Below the pieces are notes generated by a model. It was given only the letters and a program-made list of their open reading frames with translations. It made no database searches and had not been told where the DNA came from. From assembly GCA_004799435.1 (NCBI GenBank), contig SSMV01000141.1, positions 1-49,347 of the forward strand: a DNA stretch of 49,347 nt, read 5' to 3'. Source of the stretch: Bradyrhizobium sp. (GTDB lineage Bacteria; Pseudomonadota; Alphaproteobacteria; Rhizobiales; Beijerinckiaceae). Below, piece by piece: positions 1 through 49,347 of this stretch; the first letter of the stretch is position 1; each line of letters opens with the position of its first letter. The position numbers were made by a program, and so were the translations under genes.

Positions 1-2374
<2,374 letters not shown>

Positions 2375-3193
2375 CGAAGGTCCCCACCTGTCAGCTAGCG
2401 GAAGCAGGCGCTCCGCCGCGTTGCGTTAAAAATCCGCACGCTTACACTGACGCTTAGTGAGACCCGGACGGCGTCGCTCGTTGCAACGCGCCGTCACTCT
2501 GACAGAAAAATCCCGCGACCCCGGACAGGCTGACGCACCGTTACTTTGTCGATACGGACCGCCGCCGCGGACCCGGCAAAAACTTTGACGCAACATTGGG
2601 ATGTCGCCGCCCGCATCGCGCGCGGCTGGAATTGGAAATTCGCCTCCCCAGCGAACATGCGCGGCATCGCTTTCGGTTAGCCGTCCGACGCGGCATGATC
2701 TTATGGTTGACTCAGCTCAGTCAAGCGACAATCGCGTTGTTGACTCCTTTTTGACAAACTGTCGCCACGCGGACACAAACTCTGTCTGAAAAGGACGCTA
2801 GGAGCGGCGCGTTTTTTCTTCGCGCTTTAATATTGTGGAGCCTCGCAATAGCGCGCAGCGTTTTGTACTTCTTGACCGCCGACGCGGCCGGCCGGCGCGC
2901 CAACCCCGACCGAAGATCCCAATCCCGGTCAACGATCCAAACACTGTTCGTCGCCGCCCAGCGAGGATGGCGCACGAATTTCCAGCGTGTTAGCCTATCG
3001 CCGGAACGCTAGCGACAAGACGAGCGCCCGATGCGTTCGATGGGGGGCGTCGACCTCGGCGGCGCGCCAAACAAGCGTTCACTCGGCCCTAAGCGTTATC
3101 CAGGTTGGATCGAGCGCGCGACCCGAATGGCCAATCCACATTGGCAGATGCGTTGAGTCGCGGGCGAAGACGTGGACGGAGGGGCGACAGCCG
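2375..3193. promoter_or_regulatory. Divergent control region between collagen-like gene and secretion genes
   Basis: An 819-bp stretch with no convincing gene. The short ORFs in it (62 and 84 aa) have no recognisable composition or good ribosome-binding sites. It must hold the promoters of both divergent units. An imperfect inverted repeat, TTGACT-CAGCTC-AGTCAA, sits at 2707-2724 and could be an operator. A TTGACA hexamer near 2752 has no clear -10 partner. No EcfG-type promoter was found here. Confidence 0.4.
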
Positions 3194-5524
3194 GTGGTGA
3201 ATTTGAACGGCAGGCCTCCGGCAAGAGAGCGTTCGGACGCTCCGCGCCTGCATGCCGCCCAGCATGATTCGCCGCCTGACGGCGACGCGGGCGGCGAACC
3301 GGCGCAGCCCTCTATCGGCGGCGACGCGACCGAGATCGACGGCGAACTCAACCTGCGCCTGCGGGCGATGATCCTGGCGGCTCGGCATCAGGGCGTCGAG
3401 CTCGATCCGAGCGAATTCCACACGGTCAACGGCGATCCGCCTTCCGCCGCCGCGCTGTCGAACTGGGCGCAAAGCGGCGGCCTGTGGGCGCGCTCGGTGC
3501 GCATCGGCTGGCGCCACCTCATCCGCTTTCACGATGCCGGGCCGGTGGTGCTGCTGTTCACCGACGGCTCCGCCGGACTTCAAACCGGCGCAGACGCCCA
3601 AAAGTCCATCATTTACGTTCGCGATCCCGCGGCGCCCGAAGGCGCGCCGCCCATCGCGGTCGATGAATTGCGGCTGCGCGGCGTCTGGAACGGCGAAGCG
3701 GTTCTCCTGCGAGCGATGCGGGCGCAAAGCGACGCGGAGGCGCCATTCACCCTGGGCTGGATCGCCCGCGTCGTCGCCGAAGAACGGCGCTCGCTGTTCG
3801 ATATCGGGCTCGCGTCCTTCACCATCAGCGTGCTGACGGTCTTTCCGCCTTTGGTCGTGATGGCGGTGGTCAATCGGGTGCTGCAGTTCCACAGCCTTTC
3901 GACGCTTGCGTTGTTGTCGGCCGTGCTTGCCGTCATTTTCCTTTACGAGACGCTGCTCGGCTATTCGCGCCGGCTGATCATTTCCGTGGTCGGCGCGCGC
4001 CTCGACGCCAAGCTCAACCTGCATGTCTTCGATCGCCTGCTGCGACTGCCGATCGAATATTTCGAGCGCAATCCGGCCGGCGAGACGATGTATCGCATCA
4101 GCCAGGTGCATCGGGTGCGCGCCTTCCTGACAGGCAAGCTGCTGACGACGTTGCTTGATCTCATTACCCTCGCCGTGCTGCTGCCAATATTGTTCCTGCT
4201 CAACGCGGTCCTCGCCACCATCGCGCTCGTTTGCGCGGCCGTGATCGCGCTGATCATTCTTGCATTCCTGCAACCGTTGAAAGCGCTCTATGCGCGCGTC
4301 GCAGCCGCCGAAAGCGGCAAATCCGGCGCGCTGGGCGAAACGATCGTCGGGATCAAGACGGTCAAATCGCTGGCGCTCGAGCCGCAGCGCCGTGCGCTCT
4401 GGGACGAGCGGATCGCGGAAACCGGCGCAGCGCAACTGGCGTTCGGCAAGCTGGCGAACTGGCCCCAGACGCTGGCCAATCCGGTCGAACGGATCATGAC
4501 GCTTGGCACGATGATGATCGGCGCCTATTTGGCGATGGACGATTCGACGGGCTACATGGTCGGCAGCCTGTTCGCATTCATGATGTTGAGCGGCAGAGTG
4601 GCGCAACCGCTTGTCGGCCTCGCCCGGCTTGTCGAGGACTATGAGGAGGTTCGCGCCGCGGTCGCTGAGGCGGGGTCCGTCCTCAATCGGCCCGTCGAAG
4701 TCGACCCGGCGTCGGGCGGTTTGCGGCCGCGCTTTGCCGGCGCGATCGAATTCAATGATCTCACCTTCACCTATCCCGGCTCGAAGATTCCGGCACTCGA
4801 CCGGGTGAGCTTCAGCATTCCGGCCGGGACGATGCTCGGCGTCGTCGGCCGAAGCGGGTCGGGCAAGTCGACCGTGACCCGCCTCCTGCAGGCGATCAAT
4901 CGCGAATATAGCGGCTACGTGAAGATCGACGGATTCGATCTTCGCGAGATCAACCTTCGCCATTTGCGCCGCAACTTCGGCGTTGTCCTGCAGGACAATT
5001 TCCTTTTCCGGGGCTCCATCCGCGACAACATTATCGCCGGGCGTTCCGGCCTGACGATGCCGGATGTCGTGCAGGCCGCGCGCCTGGCCGGGGCCGAGGA
5101 ATTCATCGAGCGCATGCCGAACGGCTACAACACCTATATCGAGGAAGGATCGCCGAATCTGTCGGGCGGACAAAAGCAGCGATTGGCGATCGCCCGCGCG
5201 CTGATCCACAACCCGCGCATCCTGATTCTCGACGAGGCGACCAGCGCGCTCGATCCGGAAAGCGAAAGCGTCGTCAACGCCAATCTGCAGCGAATCGCGC
5301 ACGGGCGCACGATGGTGATCGTCTCGCACAGATTGTCGTCGCTGACGGACTGTGACCAGATCCTGGTTATGGAACAGGGCAAGATCGCCGATCTTGCGCC
5401 GCACGCCGCGCTGGTCGAGCGATGCCAGATTTACCGCCAGCTGTGGATTCAGCAGAATCGCCACCTCGAAGGGCAATCGGGTCGCGCCGCCGGCGGCGGA
5501 CCGAAGATCGTCCCGGTTACGTAA
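3194..5524 (+). CDS. Type I secretion system ABC transporter (HlyB/PrtD-like) with degenerate C39-like N-domain
   Basis: Inner-membrane ABC exporter half-transporter of type I secretion. With the GTG start at 3194 (GGAGGGG at 3178-3184) it is 776 aa; the ORF is open further upstream, but that part looks non-coding. About residues 50-190 resemble a peptidase C39-like domain but lack the catalytic Cys, as in HlyB-type exporters that bind unprocessed substrate. A transmembrane domain follows (about 200-480), then the ATPase with Walker A GRSGSGKST (about 552), signature LSGGQKQR (about 655), Walker B ILILDEATSALD and switch His in VSHRLSS. The HlyD-type gene follows after 56 bp. No outer-membrane TolC partner lies in the window. 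The collagen-like gene on the other strand is the likely substrate by position. Confidence 0.88.
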   Translation: MVNLNGRPPARERSDAPRLHAAQHDSPPDGDAGGEPAQPSIGGDATEIDGELNLRLRAMILAARHQGVELDPSEFHTVNGDPPSAAALSNWAQSGGLWARSVRIGWRHLIRFHDAGPVVLLFTDGSAGLQTGADAQKSIIYVRDPAAPEGAPPIAVDELRLRGVWNGEAVLLRAMRAQSDAEAPFTLGWIARVVAEERRSLFDIGLASFTISVLTVFPPLVVMAVVNRVLQFHSLSTLALLSAVLAVIFLYETLLGYSRRLIISVVGARLDAKLNLHVFDRLLRLPIEYFERNPAGETMYRISQVHRVRAFLTGKLLTTLLDLITLAVLLPILFLLNAVLATIALVCAAVIALIILAFLQPLKALYARVAAAESGKSGALGETIVGIKTVKSLALEPQRRALWDERIAETGAAQLAFGKLANWPQTLANPVERIMTLGTMMIGAYLAMDDSTGYMVGSLFAFMMLSGRVAQPLVGLARLVEDYEEVRAAVAEAGSVLNRPVEVDPASGGLRPRFAGAIEFNDLTFTYPGSKIPALDRVSFSIPAGTMLGVVGRSGSGKSTVTRLLQAINREYSGYVKIDGFDLREINLRHLRRNFGVVLQDNFLFRGSIRDNIIAGRSGLTMPDVVQAARLAGAEEFIERMPNGYNTYIEEGSPNLSGGQKQRLAIARALIHNPRILILDEATSALDPESESVVNANLQRIAHGRTMVIVSHRLSSLTDCDQILVMEQGKIADLAPHAALVERCQIYRQLWIQQNRHLEGQSGRAAGGGPKIVPVT

Positions 5525-5580
5525 TGCACTTGGGCGCCGAGCCGCGGCCGCTCAGGCGCGAAGACTGAAAAAGGCGAGGG

Positions 5581-7278
5581 ATGCAATCCGCGACGCGGCA
5601 GGACGATGCGCCGAATGATTACGGCGCCTTGCTGGAAAGGGTGATTGGCAGTCTCGCCAATCCTTCCCGGGAGGCGCGCGAGTCCGTCTACGACCGCGCT
5701 CGCACCGCGCTGGCTGCGCATTTGCGCGGCTCGATTTCGCCGGCCTCGCCGAGCGGCGTGGCGGAGGAGACGGCGGCGCTCGAAGCGGCAATTCAAAGGA
5801 TCGAGACCAAATTCTCGGTGGGCGAAAGCATGCCTCCCACTGGAAGCGCGGCGGTCACAGCGCCGGCGAAGAGCCGGTCGTTGGCGCCCCGCAGGGTTCT
5901 AGTAGGCGGTCCGTCTTCCGTCAGCCGCATCGACCCGACTTTGCCGGTGATCCTGGAGTTTCAGAGACCGTCGGCGGCGATCGTCAATGCGCCCGTTCCG
6001 CGCTCGGCGCGCGGCGTCGCATGGGTGATTTCCAGCATGACCGCTGTGCTAATCGTGATCGCCGGAGTGATGTCGGTTGATCAGGTCGTGACGGCGAAGG
6101 GGATCGTCGTTTCGCAATCGCCGACGATATTGGTGCAACCACTCGAAACGGCGATCGTTCGATCGATCGAAGTTAGCGAAGGGCAGCAGGTTCACGCGGG
6201 CGACATTCTGGCCAGGCTCGACCCGACTTTCGCTGCGGCCGATCTCCAGGCGCTGACCACGCAGATCTCGAGCCTCAGCGCCGAGGCGGCGCGGCTTCAG
6301 GCCGAGGCGGGCGGACAGACGTTCGCCTATTCAGGCGATCAACCCGACTGGATGCTTCAACTTTCGATCTTCAATCATCGACGGGCCGAATTCGACCTCA
6401 GAATTGAGAACTACAAGGATAAGATCGACGAACTGACTTCGGTCGTCACGCGCGCCAAATCGGACAGTTCCGGTTACAGCACGCGCGCCGAAGTGGCGGG
6501 CCGCGTCGAGGAAATTCGCAAAGAGCTCGAAGCGCGCGAACTTGGCAGTCGCCTCAACACGCTGGCGGCGTCCGACGCGCGCGCCGAGATGCAGCGCGCG
6601 CGCGACAGCGCGGAACAGACGGTTCAATCGGCGGAGCGCGACCTGGCGGCTCTGCAGGCCGAACGCGACAGCTTCGGACAAACCTGGTCGGCCGACGTCG
6701 GCCAGAAACTATCGGAGACCAACAGCAAGCTCTCCGAGGCGCGCGAGCAGCTCAACAAAGCCCAGTTGCGCCGCCAGCTGGTCGAAATTCGCGCCGACAA
6801 GGACGCAATTGTCCAGTCTTTGGCGAAGGTCTCGGTCGGTTCGGTGCTGCAGTCGGGACAGCCCTTCATAACTCTGGTGCCGATCGACGTGGCGCTCGAA
6901 GTCGAGGCCAATATTCCCGGCGACGAAAACGGCTTCGTTCATGCCGGCGACCCGGTCGCGATCAAGTTCGATACGCTTCCCTACACCCAATATGGCATGG
7001 CGAGCGGCGCCGTGCGCATTGTCAGCCCCAGCAGTTTCACGGCGCAGGACGAAGTGCGCAATCCGTCGGGCGCCATGCCGGTCCAGGCGTCGACGCAGCC
7101 CTTTTATCGCGCTCGCGTTTCAATCGATCGCGTGGCGCTGCGCGACACGCCGTCGGGATTCCAGCTGATTCCCGGCATGCCCGTCACCGCCGACATTCGG
7201 GTCGGAAAGCGCACGGTTCTCGCTTATCTGCTCGGCAGGGTCGTGCCGATCGTCAAGGAGGGCATGCGCGAGCCGTGA
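5581..7278 (+). CDS. HlyD-family periplasmic adaptor (membrane fusion protein) of type I secretion
   Basis: Membrane fusion protein linking the ABC exporter to an outer-membrane channel. The 565-aa product starts at ATG 5581 after a GCGAGGG ribosome-binding site. It has an unusually long cytoplasmic N-terminal part of about 140 residues, one transmembrane helix (about 143-165, WVISSMTAVLIVIAGVMSV), a lipoyl/barrel-sandwich half motif (ILVQPLETAIVRSIEVSEGQ), a long helical hairpin rich in Ala, Glu, Arg and Gln (about 220-400), and a C-terminal beta-barrel with PGMPVTADIRVGKRTVLAYL, typical of HlyD. Typical HlyD proteins are near 440-480 aa; the extra length is the N-terminal extension. It follows the ABC gene and precedes the Sel1 gene by 21 bp, so the three are probably one operon. 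Confidence 0.88.
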   Translation: MQSATRQDDAPNDYGALLERVIGSLANPSREARESVYDRARTALAAHLRGSISPASPSGVAEETAALEAAIQRIETKFSVGESMPPTGSAAVTAPAKSRSLAPRRVLVGGPSSVSRIDPTLPVILEFQRPSAAIVNAPVPRSARGVAWVISSMTAVLIVIAGVMSVDQVVTAKGIVVSQSPTILVQPLETAIVRSIEVSEGQQVHAGDILARLDPTFAAADLQALTTQISSLSAEAARLQAEAGGQTFAYSGDQPDWMLQLSIFNHRRAEFDLRIENYKDKIDELTSVVTRAKSDSSGYSTRAEVAGRVEEIRKELEARELGSRLNTLAASDARAEMQRARDSAEQTVQSAERDLAALQAERDSFGQTWSADVGQKLSETNSKLSEAREQLNKAQLRRQLVEIRADKDAIVQSLAKVSVGSVLQSGQPFITLVPIDVALEVEANIPGDENGFVHAGDPVAIKFDTLPYTQYGMASGAVRIVSPSSFTAQDEVRNPSGAMPVQASTQPFYRARVSIDRVALRDTPSGFQLIPGMPVTADIRVGKRTVLAYLLGRVVPIVKEGMREP

Positions 7279-7299
7279 TCGCGCTCCCGCCAATCATCC

Positions 7300-9036
7300 A
7301 TGCAAGCGGTCGATAAACTCCTCTCCCTCGTTTCGCCGACCTCCGCGCTGCGCCGCGCCGCGCGCCTGCGTGAACTCGGCCGGGACGCCGAAGCTTTCAC
7401 CTATTACGCCCGTGCGGCGCAGGCCGGCGTGGCGGAAGCCGAGCATCAGGTTGCGCTCTGCTATTTCGCCGGCCTCGGCGTCCCGGCAAGCCGACCGGAG
7501 GGCGCCCGCTGGCTGGAGCGTGCGGCCGAACATGGCAGTGTCGAATCGCAGACCTTGCTGGCCGGCTTGTGCAGTCACGGCATTGTTCATCTCTCCGGCG
7601 GCGGAACCGCAGGCCTGTTCAAGACGAGCGAGCCGGACGGGCCCGACTTTGATTCGGCGCTCAAATGGGCGAAGCGCGCCGCAGACATGGGTTCGCCCCG
7701 AGGGCAGGCGGCGCTCGCCTATGTGCTGGCGCGAGGTCCTGAGCGGCTGCGCGATCCGGAGGCGGCGCACGCGCTCTATCGTCAATCGGCGGACGCCGGC
7801 TGCGCGGAGGGCTGTCTTGGCTATGCCGTGTCCCTTGCCGCGCGCGGCGGCGACGAGGCTAGCCGGCGGGAAGTCGTCGACTATCTGCGACGCGCGGCCT
7901 TGGCTGAGTTGCCGACCGCAATCTATCTCCTCGCAGTCCTGATCGAGCAGGGCGCGGGGGTCGACGCCAATCCGCCGCTGGCGGTTCAATTGTTTCGTCA
8001 GGCGGCGGAGAAGGGGCTGCCCGCGGCGCAGGCGCGGTGGGGCGAAGCGCTGATGAACGGCTATTGCGTCACGCAGAATCTCGACGAAGCCGAGTCCTGG
8101 TTGCGCCGCGCGGCGCTCGCTGGCGACATCGAGGCGGCGGTGCGGGTAGGCGACCTCAATGCAAGGAGCAGCAACGAGCGTCCCCCCAATTTCATCGAAG
8201 CCGCAATCTGGTATCGCCGCGCCGCGGAGGCCGGTCACAAGGTCGCCGCTCGTTCGCTGGGGTCCTTGTATCTGACCGGCGCCGGCATTCCTCAGGACGA
8301 AGAGAGCGCCGCGCAATGGCTGCGCATCGCCGCAGAGGGCGGCGACCAGGAGTCTCAGGTCGGCATCGCCAATCTTTTGCTGCGCGGCGCCATTCGCGCC
8401 GAAGAAGGTGCGACGGTTGCAGCCTGGTTCGAAGCCGCCGCCTCCGCCGGCGATCGCATCGCCGCCCACAATCTTGGTCTTTGGCTCGCCAAGGGCGGCG
8501 ACGAGCGCGACGCAGCCAAATGGCTGCGCGTTGCGGCCGCTGAGGTCCCCAGCGCCCAATATCTTCATGCGCGGATGCTCGCCGAAGGGCGCGGAGAGAC
8601 TCAGAACCTGGAGACGGCGCGCGCCATGTTCGCCCGCGCCGCCGACGCCGGGGTGATTGATGCGCAGGTCGCTCTCGCCGAAATGATGTTGAACGGGCGG
8701 GGCGGCGAGCGCGACGTCGCTGGCGCCGTCAGGCTTTTCCAACGGGCCACGGCGCGCGGCCACAGCGGTGCGATGTTCGCGCTGGGCGCAATTCACGATG
8801 GCGGTCATGGCATCCCCGAGGATCGCTCCGTCGCTCAGCGCTGGTTCCGGGAGGCGGCCAAGTTGGGCAATGCGCACGCGCAACTCATGCTTGGGCGCTA
8901 TCTTGCGGCGGGGGTCGTCGGCGAACCAAACCCGGCCGAAGCCGTCGCATGGATGCAGCGCGCGGCCGAACAGGGCGTTGAGGCGGCGCAGCAGGAACTC
9001 TATGTGATGGGCGCGTCCGACAGCCCGGAGCCCTAG
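7300..9036 (+). CDS. Sel1-like (TPR-type) repeat protein
   Basis: A 578-aa protein made almost wholly of Sel1-like repeats of about 36 residues, with recurring signatures such as AAEQG, GxGVPxS, AxxWLRRAA and AQxxLGxxY; about a dozen repeats can be counted. No signal peptide or membrane segment is seen, so it is predicted cytoplasmic. Sel1 repeats form alpha-solenoid scaffolds for protein-protein contacts. It starts 21 bp after the HlyD-type gene and is likely co-transcribed, suggesting an accessory role in exporter assembly or substrate handling, though no function follows from the sequence. It ends 9 bp before a convergent gene that also carries a Sel1-like motif. Confidence 0.85.
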   Translation: MQAVDKLLSLVSPTSALRRAARLRELGRDAEAFTYYARAAQAGVAEAEHQVALCYFAGLGVPASRPEGARWLERAAEHGSVESQTLLAGLCSHGIVHLSGGGTAGLFKTSEPDGPDFDSALKWAKRAADMGSPRGQAALAYVLARGPERLRDPEAAHALYRQSADAGCAEGCLGYAVSLAARGGDEASRREVVDYLRRAALAELPTAIYLLAVLIEQGAGVDANPPLAVQLFRQAAEKGLPAAQARWGEALMNGYCVTQNLDEAESWLRRAALAGDIEAAVRVGDLNARSSNERPPNFIEAAIWYRRAAEAGHKVAARSLGSLYLTGAGIPQDEESAAQWLRIAAEGGDQESQVGIANLLLRGAIRAEEGATVAAWFEAAASAGDRIAAHNLGLWLAKGGDERDAAKWLRVAAAEVPSAQYLHARMLAEGRGETQNLETARAMFARAADAGVIDAQVALAEMMLNGRGGERDVAGAVRLFQRATARGHSGAMFALGAIHDGGHGIPEDRSVAQRWFREAAKLGNAHAQLMLGRYLAAGVVGEPNPAEAVAWMQRAAEQGVEAAQQELYVMGASDSPEP

Positions 9037-9045
9037 TCGCCCGCC

Positions 9046-10014
9046 CTAGTCGCTACGGCGCTCGCACTGATCGCTGCGCGCCGCGCGCAGGAGCGTTTCG
9101 TCGCGCGGATCTTTCATTTTGAGCAGGCAATTGTCGACCCAGTATTTTTGCCCCGAGGTCTCCGCCGGGAACGGTTCGACTTGCGAAGCGAAACCGGCGT
9201 TGACCCCGAAGCGCACAATCCTCACTTCCGTCCCGAGCGCCAGATTCTGAAATCGCTCGCCTTCGCTCGCGGCAAGGTCGAGTTCGCGCTGCAAATCCTG
9301 AGCGGCGTCGGCGCGATCACGCTGATCCCTGATTTTTGCCTCGATGAACAAGAGTTGATGCGGGGCGGCATTGCTGTTTTCGGCGGTGACAAGCTGCGCC
9401 AGGACCGTCCCCTGCGCGCCAAGCCGCGACGCGGCAGGATTGTCCGACGCCAGCCTCGCCACTCGTCCATTCAGCCGGTAGTTGGCGCCGCGCTGACGCA
9501 GCTCCTCAATCGCGTCATGGATGCCGGTCGGTCCGACGGCGCCATTGGCGGCGATGGCGTGAGGACTGACCAGACGTGAGACCATGCGTTCGGCCTCAGC
9601 GATCTCGTCGTTGCTCAGACGCGCGCCATATTGGACGATTTCGAATTCATTCGGGTCGTCGCCGAGCGCCGTTGGCTGCGGGCCGCCGAAAGGCGTGGCG
9701 CCCATGCTGAAGCTTGCCAGTAGCCAGGCATAGGCGCTGACCGGGTCTTGGCGAACGCCTTGGCCTTTTGCGTACATGACGGCGAGGAGATGTTCGGCCG
9801 ATGCGCAGCCCGTGCGCGCCATTGGCTCTATCTCGGCGAACGCCTGCGCGTAGTCGCCCGAGTCGTACCAGGCCGAGCGCGGCGTCGCCGCGTAACAGTC
9901 GAATTTTTGCGTCTCGCCCGCGCTCGCTTCGGTCTGCGCCGCGGCGCCGACCGAACTTGCCGCCAGAACGCCGCCCGCGAGCGCCGCGGCCGCAATAGCA
10001 ATGTAGCCCCTCAT
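9046..10014 (-). CDS. Secreted protein with a Sel1-like repeat
   Basis: A 322-aa product when started at ATG 10014. The longer upstream frame looks non-coding, whereas this start gives a clear signal peptide (MRGYIAIAAAALAGGVLAAS, then a probable cut after VGAAAQ). Residues about 60-105 hold a Sel1-like repeat (CASAEHLLAVMYAKGQGVRQDP). The rest, including a Cys near residue 40 and a Cys pair near the C-terminus, is not recognised. It faces the cytoplasmic Sel1 gene tail to tail with a 9-bp gap. Predicted periplasmic; function unknown. The Sel1 similarity between the two convergent genes may reflect a shared process or chance. Confidence 0.75.
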   Translation of the reverse strand: MRGYIAIAAAALAGGVLAASSVGAAAQTEASAGETQKFDCYAATPRSAWYDSGDYAQAFAEIEPMARTGCASAEHLLAVMYAKGQGVRQDPVSAYAWLLASFSMGATPFGGPQPTALGDDPNEFEIVQYGARLSNDEIAEAERMVSRLVSPHAIAANGAVGPTGIHDAIEELRQRGANYRLNGRVARLASDNPAASRLGAQGTVLAQLVTAENSNAAPHQLLFIEAKIRDQRDRADAAQDLQRELDLAASEGERFQNLALGTEVRIVRFGVNAGFASQVEPFPAETSGQKYWVDNCLLKMKDPRDETLLRAARSDQCERRSD

Positions 10015-10165
10015 GGCAGCATATGCATTTTCAGACCTTCGGTGGACCGACTGGCCATCGCTGGAAGATTCCGTGCGACCGACCGCTCGCACAACAAAGC
10101 GACACTGCCGGGGCACAGGTCGCATGGCGGCGAAAATTCTGCTAGCGTTCGCGTGAGGGAAAGCG

Positions 10166-10396
10166 ATGCCAACGCATAAGACGCTCGACGTAAACTTGCC
10201 GCATGCCGCCGCCGGCGAACTCCGGCTGGAAGCGGGCGGTCGCCGTGTGCTTCGCGTCGTCACCGATCTTCGTCCAGACCAGGTCGCGGAACTCGCCGTC
10301 TTGAGGGCGGCGCTCGCCAGGCGCCTTGGACCCCACGGCGACTACGACGGCTTTATCATTGACCCAAAGCCGGCGAATGAGTCCGGCCGCGCCTAG
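10166..10396 (+). CDS. Small hypothetical protein (76 aa)
   Basis: A 76-aa ORF starting MPTHKTLDVNLPHAAAGELR with a good ribosome-binding site (GAGGGA, 7 bp before the ATG). It has no signal peptide, membrane segment or recognised motif; it is rich in Ala, Arg, Leu and Asp. A 139-aa frame overlaps it on the minus strand, but that one reads through AT-rich promoter-like DNA and looks spurious. Coding status rests mainly on the ribosome-binding site and the gap it fills between two secure genes. Confidence 0.45.
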   Translation: MPTHKTLDVNLPHAAAGELRLEAGGRRVLRVVTDLRPDQVAELAVLRAALARRLGPHGDYDGFIIDPKPANESGRA

Positions 10397-10607
10397 CCGC
10401 CGCCCAATCCTGAGATTCGGCGAATCATATTTACGATTATTAAAGGTAAATCCGAGGCGGCCAAGGTTCCTGCGGCCCTTGAGGCGGACTTTGCCGATCG
10501 GCAAAAAAGATTTACGTTTACCTAAACTTTCGCAGTGTAGGCTTATACCGTCCGAGGCCATTGGACGGCAGGCTGTGACGGCAAGGACGCTTCGGCGGGG
10601 CGGGATA
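10397..10607 (+). promoter_or_regulatory. AT-rich promoter region of the outer-membrane protein gene
   Basis: AT-rich DNA unlike its surroundings. It holds a perfect 14-bp palindrome TTGCCGATCGGCAA at 10491-10504, flanked by inverted AGGTAAATC (10445) and GATTTAC (10509) elements, and a TTATACC element near 10545 that could serve as a -10. The repeats look like an operator or leader structure. Exact promoter elements cannot be assigned. Confidence 0.4.
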
Positions 10608-11333
10608 ATGACTGGCTTGAAAACCAGTTTGAGTGGGTTGGCGGTCCTTTGCGCTCTCGGCGGAGCCGCGCATGCCGACGACTATCTCAAGGGCATGCTT
10701 GACCCCACGAATTTTGCCCAGCCGCTCAACTGGTCAGGGCCCTATGTCGGGGCGACGCTGGGCTACGCTTGGAGCGGCTTCCACGACCAATTGGCGCTCT
10801 CGACTGACTCGCCGACCGGCCTTTGGTCGCAGGGCGGCGCCGTGGGCGCAATCGCCGGCTACAACATGCAGTCGTCAAACTATGTCCTGGGCATAGAAAC
10901 CGAATTCAACGGCGCGCAGATCGGAGCCACGGTCCACGATCAGCTTTTCGGCGACAATTTCAAATCTTCCCTCAATGACTTCGGCGCCCTCCGATCGCGC
11001 CTGGGATATGCCTACAATCGCGCCCTGTTTTACGTCGACGGCGGCCTCGCTTACGGCAATCTCCACAGCAACGTGAACGGGCCGGCGTTGCTTGGATCTC
11101 CCTACAGCTTTTCGGGAGTGGCCACCGGTTACACGCTCGGGGCTGGCGTCGAATACGCCGTGACCAACAACTGGTCCGTGCGGGCCGAATATTTGTATAT
11201 GGATTTTGGCAAGAATGACCCGACCAACGCTGCGGGCATGCCCTATTCCGGCATTGCAGGCGGCGGCTTCGCGACGGTCAGGCGCGACGCTTACAACCTC
11301 CTTCGCCTCGGCGTCGTCTATTCATTCAAGTGA
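10608..11333 (+). CDS. Outer-membrane beta-barrel protein (porin family, Omp25/31-like)
   Basis: A 241-aa product from ATG 10608, preceded by GGGGCGGG. It has a signal peptide (MTGLKTSLSGLAVLCALGGAAHA, cut before DDYLKG), then the classic entry sequence NWSGPYVGATLGYAW and alternating amphipathic strands, and ends in RLGVVYSFK with an aromatic near the C-terminus, as expected for BAM-inserted barrels. This fits the rhizobial small outer-membrane beta-barrel family (OmpA-like transmembrane domain). It is probably a structural surface protein of eight strands; no specific transport role can be read. The gene appears monocistronic with its own AT-rich upstream region. Confidence 0.85.
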   Translation: MTGLKTSLSGLAVLCALGGAAHADDYLKGMLDPTNFAQPLNWSGPYVGATLGYAWSGFHDQLALSTDSPTGLWSQGGAVGAIAGYNMQSSNYVLGIETEFNGAQIGATVHDQLFGDNFKSSLNDFGALRSRLGYAYNRALFYVDGGLAYGNLHSNVNGPALLGSPYSFSGVATGYTLGAGVEYAVTNNWSVRAEYLYMDFGKNDPTNAAGMPYSGIAGGGFATVRRDAYNLLRLGVVYSFK

Positions 11334-11349
11334 AGCTTTGACGAGGCCA

Positions 11350-11367
11350 GGCTGAGCTTCCTCAGCC
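11350..11367 (+). terminator. Weak hairpin after the outer-membrane protein gene
   Basis: GGCTGAG, loop CTTC, CTCAGCC: a 7-bp perfect stem 16 bp after the stop codon. No T-run follows, so it may be a 3' stabilising hairpin rather than an intrinsic terminator. Confidence 0.35.
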
Positions 11368-11555
11368 GAGCACCGATCGCGCAATGCGTCTGTTTTGCGC
11401 CAGTGACGCGGGCCTCCGCGCCCGCGGCCACGGAGGGCCGCGCTGCTGCTCCGGTTCCGCCTGGACGCCGATCGCTTTGGGCTTCGTCCTAATCCCATGT
11501 CGTATTATAGCCCCGCCACGGGCGCAGTCGCGCCAGCAGCGGGCGAAGGGTCGCG

Positions 11556-12605
11556 ATGCGTTTGTTGGTCACCGGCGGCGCTGGGTTCATCGGGTCGGCC
11601 CTCGTTCGTCGTGCGATTGCCGAGGGCGACGAAGCGCTGGTGCTCGACAAGCTCACCTATGCCGGCAATCTGGCCTCGCTGGCGCCTGTGGCCCACAGCC
11701 CAGGCTACAAATTCATCCAGGCCGACATCTGCGACCGGGCGGCGGTCAAGGCGGCCTTCGAGCAAATCCGCCCTGACGCCGTGCTGCATCTTGCGGCGGA
11801 GAGCCATGTCGATCGCTCGATCGAAGCCCCGGCGGCCTTTATCGAGACCAATGTCGTGGGAAGTTTCGTCATGCTGTCGGAGGCGCTCGCCTATTGGCGC
11901 GGGCTCAGGGGCGAGGCGAGCGCGCGTTTCCGCTTCCTGCAGGTTTCCACCGACGAGGTGTTTGGCTCGCTGGGCGCCGAAGGCTTGTTCGACGAGAACA
12001 GTCCCTACCGGCCCAATTCGCCCTATTCCGCCTCGAAGGCGAGCGCCGATCATCTGGCGCGCGCCTGGCGGCGCACCTATGGGCTGCCGACGATCCTCAC
12101 CAATTGCTCGAACAATTACGGGCCCTATCATTTTCCCGAAAAGCTGATTCCGCTAACGATCCTGAACGCGGTGGAAGGCCGGCCGCTGCCGGTTTACGGA
12201 CGCGGCGAGAACATTCGCGACTGGCTCTATGTCGAAGACCACGCGGCGGCGCTGCTGCTCACGGCGCGGCGGGGCGAAGCCGGCGAGACCTACAATGTCG
12301 GCGCGAGATGCGAGCGGCGCAATCTCGATGTCGTCCATGCGATCTGCGACATCCTCGACGCCATTCGTCCCAAGCCGCGCGGCTCCTATCGCGCGCAGAT
12401 CGAATTCGTCGCCGACCGGCCCGGCCACGATCTGCGCTACGCAATCGACGCAACGAAGATCGAACGCGAGCTGGGCTGGAGGGCGCAGGAGACTTTCGAA
12501 ACGGGTTTGGAAAAGACGGTGCGCTGGTATCTCGACAATCCCGACTGGTGGGGCGCCATTCGCTCGGGCAAATATCGCGGCAAGCCGCTAGGGGCGGACG
12601 CGTGA
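11556..12605 (+). CDS. rfbB: dTDP-glucose 4,6-dehydratase
   Basis: Converts dTDP-D-glucose to dTDP-4-keto-6-deoxy-D-glucose, step two of dTDP-L-rhamnose synthesis, in the cytoplasm. The 349-aa length is typical. The NAD-binding Rossmann motif is at the N-terminus ([10 protein letters not shown], residues 5-14), the active-site STDEVFG at 131-137, and the catalytic Tyr157 and Lys161 are in [19 protein letters not shown] and [12 protein letters not shown] are further family hallmarks. It leads a tight rfbB-rfbC-rfbD-rfbA operon (gap to rfbC 25 bp). Sugar products would feed lipopolysaccharide or exopolysaccharide; no glycosyltransferases lie nearby. Confidence 0.96.
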
Positions 12606-12630
12606 GGGGCGGAAACCAGGGATTTCGGTC

Positions 12631-13185
12631 GTGAGGGTTGAAAACACTGCGCTGGCGGATGTGAAGATCGTCACGCCCAAGCGATTCGACGATCCGCGCG
12701 GATTTTTTTCCGAGGTCTATAATGAGGCGGCCTGGCGCGCGGCCGGCTTGCCTCATCATTTCGTGCAGGACAATCATTCCCTCTCGCTCACTGCGGGAAC
12801 GATCCGCGGCTTGCATTTTCAGCTCGCGCCGCATGCGCAAATCAAGCTGGTGCGCGTCACGCGCGGTCGCGTTCTCGATGTGGCCGTCGATCTGCGCCGT
12901 TCGTCGCCAAGTTTTGGCCGACATGTGGCGATCGAACTGTCGGATGAGAACTGGACGCAGTTGCTCGCGCCGGTCGGATTCGCGCATGGCTTTTGCACGC
13001 TGAGCGAGAACGCCGAGGTGCTTTACAAAGTCTCCGATTTCCATTCGCCCGCGCATGATCGTGGCCTCGCCTGGGACGATCCCGATCTGGCGATCGCCTG
13101 GCCGATCCGGCCCGCGCAAGCGGTGCTCTCCGAAAAAGATCGCAATTGGCCGCGTCTGCGCGACCTTGCCGAGCTGTTTCCGTGA
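12631..13185 (+). CDS. rfbC: dTDP-4-dehydrorhamnose 3,5-epimerase
   Basis: Epimerises dTDP-4-keto-6-deoxyglucose at C3 and C5 to dTDP-4-keto-L-rhamnose. The 184-aa cupin-fold protein starts at GTG 12631 and has the signature GTIRGLHFQ with catalytic His62, Lys72 and Tyr132 (in LYKVSD) and FAHGFCTL. Length and motif order match RmlC. It lies between rfbB and rfbD with short gaps (25 and 7 bp), which supports co-transcription and co-regulation. Confidence 0.95.
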   Translation: MRVENTALADVKIVTPKRFDDPRGFFSEVYNEAAWRAAGLPHHFVQDNHSLSLTAGTIRGLHFQLAPHAQIKLVRVTRGRVLDVAVDLRRSSPSFGRHVAIELSDENWTQLLAPVGFAHGFCTLSENAEVLYKVSDFHSPAHDRGLAWDDPDLAIAWPIRPAQAVLSEKDRNWPRLRDLAELFP

Positions 13186-13192
13186 CGGACCC

Positions 13193-14074
13193 ATGCGCAT
13201 CGTCGTGACCGGCAAACATGGACAGGTAGCGAGCGCGCTGCGCCAGCGCGCGCCGCGCGGCGTTGAGATCGTCGCAATCGGTCGGCCGGAGGTCGACATC
13301 GCTGACCGCGCCGAGGTCATGCGCGCCTTTGACGGCCTCGTCTGCGACGCGGTCGTCAACGCCGCCGCCTATACCGCGGTCGATCGGGCCGAGGCGGAGC
13401 CCGATGCGGCGATGCGGGTCAACGCCGATGGCGCGGCTTACGTCGCCGAAGCGGCGGCCAAGCTTGGCGTTCCGCTCCTGCACCTTTCGACCGACTATGT
13501 CTTCAACGGCAGGCTCGACCGTCCTTATCGCGAGGACGACATAATCGCGCCGGCGACTGCCTATGGGCGATCGAAGGCGGCGGGCGAAGGTCGCGTCGCG
13601 GCGACCCATCCCCGCTGCGTCATCTTGCGCACCGCATGGGTCTATAGTCCGTTCGGCGCCAATTTCATGCGCACGATGCTCCGCCTTGCCGAGACGCGCG
13701 ACGAAATCGCCGTCGTCGACGATCAGCGCGGCAATCCGACCAGCGCGCTCGATCTTGCCGACGCCTTGCTGATTGTCGCGCGCCGTCTCGTCGAGGACGC
13801 GTCGCCGCAACTCGACGGCCTTTTCCATCTCGCCGGAACCGGCGAAGCGAGCTGGGCGGATGTCGCCGAGGCGACATTCGCAGCCGCCGCCCGGCTTGGC
13901 CGTCGGCCAGTGAAGGTGAAGCGCATCGCGAGCGCCGAATATCCGACCGCCGCGCCGCGCCCGCGCAATTCGCGGCTCAATACTTCGAAGTTCGCCGCGG
14001 CCTATGGATTTTCGCTGCCGGAATGGACACAGTCCCTCCCGGTTTGTGTCGAGCGCTCGCTCGCGGAAGACTAG
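13193..14074 (+). CDS. rfbD: dTDP-4-dehydrorhamnose reductase
   Basis: NADPH-dependent reductase that makes dTDP-L-rhamnose in the last pathway step. The start at ATG 13193 gives 293 aa and opens with the dinucleotide-binding [13 protein letters not shown]; an upstream in-frame ATG would overlap rfbC by 130 bp and is not needed. STDYVFNG and the catalytic YGRSK (Tyr and Lys of the SDR pair) are present, as is [13 protein letters not shown]. It starts 7 bp after rfbC and ends 13 bp before rfbA. Confidence 0.95.
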
Positions 14075-14087
14075 AAGGGGCGCGCCG

Positions 14088-14960
14088 ATGCGCGGCATCA
14101 TATTGGCGGGCGGCAGCGGCACGCGCCTGCATCCGATGACACTGGGCGCATCCAAGCAGCTGTTGCCGGTCTACGACAAACCGCTGATTTATTACCCGCT
14201 AAGCACGCTGATGCTGGCGGGGATCCGCGACATCCTCCTGATTTCGACGCCGGACGATCTGCCGCGCTTCAGGCGCGTACTCGGTTCGGGCGCGCAATGG
14301 GGTCTGAGACTCGCTTACGCCGAGCAGCCGCGCCCCGAGGGGCTCGCTCAAGCCTATGTGATCGGCGCGTCCTTCGTCGAAGGCTCGCCGTCGGCTCTGG
14401 TTCTCGGCGACAATATTTTCTACGGCCACGGCCTCACCGAGATCCTCGGCGAAGCCGTCGGGCTCAAGGAAGGCGCAACGGTGTTCGCCTATCGCGTCAG
14501 CGACCCCGAGCGCTACGGCATCGTTGAATTTGGCGCCGATGGCGAGCCCTTGTCGATTGAGGAGAAGCCGGTCGCGCCAAAATCGCACTGGGCGGTCACG
14601 GGACTCTATTTTTATGATCGCGAGGCGCCGGCGATCGCCGCACGACTCAAGAAATCGGCGCGCGGCGAATATGAAATCACCGATCTCAACAAAGCCTATC
14701 TGGAGCGCGGCGCGCTTGCCGTCCGCCGTCTTGGTCGCGGCTTCGCCTGGCTCGACACCGGCACGCCGGCCGCCCTGTTGCAGGCCGCGCAATATGTTCA
14801 CGCGGTCGAACAGCGCCAGGGGCAGCAGATCGCCTGTCTGGAGGAGATCGCTTTCGCAAGAGGCTGGATCGATATCGAGGAGGTCAGGCGCGCCGCCGCG
14901 CGGTTGTCGAAGAGCAGCTACGGCGCCTATCTCGCCGCGCTCGCCGAACAACGCGAATGA
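14088..14960 (+). CDS. rfbA: Glucose-1-phosphate thymidylyltransferase
   Basis: Makes dTDP-glucose from dTTP and glucose-1-phosphate, the first committed step of dTDP-L-rhamnose synthesis and the pathway's feedback-controlled point. The 290-aa product from ATG 14088 (AGAAGGGG ribosome-binding site) opens with the nucleotidyltransferase motif [11 protein letters not shown] and continues with [30 protein letters not shown] and VEEKP-type [10 protein letters not shown] and WLDTGTP, all RmlA hallmarks. It is the last gene of the rhamnose operon; a convergent PRC-barrel gene lies 31 bp beyond. Confidence 0.96.
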
Positions 14961-14991
14961 TATTCGTCGAGCCGGAGGCGGACGTCGGCCA

Positions 14992-15360
14992 TCAGTGCGT
15001 CCAATAGGGTTCGACGTGGTAATAGCGATGCAGTTTCGCTTCCTCGTCGCTGTCGGGGAAATCGGGAAGTTGTTCCGGCGCGAAGCCCGGCGCCTCTTCC
15101 AGTTCGGCCTTCGACAGATGCACCTCATAGCCGCCGAGCGCCGATCCATAGGTCAGAGCGGACCATGGAAGTGGATAGAGCCTCTTGCCGATGCCTAAGA
15201 AGCCGCCGAGCGACACCACGGCGTAAATCAGCTTTCCCGTCCGCTTGTCGATCACCACGTCATAAATCACGCCGATCTCGTCGCCTCCCGCGTCATAGAC
15301 CGCGGTGCCGGCGATTTTCCGCCCCGCGATAAGGGGGGAGGCCTCTCTGATGAAATCCAT
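14992..15360 (-). CDS. Cytoplasmic PRC-barrel domain protein
   Basis: A 122-aa protein started at ATG 15360, with GGGAGA as ribosome-binding site; an upstream in-frame extension to 15423 would run into the promoter and is rejected. It opens MDFIREASPLIAGRKIAGTA, and the PRC-barrel core follows (DEIGVIYDVVIDKRTGKLIY, VSLGGFLGIGKRLYPLPWSAL). The last third is acidic and ends in YYHVEPYWTH. PRC barrels act as small adaptor folds; stand-alone versions are common stress-induced proteins in Hyphomicrobiales. A perfect EcfG-type promoter ends 36 bp upstream of the start, so it is predicted to be a general stress response gene. Confidence 0.85.
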   Translation of the reverse strand: MDFIREASPLIAGRKIAGTAVYDAGGDEIGVIYDVVIDKRTGKLIYAVVSLGGFLGIGKRLYPLPWSALTYGSALGGYEVHLSKAELEEAPGFAPEQLPDFPDSDEEAKLHRYYHVEPYWTH

Positions 15361-15395
15361 CCCAAATCTCCCTGCGCCGTCCGGTTTGCCGTTAC

Positions 15396-15420
15396 AACGG
15401 CGAGCGGCGCGAGCGGTTCC
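15396..15420 (-). promoter_or_regulatory. EcfG-type promoter for the PRC-barrel gene
   Basis: On the minus strand: GGAAC (15420-15416), 16 bp, CGTT (15399-15396), a perfect match to the alphaproteobacterial EcfG consensus, 35 bp before the start codon at 15360. Confidence 0.85.
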
Positions 15421-15539
15421 CATCTTGGGCCTCCCCGGCGCGCGAAGCGCATTCTCCAGCCGTGGGATGGATCGTTTTCGGCGAATTGGCGTTTAGCGTC
15501 GGGTCGATTCCCCGATCGCTGGGCGCCAGGGAGGCTGAC

Positions 15540-15932
15540 ATGCGCGGATCGCTGATGGCGGCTTTGAGCGTCGCATTCCTGGGCGGCGCAGCGCTTGCCG
15601 CGACGGCCCCGCAATTCGTTAGCCTGCAGGCTTCCGATATGCTGAGTTCGAATCTCGTCGGGCTCGATATTCGCGACGACGCCGGTCACGACATCGGCAA
15701 GATTCAGGACATCGCCTTCGACGGCTCCAAGGCGGTGAAGGGCTATGTGGTGGCGGTCGGCGGCTTTCTCGGCGTCGGCGCCCGCTTTGTTGTTGTCGAC
15801 ACCGCATCGGTGAGCTTCGACTACGACGCCGCCGCCAAGACCTGGCGCGCCAGCATGGACACGTCGGTCGATCAGCTTAAGTCCGCCCCCACTTTCCGGT
15901 ATCAGGGGCGGTGGAACGGCCCGAGGAGTTAG
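15540..15932 (+). CDS. Exported PRC-barrel domain protein
   Basis: A 130-aa protein from ATG 15540 with an AGGGAGG ribosome-binding site. It has a signal peptide (MRGSLMAALSVAFLGGAALAA) and then a PRC-barrel core: LVGLDIRDDAGHDIGKIQDI and VAVGGFLGVGARFVVVDTASV. Predicted periplasmic. It is divergent from the cytoplasmic PRC-barrel gene, so the window carries a compartment-split pair of the same fold. No EcfG promoter was found in its own upstream 120 bp, so its control differs from its neighbour. Confidence 0.82.
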   Translation: MRGSLMAALSVAFLGGAALAATAPQFVSLQASDMLSSNLVGLDIRDDAGHDIGKIQDIAFDGSKAVKGYVVAVGGFLGVGARFVVVDTASVSFDYDAAAKTWRASMDTSVDQLKSAPTFRYQGRWNGPRS

Positions 15933-16017
15933 AGCGTCGAGCCGTCAGCCATGATATTTTTAAGCCGCAATGCCCGCTGCGCGTCACGCATCGGCGAATG
16001 TCATTACAGCGAGCCTC

Positions 16018-17037
16018 ATGCGCAAATTCACCTGTCCGACCTGCGACACGCGTCTCTATTTTGAGAATTTCGTCTGCGAGACGTGCAGCTCTTCGCTGGC
16101 CTTCGATCCGCGTACGCAAGGATTCGAACGGCTCGACGGGGAGGAATCCGTCCTCGCCTGCGGCAATCGCAACCTCAATGTCTGCAATTGGCGCAAGGCC
16201 AATGCGGAGGACGCGTTCTGTCAATCGTGCCGCCTCGATCGAACGATTCCGCGGCTGAACGACGAGGCCAATGTCGAACTGTGGCGGCGTCTCGAGTTCG
16301 CCAAGCGTCGGGTGCTTTACGATCTCGGACGTTTGGGGCTTACGACGCCGGCGCGCGGGGACGGCTTGGAACTGGGCCTCGCCTTCGATTTTCTCGCTGC
16401 CGCCGACGGCAATGTCGTCACGGGCCACGACGGCGGCTTGATCACAATCAATCTCGCCGAGGCGGATGACGCGCGCCGCGAGCAAATCAGAACCGATCTG
16501 CACGAGCCCTATCGCACCCTGGTCGGTCATTTTCGCCATGAGTGCGGCCACTATCTCTGGCAGCGTTTCGTCGTCTCTGGCGAAGAGCTTGAGCGTTTCC
16601 GCGCCGTCTTCGGCGACGAGCGGCGTGATTACGCCCAAGCCTTGCGCGATCACTATGCGCGTCCGCCCGAGTGGCGCACGCAATTCGTCTCCGATTATGC
16701 CGCGTCGCACCCCTGGGAGGACTGGGCGGAATGCGCCGCCCATTATCTCCATATCGTCTCGACGCTCGACACGTTCATCAGTTCGCCGCTTGGGGCGCCA
16801 GAGCGCGCCAAGCCGGTGGACGATCCCTATCGGGAGAGCGATTTCGACGCGGTCCTGAGCCAGTGGTTCCCGCTTGCCGAGTCGCTCAACGAGCTCAACC
16901 GCTCGATGGGACTTCACGATCCCTATCCATTCGTGCTGACGCCGGCGACGATCGAGAAGCTGCGTCTCGTTCAGCAGATCCTTCGCCGTGCAGCGGCGTC
17001 CGACGCGACAATGGCGCACGCCGACGCTGTCGGCTAA
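16018..17037 (+). CDS. Zinc-ribbon putative zinc metallopeptidase
   Basis: A 339-aa protein when started at MRKFTCPTCD (ATG 16018), the usual opening of this family; an in-frame ATG at 15970 would add 16 poorly conserved residues. The N-terminus holds two CxxC-type zinc-ribbon pairs (CPTC, CETC) and a further Cys set (CGN, CNW, CQSC). A gluzincin-like HECGHY motif lies near residue 178, with downstream WEDWAECAAHYLHI that could supply a third zinc ligand. This matches the uncharacterised family annotated as putative zinc-binding metallopeptidase, common in Proteobacteria. No signal peptide; cytoplasmic. Substrate unknown. Confidence 0.83.
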   Translation: MRKFTCPTCDTRLYFENFVCETCSSSLAFDPRTQGFERLDGEESVLACGNRNLNVCNWRKANAEDAFCQSCRLDRTIPRLNDEANVELWRRLEFAKRRVLYDLGRLGLTTPARGDGLELGLAFDFLAAADGNVVTGHDGGLITINLAEADDARREQIRTDLHEPYRTLVGHFRHECGHYLWQRFVVSGEELERFRAVFGDERRDYAQALRDHYARPPEWRTQFVSDYAASHPWEDWAECAAHYLHIVSTLDTFISSPLGAPERAKPVDDPYRESDFDAVLSQWFPLAESLNELNRSMGLHDPYPFVLTPATIEKLRLVQQILRRAAASDATMAHADAVG

Positions 17038-17093
17038 CCGCGGCGAGAGGCGTTCCCGGTCGATCTAGCCGCCGCCGCCTCAACGTCGCCGCG

Positions 17094-17119
17094 GGAACCA
17101 TTTTCGACCTCTGGCGGTT
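17094..17119 (+). promoter_or_regulatory. Possible EcfG-type promoter (one mismatch)
   Basis: GGAAC, 17 bp, GGTT (or 16 bp then CGGT). It lies about 207 bp before the small membrane protein gene at 17326, farther than the other sites. Weak candidate for that gene and the kinase behind it. Confidence 0.4.
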
Positions 17120-17325
17120 TTATCGATGTGATTAGGCGGCGGATCAGCGCCAAAGCTATCGATTTCGGAAGTTGCTAACCGTCCCGCGCCCGCGCGCTTT
17201 CCCCCGGCGCGGCAGCGACGATGCATTGACCCTCCCTGCATTCGTCATCGGCGCGGGACGGTTGGCGACATGTCCCGCTGACGTGAACAGATCGGTTTGC
17301 GTCCTCGTCAAGAGGAGATTGTCCT

Positions 17326-17514
17326 ATGCGCACATTGCTCGCTTTGGCGGTTATCATCTATCTCGTTGGCGTCGGCATGGCCTTGTCGCCAACGATTCGA
17401 TCGCAATGGACCAGCGCCCCGGCGCCCGAACTTGTCGCCAGCGTCACGCAGGAACTGCCGGGCGCGCTCGCCTGGCCGGCGCGTAGCGTGCGGGCCATCG
17501 ACGGTCAGAACTGA
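17326..17514 (+). CDS. Small single-span membrane protein, paralogue of the one at 34040
   Basis: A 62-aa protein with an excellent ribosome-binding site (AGAGGAG, 8 bp before ATG). Residues 1-22 form a hydrophobic helix (MRTLLALAVIIYLVGVGMAL), followed by a short polar tail with the motif PGALAWPA near residue 45. The minus-strand protein at 34040-34243 has the same layout and near-identical motifs (LVVIIYLVGVGVQLAPT and PGALAWPM), so both are real members of one family. Its function is unknown; an inner-membrane anchor or an uncleaved signal is likely. It sits 43 bp upstream of a sensor kinase gene and may share its transcript. Confidence 0.78.
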   Translation: MRTLLALAVIIYLVGVGMALSPTIRSQWTSAPAPELVASVTQELPGALAWPARSVRAIDGQN

Positions 17515-17557
17515 CGGTCGGCGATCGCGCGCAACGATCCAGCAAAAGTCTCAGCCA

Positions 17558-18760
17558 ATGACCAATCCTGACGATACGCGTCCTCAGGGAGAGGAGAGCC
17601 CTGAACGCGGCGATCCGAACCTGACCCGCGCCTCGCGGCAGCAGATTCGTCAGCACGAAATCCTCGCCGAGCTGAGCATGAGCGCCCTGCAGGGCGCGGG
17701 CTTTGAGCAGCTTCTCGCCGACACCGCGCGCCTCTCCGCCGAGGGGCTGCGCACCGAGTTCTCCAAGGTGCTTGAATATCAGCCGGCGGAGAATCGTCTT
17801 CTTGTTCGCGCCGGCGTCGGCTGGGAGCCGGGGATCGTGGGCGTCGCGACGATCGACGCCGATCTTGGATCGCCCGCCGGATTCGCGCTGCAGACCGGCA
17901 AGCCGGTGATCTCCAACCGTCTCCAGGACGAGCAGCGCTTTCGGACCCCCGACATCCTGCGGCGCCATGGCGTCCATCGCGCCATGAACGTGATCCTGCA
18001 GGGCGAGGGACGGCCCTATGGCGTGCTCGAGGTCGATAGCGCGACCGACGAGCGCTTTGTCGAGCACGACGTGGCGTTTCTGCAGAGCGCCGCCAATCTT
18101 CTCGGCATGGCGCTTGAGCGAAGACAACGCGAGTTGAATCTTGAAGCCGCGCTGGAGCGTCATCAGTTCCTGATCAAGGAAATGAATCACCGGGTGAAGA
18201 ACAGCCTGGGGATCGTCGCCGGCCTGCTGCGGCTGCAGGCGCGTGGGCTTGAGGATGCGGGTTTTAAAGCCGAGCTTGAGGAGGCGGCCCGCCGCGTCGG
18301 CGCCGTCGCCAGGGCGCATGATCAATTGTTCCAAACGCCGGAAGTCGAATGGCTCGATGTCGGGCGCTACATCGAAGCCATCTGTCGCGATTTGGACGGA
18401 AGTTTTGCCGGATGCGACATTCAGGTCGAAGCGGAGCCGCGGATCGTGTTCTCGACCGACCGGGCGATTTCAGCGGCGCTGATCGTCAATGAATTGATCG
18501 CCAATGCGGTCAAACACGCCCATCCTGGCGCGGAGGCCGGGCCAGTCCGGGTTCGTGTCGCCAGCGCCGACGAGAACGAAATCCTGATCTCGGTGCGCGA
18601 CGAGGGCGACGGATTGCCAGCGGGCTTTCAACTTGGCAGGACCAGGGGACTGGGCATGCGGATCGTCAGTGCGCTGGTCGAGCAGATTAAAGGCGTCCTG
18701 ACGATCCTCGAGCACAGGCCGGGCGTCGAATTCGTCGTCACCGCGCCGCGAGAAGGCTAG
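17558..18760 (+). CDS. GAF-domain sensor histidine kinase, HisKA_2 type
   Basis: A 400-aa soluble kinase starting MTNPDDTRPQGEESPERGD. A GAF sensor domain spans about 35-185 (AGVGWEPGIVG, GFALQTGKPVISNRL, GVLEVDSATDERFVEHD). The H-box follows with His211 in EMNHRVKNSLGIVAGLLRLQ, the HisKA_2 dimerisation signature, then the ATPase domain with NELIANAVKHA and DEGDGLPAGF. This kinase class commonly feeds PhyR in the general stress response. No membrane segment, so it would sense a cytoplasmic cue. It ends 19 bp from a convergent nepR paralogue. Cognate regulator is inferred, not shown. Confidence 0.88.
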   Translation: MTNPDDTRPQGEESPERGDPNLTRASRQQIRQHEILAELSMSALQGAGFEQLLADTARLSAEGLRTEFSKVLEYQPAENRLLVRAGVGWEPGIVGVATIDADLGSPAGFALQTGKPVISNRLQDEQRFRTPDILRRHGVHRAMNVILQGEGRPYGVLEVDSATDERFVEHDVAFLQSAANLLGMALERRQRELNLEAALERHQFLIKEMNHRVKNSLGIVAGLLRLQARGLEDAGFKAELEEAARRVGAVARAHDQLFQTPEVEWLDVGRYIEAICRDLDGSFAGCDIQVEAEPRIVFSTDRAISAALIVNELIANAVKHAHPGAEAGPVRVRVASADENEILISVRDEGDGLPAGFQLGRTRGLGMRIVSALVEQIKGVLTILEHRPGVEFVVTAPREG

Positions 18761-18779
18761 AGTCTGGCGTTGATCAGGA

Positions 18780-18992
18780 TCATGACTCTTCTCGATCGCC
18801 ATCGAGTCGATTGAGCAGCTTCAGAAGTCGCTTCGGGATGGGCTGGGCGAGCGCCTCGTCATACATCGCCTTTAATTGACGAGCGATGGCGTCCTCCACG
18901 CCGCCGGTCGCCGCCGGCGCGTCGTCGTCGACAGGCGCCGCTTTAGCGTCGGCCTTCGATCGCCCGCGCATGGTCTTGTCGCCCAACTGCAT
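18780..18992 (-). CDS. NepR-family anti-sigma factor, second copy
   Basis: A 70-aa protein (start MQLGDKTMRGRSKADAK; the internal ATG at 18971 is an alternative giving 63 aa). The C-terminal half is a clear NepR domain: AIARQLKAMYDEALAQPIPK then RLLKLLNRLD, closely resembling the NepR at 25809-26030 (ISRHLKLMYDTVAGQPIPDR, FLELLNQLD). NepR binds EcfG until phosphorylated PhyR takes its place. This copy lies 142 bp downstream of an HWE kinase gene on the same strand, away from phyR and ecfG, and probably shares the kinase's transcript. It may act as a modulator or on a different EcfG paralogue; that is inference. Confidence 0.85.
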   Translation of the reverse strand: MQLGDKTMRGRSKADAKAAPVDDDAPAATGGVEDAIARQLKAMYDEALAQPIPKRLLKLLNRLDGDREES

Positions 18993-19134
18993 TCCCCACA
19001 CCGCATCTTCAGGCGCGCCGCCGCAACCGTCGCGCGCCGGGACGGCCGCGCATAATGCAAGAAAACGGGCCGGCGAGGAGGCGTTAAGGAGAGCGAAGCG
19101 AGGGCCGATGCGCGCGGCGCCGGGTGCGCGCACG

Positions 19135-20637
19135 TCACCCCGTCGCGGCGGCGCGGGAATCCCAGCGGGTCACGATCTCGTTCACCGGCGCGCGCAACCG
19201 CCAAACCGCGCCTGCGGGATCGAACTCCAGATTCGCAGAAGCATGCAGACCTTCGGCGACCATGCCCTCGATCAGCACGCTGCCGAATCCACGAATGGAT
19301 TGAGGATCGACCGGCGGACCGCCGCGTTCGCGCCAGGTCATATCCAGAGAGGGTTCGTCGATATCCTCGTCGATTCGCCAATCGACCTCGACCTTGCCGC
19401 CGTCATTTGAGAAGGCGCCATAGGCGACGGCGTTGTTGAAGAGTTCGCGCAACGCCAGGCCGAGCGTTTGCGCCGATGTCGGACTCAAGAGCACCGTCGG
19501 CCCGGTGAGCGCGAAACGCTTTTTGCGATCCGCAGCCGGAAGGGTTACCTGCGCCAGCACCAGCGCTTCGAGTGGAACGCCGCGCCAGTTCTGACCGATC
19601 AGCAGGTCCTGACTGGCGAGCAAGCCCAGCAGTCGCTCCGAGAATTTTTCCTCGAATTGGCGCGCGGTCTTTGTGGAGGTCAGAGTTCGCCGGGCGATCG
19701 CCAGCGCGACGGCCAATAGATTGCGCGACCGGTGATTGACCTCGGTCATCAGGAACTTGACGTTTTCTTCGCGCAGCTTCTGGTCGTGAATGTCGGTGGT
19801 CGTCCCGTACCATTTGACGATCGTCCCGTCGGCGTCAGACAGCGGCGCCGCGCGGCTGAGATGCCACCTGTAGCCGTCGCCGATCGCCATGAGGCGGTGT
19901 TCCATCTGATAGGGCGTGCCGGCCTCGCTCGCCTCCAGCCATGCCTCGGCGGTGGCGCGCCGGTCTTCGGGATGGATGAAGGACGCCCAATCCACCCGGC
20001 TGAGCGCGCCGGTTCCGTAGCGCTCGCGCCGCGCATTCGTATAGTCGATGCGGCCATCGGGCCCGGCGGTCCAGACAAGTTGCGGCAAGCTGTCGGCGAG
20101 CAGACGGAAGCGCTCTTCGCTCGACTTCAGATCCCCTTCGACGCGCTTCTGCCGGATCGCCCGCTCACCCAATAATTTCGAGACCCCGGCGAGCGCCTGC
20201 GACAATTTGTCGAATTCGCGCACGCCACTGGGCGTCGGCGCGACGGGGGCGGCGCTGAAAACATGCTCAGCTTCGGCCTGCAACGTCCGGACCTGCCCTG
20301 CGAGGCGTCGACCGATGAAGATCGACAAGGCTAGGCTCATGACCAATGCGCCGGCCGTCACAATCATCATGAGACGGGGCGCGCCCCAGGCGGTCGTGAA
20401 CCCATCGGCGCCGTGGGACATGCCGACGATACAGCCGAGCATCAGCGCCATCGCGGCGATCAGCGGCAGAGCAACTGCGAGGGCCGCGGCGGCGAGGCGC
20501 CAATTGAGCGAGCGAGTCGTGCGCCAAGACGGCGACGGCCGACGGGTCTGGCCGCCGAGCCGGAGGCGCGCAAAGTCGGAGACATCTTTGCGCCGCTGAT
20601 CCATCATCCTCTCGCGCCAGGCGAACCCATCGGACAT
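19135..20637 (-). CDS. Membrane PAS-HWE sensor histidine kinase
   Basis: A 500-aa kinase starting MSDGFAWRER (ATG 20637; the frame is open to 20712). Two transmembrane helices (about 48-72 and 88-110) flank a short loop, then a PAS domain (about 175-290) with PAC-type WYGTTTDIHDQK. The H-box has His302 in EVNHRSRNLLAVALAIARRT, and the ATPase domain has LRELFNNAVAYGA and the diagnostic WRERGG of HWE kinases. A perfect EcfG promoter lies about 220 bp upstream, so the kinase is probably both an input to and a target of the general stress response (feedback). A nepR paralogue follows. No clear periplasmic sensor domain is present. Confidence 0.88.
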   Translation of the reverse strand: MSDGFAWRERMMDQRRKDVSDFARLRLGGQTRRPSPSWRTTRSLNWRLAAAALAVALPLIAAMALMLGCIVGMSHGADGFTTAWGAPRLMMIVTAGALVMSLALSIFIGRRLAGQVRTLQAEAEHVFSAAPVAPTPSGVREFDKLSQALAGVSKLLGERAIRQKRVEGDLKSSEERFRLLADSLPQLVWTAGPDGRIDYTNARRERYGTGALSRVDWASFIHPEDRRATAEAWLEASEAGTPYQMEHRLMAIGDGYRWHLSRAAPLSDADGTIVKWYGTTTDIHDQKLREENVKFLMTEVNHRSRNLLAVALAIARRTLTSTKTARQFEEKFSERLLGLLASQDLLIGQNWRGVPLEALVLAQVTLPAADRKKRFALTGPTVLLSPTSAQTLGLALRELFNNAVAYGAFSNDGGKVEVDWRIDEDIDEPSLDMTWRERGGPPVDPQSIRGFGSVLIEGMVAEGLHASANLEFDPAGAVWRLRAPVNEIVTRWDSRAAATG

Positions 20638-21098
20638 TGCCGGTCGTTCCGCCGTCTTGGGCGCATGTCGCCCCGGCGCCTCCGCCTGCTTCCAGGCGGC
20701 GCCATACGCCATTCGCCCTTCGCTCGGACAGGCCCCCGCCGCGCAACCGAGGCAGCCTTACCCAAAATCCAGTCCTTTCGGCCCGTGTCCGCAATTTCCG
20801 GGCTGGCGAAATCCGCGGATTGCCAGCGGCTTTCCGCGCATCGCGCCACAGGCGTAACGCTGAAAGGCGCGAAAGGTTCCAGCGCGAGCCGAAATTGTCG
20901 CTCCGCAACAGGGGCTTCAGTTCCCGCCGCGCGGGCCGACGCCGGCCCGCGACCGCCACCGCCAATGAAGATTAAAAAATGGCGCTGTTTCGCGGGCGAC
21001 ACCAAAACGACTGGAACTCAATCGGACCCACGCGGCTTACCGAGAGTGAAAGTGGCCAAACCTTGGCGAGCCGCCGGCGAGGCGGAGAGGAGAATGCG
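20638..21098. promoter_or_regulatory. Divergent control region holding the kinase promoter
   Basis: A 461-bp stretch between the HWE kinase and the small secreted protein gene. Overlapping frames of 66-232 aa on both strands have poor composition and no good starts; no gene is called. It holds the EcfG promoter at 20856-20880 (minus strand) and must hold the plus-strand promoter for 21099, for which no clear element is seen. Confidence 0.5.
20856..20880 (-). promoter_or_regulatory. EcfG-type promoter for the HWE kinase (and nepR copy)
   Basis: On the minus strand: GGAAC (20880-20876), 16 bp, CGTT (20859-20856), a perfect consensus match. The transcript would start near 20849 and carry a leader of about 210 nt before the called kinase start, or about 135 nt if the frame starts at 20712. 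Confidence 0.8.
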
Positions 21099-21485
21099 AT
21101 GACGAAGACCGCCGCCCTTTCGGGCCTCATCATGGCGCTTTTGCCCGCGCTCCTGCCGTCTTCGGCGCTTGCCGGATCCCTCGAATGCGCGAAGGTCGAT
21201 GTTCCCAAGCACATCATCGCCGACCACGGCGGCCGCTGGGTCGAGCTCGCGCCGGCGCAATGGCAGTTCCTGCGTGGCGTCTATGCCGCCGACCCCACCT
21301 CGCCCACGACGCTGCCGGTCGGCGACCGCGCCGCGCTGGCGCAAATGGGGGGCGCCGATTTCGGTCTGGTGTTTTTCATCGACGGCGACCGCGCCTGTTC
21401 GCCGATCGTCGTTTCGCGTGACGTCGTCGAAATGCTGCGCGATGTCGGAACGGGCCACATCAATCACGCCGGCCAGGGTCTCTAG
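21099..21485 (+). CDS. Small exported hypothetical protein
   Basis: A 128-aa protein from ATG 21099, with GGAGAGGAG upstream. It has a signal peptide (MTKTAALSGLIMALLPALLP to SALAGS). The mature part has two Cys residues (LECAKV near the start and RACSPIVV later) and no family I recognise; the segment GGRWVELAPAQWQFLRGVYA looks structured. Predicted periplasmic. It converges on otsA with a 96-bp gap. No EcfG-type promoter was found upstream. Confidence 0.75.
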   Translation: MTKTAALSGLIMALLPALLPSSALAGSLECAKVDVPKHIIADHGGRWVELAPAQWQFLRGVYAADPTSPTTLPVGDRAALAQMGGADFGLVFFIDGDRACSPIVVSRDVVEMLRDVGTGHINHAGQGL

Positions 21486-21581
21486 AGCCATCGCAGCCCA
21501 CAGGATCGATTTGGCTCACCGCCGGCGTTGTAGCCGCGCGCTGCGCGGCGCTTTCCGAAGCGCCTTGAAGCCTACCGCCGA

Positions 21582-23036
21582 TCATCGCTCGATGTCGGAT
21601 CGCGCCTCGGGCGAGGGTGGCGCAAAAAACGCACGCAGACCATCCAGAATGCTCAGCCGGGGCCAACTGTCGGTGAGGGCCGCGAGATACGTGTCGGCCC
21701 AATGCCTGATGTCATTCTCCATCAGATAGGCGAGCATCGGCGCGTGGCGCTCCCGGCGCTCTTCGATCGGCATTTCCAGCGCGCGTTTCAGCGCCGCCGC
21801 CATGCCCTCGGTCTCATGCGGATTGACGATCAGAGCCTGCTCGAGGTTCCGCGCCGCGCCGGCAAATTGCGACAGCAGGAGAACACCTGGATCATTGGGA
21901 TCCTGGGCGGCGAGAAATTCCTTGGCGACCAGATTCATCCCGTCGCGCAGCGGCGTCGCCATGACGACGTCGGCGCTGCGATACATGCCGGCGAGCGCGG
22001 TTCGCGAATAGGAGCGGTTGACGTAGCGAATCGGCGTCCAAGTCGCGTCGCCGAAGCGGCCATTGATCTTGCTGACCAGCGTCGTCACCTCGGCTTCGAT
22101 CTCCTCATATTCCTTGATGTCGGCGCGGCTCTTGGGCGCGATCTGTAGAAGGGTCACCTTCGTGCGCCATTGCGGATTGGCCTCGAGGAATCGCTCGTAG
22201 GCCTTCAGGCGCTGAGGAATTCCCTTGGAATAGTCGAGCCGGTCGACGCCGAGTACGAGCCGGCAATCACCTAAGCTTTCCTTGATCTGGATCGCCAGCG
22301 GCGTGCGTGCGGCGCGACGCGCTAGACGCGCATAGGCCGCCGTTTCAATGCCGACCGGGAAGACGCCAAGCCGCACCTGCCGGCCGTCGACTTCGTAACT
22401 GTCGCCGCGCCCCGCCTTGGCGCCGTTCGACGTCAGGTACTGCGCGAAATTGTCGCGATCATTGTCGGTGTGGAAGCCGACGAGGTCGTAATAGGAGAGA
22501 CTGCCGAGAATCTCGCGATGCGACGGCAAAGCCTGAAGGATGTCGGGCGGCGCGCAGGGGATGTGGAGGAAGAAGCCGATCGAATTGGCGTGGCCGCGCG
22601 CGCGCAGCTCCCGCCCGAGCGGCATGAGGTGGTAGTCGTGAACCCAGATGATGTCGTCCTCGCGCAGCAGCCCGCTCAATTTATCGGCGAAGATCCGGTT
22701 CACCCGCATGTAGCCGCCGGCGTCGGTGCGCGAATATTCCTGCAGGTCGACGCGATAATGGAGGATCGGCCAGAGCACGCGATTGGCGAGGCCGTTGTAA
22801 TATTCCTGAAAATCATTGTCGGCGAGGTCGATCAGGACATAGGTCGTGTTGTTGATCTCCACCGTGCGTGCTTCGGTGGCGGCCTCCTCGCTGACTTTGC
22901 CGCTCCAGCCAAACCACAGGCCGTTGCGATTTTTCAGCGCCGCCTTCACCGCGACCGCCAGGCCTCCCGCGGCTGGCGCTCGCCCCGAGTCGGGTACGAT
23001 GACGCGGTTGGACACAATGACGATGCGCGGACCCAT
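21582..23036 (-). CDS. otsA: Alpha,alpha-trehalose-phosphate synthase (GT20)
   Basis: Makes trehalose-6-phosphate from UDP-glucose and glucose-6-phosphate, the first step of osmo- and desiccation-protective trehalose synthesis. Start ATG 23036 is set by a perfect AGGAGG 6 bp upstream and gives [12 protein letters not shown] and 484 aa, the family norm; the frame is open to 23375 but the extra 113 residues are not typical. Motifs: [50 protein letters not shown] and [12 protein letters not shown]. No trehalose-6-phosphate phosphatase (otsB) is in the window. otsA is a classic general stress gene in alphaproteobacteria; only an imperfect EcfG site is seen upstream. Confidence 0.95.
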
Positions 23037-23063
23037 GCGTCCTCCTGACTCGACGACAGCGGG

Positions 23064-23088
23064 ATCGCGACTTGCAGCGGATTGTTCC
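23064..23088 (-). promoter_or_regulatory. Possible EcfG-type promoter for otsA (one mismatch)
   Basis: On the minus strand: GGAAC (23088-23084), 16 bp, CGAT (23067-23064), one mismatch from CGTT. It lies 27 bp before the otsA start codon, giving a short leader. Confidence 0.4.
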
Positions 23089-23576
23089 GCCCCGATTGGG
23101 ATTGCCAGCGTAGCCTCGAGCGCGGAGACGGAGACGCGCTCGCGAGCGTCTCCGGCGCGAAATGTCGGCTCCGGGTTGCGGAAGGGATTGCGCGGATCGT
23201 CGGCCAGGCGGGCCAAGGCGTCGAAGAGGTTGCGCTCAAGGCGCGATAGGGTCGTCATGAACCCGGCCTGCTCGACGCTCGCAGCGTTTCCCCGATCTGC
23301 TCCGCCATTCGTTCCGGCTCGCGCGGGAACGGGAGAAGACCAAGGCAGCGCCCAAGCGGCAGGGAGTTCGTCCATTGTCTCGCGCCCTCAGTTTTGGATC
23401 GAGGCCCGGCTCGATCGACGTCAAGCTTTTGGTTGCAAGCTTTTGTTCGGTTGGACGGAAGCGCCGCCCAACCTGACAATGCGCGTCGGCCCTTTCAGGT
23501 TCCAAGCTTGCTGCGCGCGCGTCGCGCGCGCGAAGCGGGCAAGATTTTTCAGCGAGATTTTTCGCCGGCGCGCCGT
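23089..23576. other. No confident gene between otsA and the DUF3309 gene
   Basis: The otsA frame stays open upstream to 23375 and contains an ATG at 23258 (MTTLSRLERNLFDALARLAD), so an N-terminally extended OtsA cannot be excluded. The ribosome-binding site at 23036 argues against it. Other frames look like shadows. A promoter begins at 23577. Confidence 0.4.
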
Positions 23577-23602
23577 GGAACAGATGGATCGTCTTACGCG
23601 TT
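23577..23602 (+). promoter_or_regulatory. EcfG-type promoter for the DUF3309 gene
   Basis: GGAAC (23577-23581), 17 bp, CGTT (23599-23602), perfect match, 35 bp before the ATG at 23638. Confidence 0.85.
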
Positions 23603-23637
23603 GACGATTTGTCTTTTATCGCCAATGGAGCACGGAA

Positions 23638-23790
23638 ATGCGCCTTATTCTGCTAATCCTCGTCGTCATCCTGCTCCTCGGCGCCTTGCCGACATGGCCC
23701 TATAGCGCGGGCTGGGGCTATTATCCCTCAGGCGGTCTGGGCACGGTTCTGATCGTCCTCATCGTGCTTGCGCTCTTCGGCGTCATATAG
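23638..23790 (+). CDS. DUF3309 family small membrane protein (50 aa)
   Basis: A 50-aa protein, below usual ORF cut-offs. It reads as two hydrophobic helices joined by a conserved loop: MRLILLILVVILLLGALPTW, then PYSAGWGYYPSGGLG, then a second Val/Leu/Ile helix. The LGALPTWPYSxGWGYxPSGGLG signature is that of DUF3309, a family widespread in Proteobacteria and of unknown function. A GGAG-type ribosome-binding site precedes the ATG, and a perfect EcfG promoter lies just upstream, which makes it a strong general stress response target. Predicted inner-membrane hairpin. Confidence 0.92.
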   Translation: MRLILLILVVILLLGALPTWPYSAGWGYYPSGGLGTVLIVLIVLALFGVI

Positions 23791-23898
23791 CGCGACGCGC
23801 GAAGTTTTCGCTTCGGGGCCGCCGCGTTGCTCTTGCTGGAGCCGGCGGCCCCGATTGCATTTTGCCGACGCGCTCGGCTCGGATGTTCAATCCAAATC

Positions 23899-23923
23899 GG
23901 AACCCTGCCGACGATCGCGCGTT
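23899..23923 (+). promoter_or_regulatory. EcfG-type promoter for the DUF1236 gene
   Basis: GGAAC (23899-23903), 16 bp, CGTT (23920-23923), perfect match. The 5' leader to the ATG at 24038 would be about 105 nt. Confidence 0.85.
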
Positions 23924-24037
23924 TTCAATACGCAAACGATGTCGGCGGCGCCTGTCGCACCGGACATCGACCCGGCGTCGGCCCTGTCCACCGTGCTGGC
24001 GGACGCCACTCCCACAGATCGAACACGGAGGTTCATC

Positions 24038-24454
24038 ATGAAGAGCTCGACTCTTAAATATGCGGCTTTGGCCATCGTGCTGCTTGCGCCGACCCTCGCC
24101 AACGCACAGGGCGTGTTGGGTGGCGCGGCCGACGGCGCCGATGCCGGCGCGCGCTCGGCTGGTCCGGTCGGGGCGGTCGTTGGCGGCGTGGTCGGTGGCG
24201 TCGCCGGCGGCGTCAATGGCCTGCTCGGGATCGACCAGCGTCCGCGCTTCCACGAATATATCTTGCGCGAACACCCGCAGTCCTTCGCCTATGACGGTTC
24301 GGTGCAGGTCGGCGTCGTGCTTCCGCCCGACGCGGTCGAATATTACGACGTTCCGCCCGAATATGGCCGCACTGGCTATCGCTACACGGTGGTCGACAAT
24401 GAGGTGGTCCTCGTCGATCCGCACACCCATGCGATCGTTCAAGTCATCGACTGA
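24038..24454 (+). CDS. Exported DUF1236 domain protein
   Basis: A 138-aa protein from ATG 24038 (CGGAGG ribosome-binding site). It has a signal peptide (MKSSTLKYAALAIVLLAPTL, cut after ANAQ), a Gly/Val/Ala-rich segment (VGAVVGGVVGGVAGGVNGLL) like a glycine-zipper that could insert in membrane, and a C-terminal DUF1236 domain (VLPPDAVEYYDVPPEYG, YRYTVVDNEVVLVDPHTHAI, VQVID). DUF1236 proteins are common in Hyphomicrobiales, of unknown function, predicted envelope-associated. The perfect EcfG promoter and a strong downstream terminator frame it as a single-gene stress-induced unit. Confidence 0.88.
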   Translation: MKSSTLKYAALAIVLLAPTLANAQGVLGGAADGADAGARSAGPVGAVVGGVVGGVAGGVNGLLGIDQRPRFHEYILREHPQSFAYDGSVQVGVVLPPDAVEYYDVPPEYGRTGYRYTVVDNEVVLVDPHTHAIVQVID

Positions 24455-24501
24455 CGCTTGACGATGCGGCGTCGAAGCCGCTTCGCAACCCACAAAAAGA
24501 T

Positions 24502-24533
24502 CGCTGCGGCCCTTGCGGGCCGCAGCGTTTTTT
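24502..24533 (+). terminator. Intrinsic terminator after the DUF1236 gene
   Basis: Perfect 11-bp GC-rich stem (24502-24512 with 24517-24527), loop TTGC, followed by six T. It ends 35 bp before the stop codon of the convergent csbD-like gene. Confidence 0.93.
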
Positions 24534-24567
24534 GTTCCAGGCCATTCTCGGCGGATGGCCGAGGGCG

Positions 24568-24759
24568 TTACTTGTCGGCTTGCTTGACGGCTTCGCGCAC
24601 CGCGTCTTTCGCGCCGCCGATTGCGTTCTGGGTCTTGCCTTCGACCTTGTCCATTTTGCCGCTGCTCTGAAGCTTGGCGTCGCCAGTCGCGTTGCCGATC
24701 GCTTCTTTCACCGAACCCTTGGCTTCCTTGGCGGCGCCAGCAATTCTGTCCTTATCCAT
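24568..24759 (-). CDS. CsbD family stress protein
   Basis: A 63-aa hydrophilic protein: MDKDRIAGAAKEAKGSVKEA, then GDAKLQSSGKMDKVEGKTQN and a Lys/Ala-rich end. This is the complete CsbD domain, a small helical, general-stress-induced protein family found in many bacteria, with no settled biochemical role. A perfect AGGAGG precedes the ATG at 24759. An EcfG-like site with one mismatch lies 75 bp upstream, in line with CsbD genes in other alphaproteobacteria being general stress response targets. Confidence 0.92.
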   Translation of the reverse strand: MDKDRIAGAAKEAKGSVKEAIGNATGDAKLQSSGKMDKVEGKTQNAIGGAKDAVREAVKQADK

Positions 24760-24833
24760 CGCGAAACCTCCTGTTGGCGCGGCGCAAGCGCGGCGCGAGA
24801 CCGTTCCTCAGTCGCGAGAAACGCTGCTGAGAC

Positions 24834-24858
24834 AATGCCTCGAGGCGTATTTTGTTCC
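24834..24858 (-). promoter_or_regulatory. Probable EcfG-type promoter for the csbD-like gene (one mismatch)
   Basis: On the minus strand: GGAAC (24858-24854), 16 bp, CATT (24837-24834), one mismatch from CGTT, 74 bp before the start codon. Confidence 0.55.
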
Positions 24859-24871
24859 TTTGCACAAAAGG

Positions 24872-24891
24872 CGCGCGCCGATCGGCGCGCG
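24872..24891. repeat. 20-bp perfect palindrome in the csbD upstream region
   Basis: CGCGCGCCGATCGGCGCGCG, symmetric about GATC, 13 bp upstream of the -35 element of the csbD promoter. No T-run on either side. It could be an operator, a strong mRNA hairpin or chance in GC-rich DNA. Confidence 0.6.
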
Positions 24892-24957
24892 ATGGGGAAC
24901 GATTCCACTCGCGAACTCATTTCCTTATCGAAGCGTGTCGAGGTGTGGAGCCGGCAT

Positions 24958-25149
24958 ATGGAAAAAATCGTCGAACAACGACGGCCGCGTCCCTCGCCCG
25001 CCTATCGGGAGGCGGAAACGCCGCGCATTCTCGTGTCGCGCGCTGCGGCGCCGCGATCGTCGGACTGGGCGTTCATCCTCGTCGTGTCGATCCTCTTCAC
25101 GCTCGGCGTGATCGGGCTCGCGCTCGAAGCCCTCCATGGTCACCGCTGA
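24958..25149 (+). CDS. Small single-span membrane protein (63 aa)
   Basis: A 63-aa protein from ATG 24958, with GGAG 7 bp upstream; a longer start at 24892 lacks a ribosome-binding site. The N-terminal 36 residues are polar and Arg/Pro-rich (MEKIVEQRRPRPSPAYREAE), followed by a transmembrane helix (WAFILVVSILFTLGVIGLAL) and a short tail. Topology is probably N-in. Not a family I recognise. It is divergent from csbD and sits between stress-response genes. Confidence 0.6.
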   Translation: MEKIVEQRRPRPSPAYREAETPRILVSRAAAPRSSDWAFILVVSILFTLGVIGLALEALHGHR

Positions 25150-25304
25150 CATTCGGATCAGGCCTTGCGTGTCAGCGCCGTGCCGCCTGTGGCGCCGTCA
25201 GATGCTGCGCTTTACGACGATGGGTTGGGTGAAGCGGCACAATCGACGCCTTCTGCGTGTGGGTCGACTGATCGGGCGACGCGGACGATCTCGCCAGCTC
25301 GCGC

Positions 25305-25805
25305 TCAGACCCCCAGCCGCGTCGCCAGTTGAGAGCGCGCCCGAGACACGCGGCTCTTGACCGTGCCGATCGCGCAATTGCAGATCTCGGCCGCTTCCTC
25401 ATAGGAGAAGCCGGCCGCGCCGACGAGGATCAGCGCTTCGCGCTGATCGGGCGGCAGCTCCTGCATCGCCTTGTTGAAATCGAGGAAGTTCATATGGTCG
25501 TCTTGCGTCGGCTGTGAAACCAGCGTCGCGTAATGAATGCCGTCGCTGTCGGGCACTTCTCTCCGGTGCCGGCGGAATTCCGAATAATAGGTGTTTCGCA
25601 GGATCGTGAACAACCATGCCGACAGGTTTGTCCCGCTGGTGAAGGAGCGGAGATTGAGCAGCGCCTTCGTCAGACATTCCTGGACGAGATCGTCCGCGCG
25701 GTCGGAGTTCCCGCATAAGGACAGCGCAAAGGCTCTGAGCCTCGGGATGGATTCAACCATCCGCTGCTTGAGTTCGCGGTCCACCAGCGCAGCGTCAGCC
25801 GTCAT
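25305..25805 (-). CDS. ecfG: EcfG-type ECF sigma factor of the general stress response
   Basis: A 166-aa ECF sigma factor. Region 2 is visible as RLRAFALSLCGNSDRADDLVQECLTKAL-type sequence (in part AFALSLCGNSDRADDLVQEC) and LSAWLFTILRNTYYSEFRR; region 4 as LPPDQREALILVGAAGFSYE and AIGTVKSRVSRARSQL. The NTYYSEFRRHRREV segment is characteristic of the EcfG group. It directs RNA polymerase to GGAAC-N16/17-CGTT promoters and is held inactive by NepR. The start at 25805 is only 3 bp after the nepR stop, so the two are translated from one transcript driven by the perfect EcfG site at 26089-26113 (autoregulation). Confidence 0.95.
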   Translation of the reverse strand: MTADAALVDRELKQRMVESIPRLRAFALSLCGNSDRADDLVQECLTKALLNLRSFTSGTNLSAWLFTILRNTYYSEFRRHRREVPDSDGIHYATLVSQPTQDDHMNFLDFNKAMQELPPDQREALILVGAAGFSYEEAAEICNCAIGTVKSRVSRARSQLATRLGV

Positions 25806-25808
25806 TCG

Positions 25809-26030
25809 CTACGCGTCCTCATCATCGAGCTTGCCGTCAAGCTGATTGAGCAGTTCGAGGAACCGATCGGGAATCGGCTGTCCCGCCACCGTGTCGTACA
25901 TAAGCTTCAGGTGGCGGCTGATGTGGTCTTTGACATTGGCGTCGATGGGATCGGGCGGCGTGGAAGCCTCGCTCGCCAGGTTCTGGCGGGGGGCTTCATC
26001 TTGAACACCGGAAGTCTTATCTTCTGCCAC
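25809..26030 (-). CDS. nepR: NepR anti-sigma factor
   Basis: A 73-aa anti-sigma factor with a GTG start at 26030. An acidic, variable N-terminus (MAEDKTSGVQDEAPRQ) leads to the NepR core: DHISRHLKLMYDTVAGQPIP, then DRFLELLNQLD. Two amphipathic helices of this core clamp EcfG regions 2 and 4, and move to the sigma-like domain of phosphorylated PhyR under stress. The order nepR-ecfG with divergent phyR is the standard alphaproteobacterial arrangement. A paralogue is encoded at 18780-18992. Confidence 0.94.
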   Translation of the reverse strand: MAEDKTSGVQDEAPRQNLASEASTPPDPIDANVKDHISRHLKLMYDTVAGQPIPDRFLELLNQLDGKLDDEDA

Positions 26031-26088
26031 GTCAATGTCTCGAGCCGGAGGGCCAACGCGCCGAGCGAAAGCCCAGGCGTCGTGTCGT

Positions 26089-26113
26089 AACGTTCGCCCG
26101 CAAATTTCGTTCC
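26089..26113 (-). promoter_or_regulatory. EcfG-type promoter for nepR-ecfG
   Basis: On the minus strand: GGAAC (26113-26109), 16 bp, CGTT (26092-26089), perfect match, 58 bp before the nepR start. It implies positive autoregulation of ecfG. Confidence 0.9.
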
Positions 26114-26121
26114 CGCCGGGC

Positions 26122-26146
26122 GGAACAAATTTTGGACTGACGAGTT
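26122..26146 (+). promoter_or_regulatory. EcfG-type promoter for phyR (one mismatch)
   Basis: GGAAC (26122-26126), 16 bp, AGTT (26143-26146), one mismatch from CGTT. Its -35 element forms an inverted pair with that of the nepR promoter (GTTCC, 8 bp, GGAAC at 26109-26126). Confidence 0.7.
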
Positions 26147-26188
26147 AACCCCTCATTCGGGGGACGCCCGATCATCAGGAGGATCACT

Positions 26189-27031
26189 ATGGCGGATTCG
26201 GCCATGATTGCGCCGCACATCCCCTTCTTGCGCCGTTTTGCGCGGGCGCTTGCAGGAACCCAGTCGGCGGGCGACGCCTATGTCGCGACCACGCTGGAGG
26301 CGATCGTCGCGGATCCGAGCGTCCTGGGCGACAAACTGGATCCAAAAGCCGAGATTTATCGTTTATTTTTAAGGACATGGCGGGACGTTCCGACCAATAA
26401 TGTGGTCGACCGGCCGAGCTTCGGCGATGAGGCGGCGGCGGGCAGACGGCTTGGGGCGATCGGGGTCGAACCCAGGCTCGCATTTTTGCTCAGCGCCGTG
26501 GAATCCTTTACCCCGGCCCAGATCGGCCAGGCGCTCGGCTGTTCCGAACGTGAGGCCAATGCGCTGATCGATCGCGCCGGGCGAGAAATTGCCGAACAGA
26601 TCCGCACCAGCGTTCTCATAATCGAAGACGAACCGCTGATCGCCCTCGATTTGCGCACTCTCGTCGAACAACTCGGCCATGACGTCACGACGATTGCGCG
26701 CACCCATACCGAGGCGGTCCGCGCTGCGTTCAAAGACCGGCCTGGCGTGATACTCGCCGATATTCAGCTTGCCGACGGTAGTTCCGGGCTTGAGGCGGTC
26801 AATGAGATTCTCGGCGAGCAGGAAGTGCCGGTCATATTCATCACGGCCTTTCCCGAGCGCTTCCTCACGGGACGCGCGCCTGAACCGGCATTTTTGATCA
26901 CCAAGCCGTTCACGGCGGAATCGGTCAAGGCGGTCTTGAGCCAGGCGCTGTTTTTCGAGCGCAAGTCGCAGCGAAAATCGGTGAAGGGCAAGGTCGATCG
27001 CATTCCGCCGACCGCCGGCGCAGTGGCCTAG
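26189..27031 (+). CDS. phyR: PhyR stress response regulator (sigma-like domain plus receiver)
   Basis: A 280-aa anti-anti-sigma factor with AGGAGG before the ATG. Residues 1-140 mimic an ECF sigma factor (regions 2 and 4; FTPAQIGQALGCSEREANAL). Residues 141-260 form the receiver: EDEP (acidic pocket, 146-149), phospho-acceptor Asp191 in LADIQLADGSSG, Thr219 in VIFITAFPE and Lys239 in FLITKPF. The FATGUY-type ITAFPERFLTG variant fits PhyR receivers. On phosphorylation the sigma-like domain binds NepR and frees EcfG. It is divergent from nepR-ecfG; the stop overlaps a convergent gene by 3 bp. Kinases encoded at 17558, 19135 and 28266 are candidate phosphodonors. Confidence 0.96.
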   Translation: MADSAMIAPHIPFLRRFARALAGTQSAGDAYVATTLEAIVADPSVLGDKLDPKAEIYRLFLRTWRDVPTNNVVDRPSFGDEAAAGRRLGAIGVEPRLAFLLSAVESFTPAQIGQALGCSEREANALIDRAGREIAEQIRTSVLIIEDEPLIALDLRTLVEQLGHDVTTIARTHTEAVRAAFKDRPGVILADIQLADGSSGLEAVNEILGEQEVPVIFITAFPERFLTGRAPEPAFLITKPFTAESVKAVLSQALFFERKSQRKSVKGKVDRIPPTAGAVA

Positions 27032-27426
27032 GTTTTGCGGCCGGCGACAAAGCCGGCCAAGGCCGCGGCCAGCACAAGCTGGAACGGAGTCATTTGCTGG
27101 GCAAGCTCAAGACCGAGCGCGGCGCTGGTCGCCTGTGCGGCGCTTGCCTGAGATCTGGCTTGCCCGCGTGGCGCGACGCCGCGCCGGGCGCCGACGGCGC
27201 TCCGCCAGACGAATAGAATGACGGCGAGGAGCAGGTAGAAGCCCGCGACGGCGGCAGCCGCGTCTATCGCGTCGTATTTGACCCGAAGCGACTCCAACAC
27301 CGCCGCCGTGGCAAAGCCAAGCCCGACCAGTCCCGCAGCCGCGCCGGCGCACGCGAGAACGGCGCGCGTCAGGCAGCGGCGAAGGGGCATTTGCAACCCA
27401 GCGATTAACGACTGCACCGGCAGCAT
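27028..27426 (-). CDS. Small membrane protein, phage-holin/DUF1469-like
   Basis: A 132-aa protein with two clear transmembrane helices (about 22-46, AVLACAGAAAGLVGLGFATA, and about 55-75, AAAAVAGFYLLLAVILFVW) and a short C-terminal hydrophobic segment (LVLAAALAGFVAGRKT). The layout resembles the putative actinobacterial-holin-X/DUF1469 proteins often encoded next to DUF883 genes. It starts 6 bp after the DUF883 gene, so the two form an operon. Its tail overlaps the end of phyR. Family assignment is tentative. Confidence 0.7.
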   Translation of the reverse strand: MLPVQSLIAGLQMPLRRCLTRAVLACAGAAAGLVGLGFATAAVLESLRVKYDAIDAAAAVAGFYLLLAVILFVWRSAVGARRGVAPRGQARSQASAAQATSAALGLELAQQMTPFQLVLAAALAGFVAGRKT

Positions 27427-27432
27427 CGCCGC

Positions 27433-27750
27433 TTATCCGCGCGACTTGGTCATCACGCCTAGCGCAAGGCCAATTCCGGCGGCGATCAGAACGGCGGTCA
27501 AGGGATTCTTTTCGATGCGGCGTTCGAAATCCGCCGCGGCGGTGAGAGCAGTGTCCTGCGCCGCGCCGGCCGCCTGCGAGACTTGCGATCGCGCGTCGCC
27601 GACAGCGTTGCGGATCGCCGCGCCGGCTGACTTCGTCTCGCCGCGCACAAGCTCCGCCAACGCGTCCTTCATACGCGCCACATCGTCGCGCAGTTGAGTC
27701 AAATCGGCGGCGACGGCGGCGGCGCTGGCTTCGGGTTTGTCGTGGGTCAT
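27433..27750 (-). CDS. DUF883 (ElaB/YqjD-like) membrane-anchored protein
   Basis: A 105-aa protein: a helical, Ala-rich region (LTQLRDDVARMKDALAELVR, AGAAIRNAVGDARSQVSQAA) and a C-terminal helix (IEKNPLTAVLIAAGIGLALG, then VMTKSRG), the hallmark tail anchor NPLxAVxIAAGIGxxLG of the ElaB/YqjD/DUF883 family. In enterobacteria these bind ribosomes at the inner membrane in stationary phase; a similar role here is inference. An AGGAG ribosome-binding site precedes the ATG. No EcfG site was seen in the 100 bp upstream. Confidence 0.85.
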   Translation of the reverse strand: MTHDKPEASAAAVAADLTQLRDDVARMKDALAELVRGETKSAGAAIRNAVGDARSQVSQAAGAAQDTALTAAADFERRIEKNPLTAVLIAAGIGLALGVMTKSRG

Positions 27751-27852
27751 TGCATTCTCCTGTCTCGGTCAAGGCTCTTCGCTTCGCCCGGCGAAACATG
27801 CCTGCTCGGGCGCTTCATTCGTGTCGGCGCTATTTGATGTCCTGCGCTCGCG

Positions 27853-28011
27853 CTAGGCGCTGTCGACCAGCCCGATGAAAACCATGCCGGACGCGATCGC
27901 CATCAGATCGCACAGGCTGCCGATCGTGTCGCCGATCGGAACGATGAATCCCAGTCCTGCGGCGAGCGCCGCCGAACACACGAGACCGCTGCCAATCGTT
28001 AAGAGTCCCAT
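27853..28011 (-). CDS. Very small two-helix membrane protein (52 aa)
   Basis: A 52-aa protein beginning MGLLTIGSGLVCSAALAAGL and ending MAIASGMVFIGLVDSA: two hydrophobic helices with a GDTIGSLCD linker. ATG at 28011 has a strong GGAGGG 6 bp upstream, and a perfect EcfG promoter (17-bp spacer) lies 65 bp before it. The ribosome-binding site and promoter together make it a credible stress-induced gene despite no family match. Confidence 0.75.
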   Translation of the reverse strand: MGLLTIGSGLVCSAALAAGLGFIVPIGDTIGSLCDLMAIASGMVFIGLVDSA

Positions 28012-28075
28012 TTGAACCCTCCGTCTCGCCAGGCGCCGAAGCCCATCGGCCTCAAGGCGCGCGCGACATCGATCC

Positions 28076-28101
28076 AACGCGCGATCTCGGGTTTGAGTTC
28101 C
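28076..28101 (-). promoter_or_regulatory. EcfG-type promoter for the 52-aa membrane protein
   Basis: On the minus strand: GGAAC (28101-28097), 17 bp, CGTT (28079-28076), perfect match. Confidence 0.8.
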
Positions 28102-28265
28102 TTTGCCAAGCCGGCGAATGCGCAGCCACGCTCGCAATGCGCCGGCCGTCGGGTAGGAATTCCACCGAGGGCGGTTGTCGTTGTATTTTTCAGTGGCGCG
28201 GCGCAGATTGCGACGCCTATCCGCCGGCGGCGCGCCAGCGCCAACGCAGGGTGACGACCAGTCTC

Positions 28266-29687
28266 ATGACCCTCCCGCCGATCGACCTGGGCCGGCAAGC
28301 CCAGGCCTTGCAAGATCAAGCCTCGCCGGATGAGACCCTGCAAGACGAGGCTTTGCCGTCGGATTTGCCGGTCGCCGTTTATCGGACCGACGAAGCGGGA
28401 CGGATCACCTACCTCAACCAGGCGGCCGCCAGTTTGTGGGGTCGTCCGAGGCTTGGCGAAGGCGAGCTCTCCGGGTCGGTGAAGCTCGCCCGATCGGACG
28501 GAACCGAACTGGGGCCCGGGGAGACCGCGGCGGCGATCGCGCTCAGCGAGCGCCGCGCGGTGCGCGGGATGGAGGTTCTGGCGCTGCGTTCTGGAAAGCC
28601 GCCGGTTCGCTTTCTGTGTTTTGCGTCGCCGCGGTTCGATGACGCCGGGCGGGCCGTCGGCGCGGTGACGACGATGGTCGAGGCCGGCGATAACGCAGCC
28701 GACGAACACTCGACCCGACACTATGCAGCGATTGTCGAATCGTCGGACGACGCCATCCTCTCGAAGGACCTCGACGGCGTCATCACCAGTTGGAATCGCG
28801 GCGCCGAGCGCTTGTTCGGCTATACGGCCGAGGAGGCCGTCGGCCGGTCGGTGACGATCCTCATTCCGAGCGACCGGCTCCACGAGGAGCCGGAGATCCT
28901 AAGCCGCATCCGTCGCGGCGAGCGCATCGATCACTACGAGACGGTTCGCCAGCGCAAGGACGGCGCGCTGATCGACATTTCTCTCACCGTCTCGCCCATG
29001 CGCGATTCCTGGGGCCGCGTCTGGGGCGCCTCCAAGATTGCGCGTGACATCACCGAGCGCAAACTGGCGCAGGAGCAGCAACGTCTTCTGCTGCGCGAGA
29101 CGGATCACCGTGTGCGAAATCTCTTCGCCATCACCAGCGGTCTTGTCATCCTCAGCGCGCGAGCGGCGCAGACGCCGGACGAACTCGCTTCCAAGCTGCG
29201 CGCGCGGTTGGGCGCCTTGGCGCGCGCGCATGCGCTGCTGTTTTCCAATGCGTCGGGGGACGCCGAGCAGCCGACGACATTTGGGGCGTTGATCCGCACG
29301 ATTCTCTCACCCTACGACGCGCCGACGAATGGCGGGTCGTCGCGCGTCAGCATCGCCGGACCGGATATTCCTCTTTCCGCCCGCGCGCTGACGGGCGTCG
29401 CCCTGCTGCTGAATGAATTCGCCACCAACGCCGCCAAATATGGCGCCCTGTCGATTCCGGAAGGATCCATCGACATTGAATTCTCGGACGACGGCGAAAC
29501 CATCGCTTTCGCCTGGAGGGAGCGCGGCGGCCCCAGGCTGGAGCCTCAAGGCGCGAACGAGGGCTTCGGCAGCTTCCTCGTGCGCACCACCGTCGAGAGC
29601 CAGCTCAACGGCGAGATCACCCGTAATTGGGCGCCTGAAGGCTTGATCGTCAGATTGTCAATTCCGCGCAATCGCCTCACCGAATGA
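28266..29687 (+). CDS. Soluble PAS-PAS HWE sensor histidine kinase
   Basis: A 473-aa kinase started at MTLPPIDLGRQAQ (ATG 28266); the frame is open upstream but overlaps the minus-strand gene's promoter. Two PAS domains are visible: about 32-140 (VAVYRTDEAGRITYLNQAAA) and about 150-268 (IVESSDDAILSKDLDGVITS, WGASKIARDITERK). The H-box has His281 in ETDHRVRNLFAITSGLVILS; the ATPase domain has LLNEFATNAAKYGAL, FAWRERGG and GFGSFLV, all HWE features. No membrane segment. It is a likely input into PhyR, by family precedent and location 1.2 kb from phyR. Confidence 0.88.
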   Translation: MTLPPIDLGRQAQALQDQASPDETLQDEALPSDLPVAVYRTDEAGRITYLNQAAASLWGRPRLGEGELSGSVKLARSDGTELGPGETAAAIALSERRAVRGMEVLALRSGKPPVRFLCFASPRFDDAGRAVGAVTTMVEAGDNAADEHSTRHYAAIVESSDDAILSKDLDGVITSWNRGAERLFGYTAEEAVGRSVTILIPSDRLHEEPEILSRIRRGERIDHYETVRQRKDGALIDISLTVSPMRDSWGRVWGASKIARDITERKLAQEQQRLLLRETDHRVRNLFAITSGLVILSARAAQTPDELASKLRARLGALARAHALLFSNASGDAEQPTTFGALIRTILSPYDAPTNGGSSRVSIAGPDIPLSARALTGVALLLNEFATNAAKYGALSIPEGSIDIEFSDDGETIAFAWRERGGPRLEPQGANEGFGSFLVRTTVESQLNGEITRNWAPEGLIVRLSIPRNRLTE

Positions 29688-29741
29688 ACGTCGACCGGCG
29701 CGCGGCGCGGCACGGTTAAGCTTTCGGGCGCGGTGGAAGGC

Positions 29742-29766
29742 GGAACGAAGCGCGCGGCCGGGCGTT
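29742..29766 (+). promoter_or_regulatory. EcfG-type promoter for the Pro-rich ORF and GH15 gene
   Basis: GGAAC (29742-29746), 16 bp, CGTT (29763-29766), perfect match, 69 bp before the small Pro-rich ORF and 335 bp before the GH15 gene on the same strand. Confidence 0.82.
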
Positions 29767-29835
29767 TCTTTGGATGCGTCGGCGCAAGAGGCCGGCTGCG
29801 CGATCCTGCGCCCCATCCAATTTGCGAGGCCCAAA

Positions 29836-30027
29836 ATGAAGGAGCCGCGTCAACCGGCGCCGACGCCGGGACCCGATGTCGTCCATCCACCGACGCCGTC
29901 GGAGAAACGACCAGAGGCGCCGATGGGCGTTCCTCTGACGCCCCAGGTCGAAGAACCCGCGCCAAAGCCTGAGACGCCTTCTTCGCCGCCGCAGGAAATT
30001 CCCGTTCCGCCGGCAGGCCTTTTCTAG
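29836..30027 (+). CDS. Small proline-rich protein (63 aa)
   Basis: A 63-aa ORF from ATG 29836, beginning MKEPRQPAPTPGPDVVHPPT and ending PPQEIPVPPAGLF. About one residue in three is Pro, with Glu, Lys and Thr; it is surely disordered. GAGG lies 6-7 bp upstream of the ATG, and a perfect EcfG promoter is 69 bp upstream. It could be a real stress-induced disordered protein or a leader ORF before the GH15 gene (75 bp downstream). No signal peptide. Confidence 0.55.
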   Translation: MKEPRQPAPTPGPDVVHPPTPSEKRPEAPMGVPLTPQVEEPAPKPETPSSPPQEIPVPPAGLF

Positions 30028-30101
30028 CCGCCAGCTCGTGTTTGCAGTCAGCTTGCCGCCGATCGGCGGAGTTATGTCTTGCCGGGAGGTCTTGCGCGAG
30101 C

Positions 30102-31949
30102 ATGCCGAGCCGCATTGAGGATTACGCCGTCATCGGCAATTGCGAGACGCTCGCGCTGGTCGGCATAGACGGCTCGATCGACTGGCTCTGTCTGCCGCGC
30201 TTCGATCGCAGTGCATGTTTCGCCGGGCTGCTCGGCGATTCCGAGCACGGGCGCTGGCTGATCGGGCCGGCAAGCGACGACGCGCGCGCGACGCGCCGCT
30301 ATGTGGGTGACACGCTCATTCTCGAGACGCAATTCGCCGATGAATTGGGAGCGGCGACCGTCACCGATTTCATGAGCCGGCGGGACGGCTGCGCCGATAT
30401 CGTTCGCGTCGTGCGCGGCGTTCGCGGCAAACTGACGATGCGCGTCGAGATCGTCGTGCGCTTCGACTATGGCTCCGTCACGCCCTGGGCGGTCCGGCTG
30501 GATGACGGTCGTCAGCAGTTCACCGCCGGTCCTGACCGACTGTTGCTCGACGCGGCGACGCCGATGCGCGGCGAAAATATGCGCACGGTCGGGACATTCA
30601 CGATCGCCGCTGGCGAGGAACTCTGCTTCGTCCTGACCTGGTCGCCCTCCTATCGCCCAATACCCCCGCGCATTGACGCGGCCAAGACTCTCGAACATGT
30701 CGAAAAATTCTGGTCCGGATGGGCGACGAAATTCGATCGCTCGCATCCCTGGGCCGACGCCGAGCTGCGCTCGCTTCTGACCCTCAAGGCGCTCTCGCAT
30801 TGGGAGACGGGCGGAATTGTCGCCGCCGGCACGACCTCGCTGCCGGAAAAGCTCGGCGGCCCGCGCAACTGGGACTATCGCTATTGCTGGCTTCGCGACG
30901 CGACTTTCACGCTTTACGCGCTGATCGGCGCCGGCTTCATCGAAGAAGCCGAAGCTTGGCGGGAATGGCTATTGCGTGCGACGGCGGGAACGCCCAACGA
31001 CCTGCAGATCATGTATGGTCTCGGCGGCGAGCGGCGGCTCGACGAATATGAAGTGCTCTGGCTGCCGGGATATGAAGGCGCCCAGCCGGTGAGAATCGGC
31101 AATGCCGCCGCCAAGCAGCTTCAGCTCGATGTCTATGGCGAAGTGCTCGACGCTTTCTACGTCGGGCGCAAAGCCGGATTGGCGGCGAGCGGCGCAAGCT
31201 GGGCGCTCGAATGCGCGCTTCTCGCGCATCTGGAGACCATCTGGCGCGAGCCGGACGATGGAATCTGGGAGATGCGGGGCGGGCGCAAGCTCTTTACCCA
31301 TTCCAGAGTGATGGCCTGGGTCGCCTTCGATCGCGGCGTGCGCTCGGTCGAGGAGTTCGGACTCGAGGGCCCGTTGGAGCGCTGGCGCGACTTGCGTTCG
31401 CAGATCCATGGGGAGGTCTGCGAGCACGGATTCGACGCGCGACAGAATTCATTCGTGCAATATTTCGGCGGGACGACGCTCGACGCCAGTCTGCTGCTCA
31501 TCCCGATCGTCGGCTTTCTTGCGGCCGAGGACAAAAGAGTGCGCGGCACGGTTGCAGCAATCGAGCGCGGGTTGCTGCGCGACGGCTTCGTGCTGCGCTA
31601 TGATTCGGGGACGGGAACCGACGGCCTGCCGCCGGGCGAGGGCGCGTTCCTCGCCTGCAGTTTTTGGCTGGCCGACAATTATGTTCTCGCGGGCCGCAAC
31701 GACGAAGCGCGAGCTCTCTTCGAGCGATTGCTGACCTTGCGCAACGACGTGGGATTGCTGGCCGAGGAATACGACCCGCGCGATCGCCGCCAGCTCGGCA
31801 ATTTCCCGCAAGCTTTCTCTCACCTCGCATTGATCAACACGGCGCGCAATCTCGCCGCGGCAATCGGCCCCGCCGCGCACCGCGCCTCGCGCGCCAACGC
31901 CGGGGCGCCCGATCGCGCGCCGCGCGAGGAGAACGAGAGGGTTGGCTAG
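30102..31949 (+). CDS. Glycoside hydrolase family 15 (glucoamylase/trehalase-like) protein
   Basis: A 615-aa cytoplasmic protein from ATG 30102, opening MPSRIEDYAVIGNCETLALV, the standard start of bacterial GH15 proteins. An N-terminal beta-sandwich (about 1-220) precedes an (alpha/alpha)6 barrel with GGPRNWDYRYCWLRDATFTL, LGGERRLDEYEVLWLPGYEG, a probable general-acid region, and LLAEEYDPRDRRQLGNFPQA near the C-terminus. GH15 enzymes release glucose from alpha-glucans; actinobacterial members act as trehalases. Next to otsA in a stress island, a role in trehalose or glycogen turnover is plausible. An EcfG promoter lies 335 bp upstream. The stop overlaps a convergent SDR gene. Confidence 0.9.
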   Translation: MPSRIEDYAVIGNCETLALVGIDGSIDWLCLPRFDRSACFAGLLGDSEHGRWLIGPASDDARATRRYVGDTLILETQFADELGAATVTDFMSRRDGCADIVRVVRGVRGKLTMRVEIVVRFDYGSVTPWAVRLDDGRQQFTAGPDRLLLDAATPMRGENMRTVGTFTIAAGEELCFVLTWSPSYRPIPPRIDAAKTLEHVEKFWSGWATKFDRSHPWADAELRSLLTLKALSHWETGGIVAAGTTSLPEKLGGPRNWDYRYCWLRDATFTLYALIGAGFIEEAEAWREWLLRATAGTPNDLQIMYGLGGERRLDEYEVLWLPGYEGAQPVRIGNAAAKQLQLDVYGEVLDAFYVGRKAGLAASGASWALECALLAHLETIWREPDDGIWEMRGGRKLFTHSRVMAWVAFDRGVRSVEEFGLEGPLERWRDLRSQIHGEVCEHGFDARQNSFVQYFGGTTLDASLLLIPIVGFLAAEDKRVRGTVAAIERGLLRDGFVLRYDSGTGTDGLPPGEGAFLACSFWLADNYVLAGRNDEARALFERLLTLRNDVGLLAEEYDPRDRRQLGNFPQAFSHLALINTARNLAAAIGPAAHRASRANAGAPDRAPREENERVG

Positions 31950-32710
31950 AGCCCGACGCTGTTCTGCGTGAGGCCGCCGTCGACAACAATGGTCGTAGCG
32001 GTCAGATAGGCGCCGCCGTCGCCCGCCAGGAAGGCGACCACGCGGGCGATCTCCTCGGGTTGCGCCAAACGTCCCAAGGGAATCGCCGCCTGTAGCCTCG
32101 CGAGCTGCAGCGGCGCGCTCATCGTGGCGTCGTTGATCGGCGTCGCCACGGCCCCCGGCGCGACGCCGACAACCTGAATTCCGTGCTTCGCCAATTCGAC
32201 GCCCGCGGTGCGGGTCAGCATTCTGACGCCGCCTTTGGCGAGGCAATAGGGCGCATTGCCGGGCATCGGCCAATCCTCATGCACCGAGCTGATGTTGATG
32301 ATACGGCCGCCGCCCTGTTTGATCATCTGTTGGGCGGCGAGCTGCGTGCCGAAAAAGGCGCTCTTGAGATCGATCGCCATGACGCGATCATATTGCGCTT
32401 CCGTCGTGTCGAGCACCGACGTGCGCGTTTCGACGCCGGCATTGTTGACCATCACGTCGAGCCGTCCGTAGGCGCTCACTGCGCGATCGACCAATTTGCG
32501 CAGATCGTCGATGCGGGAGACATCCGCTTCGACGCCGATCGCCTTCTCGCCCATGGCCGCGAGTTTACGCTCCAAGGCGTCGGCGGCTTCAGGATGAGCG
32601 ACAAAGTCGATGATGACAGCGGCGCCAGCCTCGGCAAACGCAATCGTGATCGCTTTGCCGATGCCGCTATTGCCGCCGGTGACGATCGCCACTTTGCCTT
32701 TGAGAGACAC
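31946..32710 (-). CDS. SDR family oxidoreductase (glucose 1-dehydrogenase-like)
   Basis: A classical short-chain dehydrogenase of 254 aa from GTG 32710, with GAGG 7 bp upstream; a TTG at 32743 in frame is less likely. The cofactor motif TGGNSGIG, the NNAG motif (VMVNNAGVETR) and the active-site ISSVHEDWPMPGNAPYCLAK (Ser, Tyr, Lys) are intact, and the end IVVDGGLTQN is typical. Closest in style to glucose-1-dehydrogenases and 3-ketoacyl reductases, so substrate cannot be set. It meets the GH15 gene tail to tail with a 4-bp overlap, which would fit a role acting on released glucose (inference). Confidence 0.85.
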   Translation of the reverse strand: MSLKGKVAIVTGGNSGIGKAITIAFAEAGAAVIIDFVAHPEAADALERKLAAMGEKAIGVEADVSRIDDLRKLVDRAVSAYGRLDVMVNNAGVETRTSVLDTTEAQYDRVMAIDLKSAFFGTQLAAQQMIKQGGGRIINISSVHEDWPMPGNAPYCLAKGGVRMLTRTAGVELAKHGIQVVGVAPGAVATPINDATMSAPLQLARLQAAIPLGRLAQPEEIARVVAFLAGDGGAYLTATTIVVDGGLTQNSVGL

Positions 32711-32751
32711 GCGCGCCTCATGCCTGGATTCGGCGCGCTTCAAAGCGCCGA

Positions 32752-32777
32752 GGGGAAGGCGGCGAACCGCCTTCCCC
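32752..32777 (-). terminator. Strong hairpin after the Gly/Trp-rich secreted protein gene
   Basis: Perfect 11-bp stem (32752-32762 with 32767-32777); on the minus-strand RNA the loop is UUCG, a highly stable tetraloop. It starts 11 bp after the stop of the gene at 32789. No U-run follows, so termination may be inefficient or the hairpin may protect the 3' end. Confidence 0.55.
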
Positions 32778-32788
32778 TGCCGTCGCGT

Positions 32789-33253
32789 TCAGGGCTTCTT
32801 GGGGCCACCGCCCGTGCTGCCGGTGTGGCCGCCCATCTTGTTGCCACCCATCTTGTTCCCGCCCATCGTGCCCATCGGGCGATTGAAGGTGTGGATGGGG
32901 GTGTTTCCACCGGTGGTATGAGGAGTCCATCCCGGATGCCCATGATCGTGATCGTGATCATGGCGGAAGTCGTGACCGGGCCGGGACCAGCCGCGGAAGC
33001 CGTAACCACCGCCCCAGCCATAGCCATTGTTCCAAGCGTAGCCGCACCAGTACCAACCCGGACCGCGCCAGCCGGAATCGTACCAGCAGTAATTATTGCC
33101 GTCGAAGAAGAACTGGACTTGCTGCAGCGGCGCAAGGCCGCTTTGAGTCAGGTCGGAGTTCAAGGTTCCGTCGGTTACGGCCGCGTCCGCCGCAGCGACG
33201 CCACACACCGCCAAGATCGTGGCGAGCGTTGTGGCTGCGAGTGCGTTCCTCAT
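32789..33253 (-). CDS. Exported Gly/Trp/His-rich protein
   Basis: A 154-aa protein from ATG 33253 (AGGAGAG ribosome-binding site). It has a signal peptide (MRNALAATTLATILAVCGVA, then ADAAV), a Trp/Tyr/Gly-rich middle (NYCWYDSGWRGPGWYWCGYA, with two Cys), a His-Asp run (RHDHDHDHGH) that could bind metal, and a Gly/Met/Thr-rich tail with a repeated GGNKM. Such low-complexity envelope proteins are frequent in Hyphomicrobiales; function unknown. A perfect EcfG promoter with 17-bp spacer lies 99 bp upstream. Confidence 0.8.
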   Translation of the reverse strand: MRNALAATTLATILAVCGVAAADAAVTDGTLNSDLTQSGLAPLQQVQFFFDGNNYCWYDSGWRGPGWYWCGYAWNNGYGWGGGYGFRGWSRPGHDFRHDHDHDHGHPGWTPHTTGGNTPIHTFNRPMGTMGGNKMGGNKMGGHTGSTGGGPKKP

Positions 33254-33351
33254 TTTGTCTCTCCTGTCGTTCATCTGTTGTTCATTCCGAGTGCGAGCTG
33301 TCGCCGCGCTGTCGCCGTCCGACGCGTCGCGTTCTCGATCTCAGCTATTCC

Positions 33352-33377
33352 AACGCGGAAGCGATGAATGTCGTTCC
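33352..33377 (-). promoter_or_regulatory. EcfG-type promoter for the Gly/Trp-rich secreted protein
   Basis: On the minus strand: GGAAC (33377-33373), 17 bp, CGTT (33355-33352), perfect match. Confidence 0.82.
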
Positions 33378-33527
33378 TTCTCGCCGTTCACGAGTCGGAT
33401 AGCGAAAGCGACCGAACGAGGTTTCGCGGTCAATGAGGATCGAGTCGCGCGCGCCTCCGCTCGCGCGCGCGTCGCATGTCGTCGCGCGTCGAACGCTGCA
33501 GGCTGCTTTGGATGTTCGGCGGGTCGA

Positions 33528-33851
33528 TCAGATCAATTCGACGCGCACATGAACGACGCCGGCGCGGCGCATCCCGAGAACGTCCGCCGCGACATCTGAG
33601 AGATCGATGATGCGTCCATAGGCGTAAGGTCCGCGATCGACGATGACGACCACGACGCTGCGGCCATTGTCGAGATTGGTCACGCGAACGCGCGTTCCGA
33701 ATGGCAGCGTCAGATGCGCCGCGATCAGGCCGGGGTGCCAGGGATTGTGGTAATAGGTCGCAAGCCCATACTGGTCCGCCAACGCCGTCGAACTCATGGC
33801 AACGCTGGCCATAAGGGCGGCGGCGCAGGCCGCCGAAATGGTCGATTTCAT
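33528..33851 (-). CDS. RlpA-like double-psi beta-barrel protein
   Basis: A 107-aa exported protein from ATG 33851 (AGGAGAC ribosome-binding site). The signal peptide [20 protein letters not shown] ends at ALADQ; the mature part is a compact RlpA/expansin-type double-psi beta-barrel: [40 protein letters not shown] and [15 protein letters not shown]. RlpA proteins bind or cleave denuded peptidoglycan glycans. It lacks the lipobox and SPOR domain of full-length RlpA. The leader carries a 19-bp tandem repeat and a perfect EcfG promoter, so cell-wall remodelling under stress is likely. Confidence 0.87.
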
Positions 33852-33872
33852 TCTTGTCTCCTGGCGATGGGC

Positions 33873-33910
33873 TTTGTCCACGCGCGGGCTATTTGTCCAC
33901 GCGCGGGCTA
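33873..33910. repeat. 19-bp tandem duplication in the rlpA-like leader
   Basis: Two exact head-to-tail copies of TTTGTCCACGCGCGGGCTA at 33873-33891 and 33892-33910, between the promoter and the start codon of the RlpA-like gene, so both would be in its 5' leader. Confidence 0.9.
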
Positions 33911-33927
33911 TCGGCAAGGCGATCTAA

Positions 33928-33953
33928 AACGCGCCAGCCCAGATGATGGTTCC
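33928..33953 (-). promoter_or_regulatory. EcfG-type promoter for the RlpA-like gene
   Basis: On the minus strand: GGAAC (33953-33949), 17 bp, CGTT (33931-33928), perfect match, 76 bp before the start codon. Confidence 0.82.
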
Positions 33954-34039
33954 ACGATATCAGGATCCCGCGACCGCGCGATCAGGCGAGCCAACGAGCG
34001 GCTCGCGGCGATCGGTCCGATCTCGCGCCGATCCGCGCC

Positions 34040-34243
34040 TCAGGTGGGCGTCGTGGCGCCGCCACCCATGAGTTTGTGATAGGCGACCATCGGCCAGGCC
34101 AGCGCGCCCGGCAGCGCCTGCGCGACGGCGGCGGCGAGTTGGGAGGCCGGCACGGTGCTCCAGCTTGCCTGGAATGTCGGCGCAAGCTGGACGCCGACGC
34201 CGACGAGGTAAATGATCACCACCAGAGCGATTAGCAATCTCAT
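34040..34243 (-). CDS. Small single-span membrane protein, paralogue of the one at 17326
   Basis: A 67-aa protein from ATG 34243, with GGAGGA upstream. Hydrophobic N-terminus MRLLIALVVIIYLVGVGVQL, then APTFQASWSTVPASQLAAAV and the PGALAWPM motif, ending in GGGATTPT. It aligns over most of its length with the 62-aa protein at 17326-17514 (shared VIIYLVGVG, a Gln/Arg-Ala/Ser-x-W step and PGALAWP). Unlike its surroundings no EcfG site was seen upstream. Function unknown; predicted inner-membrane or exported. Confidence 0.78.
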   Translation of the reverse strand: MRLLIALVVIIYLVGVGVQLAPTFQASWSTVPASQLAAAVAQALPGALAWPMVAYHKLMGGGATTPT

Positions 34244-34494
34244 CTTGTCGTCCTCCGAACGGCGCCCGAGAGGGCGGCGCGAAATGAAACGCGGCGCCGA
34301 GACATTCGGCGAACGAGGTTCGGCGGTTTTTAGCCGCTGGCGCTTGTAAGCGAAACGGGGCGACGAAGCTGCAGGAGCGCCGCCGACCCATTTGCCGGAC
34401 GCCAATCGTAGTGCAACGGCCGCGATGGGGCCAGCCCCACCGCAGCGTCCGGTTTTTCAGCTTCTTCTGCGGTCTCAGTCTTCGATGCGGCGCT

Positions 34495-36345
34495 TCAGCT
34501 TTGCGCTTCGGCGGTCTTGGCCTTGCGCGAGCCCTTAGCGGCGAGCCATTTGCGCCAGCCGCCATAGCCGCCGATGTCGGGTCGGCCGCGCGTCGCCAGC
34601 GGGTCGCACAGAAAGCCCGGCAGCCAGCGCCCGTCCTCAAGCGCCACCTTGCCGATCGCGTGAGGCTGCTCGACGCTGGCGACGAAGGCGCCGAAGGCCG
34701 AGGCCGGCAGGCGCCAGATCTCCGCTTCGATCGCGGCGCCGCCGTCTTCGACGCGCACCAGGCCGGGGCGCGGCGGGTCGAGATTGTCGAGCGCATAGAG
34801 GCGATAGATCGGCGCGGTGAGCGTCGCGGCGACCGGCCGTCCGCCGATATCGGCGAGTTGATAGCTGAGCGGCAATCCCGACATGTGAGCGCCGACCGCG
34901 ACCAGATCGAAGCCGCCGCCATCGGTCCACTCGCCATTGCGACGGCCTTGCGGGGGCAGGGGCAGTCCGAGCGCGCCGGCTGTCGGCGCGGCGGCGCGAT
35001 GCAGCGCGTCGCCAAGCGACAGCAGCGCCCGGTCGGAATGCGTCGGGCCAACCAGCGTCACGCCGACCGGCCGTCCGCTCGCGCCGAAGCCGGCGGGCAC
35101 ATTGACCGCGGCGAGATCGAGGAAATTGACGAAATTGGTGTAGAGGCCGAGCGTCGCATTGAGCCTGATCGGATCGGCGAGCACGGCTTCCACCGTATAG
35201 GCGGTCGGCGCGGTCGGCGTCAGCATGACGTCGATCGCGCTCCATGTCGCTTCGGTGGCGCGCCGCAGCGCTTCGAGCCGATGGATCGCTTCGAAGGCAG
35301 CCGGGGCGGTCAGATCGCCGCCCTTGGCGATCAGGCCAGCGACCGTCGGATTGCAGGCGCTGCGATGCGCCGCGATGAAGGCGCCGACGGCCGCAGTGCG
35401 CTCGGCGATCCATGGCCCTTCGTACAGCAGGCGGGCGACCTCGAAGAAGGGCGACAGATCGATTTCGATCGCTTCGCCGCCCAGGCTCGAGAGACGCTCG
35501 ACGCTTTTTTCGAACAGCGTCTCGACTTCCTTGTCGCCAAGAAAGATGAGGTCTTGCTTGCGCGGGACGCCGAAGCGAAATCGCGCGGGGGCGCGCGACA
35601 GCGGTCCGACCGGCGGCGACAGAGGCGCGCGCGAATAGGGATCGGCGGCGTCGAACCCCGCCGCCGCCGCCAACGCCGCCGCCGCATCGTCGGCGTTGGT
35701 GGCGAAGATCGAAACGCAATCGAGCGATTGACAGGCCGGCACGACGCCGGCGGCGCTGATCAATCCGCGGCTGGGCTTGAGGCCGATGAGGTTGCAATAG
35801 GCGGCGGGAACGCGGCCCGATCCGGCGGTGTCGGTGCCCAGCGCGAAACTGACGAGACCGCGTGACGCCGCGACCGCCGAGCCCGAGCTCGAACCGCCCG
35901 AGACATAGGCGCGATCGAACGGACTGCGCGGCGCGCCATAAGGCGAACGCACGCCGACGAGGCCGGTCGCGAACTGATCGAGGTTGGTCTTGCCGACGAC
36001 AAACGCGCCGGCGGCGACAAGCCGTTCGACGACGGTCGCCGAACGCCCCGGCGAGTAGGCGAAATCCGGGCAGGCGGCGGTGGTCGGCAGGCCGGCGACA
36101 TCGATATTGTCTTTGACCGCGAAGGGCACGCCGAAGAGCGGCAGCCCCGCCGGGCCGCGCGCATCGAGCGCAGCGGCTTGCGCCAGCAGCGTCTCGCGAT
36201 CGACGCGCGAAATCCAGATCGCCGGGTCTTGCGCCTCGGCAGCTGTAACGCGCGCCAGCACGTCTTCCGCGACAGCCGTGACGCTCCAGCGCCGCTCGGC
36301 GTAACCCTTCAGCAAAGCGGCGATGGAATGGACGGGAATGTCCAA
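34495..36345 (-). CDS. atzF: Allophanate hydrolase
   Basis: Hydrolyses allophanate to ammonia and CO2, the last step of biuret and cyanuric acid breakdown. The 616-aa protein starts at TTG 36345 with GGAGGG 6 bp upstream. The amidase-signature domain (about 1-450) has the catalytic triad Lys78 (FAVKDN), Ser152 (in GGSSSGSAVA) and Ser176 (in GTDTAGSGRVP). A C-terminal domain (about 465-600) with LPLSYQLADIGGR and LPASAFGAFVASV matches the AtzF/DUR1,2 second domain. It lies 22 bp downstream of gntR and is divergent from the biuret hydrolase operon; together these form a complete route from biuret to ammonia. No urea carboxylase is nearby, so the substrate should come from biuret. Confidence 0.93.
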   Translation of the reverse strand: MDIPVHSIAALLKGYAERRWSVTAVAEDVLARVTAAEAQDPAIWISRVDRETLLAQAAALDARGPAGLPLFGVPFAVKDNIDVAGLPTTAACPDFAYSPGRSATVVERLVAAGAFVVGKTNLDQFATGLVGVRSPYGAPRSPFDRAYVSGGSSSGSAVAASRGLVSFALGTDTAGSGRVPAAYCNLIGLKPSRGLISAAGVVPACQSLDCVSIFATNADDAAAALAAAAGFDAADPYSRAPLSPPVGPLSRAPARFRFGVPRKQDLIFLGDKEVETLFEKSVERLSSLGGEAIEIDLSPFFEVARLLYEGPWIAERTAAVGAFIAAHRSACNPTVAGLIAKGGDLTAPAAFEAIHRLEALRRATEATWSAIDVMLTPTAPTAYTVEAVLADPIRLNATLGLYTNFVNFLDLAAVNVPAGFGASGRPVGVTLVGPTHSDRALLSLGDALHRAAAPTAGALGLPLPPQGRRNGEWTDGGGFDLVAVGAHMSGLPLSYQLADIGGRPVAATLTAPIYRLYALDNLDPPRPGLVRVEDGGAAIEAEIWRLPASAFGAFVASVEQPHAIGKVALEDGRWLPGFLCDPLATRGRPDIGGYGGWRKWLAAKGSRKAKTAEAQS

Positions 36346-36367
36346 GGCGGCCCTCCGGATCTAAGAC

Positions 36368-37072
36368 CTAGGCGATGAACTGATGGGTCTGAGCCGAGAC
36401 ATATTCGGCCGCCGCGCCGCTCACCACCGTCAAATGTTCGCGCATGGCGCGCGCCGCCCCTTCGCCGTCGCCGCGCAGGATCGCGTTGACCACCGCGTCA
36501 TGTTCGCGCCACGAGGCCGCGAGTCGTCCGAGCAGATTGAACTGGGCGCGGCGGAACGGGGCGAGCCGGGCGCGCGTCGCATTGAGCAGGTCGCGCAGAT
36601 AGGTGTTGTGGCAGCCGGCGTAGATGCGCGTATGGAACTCCTGATTGAAGGCTTCGTAGTCGTCGATGCGACTGTGATGTACTGCAGTCTGCGACGCGCG
36701 ATGCGAGGCGTCGAGGCCCTGGCGCTCTTCGGCGGTCATCGCCGTGGCGGCGAGCCGCGACGCGGAAGCCTCCAGCTCGGCCATGACCGCAAACATCTCG
36801 TGCAGCCGTTGCGGCGAAATCACCGCGACGATCACGCCCCGGCGCGGGCGATGCTCGACAAGGCCGGCCGCGGCGAGCTGACCCAGCGCTTCGCGCACCG
36901 GCGTGCGCGAGACCCGGAAGCGCTGCGCCAGTTCCTGCTCGTCGAGACGAAGCCCCGGCGCCAGTTGGCCGCGCAAAATCTCGTCGGCGAGAGCGGCGGC
37001 GAGTTCGGAGGTGCGGGTGCGCTGGGGCGCGCCGCCCGTCCGCGCGAAGAACGACAAATTGGCGGCGTGCAT
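36368..37072 (-). CDS. GntR family regulator (FCD/FadR subfamily)
   Basis: A 234-aa regulator started at MHAANLSFFA (ATG 37072); no strong ribosome-binding site sets the start, and the frame is open to 37165. A GntR winged helix (about 20-85: LAAALADEILRGQLAPGLRL, QRFRVSRTPVREALGQLAAA, GLVEHRPRRGVIVA) is followed by an all-helical FCD ligand domain (about 95-225) with Asp/His ligands typical of metal-binding FCD members (DYEAFNQEFHTRIYAGC, REHDAVVNAI). It is the first gene of gntR-atzF and divergent from the importer operon, so it probably controls both in response to biuret or allophanate. Confidence 0.88.
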   Translation of the reverse strand: MHAANLSFFARTGGAPQRTRTSELAAALADEILRGQLAPGLRLDEQELAQRFRVSRTPVREALGQLAAAGLVEHRPRRGVIVAVISPQRLHEMFAVMAELEASASRLAATAMTAEERQGLDASHRASQTAVHHSRIDDYEAFNQEFHTRIYAGCHNTYLRDLLNATRARLAPFRRAQFNLLGRLAASWREHDAVVNAILRGDGEGAARAMREHLTVVSGAAAEYVSAQTHQFIA

Positions 37073-37075
37073 GCA
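37068..37075. promoter_or_regulatory. Candidate GntR operator over the gntR start codon
   Basis: TGCATGCA, an 8-bp palindrome overlapping the gntR start codon and repeated in the importer promoter at 37342-37349. Possible autoregulatory site. Confidence 0.4.
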
Positions 37076-37408
37076 AAAGCGTATGCGCAGCGGCGAGTCG
37101 CCTGTCAATCTAATATATTCAACATAAAGATGTTTTCTTGATCTTGGCGCCGTCCAACTGAGCAAAAGGGGTTCGATTTGGTCGATTCGAGAGTCATTTG
37201 AGCGCTATGGCGTCATTATAGGCATATTTTCTTCGCGCTCGATGGACGCGCTCGATCGCCTGTGGCGTTGGATATCTCATAAAACATTGAAATATAACAT
37301 ATAAATTAATTTGTGCCCGGTTTGGCACGCAATTTGTTTCTTGCATGCAAGAAGCGGCGGTCATCGGGGTCGCCAACCGCCGTCCCCATCGCAAGGAAGG
37401 GCATAGAC
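37073..37408. promoter_or_regulatory. AT-rich divergent control region of the biuret cluster
   Basis: 336 bp of strikingly AT-rich DNA in a GC-rich genome, with no gene. It separates gntR-atzF from the importer operon and must hold both promoters. AT-rich tracts at 37107-37135 and 37270-37315 could carry the -10 and -35 elements. GTGCC-CGGTTT-GGCAC (37313-37328) is a further inverted repeat beside the main palindrome. Confidence 0.6.
37338..37353. promoter_or_regulatory. 16-bp palindrome, candidate GntR operator
   Basis: TTCTTGCATGCAAGAA, perfectly symmetric, 56 bp before the BMP gene start. Size and symmetry fit a dimeric GntR/FCD regulator; its core TGCATGCA recurs at 37068-37075. Confidence 0.65.
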
Positions 37409-38518
37409 ATGAGCCAAGACTATCGCTTGTCGCGCCGCGCCGTCATCGCCGGAATGTCCGCCGGCGCCGCCTTTTCGGCGTTGCCCGTCGGCTCCGCCTG
37501 GGCGGCGACGCCGACCGTCGGCTTTATCTATGTCGGTCCGAAGGACGACTATGGCTATAACCAGGCGCACGCCGCCGGCGCCGCCGCCGTCAAGGCGATG
37601 GGCGTCAAAGTGGTCGAGGAGGAACGTGTCCCCGAGACCATCGATGTCGAGAAGACCATGGAGAGCATGATCAATCTCGACGGCGCGTCGCTGCTCTTTC
37701 CGACCTCCTTTGGCTATTTCGATCCGCACATCCTCAAGGAGGCGAAGAAATATCCCAACGTCACCTTCATGCATTGCGGCGGCCTGTGGCATGAGGGCCT
37801 GCCGGCCAACGTGCATAGCTATTTCGGCTACATCGACGAGGCGGAATTTCTCTCCGGCATCGTCGCCGCTCATGTCACCAAGACCAAGAAATTCGGCTTC
37901 GTCGCCGCCAAACCGATCCCGCAGGTGCTGCGCAACATCAACGCCTTCACGCTCGGCGCGCGCTCGATCGATCCGACCATCACCGTCCAGGTGATTTTCA
38001 CCGGCGACTGGTCGATGCCGGTCAAGGAGGCGGAGGCGACCAACAGCCTCGCCGATCAGGGCGTCGACGTCGTCACCTGTCACGTCGACAGCCCGAAAGT
38101 GGTGATCGAAACCGCCGAGAAGCGCGGCCTCTTCACCACCGGCTATCACGCCAGCCAGGCGGCGCTCGCGCCTAACGGCTATCTGACCGGCGCCGAATGG
38201 AACTGGGAAGCGCTCTATCCCTCGCTGATCACGGATTTCGAAGCCGGCAAGACCATCCCCGGCCTGATCCGCGGCGGTCTGAAGGCGGGCATCGTCAAGA
38301 CCTCGCCCTACACCGCGCTGGTGCCCGACGCCGCCAAGGCCAAGGCCGATGCGGTCAAGGCGCAGTTCATGGGCGACGGCTTCGTTATCTTCGCCGGCCC
38401 GATCAAGGACAACAAAGGCGCGACCGTGATCGACGCCGGCACGATGCGCGGCCAGACGGACATCGAGCTCGAAAAGATGAGCTATCTCGTCGAGGGCGTC
38501 ATCGGCTCGACCAGCTAA
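37409..38518 (+). CDS. BMP family ABC transporter substrate-binding protein
   Basis: A 369-aa periplasmic binding protein from ATG 37409 (AAGGAAGGG ribosome-binding site). The N-terminus has twin arginines (LSRRAVIAGMSAGAAFSALP, cut near SAWAA), suggesting Tat export. The mature part is a Bmp/Med (PnrA-like) fold: VGFIYVGPKDDYGYNQAHAA, FPTSFGYFDPHILKEAKKYP and LADQGVDVVTCHVDSPKVVI. Well-studied relatives bind nucleosides, but versions linked to biuret hydrolase are inferred to bind small ureido compounds. It is the first gene of the importer operon and follows the GntR-type palindrome. Confidence 0.92.
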   Translation: MSQDYRLSRRAVIAGMSAGAAFSALPVGSAWAATPTVGFIYVGPKDDYGYNQAHAAGAAAVKAMGVKVVEEERVPETIDVEKTMESMINLDGASLLFPTSFGYFDPHILKEAKKYPNVTFMHCGGLWHEGLPANVHSYFGYIDEAEFLSGIVAAHVTKTKKFGFVAAKPIPQVLRNINAFTLGARSIDPTITVQVIFTGDWSMPVKEAEATNSLADQGVDVVTCHVDSPKVVIETAEKRGLFTTGYHASQAALAPNGYLTGAEWNWEALYPSLITDFEAGKTIPGLIRGGLKAGIVKTSPYTALVPDAAKAKADAVKAQFMGDGFVIFAGPIKDNKGATVIDAGTMRGQTDIELEKMSYLVEGVIGSTS

Positions 38519-38531
38519 CCGGCGGTTGGGC

Positions 38532-39605
38532 GTGGACGCCGAACCGCCGCGTCGCGCCGCACTGGCGCGCTTCATCGATCCGCTCGCCGCGCCGCTCGCG
38601 GCGGGCGCGGCGACGGTGGCGCTGTTCGGTCTGTTCGTCGCCCTGGCCGGGCGCAACCCGCTCGAGGTCTACCGCCTGATGGCGGAAGGGGCCTTCGGTT
38701 CGTGGTTCTCCTGGCAGAACACGCTCCTGCGCGCGTCGCCGCTGCTGCTCACTGCGCTATGCACCGCGCTGCCGGCGCAGATGGGGCTGGTGATCATCGG
38801 CGGCGAAGGCGCTTTCGTCATCGGCGGCCTGGCGGCGATCGCCGCTGGGCTTCGTATGGCTGACATCGGCACGCCGGCGCTTGTCGTGCAATGCGCGATG
38901 GCGCTCGCCGGCATGGCGGCGGGCGGCGCGCTGATCGCGCTGGCCGGCGCGATGCGCCACTGGCGCGGCGTCAACGAAACCATTTCCTCGCTGCTGCTCT
39001 CCAGCATCGCCATCGCTGTGATGAATCAGGTGGTCGAGGGGCCGATGCGCGACCCCGCCAGCCTCAACAAGCCTTCGACACGGCCGCTGCCCGACGCCGA
39101 TCTGATCGGCAATATTCCCGGCATGGATGTCCACTGGGGTCTGGCGCTCGGCCTGATCGCGTGCCTGCTCGCCTGGCTGCTGATGCGGCGCACGACCTTC
39201 GGCTTCGCCGCCCGCATCGTCGGCGGCAATTCGCGCGCCGCGCGCATGGCGGGTCTGCCGGTCGGGTTGATGATGGTCATCGTCACCGGGCTTGGCGGCG
39301 CGGCGGCGGGCCTCGGCGGCATGATCGAGGTCGCCGCGGTGCAGGGCGACGCCAACGCCAATATCGCCGCCGGCTATGGGCTCAGCGGCATCCTCGTCGC
39401 CTTTCTCGCCCGCCAGCATCCGCTGGCGATCATTCCCGTAGCCGTGCTGCTCGGCGGCATCGGCGCGAGCGGCGGATTGCTGCAACGCCGCCTCGACCTG
39501 CCCGACGCGGCGGTGCTGGTGTTGCAGGGCATTCTGTTCGTCGCCTTGCTTGCTGGCGAGGCGCTGCCGCCGTTGAGCGAATGGAAAGCGAAGGTGAGCC
39601 GGTGA
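38532..39605 (+). CDS. ABC transporter permease (BMP/nucleoside-type importer, first subunit)
   Basis: A 357-aa inner-membrane permease with a GTG start at 38532 (a TTG at 38526 is an alternative), 13 bp after the BMP gene. It is a BPD_transp_2 family member: LASPLLLTALCTALPAQMGL-type sequence near residue 65 (in part PLLLTALCTALPAQMGLVII), GGEGAFVIGGLAAIAAG, IVGGNSRAARMAGLPV (cytoplasmic coupling loop) and many Leu/Ala/Val helices. It pairs with the next permease, whose GTG start overlaps this stop (GTGA), indicating translational coupling. Confidence 0.9.
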   Translation: MDAEPPRRAALARFIDPLAAPLAAGAATVALFGLFVALAGRNPLEVYRLMAEGAFGSWFSWQNTLLRASPLLLTALCTALPAQMGLVIIGGEGAFVIGGLAAIAAGLRMADIGTPALVVQCAMALAGMAAGGALIALAGAMRHWRGVNETISSLLLSSIAIAVMNQVVEGPMRDPASLNKPSTRPLPDADLIGNIPGMDVHWGLALGLIACLLAWLLMRRTTFGFAARIVGGNSRAARMAGLPVGLMMVIVTGLGGAAAGLGGMIEVAAVQGDANANIAAGYGLSGILVAFLARQHPLAIIPVAVLLGGIGASGGLLQRRLDLPDAAVLVLQGILFVALLAGEALPPLSEWKAKVSR

Positions 39606-40528
39606 GCGCCGCCTCTCTCGGCCTATGGACGGTGCCGATCGCCGTGCTCGGCGGCGCCATCCGCGTTTCGACGCCCTTCCTCTTTGTCAGTCTCGGCGAG
39701 CTGGTCACCGAGAAGAGCGGCCGCATCAATCTCGGCCTTGAGGGCACGCTGATTATGGGCGCGATGAGCGGCTTCGGCGTCGCCTATCTCACTGGCTCGC
39801 CCTGGCTCGGCGTCTTGGCGGCGGGCATGGTCGGCGTGATCTTCGGCGCGCTGCATGCGGCGATCTGTTCGCTGCCGCGCGTCAATGACATCGCGGTCGG
39901 CATCGCGCTGATGATTTTCGGCATCGGCCTCGCCTTTTATCTCGGCAAGCCGCTGGTGCAGCCCAGGGCGCCGACGCTGCCGGCGCTGCCGCTCGGCTTC
40001 TGGAGCGACATTCCCCAGGTGCGCGCGGCGCTTCAGGTCAATGCGTTGTTCATCGTCGGCCTCGTCTTCACGCCGGTCCTGAGCTGGGCGCTCGCCAACA
40101 CCCGCTGGGGCCTGATCGTGCGCATGGTTGGCGATTCGTCGGAAGCGGCGCGCGCGCTCGGCTATTCGCCGATCCGGGTGCGGCTCTACGCCACCTGTTT
40201 CGGCGGCTTCATGGCCGGGGTCGGCGGCTCATTCCTGTCGCTCTATTATCCCGGCAGCTGGAACGAAGGCCTCTCAAGCGGGCAGGGCATAACGGCGGTG
40301 GCGTTGGTGATCTTCGCCCGCTGGAATCCCGTCGCCTGTTTCGGCGCCTCGCTGCTGTTCGGCGGCGCTGGCGCGCTTGGACCAGCGCTGCAGGCGGTTG
40401 GCGTGACCTCGGGAACCTATCTGCTCAACGCCGCGCCCTATTTTCTCACCCTGCTGATTCTCGTCCTGTCCTCCTCGTCGCGTCGCCGGGTCGCCGGCGC
40501 TCCGGGCGAGCTCAGCGTCACCAAGTAA
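39602..40528 (+). CDS. ABC transporter permease (BMP/nucleoside-type importer, second subunit)
   Basis: A 308-aa permease starting at GTG 39602 inside the preceding stop. It has [20 protein letters not shown], the conserved entry of this subunit, then [40 protein letters not shown] (coupling loop) and [20 protein letters not shown]. It forms the heterodimeric channel with the first permease. Biuret hydrolase follows after 25 bp. Confidence 0.92.
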
Positions 40529-40553
40529 ACGAACCGACTGCGAGGTCTTCAAC

Positions 40554-41231
40554 ATGTCCCAAGTCGCCGCCGATCCCTATCCCTGGCCCTTCGACGGCGT
40601 CTGGAGCGCCGCCGACACCGCGCTGATCATCATCGATATGCAGACCGATTTCTGCGGCGTCGGCGGTTATGTCGACAAGATGGGTTACGATCTGTCGCTG
40701 ACCCGTGCGCCGATCGAGCCGATCAAACGCGCGCTCGGCGCCTTTCGCGCCAAGGGCTATCACGTCATCCACACCCGCGAGGGCCATCGTCCCGACCTCG
40801 CCGATCTGCCCGACAACAAGCGCTGGCGCTCGCGACGCATCGGCGCCGGCATCGGCGACGACGGACCGTGCGGGCGCATCCTGGTGCGCGGCGAGCCGGG
40901 CTGGGAAATCATCGACGAGCTGGCGCCCGCCAAGGGCGAGCCGATCATCGACAAGCCGGGCAAGGGGTCCTTCTGCGCCACCGATCTCGAACTGATCCTG
41001 CGCACGCGCGGCATTCGCAATCTTGTACTGACCGGCATCACCACCGATGTCTGCGTCCACACCACGATGCGCGAGGCGAACGATCGCGGCTTCGAATGCG
41101 TGATGCTCGAGGATTGTTGCGGCGCGACCGATCGCGGCAATCACGACGCCGCCGTCAAGATGATCAAGATGCAGGGCGGCGTGTTCGGCGCGGTCTCGAC
41201 CGCCGCCGGCGTCATCGCGGCGCTGCCGTGA
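40554..41231 (+). CDS. biuH: Biuret amidohydrolase (isochorismatase-like cysteine hydrolase)
   Basis: Hydrolyses biuret to allophanate and ammonia. The 225-aa protein has the cysteine-hydrolase triad Asp28 ([11 protein letters not shown]), Lys134 ([15 protein letters not shown]) and Cys167 ([19 protein letters not shown]), plus [29 protein letters not shown] and [13 protein letters not shown], which match what I recall of the characterised Rhizobium biuret hydrolase BiuH with an offset of about eight residues. It sits inside the importer operon, 25 bp after the second permease and overlapping the ATPase start (GTGA), and faces atzF across the control region. Other ureido-acid amidases share the fold, but the sequence and atzF make biuret the best substrate. 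Confidence 0.9.
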
Positions 41232-42736
41232 GCGGCGCCTTCACCTTAGAGGCGGCCGGCATGTCGAAGCGCTTCGGCGCGCTCGCGGCGCTCGACAATG
41301 TGTCGATGCGGGTCGAGGCGGGGGCAGTCCACGCGCTGCTCGGCGAGAATGGCGCCGGAAAATCGACGCTGGTCAAATGCATCATGGGCTTCTACCGCGC
41401 CGATCAGGGCTCCCTACTGCTCGACGGCGCGGAGGCCGAGGTGCGCAATCCGCGCGATGCCTCGCTCCTCGGCCTCGGCATGGTCTATCAGCATTTCACG
41501 CTAGTGCCCTCGATGACGGTGCTCGAAAATCTGGTGATGGCGCGCGCCGATACGCCGGCGGTGATCGATTGGCGACACGAGCGCAGGCGCCTGTCCGCTT
41601 TCATCGCGACGATGCCTTTCGGCGCGCCGCTCGACACGCCGGTTCACGGACTTGCCGCCGGCGAAAAGCAGAAGGCGGAAATCCTCAAGCAACTCTATCT
41701 TGGCGCGCGTTTCCTGATCCTCGACGAGCCGACCTCGGTGCTCACGCCGCAGGAAGCCGACGAGATGCTCGGCATGGTGCGCGACATGGCGCGCGCGATG
41801 CGGCTCTCGGCGCTGCTTATTACGCATAAGTTTCGCGAGGTGCTCGCCTATGCCGATGCGGTGACCGTGTTGCGCAAGGGGCGCCTTGCCGGGAGCGGCA
41901 AGGTCGCCGATCTCACGGTCGACCAGATGGCGGCGATGATGATTGGCGAGGATCGACCGGCCGCCGCCGTCGAGCGCTCCGCCGCCGCGCCGGGGCCGGT
42001 GCGCCTTGCCGTCGAAAATCTTACGGCCGACGACGCCGACGGCGCCGAGGCGGTGCGCGGCGTGTCTCTCGCAGTGCGCGGGGGCGAGATCGTCGGCATC
42101 GCTGGCGTCTCGGGCAATGGTCAGAGCGAATTGGTCGAGACGCTGGCGGGCCAGCGCGACGCGACCGGCGGGCGGATTCTCGTCGAGGGCGAGCTCTATG
42201 GGGCGACGCGCGCCGAGACGCAGCGCCATCATCTCGCGCTGTTGCCCGAGGAGCCGCTGCGCAACGGCTGCGTTGGCCGCATGAGCGTCGCCGAGAACAT
42301 GGCGATCCGCAATTTCGACCGCCCGCCGATCTCGGCCGGTTTCTGGTTGTCGACGGGCGCGATGCGCGAGGCGGCGCGCGGCTTGATCCAGCGCTACCGG
42401 GTGAAAACGCCGGGGCCCGATGCGCCCATCGCCTCGCTGTCGGGCGGCAATGTTCAGCGCGCCGTGCTGGCGCGCGAACTTGGCGGCGACGCGCATATTC
42501 TGATCGCCGCCAATCCGGTCTTCGGCCTCGATTTCGCCGCCGTCGCCGACATCCATTCGCAAATCGTCGCCGCCCGCAATCGCGGCGCCGCGGTGCTGCT
42601 GGTCAGCGAGGATCTCGACGAATTGCTCGACCTCTCCGACCGACTGCTGGTGATCTCGGAGGGGCGCATCGTTCTCGAGACGCCGGCCGCCGCCGCCGAC
42701 CGCACCGCGATCGGCCGCGCCATGGCGGGTCATTGA
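41228..42736 (+). CDS. ABC transporter ATP-binding protein (BMP-type importer, tandem ATPase)
   Basis: A 502-aa double ATPase from GTG 41228, overlapping the biuH stop. The first half has an intact Walker A (GENGAGKST), a modified signature ([15 protein letters not shown]) and Walker [16 protein letters not shown]. The second half has a degenerate Walker A ([10 protein letters not shown]), signature [17 protein letters not shown] and a Walker B in which the usual Asp-Glu-Pro is replaced ([14 protein letters not shown]). This asymmetry is typical of the RbsA/YufO class. It completes the importer: binding protein, two permeases and ATPase. Confidence 0.93.
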
Positions 42737-42882
42737 TCGAAGCAAGCGCGCGAAGGCCTCGGCTTGCCCAAGCGGCGGCGGCCGGGTAGTTTCCGGCCTC
42801 GAAACAGGCGGTCCTCGACAGGGGTGGCGGCGCGGGACGGCATCGTCGGCCGATCCGCTTCTTTTGCCGCGATCCCGGAGTG

Positions 42883-43218
42883 ATGACCCTGATCCTTGCC
42901 GATTTGCTGACCAATCCCGCCGCGCTCAAATTCGAGCCGTTTCGCGAAGGCGTCGAGGCCATGTGGCTGCATCGCGATCCCGATGGCGGCCCGGCGACTG
43001 CACTGTTGCGCTACCGGCCCGGCGCCCGCATCGCGCGTCATCGCCATCCCGGCTGGGAGCGGGTGATCATGATCAGCGGCAGCCAGACAGACGCGCAGGG
43101 TGTGCTGCGCGCCGGTGGCGTTGCGCTCAATGCGCCGGGCACCGAACATGAGGTCGTCAGCGAAGAAGGCTGTCTGGCGTTGCTCGTCTGGGAGCGCCAG
43201 CCGATCACCGTCGAATAG
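42883..43218 (+). CDS. Cupin domain protein (ChrR-like)
   Basis: A 111-aa cupin from ATG 42883 (a GTG at 42880 is adjacent). It opens MTLILADLLTNPAALKFEPF and has the metal-binding cupin motif RYRPGARIARHRHPGWERVI and then LNAPGTEHEVVSEEGC. The set of His and Glu ligands is intact, so it probably binds a metal. The ChrR cupin clan includes anti-sigma and small-molecule binding proteins; a role for this stand-alone domain cannot be read. It lies 146 bp after the importer operon on the same strand and may be a late member of it. Confidence 0.78.
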   Translation: MTLILADLLTNPAALKFEPFREGVEAMWLHRDPDGGPATALLRYRPGARIARHRHPGWERVIMISGSQTDAQGVLRAGGVALNAPGTEHEVVSEEGCLALLVWERQPITVE

Positions 43219-43281
43219 CGCTTCGGATTCGGCCCATGGATTCGTGATATGCGTCGCCGCATCAATGCGTGGGGTTCGCTC

Positions 43282-44028
43282 ATGAGTTTTGCAAGCCTAA
43301 GACTGTTCGTCGGCCTGGCGCTCTTCGCGGCGGCGGCGCCGGCCGAGGCCGCGCAAACCCAGGTTGCCGTGGCCGCCAATTTCACCGAGCCGGCCAAAGA
43401 GATCGCCGCTTTGTTCAAAACGAAGACCGGCGACGAGGCGGTGTTGAGTTTCGGCGCGTCGGGAAATTTCTACACGCAGATCGAGCAGGGCGCGCCCTTC
43501 CAGGTGTTCCTCTCCGCCGACGCCGAACGGCCCAAGGCGGCGGTCGAGGCCGGTCTCGCGGTCGCCGACAGCCGCTTCACCTATGCCATCGGCCGGCTGG
43601 TCTTGTGGAGCAAAAGCCTCGATGTGACCCAGGGCGACGCGGTCCTGAAGGCCAACGCCTTCGCCAAATTGTCGATCGCCAATCCCAAGGCGGCGCCCTA
43701 TGGCGCGGCCGCGGTCGAGACGATGAAGGCGCTCGGAATCTATGACGCAATCGAGCCGAAGATCGTGCAGGGCGCCAGCATCGCTCAAGCGTTCCAGTTC
43801 GTCGACACCGGCAACGCCGATCTCGGCTTTGTTGCGCTGTCGCAGCTTGCCGCCGTCACGACGGGATCGCGCTGGTCGCCGCCGCAAGGCCTCTATTCGC
43901 CGATCCGGCAGGACGCCGTGCTACTGAAGCCGGGCGCGGACGACGAAGCCTCCAAGGCCTTCCTTGCATTCTTGAAAACGCCGGAAGCCCGCGCGATCAT
44001 CGAGCGCTACGGCTACGGCCTCGAATGA
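43282..44028 (+). CDS. modA: Molybdate ABC transporter substrate-binding protein
   Basis: A 248-aa periplasmic protein from ATG 43282; the upstream ATG at 43249 gives a less natural N-terminus. Signal peptide [20 protein letters not shown], then [20 protein letters not shown], the ModA start. Anion-site residues are in [20 protein letters not shown] and [19 protein letters not shown]. It captures molybdate or tungstate for the importer and precedes modB by 16 bp. Molybdenum supply would serve enzymes such as nitrate reductase, formate dehydrogenase or Mo-nitrogenase; none is encoded here. Confidence 0.93.
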
Positions 44029-44044
44029 ACCGGAGGCGCCGCGC

Positions 44045-44722
44045 TTGCCGCAGAGCTTTCTTCAGCCGGTCGTCCTGACGCTCGAACTCGCGACGGTTTC
44101 GACGATTCTGCTGCTGACGCTCGGCACGCCGCTCGCCTGGTGGCTCGCCCGCTCGCGCGTGCCTTGGAAGGAGTTGGTGGGCGCACTGGTCGCGATGCCG
44201 ATCGTCCTGCCGCCGACCGTGCTTGGCTTCTATCTGCTGGTCGTGCTCGGCCCGCATGGTCCCGGCGGCGCATTGGCGCGTTTGTGGGGCCAGCCGACTC
44301 TCGCCTTCAGTTTCGCCGGGCTGGTGATCGGCTCGGTCGTCTATTCCTTGCCCTTTGTCGTGCAGCCGATCCGCAACGCTTTCGCTGCTATCGGCGAACG
44401 GCCGCTCGAAGTCGCCGCGACGCTACGCGCCTCGCCGTTGCGCGCCTTTTTCGCCGTTGCGCTGCCGCTTGCAAGTCCCGGCCTGTTGACTGGTGCGGTG
44501 CTCGGCTTTGCCCATACGGTCGGCGAATTCGGCGTCGTGCTGATGATCGGCGGCGCAATTCCGGGCCGCACCAATGTCGTTTCGACGACGATCTTCGACT
44601 ATGTCGAGACTGGCGACTGGGCCTCGGCGAATATACTGGCCGGCGGCATGGTCGCCTTCGCTTTCGTCGCCGTGCTCTCGATGTTCGCCATCGAACGGCG
44701 CTTCGCCGGTCAGCGACAATGA
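44045..44722 (+). CDS. modB: Molybdate ABC transporter permease
   Basis: A 225-aa permease starting at TTG 44045 with GGAGG 8 bp upstream. It has about five to six transmembrane helices ([35 protein letters not shown]) and the conserved coupling loop [20 protein letters not shown], then [20 protein letters not shown], hallmarks of ModB. The modC start overlaps its stop by 4 bp (ATGA). Confidence 0.94.
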
Positions 44723-45831
44723 GCGAGGCGGAAGGCGTCGACGCGCGTTTTTCCGGTCGGCTCGGCGGTTTCGCGCTCGACGTCGCCCTTGCGGCGCCGG
44801 CGCGCGGCGTCACCGCGCTCTATGGCCCCTCGGGCAGCGGCAAGACCACGCTGCTGCGCTGCATCGCTGGTCTCAATCGCTTCCGCGACGGCTGGTGCCG
44901 GGTCAATGGCGAGATATGGCAGGATGGAGAGCGCCTCTTTCTGCCGACCCATCGTCGGCCGCTCGGCTATGTGTTCCAGGAATCAAGTCTGTTCGCGCAT
45001 CTCTCGGTTAAGCGCAATCTCCGCTTCGGCCAGGCGGTCGGCGCGCGCGCCGATGCGCCGGCGATCGCCTGGGATGAAGCGATCGAACTCTTCGGCCTTG
45101 CGCCGCTGCTCGATCGCGCTCCGCGCGATCTTTCTGGCGGCGAGCGCCAGCGGGTCGCGCTTGCCCGCGCCTTGCTCACCCAGCCGCGGCTGCTGCTGAT
45201 GGACGAGCCGCTGGCCTCGCTCGATGCGGCGGCCAAGGAAGAGATCCTGCCCTTTCTCGAGAAGCTTCGCGATCGGCTGGCGCTGCCGATGCTCTATGTC
45301 ACCCATGACATCGCCGAGGTCGAACGGCTGGCCGACCGTCTCGTGCTGATGGACAAGGGTCGTGTGCTCGCCAGCGGCCCGCTCGCCGCCTTGCAGAGCG
45401 ATCCGGCATTGCCGCTCGCCGGCGCGCGCACCGCCGCCGTCACGCTGAGCGGAACGATCGAGGCGGTCGACGGCGATTTCGGTCTGACGAGTGTCGCCGT
45501 GCGCGGCGCGAGTTTCGTCGCGTCCGGTCAGTCGGGCCGGATCGGCGAGCGACGCCGGCTGCGGATCGCCGCCGGCGACGTCAGCATCGCAGTGGCCAAG
45601 CCGGAGCCGAGTTCGATCCTCAATGTGCTGCCAGCGCGCATCGTCGCGATGGAGGCCGCGACACCGAACGAACTTGCCGTCATCCTGGGGCTTGGCGAGG
45701 ATGGCGCCGGCGAGCGCATCCTGTCGCGCATCACCCGCCGCTCATGGGAGCGCCTTCACCTCGCTGTCGGCGCGAGCGTCTATGCGCAGATCAAAGGCGT
45801 CGCACTGTCGCGCGGCGACGCCGACGCTTAG
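44719..45831 (+). CDS. modC: Molybdate ABC transporter ATP-binding protein
   Basis: A 370-aa ATPase from ATG 44719, overlapping modB. Walker [18 protein letters not shown], signature [16 protein letters not shown], Walker [13 protein letters not shown] and His switch [14 protein letters not shown] are intact. The C-terminal 120 residues include a TOBE/mop molybdate-binding domain ([16 protein letters not shown]). Its stop overlaps the convergent rseP-like gene by 4 bp. Confidence 0.95.
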
Positions 45832-46955
45832 CCGGGAAGCTGGCTGCGAATGTCGTTGATCGTGACAAAGACCATCAGCGAGACGACGGCGGCGGCGCCC
45901 AGGCGCAGCGCCATGTCCTGGATGCGGCGGCTCAAGGGGCGCCCGCGCGCCGCCTCAAGGGCGTAGAACAGCAAGTGACCGCCGTCGAGCATCGGGATCG
46001 GCAGAAGATTCATCAGACCGAGCGACAGCGAAAGGATCGCCGCCAGTTTGATGAAGGCGCCGGGTCCAAGCGAAGCGGCGGCGCCCGACATTTTGGCGAT
46101 GCGCACCGGGCCAGCGAGCTGATCGGGCGCGGAGCGGCCGACGACGACGCGCGACAGATATTCGCCGGTCGCCGTGACGATGCGCCAGGAATCGGCGAAG
46201 CCCGAACGGATCGCGCCGATCGGACCGGGATAGACGATCCGCACACTGGTCGCATTGGCCGCGAGACCCAGCCGTCCGACGCGTTGTGGGCCCATGGGCG
46301 TGTCGACGGTCGTCAGAGCCGGCGTCGCGACCAGCGTCAGCGGCCGTCCGTCGCGGGTGACGACGACGCTCAGCGTCTCGCCGGGTCGCAGAGCGACGAT
46401 GTCGACGATGTCGTCGAAACTGGCGACGGCGCGACCGTTGACGCTCTCGACCACATCGCCAGGCGCGAAACCGGCCTGCTCGGCCGGGCTGCCGGCGACG
46501 ACGGCGTCGACGCGCGGCGACAGGATTCGGTCGCCATAGACATAGGCGAGGCCGGCGAGCACGACGATCGCGGCGAGGATGCTGGCCAACGGGCCGGCGG
46601 CGACAATCGCCGCGCGCGTCGCCAGCGGCTGGCCGGCGAGCGTCAGGCGGCGTTCGGCTTCCGGCATTGCTTCGAGCGCGTCGACATCGGGGACGCTTGC
46701 GCCATTGCGATCGCCGGCGAAGCGCACATAGCCGCCCATCGGAATCGCCGACAGCCGCCAGCGGGCGCCATGCCGGTCGGTGCGGCCGAAGAGTTCGGGA
46801 CCCATGCCGATGGAAAAGACTTCGACTTTGACCCCGCAAATTCGGGCGACGAAGAAATGGCCGAATTCATGGACGAAGACGACCGCTCCGAGCAGCAGCG
46901 CGAAGGCGCCGATCAGTCCGGCGGCGCTCAAGAGAAAATCGAGGATCGTCGCCAT
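45828..46955 (-). CDS. rseP: RseP-type site-2 zinc metalloprotease with PDZ domain
   Basis: An intramembrane M50 protease of 375 aa from ATG 46955 (MATILDFLLSAAGLIGAFAL); the longer frame lacks a sensible start. The zinc motif HEFGH is at residues 29-33 and the third ligand motif NLLPIPMLDGGHL near the C-terminus. A PDZ domain (about 130-210; GSPAEQAGFAPGDVVESVNG) sits in the periplasmic loop. Such proteases clip membrane anti-sigma factors and signal-peptide remnants. In most alphaproteobacteria rseP lies between dxr and bamA; here it is convergent with modC and divergent from a PAP2-like gene, so it may be a second copy or a displaced one. Confidence 0.92.
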   Translation of the reverse strand: MATILDFLLSAAGLIGAFALLLGAVVFVHEFGHFFVARICGVKVEVFSIGMGPELFGRTDRHGARWRLSAIPMGGYVRFAGDRNGASVPDVDALEAMPEAERRLTLAGQPLATRAAIVAAGPLASILAAIVVLAGLAYVYGDRILSPRVDAVVAGSPAEQAGFAPGDVVESVNGRAVASFDDIVDIVALRPGETLSVVVTRDGRPLTLVATPALTTVDTPMGPQRVGRLGLAANATSVRIVYPGPIGAIRSGFADSWRIVTATGEYLSRVVVGRSAPDQLAGPVRIAKMSGAAASLGPGAFIKLAAILSLSLGLMNLLPIPMLDGGHLLFYALEAARGRPLSRRIQDMALRLGAAAVVSLMVFVTINDIRSQLPG

Positions 46956-47116
46956 GTCGTCCGCCTCTTTGGCCGCACGCCCCTTGTGATTGGGGCGCGT
47001 CGGGGCAACAGAGCATGGTTGGGCTAATTTCTGCTTAAACGCTTGCGATTGCGAAACCGCCGGGCCTTCGGATAAGAAGCCCTGCCGTTGCGCAAGGCCG
47101 CTTACGGCTGAGACCC

Positions 47117-47740
47117 ATGGCCGCAATCGTAAGGAGCCTCATGCGCGCGCTCGGCGGCCTGGGCGACATCGCCTTCATTCTTCCCGCCGCGGTCGCGCTG
47201 ACGATCGCGCTGATTCTGCTCGGCGCGCGCCGGGAGGCGGGCGCGTTCGTCAGCGCGCTGGTCGCCTGCGCGGTGCTGATGACCGCCGAGAAACTTGCTT
47301 TCGCGGTCTGCGGCCGCGCCGCCGTCATTCCCGGTATCGATAGCCCAAGCGGGCACGCCGCGCTCGGCTCGGCCTTCTATGGTTGCTGTGCGGCGCTGTT
47401 GGCGGCGGGACGACCGCCCGTCCAACGCATGGCGCTTTACGCGCTCGCCGTTCTTCTAGCGCTGGCGGTCGCCTATGGGCGCGTCGCCGCGCAGGCGCAC
47501 ACCGTCGCAGAAGTCATCGTCGGATTGCTGACCGGCGCCGTGGCGACCGCGCTGTTTGTCGTGTTGCGCGGACCGCCGCGCCGGCTCACGGCGCCGCCCG
47601 TGGCGCTGACGACGCTAACGCCGCTAATCCTGGCGCTGCTGGCGCTCGATCTCGCGCTGCTGTCCGATCGATGGACGGCGGAATCCTATATTGCGCAAAT
47701 CGCGCTGGCGCTCGGCCGCAATCTCCATCTTTGCCGCTGA
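47117..47740 (+). CDS. PAP2-like membrane protein
   Basis: A 207-aa integral membrane protein with about six helices. The PAP2 phosphatase motifs are partly kept: IDSPSGHAALGSAFYG matches the PSGH motif and YGRVAAQAHTVAEVIVG the third motif, though the final Asp of SRxxxxxHxxxD is Glu and the N-terminal KxxxxxxRP motif is not obvious. It may be a lipid or undecaprenyl phosphate phosphatase or a degenerate relative. The gene is divergent from rseP (161 bp apart). Confidence 0.72.
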   Translation: MAAIVRSLMRALGGLGDIAFILPAAVALTIALILLGARREAGAFVSALVACAVLMTAEKLAFAVCGRAAVIPGIDSPSGHAALGSAFYGCCAALLAAGRPPVQRMALYALAVLLALAVAYGRVAAQAHTVAEVIVGLLTGAVATALFVVLRGPPRRLTAPPVALTTLTPLILALLALDLALLSDRWTAESYIAQIALALGRNLHLCR

Positions 47741-47748
47741 GCGCAAGC

Positions 47749-47776
47749 GCCGCTTACAATCGGGCCGCTTACAATT
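47749..47776. repeat. Short direct repeat between the PAP2-like and MBL genes
   Basis: GCCGCTTACAAT occurs twice, 16 bp apart, in the 28-bp gap; the second copy overlaps the stop codon of the minus-strand gene. No hairpin terminator is seen. Confidence 0.5.
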
Positions 47777-49154
47777 CGATCGTGTCGTTCAGCGCCGGCA
47801 TATCGACCTTGGCGCCGCCGAGCTTGCCGGCGAAGACGCGCATCGTCGCCTCTTCGCCATGGACCAGAATGGTGCGCTGCGCTTTGGTCTTGGCATGCCA
47901 GGCGAGCAACTCAGCCTGATCGGCATGGGCCGAGAAGCCGTTGATCGTGTGGATCTGCGCTCTGACCGCGATCGTCTCGTCGAAAATCTTGACCGACTTC
48001 GCCCCGTCGATGATCTGACGGGCCAGCGTGCCAGCGCCGGCGAAGCCGACGAAAATCACGCTCGATTGCGGCCGCCAGAGATTGTGGCGCAAGTGGTGGC
48101 GCACCCGCCCGCCGGTCGCCATGCCGGACCCCGCCAGAATCACCGCGCCGCCGGCGATGCGGTTGATCGCCGCCGAGGCGCTGCTTTCGCGCGTCAGATG
48201 AAGGCCCGGCAGGTTGAAGGGATCCTGGCTGTCGCGGAAGAGCGCCGCCACCGCCGGCCCGTAGCCCTCCGGATAGCGACCGAAAATCTCGGTGGCGGTG
48301 ATCGCCATCGGCGAATCGAGAAAGACCTGCATCGCCGGCGGCAGACGGTTCTCCTCGCGGCCCTGACGCAAAAGGAACAGCAGTTCCTGCGCCCGCTCCA
48401 GCGCGAAGGTCGGAATGATCACATTGCCGCCGCGCTGGAAGGTCTCACCGATCGCCTGATAAAATTCGTCGATCGACGGCCCGATCGGCTTGTGCAGCCG
48501 ATCGCCGTAAGTCGTCTCGATCAGCACGACGTCGGCCTGTGGCGGATCGACCGGCGGCGGCAGCAGTGGCCGGCCGGGATTGCCGATGTCGCCGGAAAAC
48601 AGCAACCGCTTTTTCTGGGATCCTTCCTGCAGTTCGAGCAGGATGCCGGCCGAGCCGAGAATATGGCCGGCGTCGAAATAGGTAGCGACGATTCCCGGCG
48701 CCACGGTGAAGGGCTGATTATAGACGGCGACGCGCCCGAAGGCGTCGCAGGCGTTGAGCGCGTCGGGCGTGGTGTAGAGCGGAGCGACCGCCGCCGGCGT
48801 ATGTCCGCGCGCGCGGCGTTGCGTCAGACGTTGCGCGTCCTCTTCCTGAATATGCGCGGCGTCGAGCATCACCAGCCGGGCGAGTTCGCGCGTCGCGCCG
48901 GTGGCGATGATTTCGCCGCGAAAGCCGCGCTTATGCAGCAGGGGGATGCGGCCGCAATGATCGAGATGGGCGTGCGTCAGCAGCAGAATGTCGATCGCGG
49001 CGCAGTCGAAACCGAAGGGGGCGGAATTCTCCTCGTCGAGTTCGTGACTGCCCTGAAAGGCGCCGCAATCGACGAGAATCTTCTTCCCCGCGACTTCGAC
49101 GAGATGGCATGAGCCCGTGACGTCGCGATCGGCGCCGTGGAACGAAATTTTCAA
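47769..49154 (-). CDS. Beta-CASP metallo-beta-lactamase fold hydrolase (RNA-processing type)
   Basis: A 461-aa protein from TTG 49154 with GGGAG 8 bp upstream; the longer frame runs into the preceding gene. The MBL zinc motif LTHAHLDHCGR (His61, His63, Asp65, His66) is near the start, DAGHILGSAGI follows, and the beta-CASP insert holds IPTFALERAQELLFLL. Late motifs AGSGMATGGRVRHHLRHNLW, INGFSAHADQAELLAW and ILVHGEEATM complete the RMMBL domain. Bacterial stand-alone members are predicted RNA nucleases; substrate unknown. It begins 19 bp after a HAD gene, so the two are co-transcribed. Confidence 0.92.
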   Translation of the reverse strand: MKISFHGADRDVTGSCHLVEVAGKKILVDCGAFQGSHELDEENSAPFGFDCAAIDILLLTHAHLDHCGRIPLLHKRGFRGEIIATGATRELARLVMLDAAHIQEEDAQRLTQRRARGHTPAAVAPLYTTPDALNACDAFGRVAVYNQPFTVAPGIVATYFDAGHILGSAGILLELQEGSQKKRLLFSGDIGNPGRPLLPPPVDPPQADVVLIETTYGDRLHKPIGPSIDEFYQAIGETFQRGGNVIIPTFALERAQELLFLLRQGREENRLPPAMQVFLDSPMAITATEIFGRYPEGYGPAVAALFRDSQDPFNLPGLHLTRESSASAAINRIAGGAVILAGSGMATGGRVRHHLRHNLWRPQSSVIFVGFAGAGTLARQIIDGAKSVKIFDETIAVRAQIHTINGFSAHADQAELLAWHAKTKAQRTILVHGEEATMRVFAGKLGGAKVDMPALNDTIEL

Positions 49155-49173
49155 ATCATGTCTCCCGATTTGA

Positions 49174-49347
49174 TCATCGCCGTCCGCCGAGCTCGTCGAT
49201 ATGGACGAGCAGATCGGCTGGATCGTCATAGACGCGGAACGCCGTCGCCTGTTGCAACTCGCTCGCGCCATAGCCGCCGCACAGCAAGCCGACGCCCAGC
49301 GCCCGGCAGCGCGCCGCCGCCAGCATGTCCCAGATGCTGTCGCCGAC
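49174..49347 (-). CDS. HAD family phosphatase, C-terminal end only
   Basis: The last 57 codons of a gene running in from the right edge: VGDSIWDMLAAARCRALGVG, then LLCGGYGASELQQATAFRVY and ending DELGGRR. The VGDSIWDM motif carries the conserved Asp of HAD motif IV, and the sequence resembles phosphoglycolate-phosphatase-like proteins. It is too short to be listed by simple ORF calling and lies 19 bp before the beta-CASP gene on the same strand. Confidence 0.82.
   Translation of the reverse strand, partial: VGDSIWDMLAAARCRALGVGLLCGGYGASELQQATAFRVYDDPADLLVHIDELGGRR

Follow-up and report, generated by a model that had tools for sequence, protein, structure and literature searches.

A probable general stress response control locus in Bradyrhizobium sp. 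with predicted EcfG targets packed around it

The DNA analysed here, referred to as the window, is a 49,347-nt stretch of Bradyrhizobium sp. (GCA_004799435.1, contig SSMV01000141.1, positions 1-49,347 of the forward strand). The stretch under study within it, 15396-33953 (18,558 bp), holds the genes of a PhyR-NepR-EcfG switch (Table 1). The anti-sigma and sigma factor genes form a predicted operon (25305-26030, minus strand) divergent from phyR (26189-27031, plus strand); the operon is preceded by an exact EcfG-type promoter match and phyR by a one-mismatch AGTT site only. The best solved relative of EcfG is 5uxx_A (E 4.8e-50), from an entry that also includes NepR (5uxx_B), and PhyR, a sigma-like domain plus receiver, matches the solved structure 4g97_A (E 3e-78). 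Three HWE/HisKA2 kinases with an HRXXN motif lie nearby (families by Pfam, motifs by eye). Between two of them stands a second NepR gene, missing from the original prediction for this DNA, whose product scores 42.3 bits against a family cut-off of 25.7 and is 46% identical to NepR1 over 54 aa; the order HWE1-nepR2-HWE2 is retained in the relative G002. Genome-wide there is a single clear EcfG, a single PhyR and three NepR, and all but one NepR are in the window. Among the surrounding genes, the csbD product matches Pfam CsbD (2.4e-18) and that of otsA Glyco_transf_20 (5.1e-128), and the genes at 17326 and 34040 are paralogs with 55% identity.

Table 1. Regulator genes, candidate EcfG sites and a neighbouring gene pair, in window coordinates
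Feature	Position	Strand	Remarks
ecfG, ECF sigma factor of general stress response	25305-25805	-	Pfam Sigma70_r2/r4_2
nepR1, anti-sigma factor, GTG start	25809-26030	-	directly upstream of ecfG; Pfam NepR 7.6e-14
phyR, anti-anti-sigma	26189-27031	+	Pfam PhyR_sigma2, PhyR_sigma-like, Response_reg
nepR2, second NepR	18783-18992	-	between two kinase genes; Pfam NepR 5.6e-11
HWE1, GAF-HisKA_2/HWE kinase	17558-18760	+	HRVKN (by eye); 44 bp after 17326 ORF; no own site
HWE2, PAS-HWE kinase	19135-20712	-	HRSRN (by eye); perfect site 144 bp upstream
HWE3, PAS-PAS-HWE kinase	28251-29687	+	HRVRN (by eye); no site found
Gene pair, 132 aa and DUF883-like 105 aa	27028-27750	-	no own site; downstream of 52-aa gene
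Perfect site	15396-15420	-	before PRC-barrel gene 14992-15360 (36 bp)
Perfect site	20856-20880	-	before HWE2 19135-20712 (144 bp)
Perfect site	23577-23602	+	before DUF3309 gene 23638-23790 (36 bp)
Perfect site	23899-23923	+	before DUF1236 gene 24038-24454 (115 bp)
Perfect site	26089-26113	-	before nepR1-ecfG (59 bp)
Perfect site	28076-28101	-	before 52-aa membrane protein 27853-28011 (65 bp)
Perfect site	29742-29766	+	before Pro-rich ORF 29836-30027 (70 bp) and GH15 gene 30102-31949
Perfect site	33352-33377	-	before Gly/Trp-rich secreted protein 32789-33253 (99 bp)
Perfect site	33928-33953	-	before RlpA-like (DPBB) gene 33528-33851 (77 bp)
One-mismatch site (AGTT)	26122-26146	+	43 bp before phyR
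One-mismatch site (CATT)	24834-24858	-	before csbD 24568-24759
One-mismatch site (CATT)	24896-24921	+	before small ORF 24958-25149
One-mismatch site (CATT)	23478-23503	-	before otsA (stop 21582; start 23258 or 23375)
One-mismatch site (GGTT)	17094-17119	+	before 17326-17514
Weak one-mismatch site (GGATC-CGTT)	15469-15493	+	before PRC-barrel gene 15540-15932
Weak one-mismatch site (CGTC)	15913-15938	+	before Peptidase_Mx gene 16018-17037

Strict, or perfect, sites are exact matches to GGAAC-N16/17-CGTT. The original prediction placed nine within 19 kb, and exactly nine are found in the window, at the positions implied and all inside the stretch; shuffling the window yields 1.02 on average and 6 at most, so that none of 100 shuffles reaches nine. 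Placement was judged against gene calls, the model for which had been trained on 310 kb of the genome, a strict site or decoy counting as well placed when a called start follows within 350 bp. All nine are intergenic and correctly oriented, 36-144 bp ahead of a start. Eight of the distances rest on the home-made gene caller (36, 144, 36, 115, 59, 65, 99 and 77 bp), which overlooked the Pro-rich ORF at 29836 that gives the ninth, as it did a NepR gene on contig C125; the first gene that it does call after this site, GH15, starts 336 bp away. The predicted orientation thus holds throughout, but the predicted range of 35-220 bp does not describe the perfect sites. A distance of 220 bp belongs to the otsA near match under one choice of start. 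Similarly, the perfect site assigned to "the HWE kinase" is real for HWE2, the only one of the three kinases to have one.

How unusual is such a group? The strict pattern occurs 66 times in the 3,514,132 bp of the genome, or once per 53 kb, in line with the predicted chance rate of one per 50-70 kb, and its reversed control occurs 65 times. From the 57 matches outside the window, 0.305 would be expected in an 18,558-bp stretch (Poisson p ~5e-11 for nine); set against the genome total of 66 in 3.51 Mb, the enrichment in the stretch is about 30-fold. Decoys made by permuting the boxes (359 pairs) gave 2118 placements in the 310 kb, of which 167 (7.9%) were well placed, 1750 intragenic and 201 otherwise located; 133 fell within the stretch, 18 of them well placed, with a mean of 0.37 and a maximum of three per decoy.

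One-mismatch sites, counted as well placed with a start within 250 bp, follow the same division: ten of 20 are well placed in 14992-34250 versus none of eight in the flanks, whose gene gaps the prediction had described as free of perfect sites and which lack strict ones altogether. They precede seven further genes, phyR among them. The near matches proposed at phyR, csbD, otsA and the 17326 gene all exist (AGTT, CATT, CATT and GGTT, respectively), and GGTT is permitted by a published C/GGTT consensus. The relative G002 has a perfect site ~470 bp ahead of its HWE1 ortholog with no called gene between, a footprint that may be read as suggestive backing, and only that, for the near match before 17326 and HWE1. 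Under the rules used, no individual site was assigned to HWE1, HWE3, nepR2, the genes at 21099, 27028, 27433 and 34040 or an SDR gene. For HWE1 and the 27028-27750 pair, the site of a preceding gene could serve; the pair follows the 52-aa gene in the same orientation and is thus possibly read from 28076-28101. Its DUF883-like assignment is a weak Pfam match below cut-off, and homologs of both its genes adjoin phyR in the relative G010.

Regulators and well-placed sites thus lie together in 19 kb, and the locus is very probably the one from which the general stress response of Alphaproteobacteria is controlled, with some of the target genes packed around it. That EcfG transcribes these genes is what the motif and the gene families suggest. 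By analogy with the known mechanism of these families, the HWE/HisKA2 kinases would sense stress and phosphorylate PhyR, phosphorylated PhyR would bind NepR, and EcfG would be freed. Freed EcfG would then transcribe nepR-ecfG and phyR, a positive feedback, along with HWE2 and about 13 further units, including those for PRC-barrel, DUF3309, DUF1236, CsbD, OtsA (trehalose synthesis), GH15 and envelope or secreted proteins; most of the units would retain an EcfG promoter of their own. NepR2, adjoining two kinases, is proposed as a predicted second brake on the same sigma factor.

The PhyR-NepR-EcfG switch itself is well known. As far as the accounts consulted describe them, alphaproteobacterial ECF15 loci have nepR-ecfG divergent from phyR, EcfG-type promoters on both and an HRXXN kinase near phyR (PMC4814048, PMC8103513), all of which is also found here; unlike them, this locus combines, in 19 kb, three kinases of the HWE/HisKA2 type with a second NepR and about 13 more units predicted to have EcfG promoters. 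The R. etli EcfG1 and S. granuli GSR motif, GGAAC-N16-CGTT (PMC3892343, PMC7083833), is the same as here. Direct targets in Sphingopyxis granuli include nepR2-ecfG1, phyR1, phyR2, the HWE kinase beside phyR2 and csbD; GSR targets reported from elsewhere are csbD again, a PRC-barrel gene and genes for a different route of trehalose synthesis. In the portions consulted, the R. etli and S. granuli accounts name no further targets packed around phyR except the ncRNA ReC64, which in R. etli follows phyR-tcrY. Several NepR paralogs, as in this genome, are also known from Methylobacterium extorquens AM1; unlike the one clear EcfG here, which sits at the phyR locus with a perfect site, none of the six ecfG genes of AM1 lies at the phyR locus or has an EcfG-type promoter, according to the account consulted. 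Target packing around phyR was not found described in the literature searched, as far as those sources were available.

The prediction had joined regulators and targets in one stress island. The clustering stands, but the island does not contain the entire regulon, and the idea of a regulon confined to islands had to be given up: outside the window, 26 of the 57 strict sites are well placed, where chance alone would give about five. With 66 matches against 65 for the reversed control, distant single sites are not trustworthy one by one. Contig C125 has five strict sites in 3.3 kb, four of them well placed, with its own NepR, and has PRC-barrel, CsbD, 52-aa and 21099-type proteins in common with the window. 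Strict-site groups on C113, C72 and C25 were rejected as further clusters, their placement being mixed and NepR absent, unlike C125. The less expected point is that so many predicted targets should stand beside the control genes of a sigma factor whose regulon is otherwise dispersed.

The same arrangement is seen in relatives. PhyR regions were taken from 18 of the 25 relatives with PhyR (all except G001, G006, G025, G029, G036, G037 and G039), with the G002 contig covered in part (3 of its 8 sites) and a 991-bp overlap of loci L073 and L074 corrected. They contain 86 strict sites around phyR versus 5.82 expected from each genome's own total (sizes rounded) and 5 for the reversed control. Of the 86, 56 lie outside a zone that starts 800 bp ahead of the low end of phyR and ends 1600 bp past it; these come from 14 of the 18 genomes (17 of the 56 from G020), and the other four genomes have sites in the zone only. 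Among 44 loci, one per label from the best 80 of a longer list, there are 69, 57, 19, 11 and 7 sites at 0-1, 1-3, 3-5, 5-8 and 8-11 kb from phyR, against means of 2.9, 3.7, 3.4, 4.6 and 2.8 and maxima of 18, 12, 11, 17 and 9 for 60 of the 359 decoys. This is 24-fold over decoys within 1 kb, and beyond 5 kb the sites of these 44 do not exceed the highest decoy. Among the matches listed, 99 phyR loci hold 402 sites (the L073/L074 overlap still included), 297 of them well placed by a 300-bp rule that also served for the target-family clusters, 24 intragenic and 81 intergenic with no start within 300 bp. In eight of the 62 listed loci with complete flanks, six of the eight being Microvirga, the number of sites within 8 kb equals or exceeds that found here (L089, a duplicate of G022, was removed from both comparisons). 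The density in the window is therefore high but not exceptional among phyR loci.

Individual loci differ in gene order and content. The phyR loci of G002 (contig C330) and G008 (C434) each have eight strict sites, with HWE kinases and CsbD as here and, in G008, DUF3309 and OtsA as well; the EcfG of each is 54% identical to the one here. That of G020 (C89) has 21 sites, DUF3309 and two nepR genes, and G020 carries two phyR genes 18 kb apart. The nepR-ecfG loci of G001, G003, G006 and G017 have 1, 1, 0 and 0 strict sites. In other genera, too, targets of the kinds seen here have sites close to phyR, and the small genes among them (DUF3309, DUF883-like, DUF1328, DUF1236-like and the 52-aa protein here) are likely core stress genes.

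Why should such an island exist? The clustering may be historical, left by local duplication and rearrangement near phyR with no advantage of position, a serious possibility with somewhat less than even chances. The question concerns the origin of the island, and this answer is compatible with a control locus surrounded by some of its targets. Paralogs within and between clusters (17326/34040, NepR1/NepR2 and the four protein types in common with C125) speak for it, as does the G008 phyR locus, a mix of window-type and C125-type genes. However, the genes that have sites near phyR belong to many clusters unrelated to one another (label counts include this genome's own gene, and the DUF883-like and DUF1236-like clusters, made without low-complexity filtering, may be loose), and the packing recurs across many genera among the matches listed, with a steep fall by 5 kb. 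Could nearness itself be selected? On this reading the EcfG regulon of Hyphomicrobiales would generally assemble at the phyR locus, targets with their own promoters accumulating within ~5 kb, content being shuffled between islands and position itself being favoured. The descriptive half draws on the loci of the relatives; the proposal as a whole is doubtful. Selection might act if freshly made EcfG reached nearby promoters first, or alternatively if regulator and targets were inherited together, and the effect of position near the sigma gene becomes a directly testable question.

Horizontal acquisition of the block, or much of it, as a mobile stress island is unlikely. The stress genes do stand together, and in G010 the otsA, GH15-type and DUF3309 homologs are on another contig than phyR, at a locus whose one strict site is intragenic, so that none of them has a well-placed one. 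PhyR is 77% and 74% identical to those of G002 and G010, but 44-63% to the other same-genus genomes with a match, no closer than to other genera (up to 64%); such uneven identities (44-77%) point to a history that is not simply vertical. Against acquisition, GC is 62-67% in the island versus 63-72% in the flanks, which is not atypical, the window has no tRNA, a Pfam scan of 26 proteins from the island plus two neighbours gave no match to an integrase or transposase, and kinase and phyR genes are together in G002 too.

That the sites are mostly used by a different ECF sigma factor sharing the motif is very improbable. The nearest candidate, C184:1779-2222, is the next match of EcfG in this genome (37% identical); it, a sigma on C18 and EcfG itself all pass the PhyR_sigma2 cut-off, and EcfG paralogs occur in several alphaproteobacteria according to the accounts consulted. 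The NepR search of the genome, however, gave no match on C184, and the sites of nepR-ecfG and phyR fit the EcfG autoregulation pattern known from those accounts. Chance or base composition acting on a short degenerate pattern, for which the near-equal genome-wide counts of pattern and reversed control might speak, can safely be ruled out by the shuffles, by decoys that never exceed three in the stretch and fall mostly within genes, and by the same pile-up around phyR in the relatives.

As the original prediction had it, nine perfect EcfG-type promoter motifs (exact GGAAC-N16/17-CGTT, here strict sites) lie in the window, which is the entire contig C48, and every one falls in the island (mean after shuffling, 1.02). 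Comparison with the whole genome (3,514,132 bp in 194 contigs) gives 66 strict matches versus 65 for a reversed-pattern control, so the pattern is overall at chance level, yet it is about 30-fold enriched in the island, where 0.305 sites are expected. With gene starts from a simple hexamer-based caller that had 310 kb of this genome as training data, 9/9 are intergenic and face a start at 36-144 bp, in keeping with the orientation claimed; this includes a Pro-rich ORF at 29836 that the caller overlooked. Among 359 decoys with permuted boxes, 167/2118 placements were as well placed; inside the island decoys averaged 0.37 matches each (maximum 3), with 18/133 well placed. The cluster is real and well above chance.

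Allowing one mismatch brings in seven genes: phyR, csbD, otsA and the gene at 17326, where near matches had been proposed, the ORF at 24958, and, by weak sites, Peptidase_Mx and the second of the PRC-barrel genes. Such sites are well placed in 10/20 cases inside the island versus 0/8 in the rest of the window, and the flanks are free of strict sites, as predicted. Neither kind of site precedes eight island genes (HWE1, HWE3, nepR2, SDR and those at 21099, 27028, 27433 and 34040); HWE1 and the 27028-27750 pair each lie 3' of a gene that has a site and the same orientation.

Pfam finds PhyR (sigma-like domains plus a receiver), NepR1, EcfG and three HWE/HisKA2 kinases with GAF or PAS domains, alongside OtsA, GH15, CsbD, DUF3309, DUF1236, RlpA-like, SDR, two PRC-barrel and other products. 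The closest solved relatives are 5uxx_A for EcfG and 4g97_A for PhyR. The genome has one PhyR, one clear EcfG (the next match, on C184, is 37% identical), three NepR genes, two of them in the window, and seven HWE_HK matches, three in the window. Every component of the family's route from kinase through PhyR and NepR to EcfG, as outlined in excerpts of two papers (PMC4814048, PMC8103513), is encoded here. From the sites, EcfG is predicted to feed back on nepR-ecfG, phyR and the kinase HWE2, and NepR2 could be a second brake. As a whole this is a strong example of a regulatory locus that is already known, and its predicted targets may depend on EcfG.

Locations of features in the window and of related loci
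Feature	Location	Strand	Remark
Island	15396-33953		
Small-protein gene	17326-17514		near one island end; product 55% identical to that of 34040-34243
HWE1	17558-18760	+	
nepR2	18783-18992		between two kinase genes; assigned by Pfam, missing from the original gene list
HWE2	19135-20712	-	
One-mismatch site	26087-26111	+	points at phyR; overlaps the next site
Perfect nepR-ecfG site	26089-26113	-	
HWE3	28251-29687	+	
Small-protein gene	34040-34243		near the opposite island end
Second cluster	C125:41231-44555		five strict sites in 3.3 kb
Locus around second cluster (L031)	C125:36000-46073		
Relative G020 (L073/L074)	C89:114000-146000		phyR present twice, 18 kb apart; 32 kb with 21 strict sites, the highest count of 18 relatives

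Of the 57 strict sites outside the window, 26 are well placed, 19 intragenic, seven intergenic without a suitable start and five on C125 (four well placed, one not); from the decoy rate of 7.9%, chance predicts about 5/57 well placed. The window thus holds 9/39 (23%) of well-placed sites. Distant ones precede, for example, a trehalose-phosphatase gene (C71) and, by eye from translations, genes for proteins of universal-stress type, for proteins resembling peroxiredoxins and for one related to the Gly/Trp-rich secreted protein. Neighbours of the C125 cluster are the third NepR gene and genes for DUF892, CsbD, PRC-barrel and single receiver proteins, for an AI-2E transporter and for two enzymes, one of glycogen-debranching type and one a glycosyltransferase. 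The cluster has paralogs in common with the window (PRC2, 53%; CsbD, 39%; 21099 protein, 32%; 52-aa protein, 46% over 26 aa). It may extend further, because the contig ends 1.5 kb past the last site. Three of the four HWE matches outside the window have a strict site within about 1.4 kb (C20:10124, C31:15030, C72:13789); the C31 site is 26 bp ahead of a gene resembling, by eye, a single-domain receiver.

The feature that merits follow-up is how targets recurrently crowd around phyR. PhyR occurs in 26/41 genomes, this one counted (E up to 1e-40), and 20 phyR regions of 18 relatives hold 86 strict sites versus the 5.82 that the genomes' own totals would predict; 56 of the 86 lie beyond the phyR zone, in 14/18 genomes, with G020 supplying 17, and the reversed pattern gives 5. 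A set of 44 loci with a single one for each genus label, drawn from the best 80 named loci listed, shows sites per 10 kb falling from 5.7 (0-1 kb from phyR) to 3.5 (1-3), 1.2 (3-5), 0.5 (5-8) and 0.5 (8-11), against averages of 0.20-0.24 for 60 decoys. Counts of 69, 57 and 19 in the first three bins exceed the highest decoy (18, 12, 11); past 5 kb, 11 and 7 do not (17, 9). At least one site occurs in 42/44 loci and at least three in 25/44. Against generality, nepR-ecfG loci of G001, G003, G006 and G017 (7-19 kb each) carry 1, 1, 0 and 0. Within 8 kb of phyR this genome has eight sites; the median of 62 loci with complete flanks is four, and 8/62 equal or exceed eight, six of them Microvirga. 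Across 99 phyR loci, 297/402 sites are well placed (called start within 300 bp), 24 intragenic and 81 intergenic without a near start. Some of the 81 may drive missed small genes or small RNAs, for which an excerpt on ReC64 of R. etli (PMC3892343) offers precedent.

By genus labels, this genome's genes included, NepR and PhyR/EcfG lead the site-bearing clusters near phyR, followed by DUF883-like (15), DUF1328 (13), PRC-barrel (12), CsbD (11), DUF1236-like (9), AI-2E (6) and DUF3309 (5). Of 17 genomes that have a DUF3309 match, eight place it no more than 10 kb from phyR (this one, G008, G009, G013, G014, G020, G029, G037).

The block resembles a modular, shuffled collection of stress genes. 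A single 15.6-kb contig of G002 carries a nepR-ecfG pair (EcfG 54% identical), HWE3, HWE1-nepR2-HWE2 and phyR, and of its eight strict sites six have a start no more than 350 bp away; G010 keeps OtsA, GH15-type and DUF3309 homologs on a contig other than phyR's, their sole nearby strict site intragenic; and the G008 phyR locus mixes homologs of the window and C125 sets. That parts of the block were acquired by transfer seems improbable. PhyR identity to the window's within the genus spans 44-77% (44-74% in G001, G004 and G006-G010; 77% in G002, the closest among relatives), a divergence suggesting that the genus may contain more than one phyR lineage.
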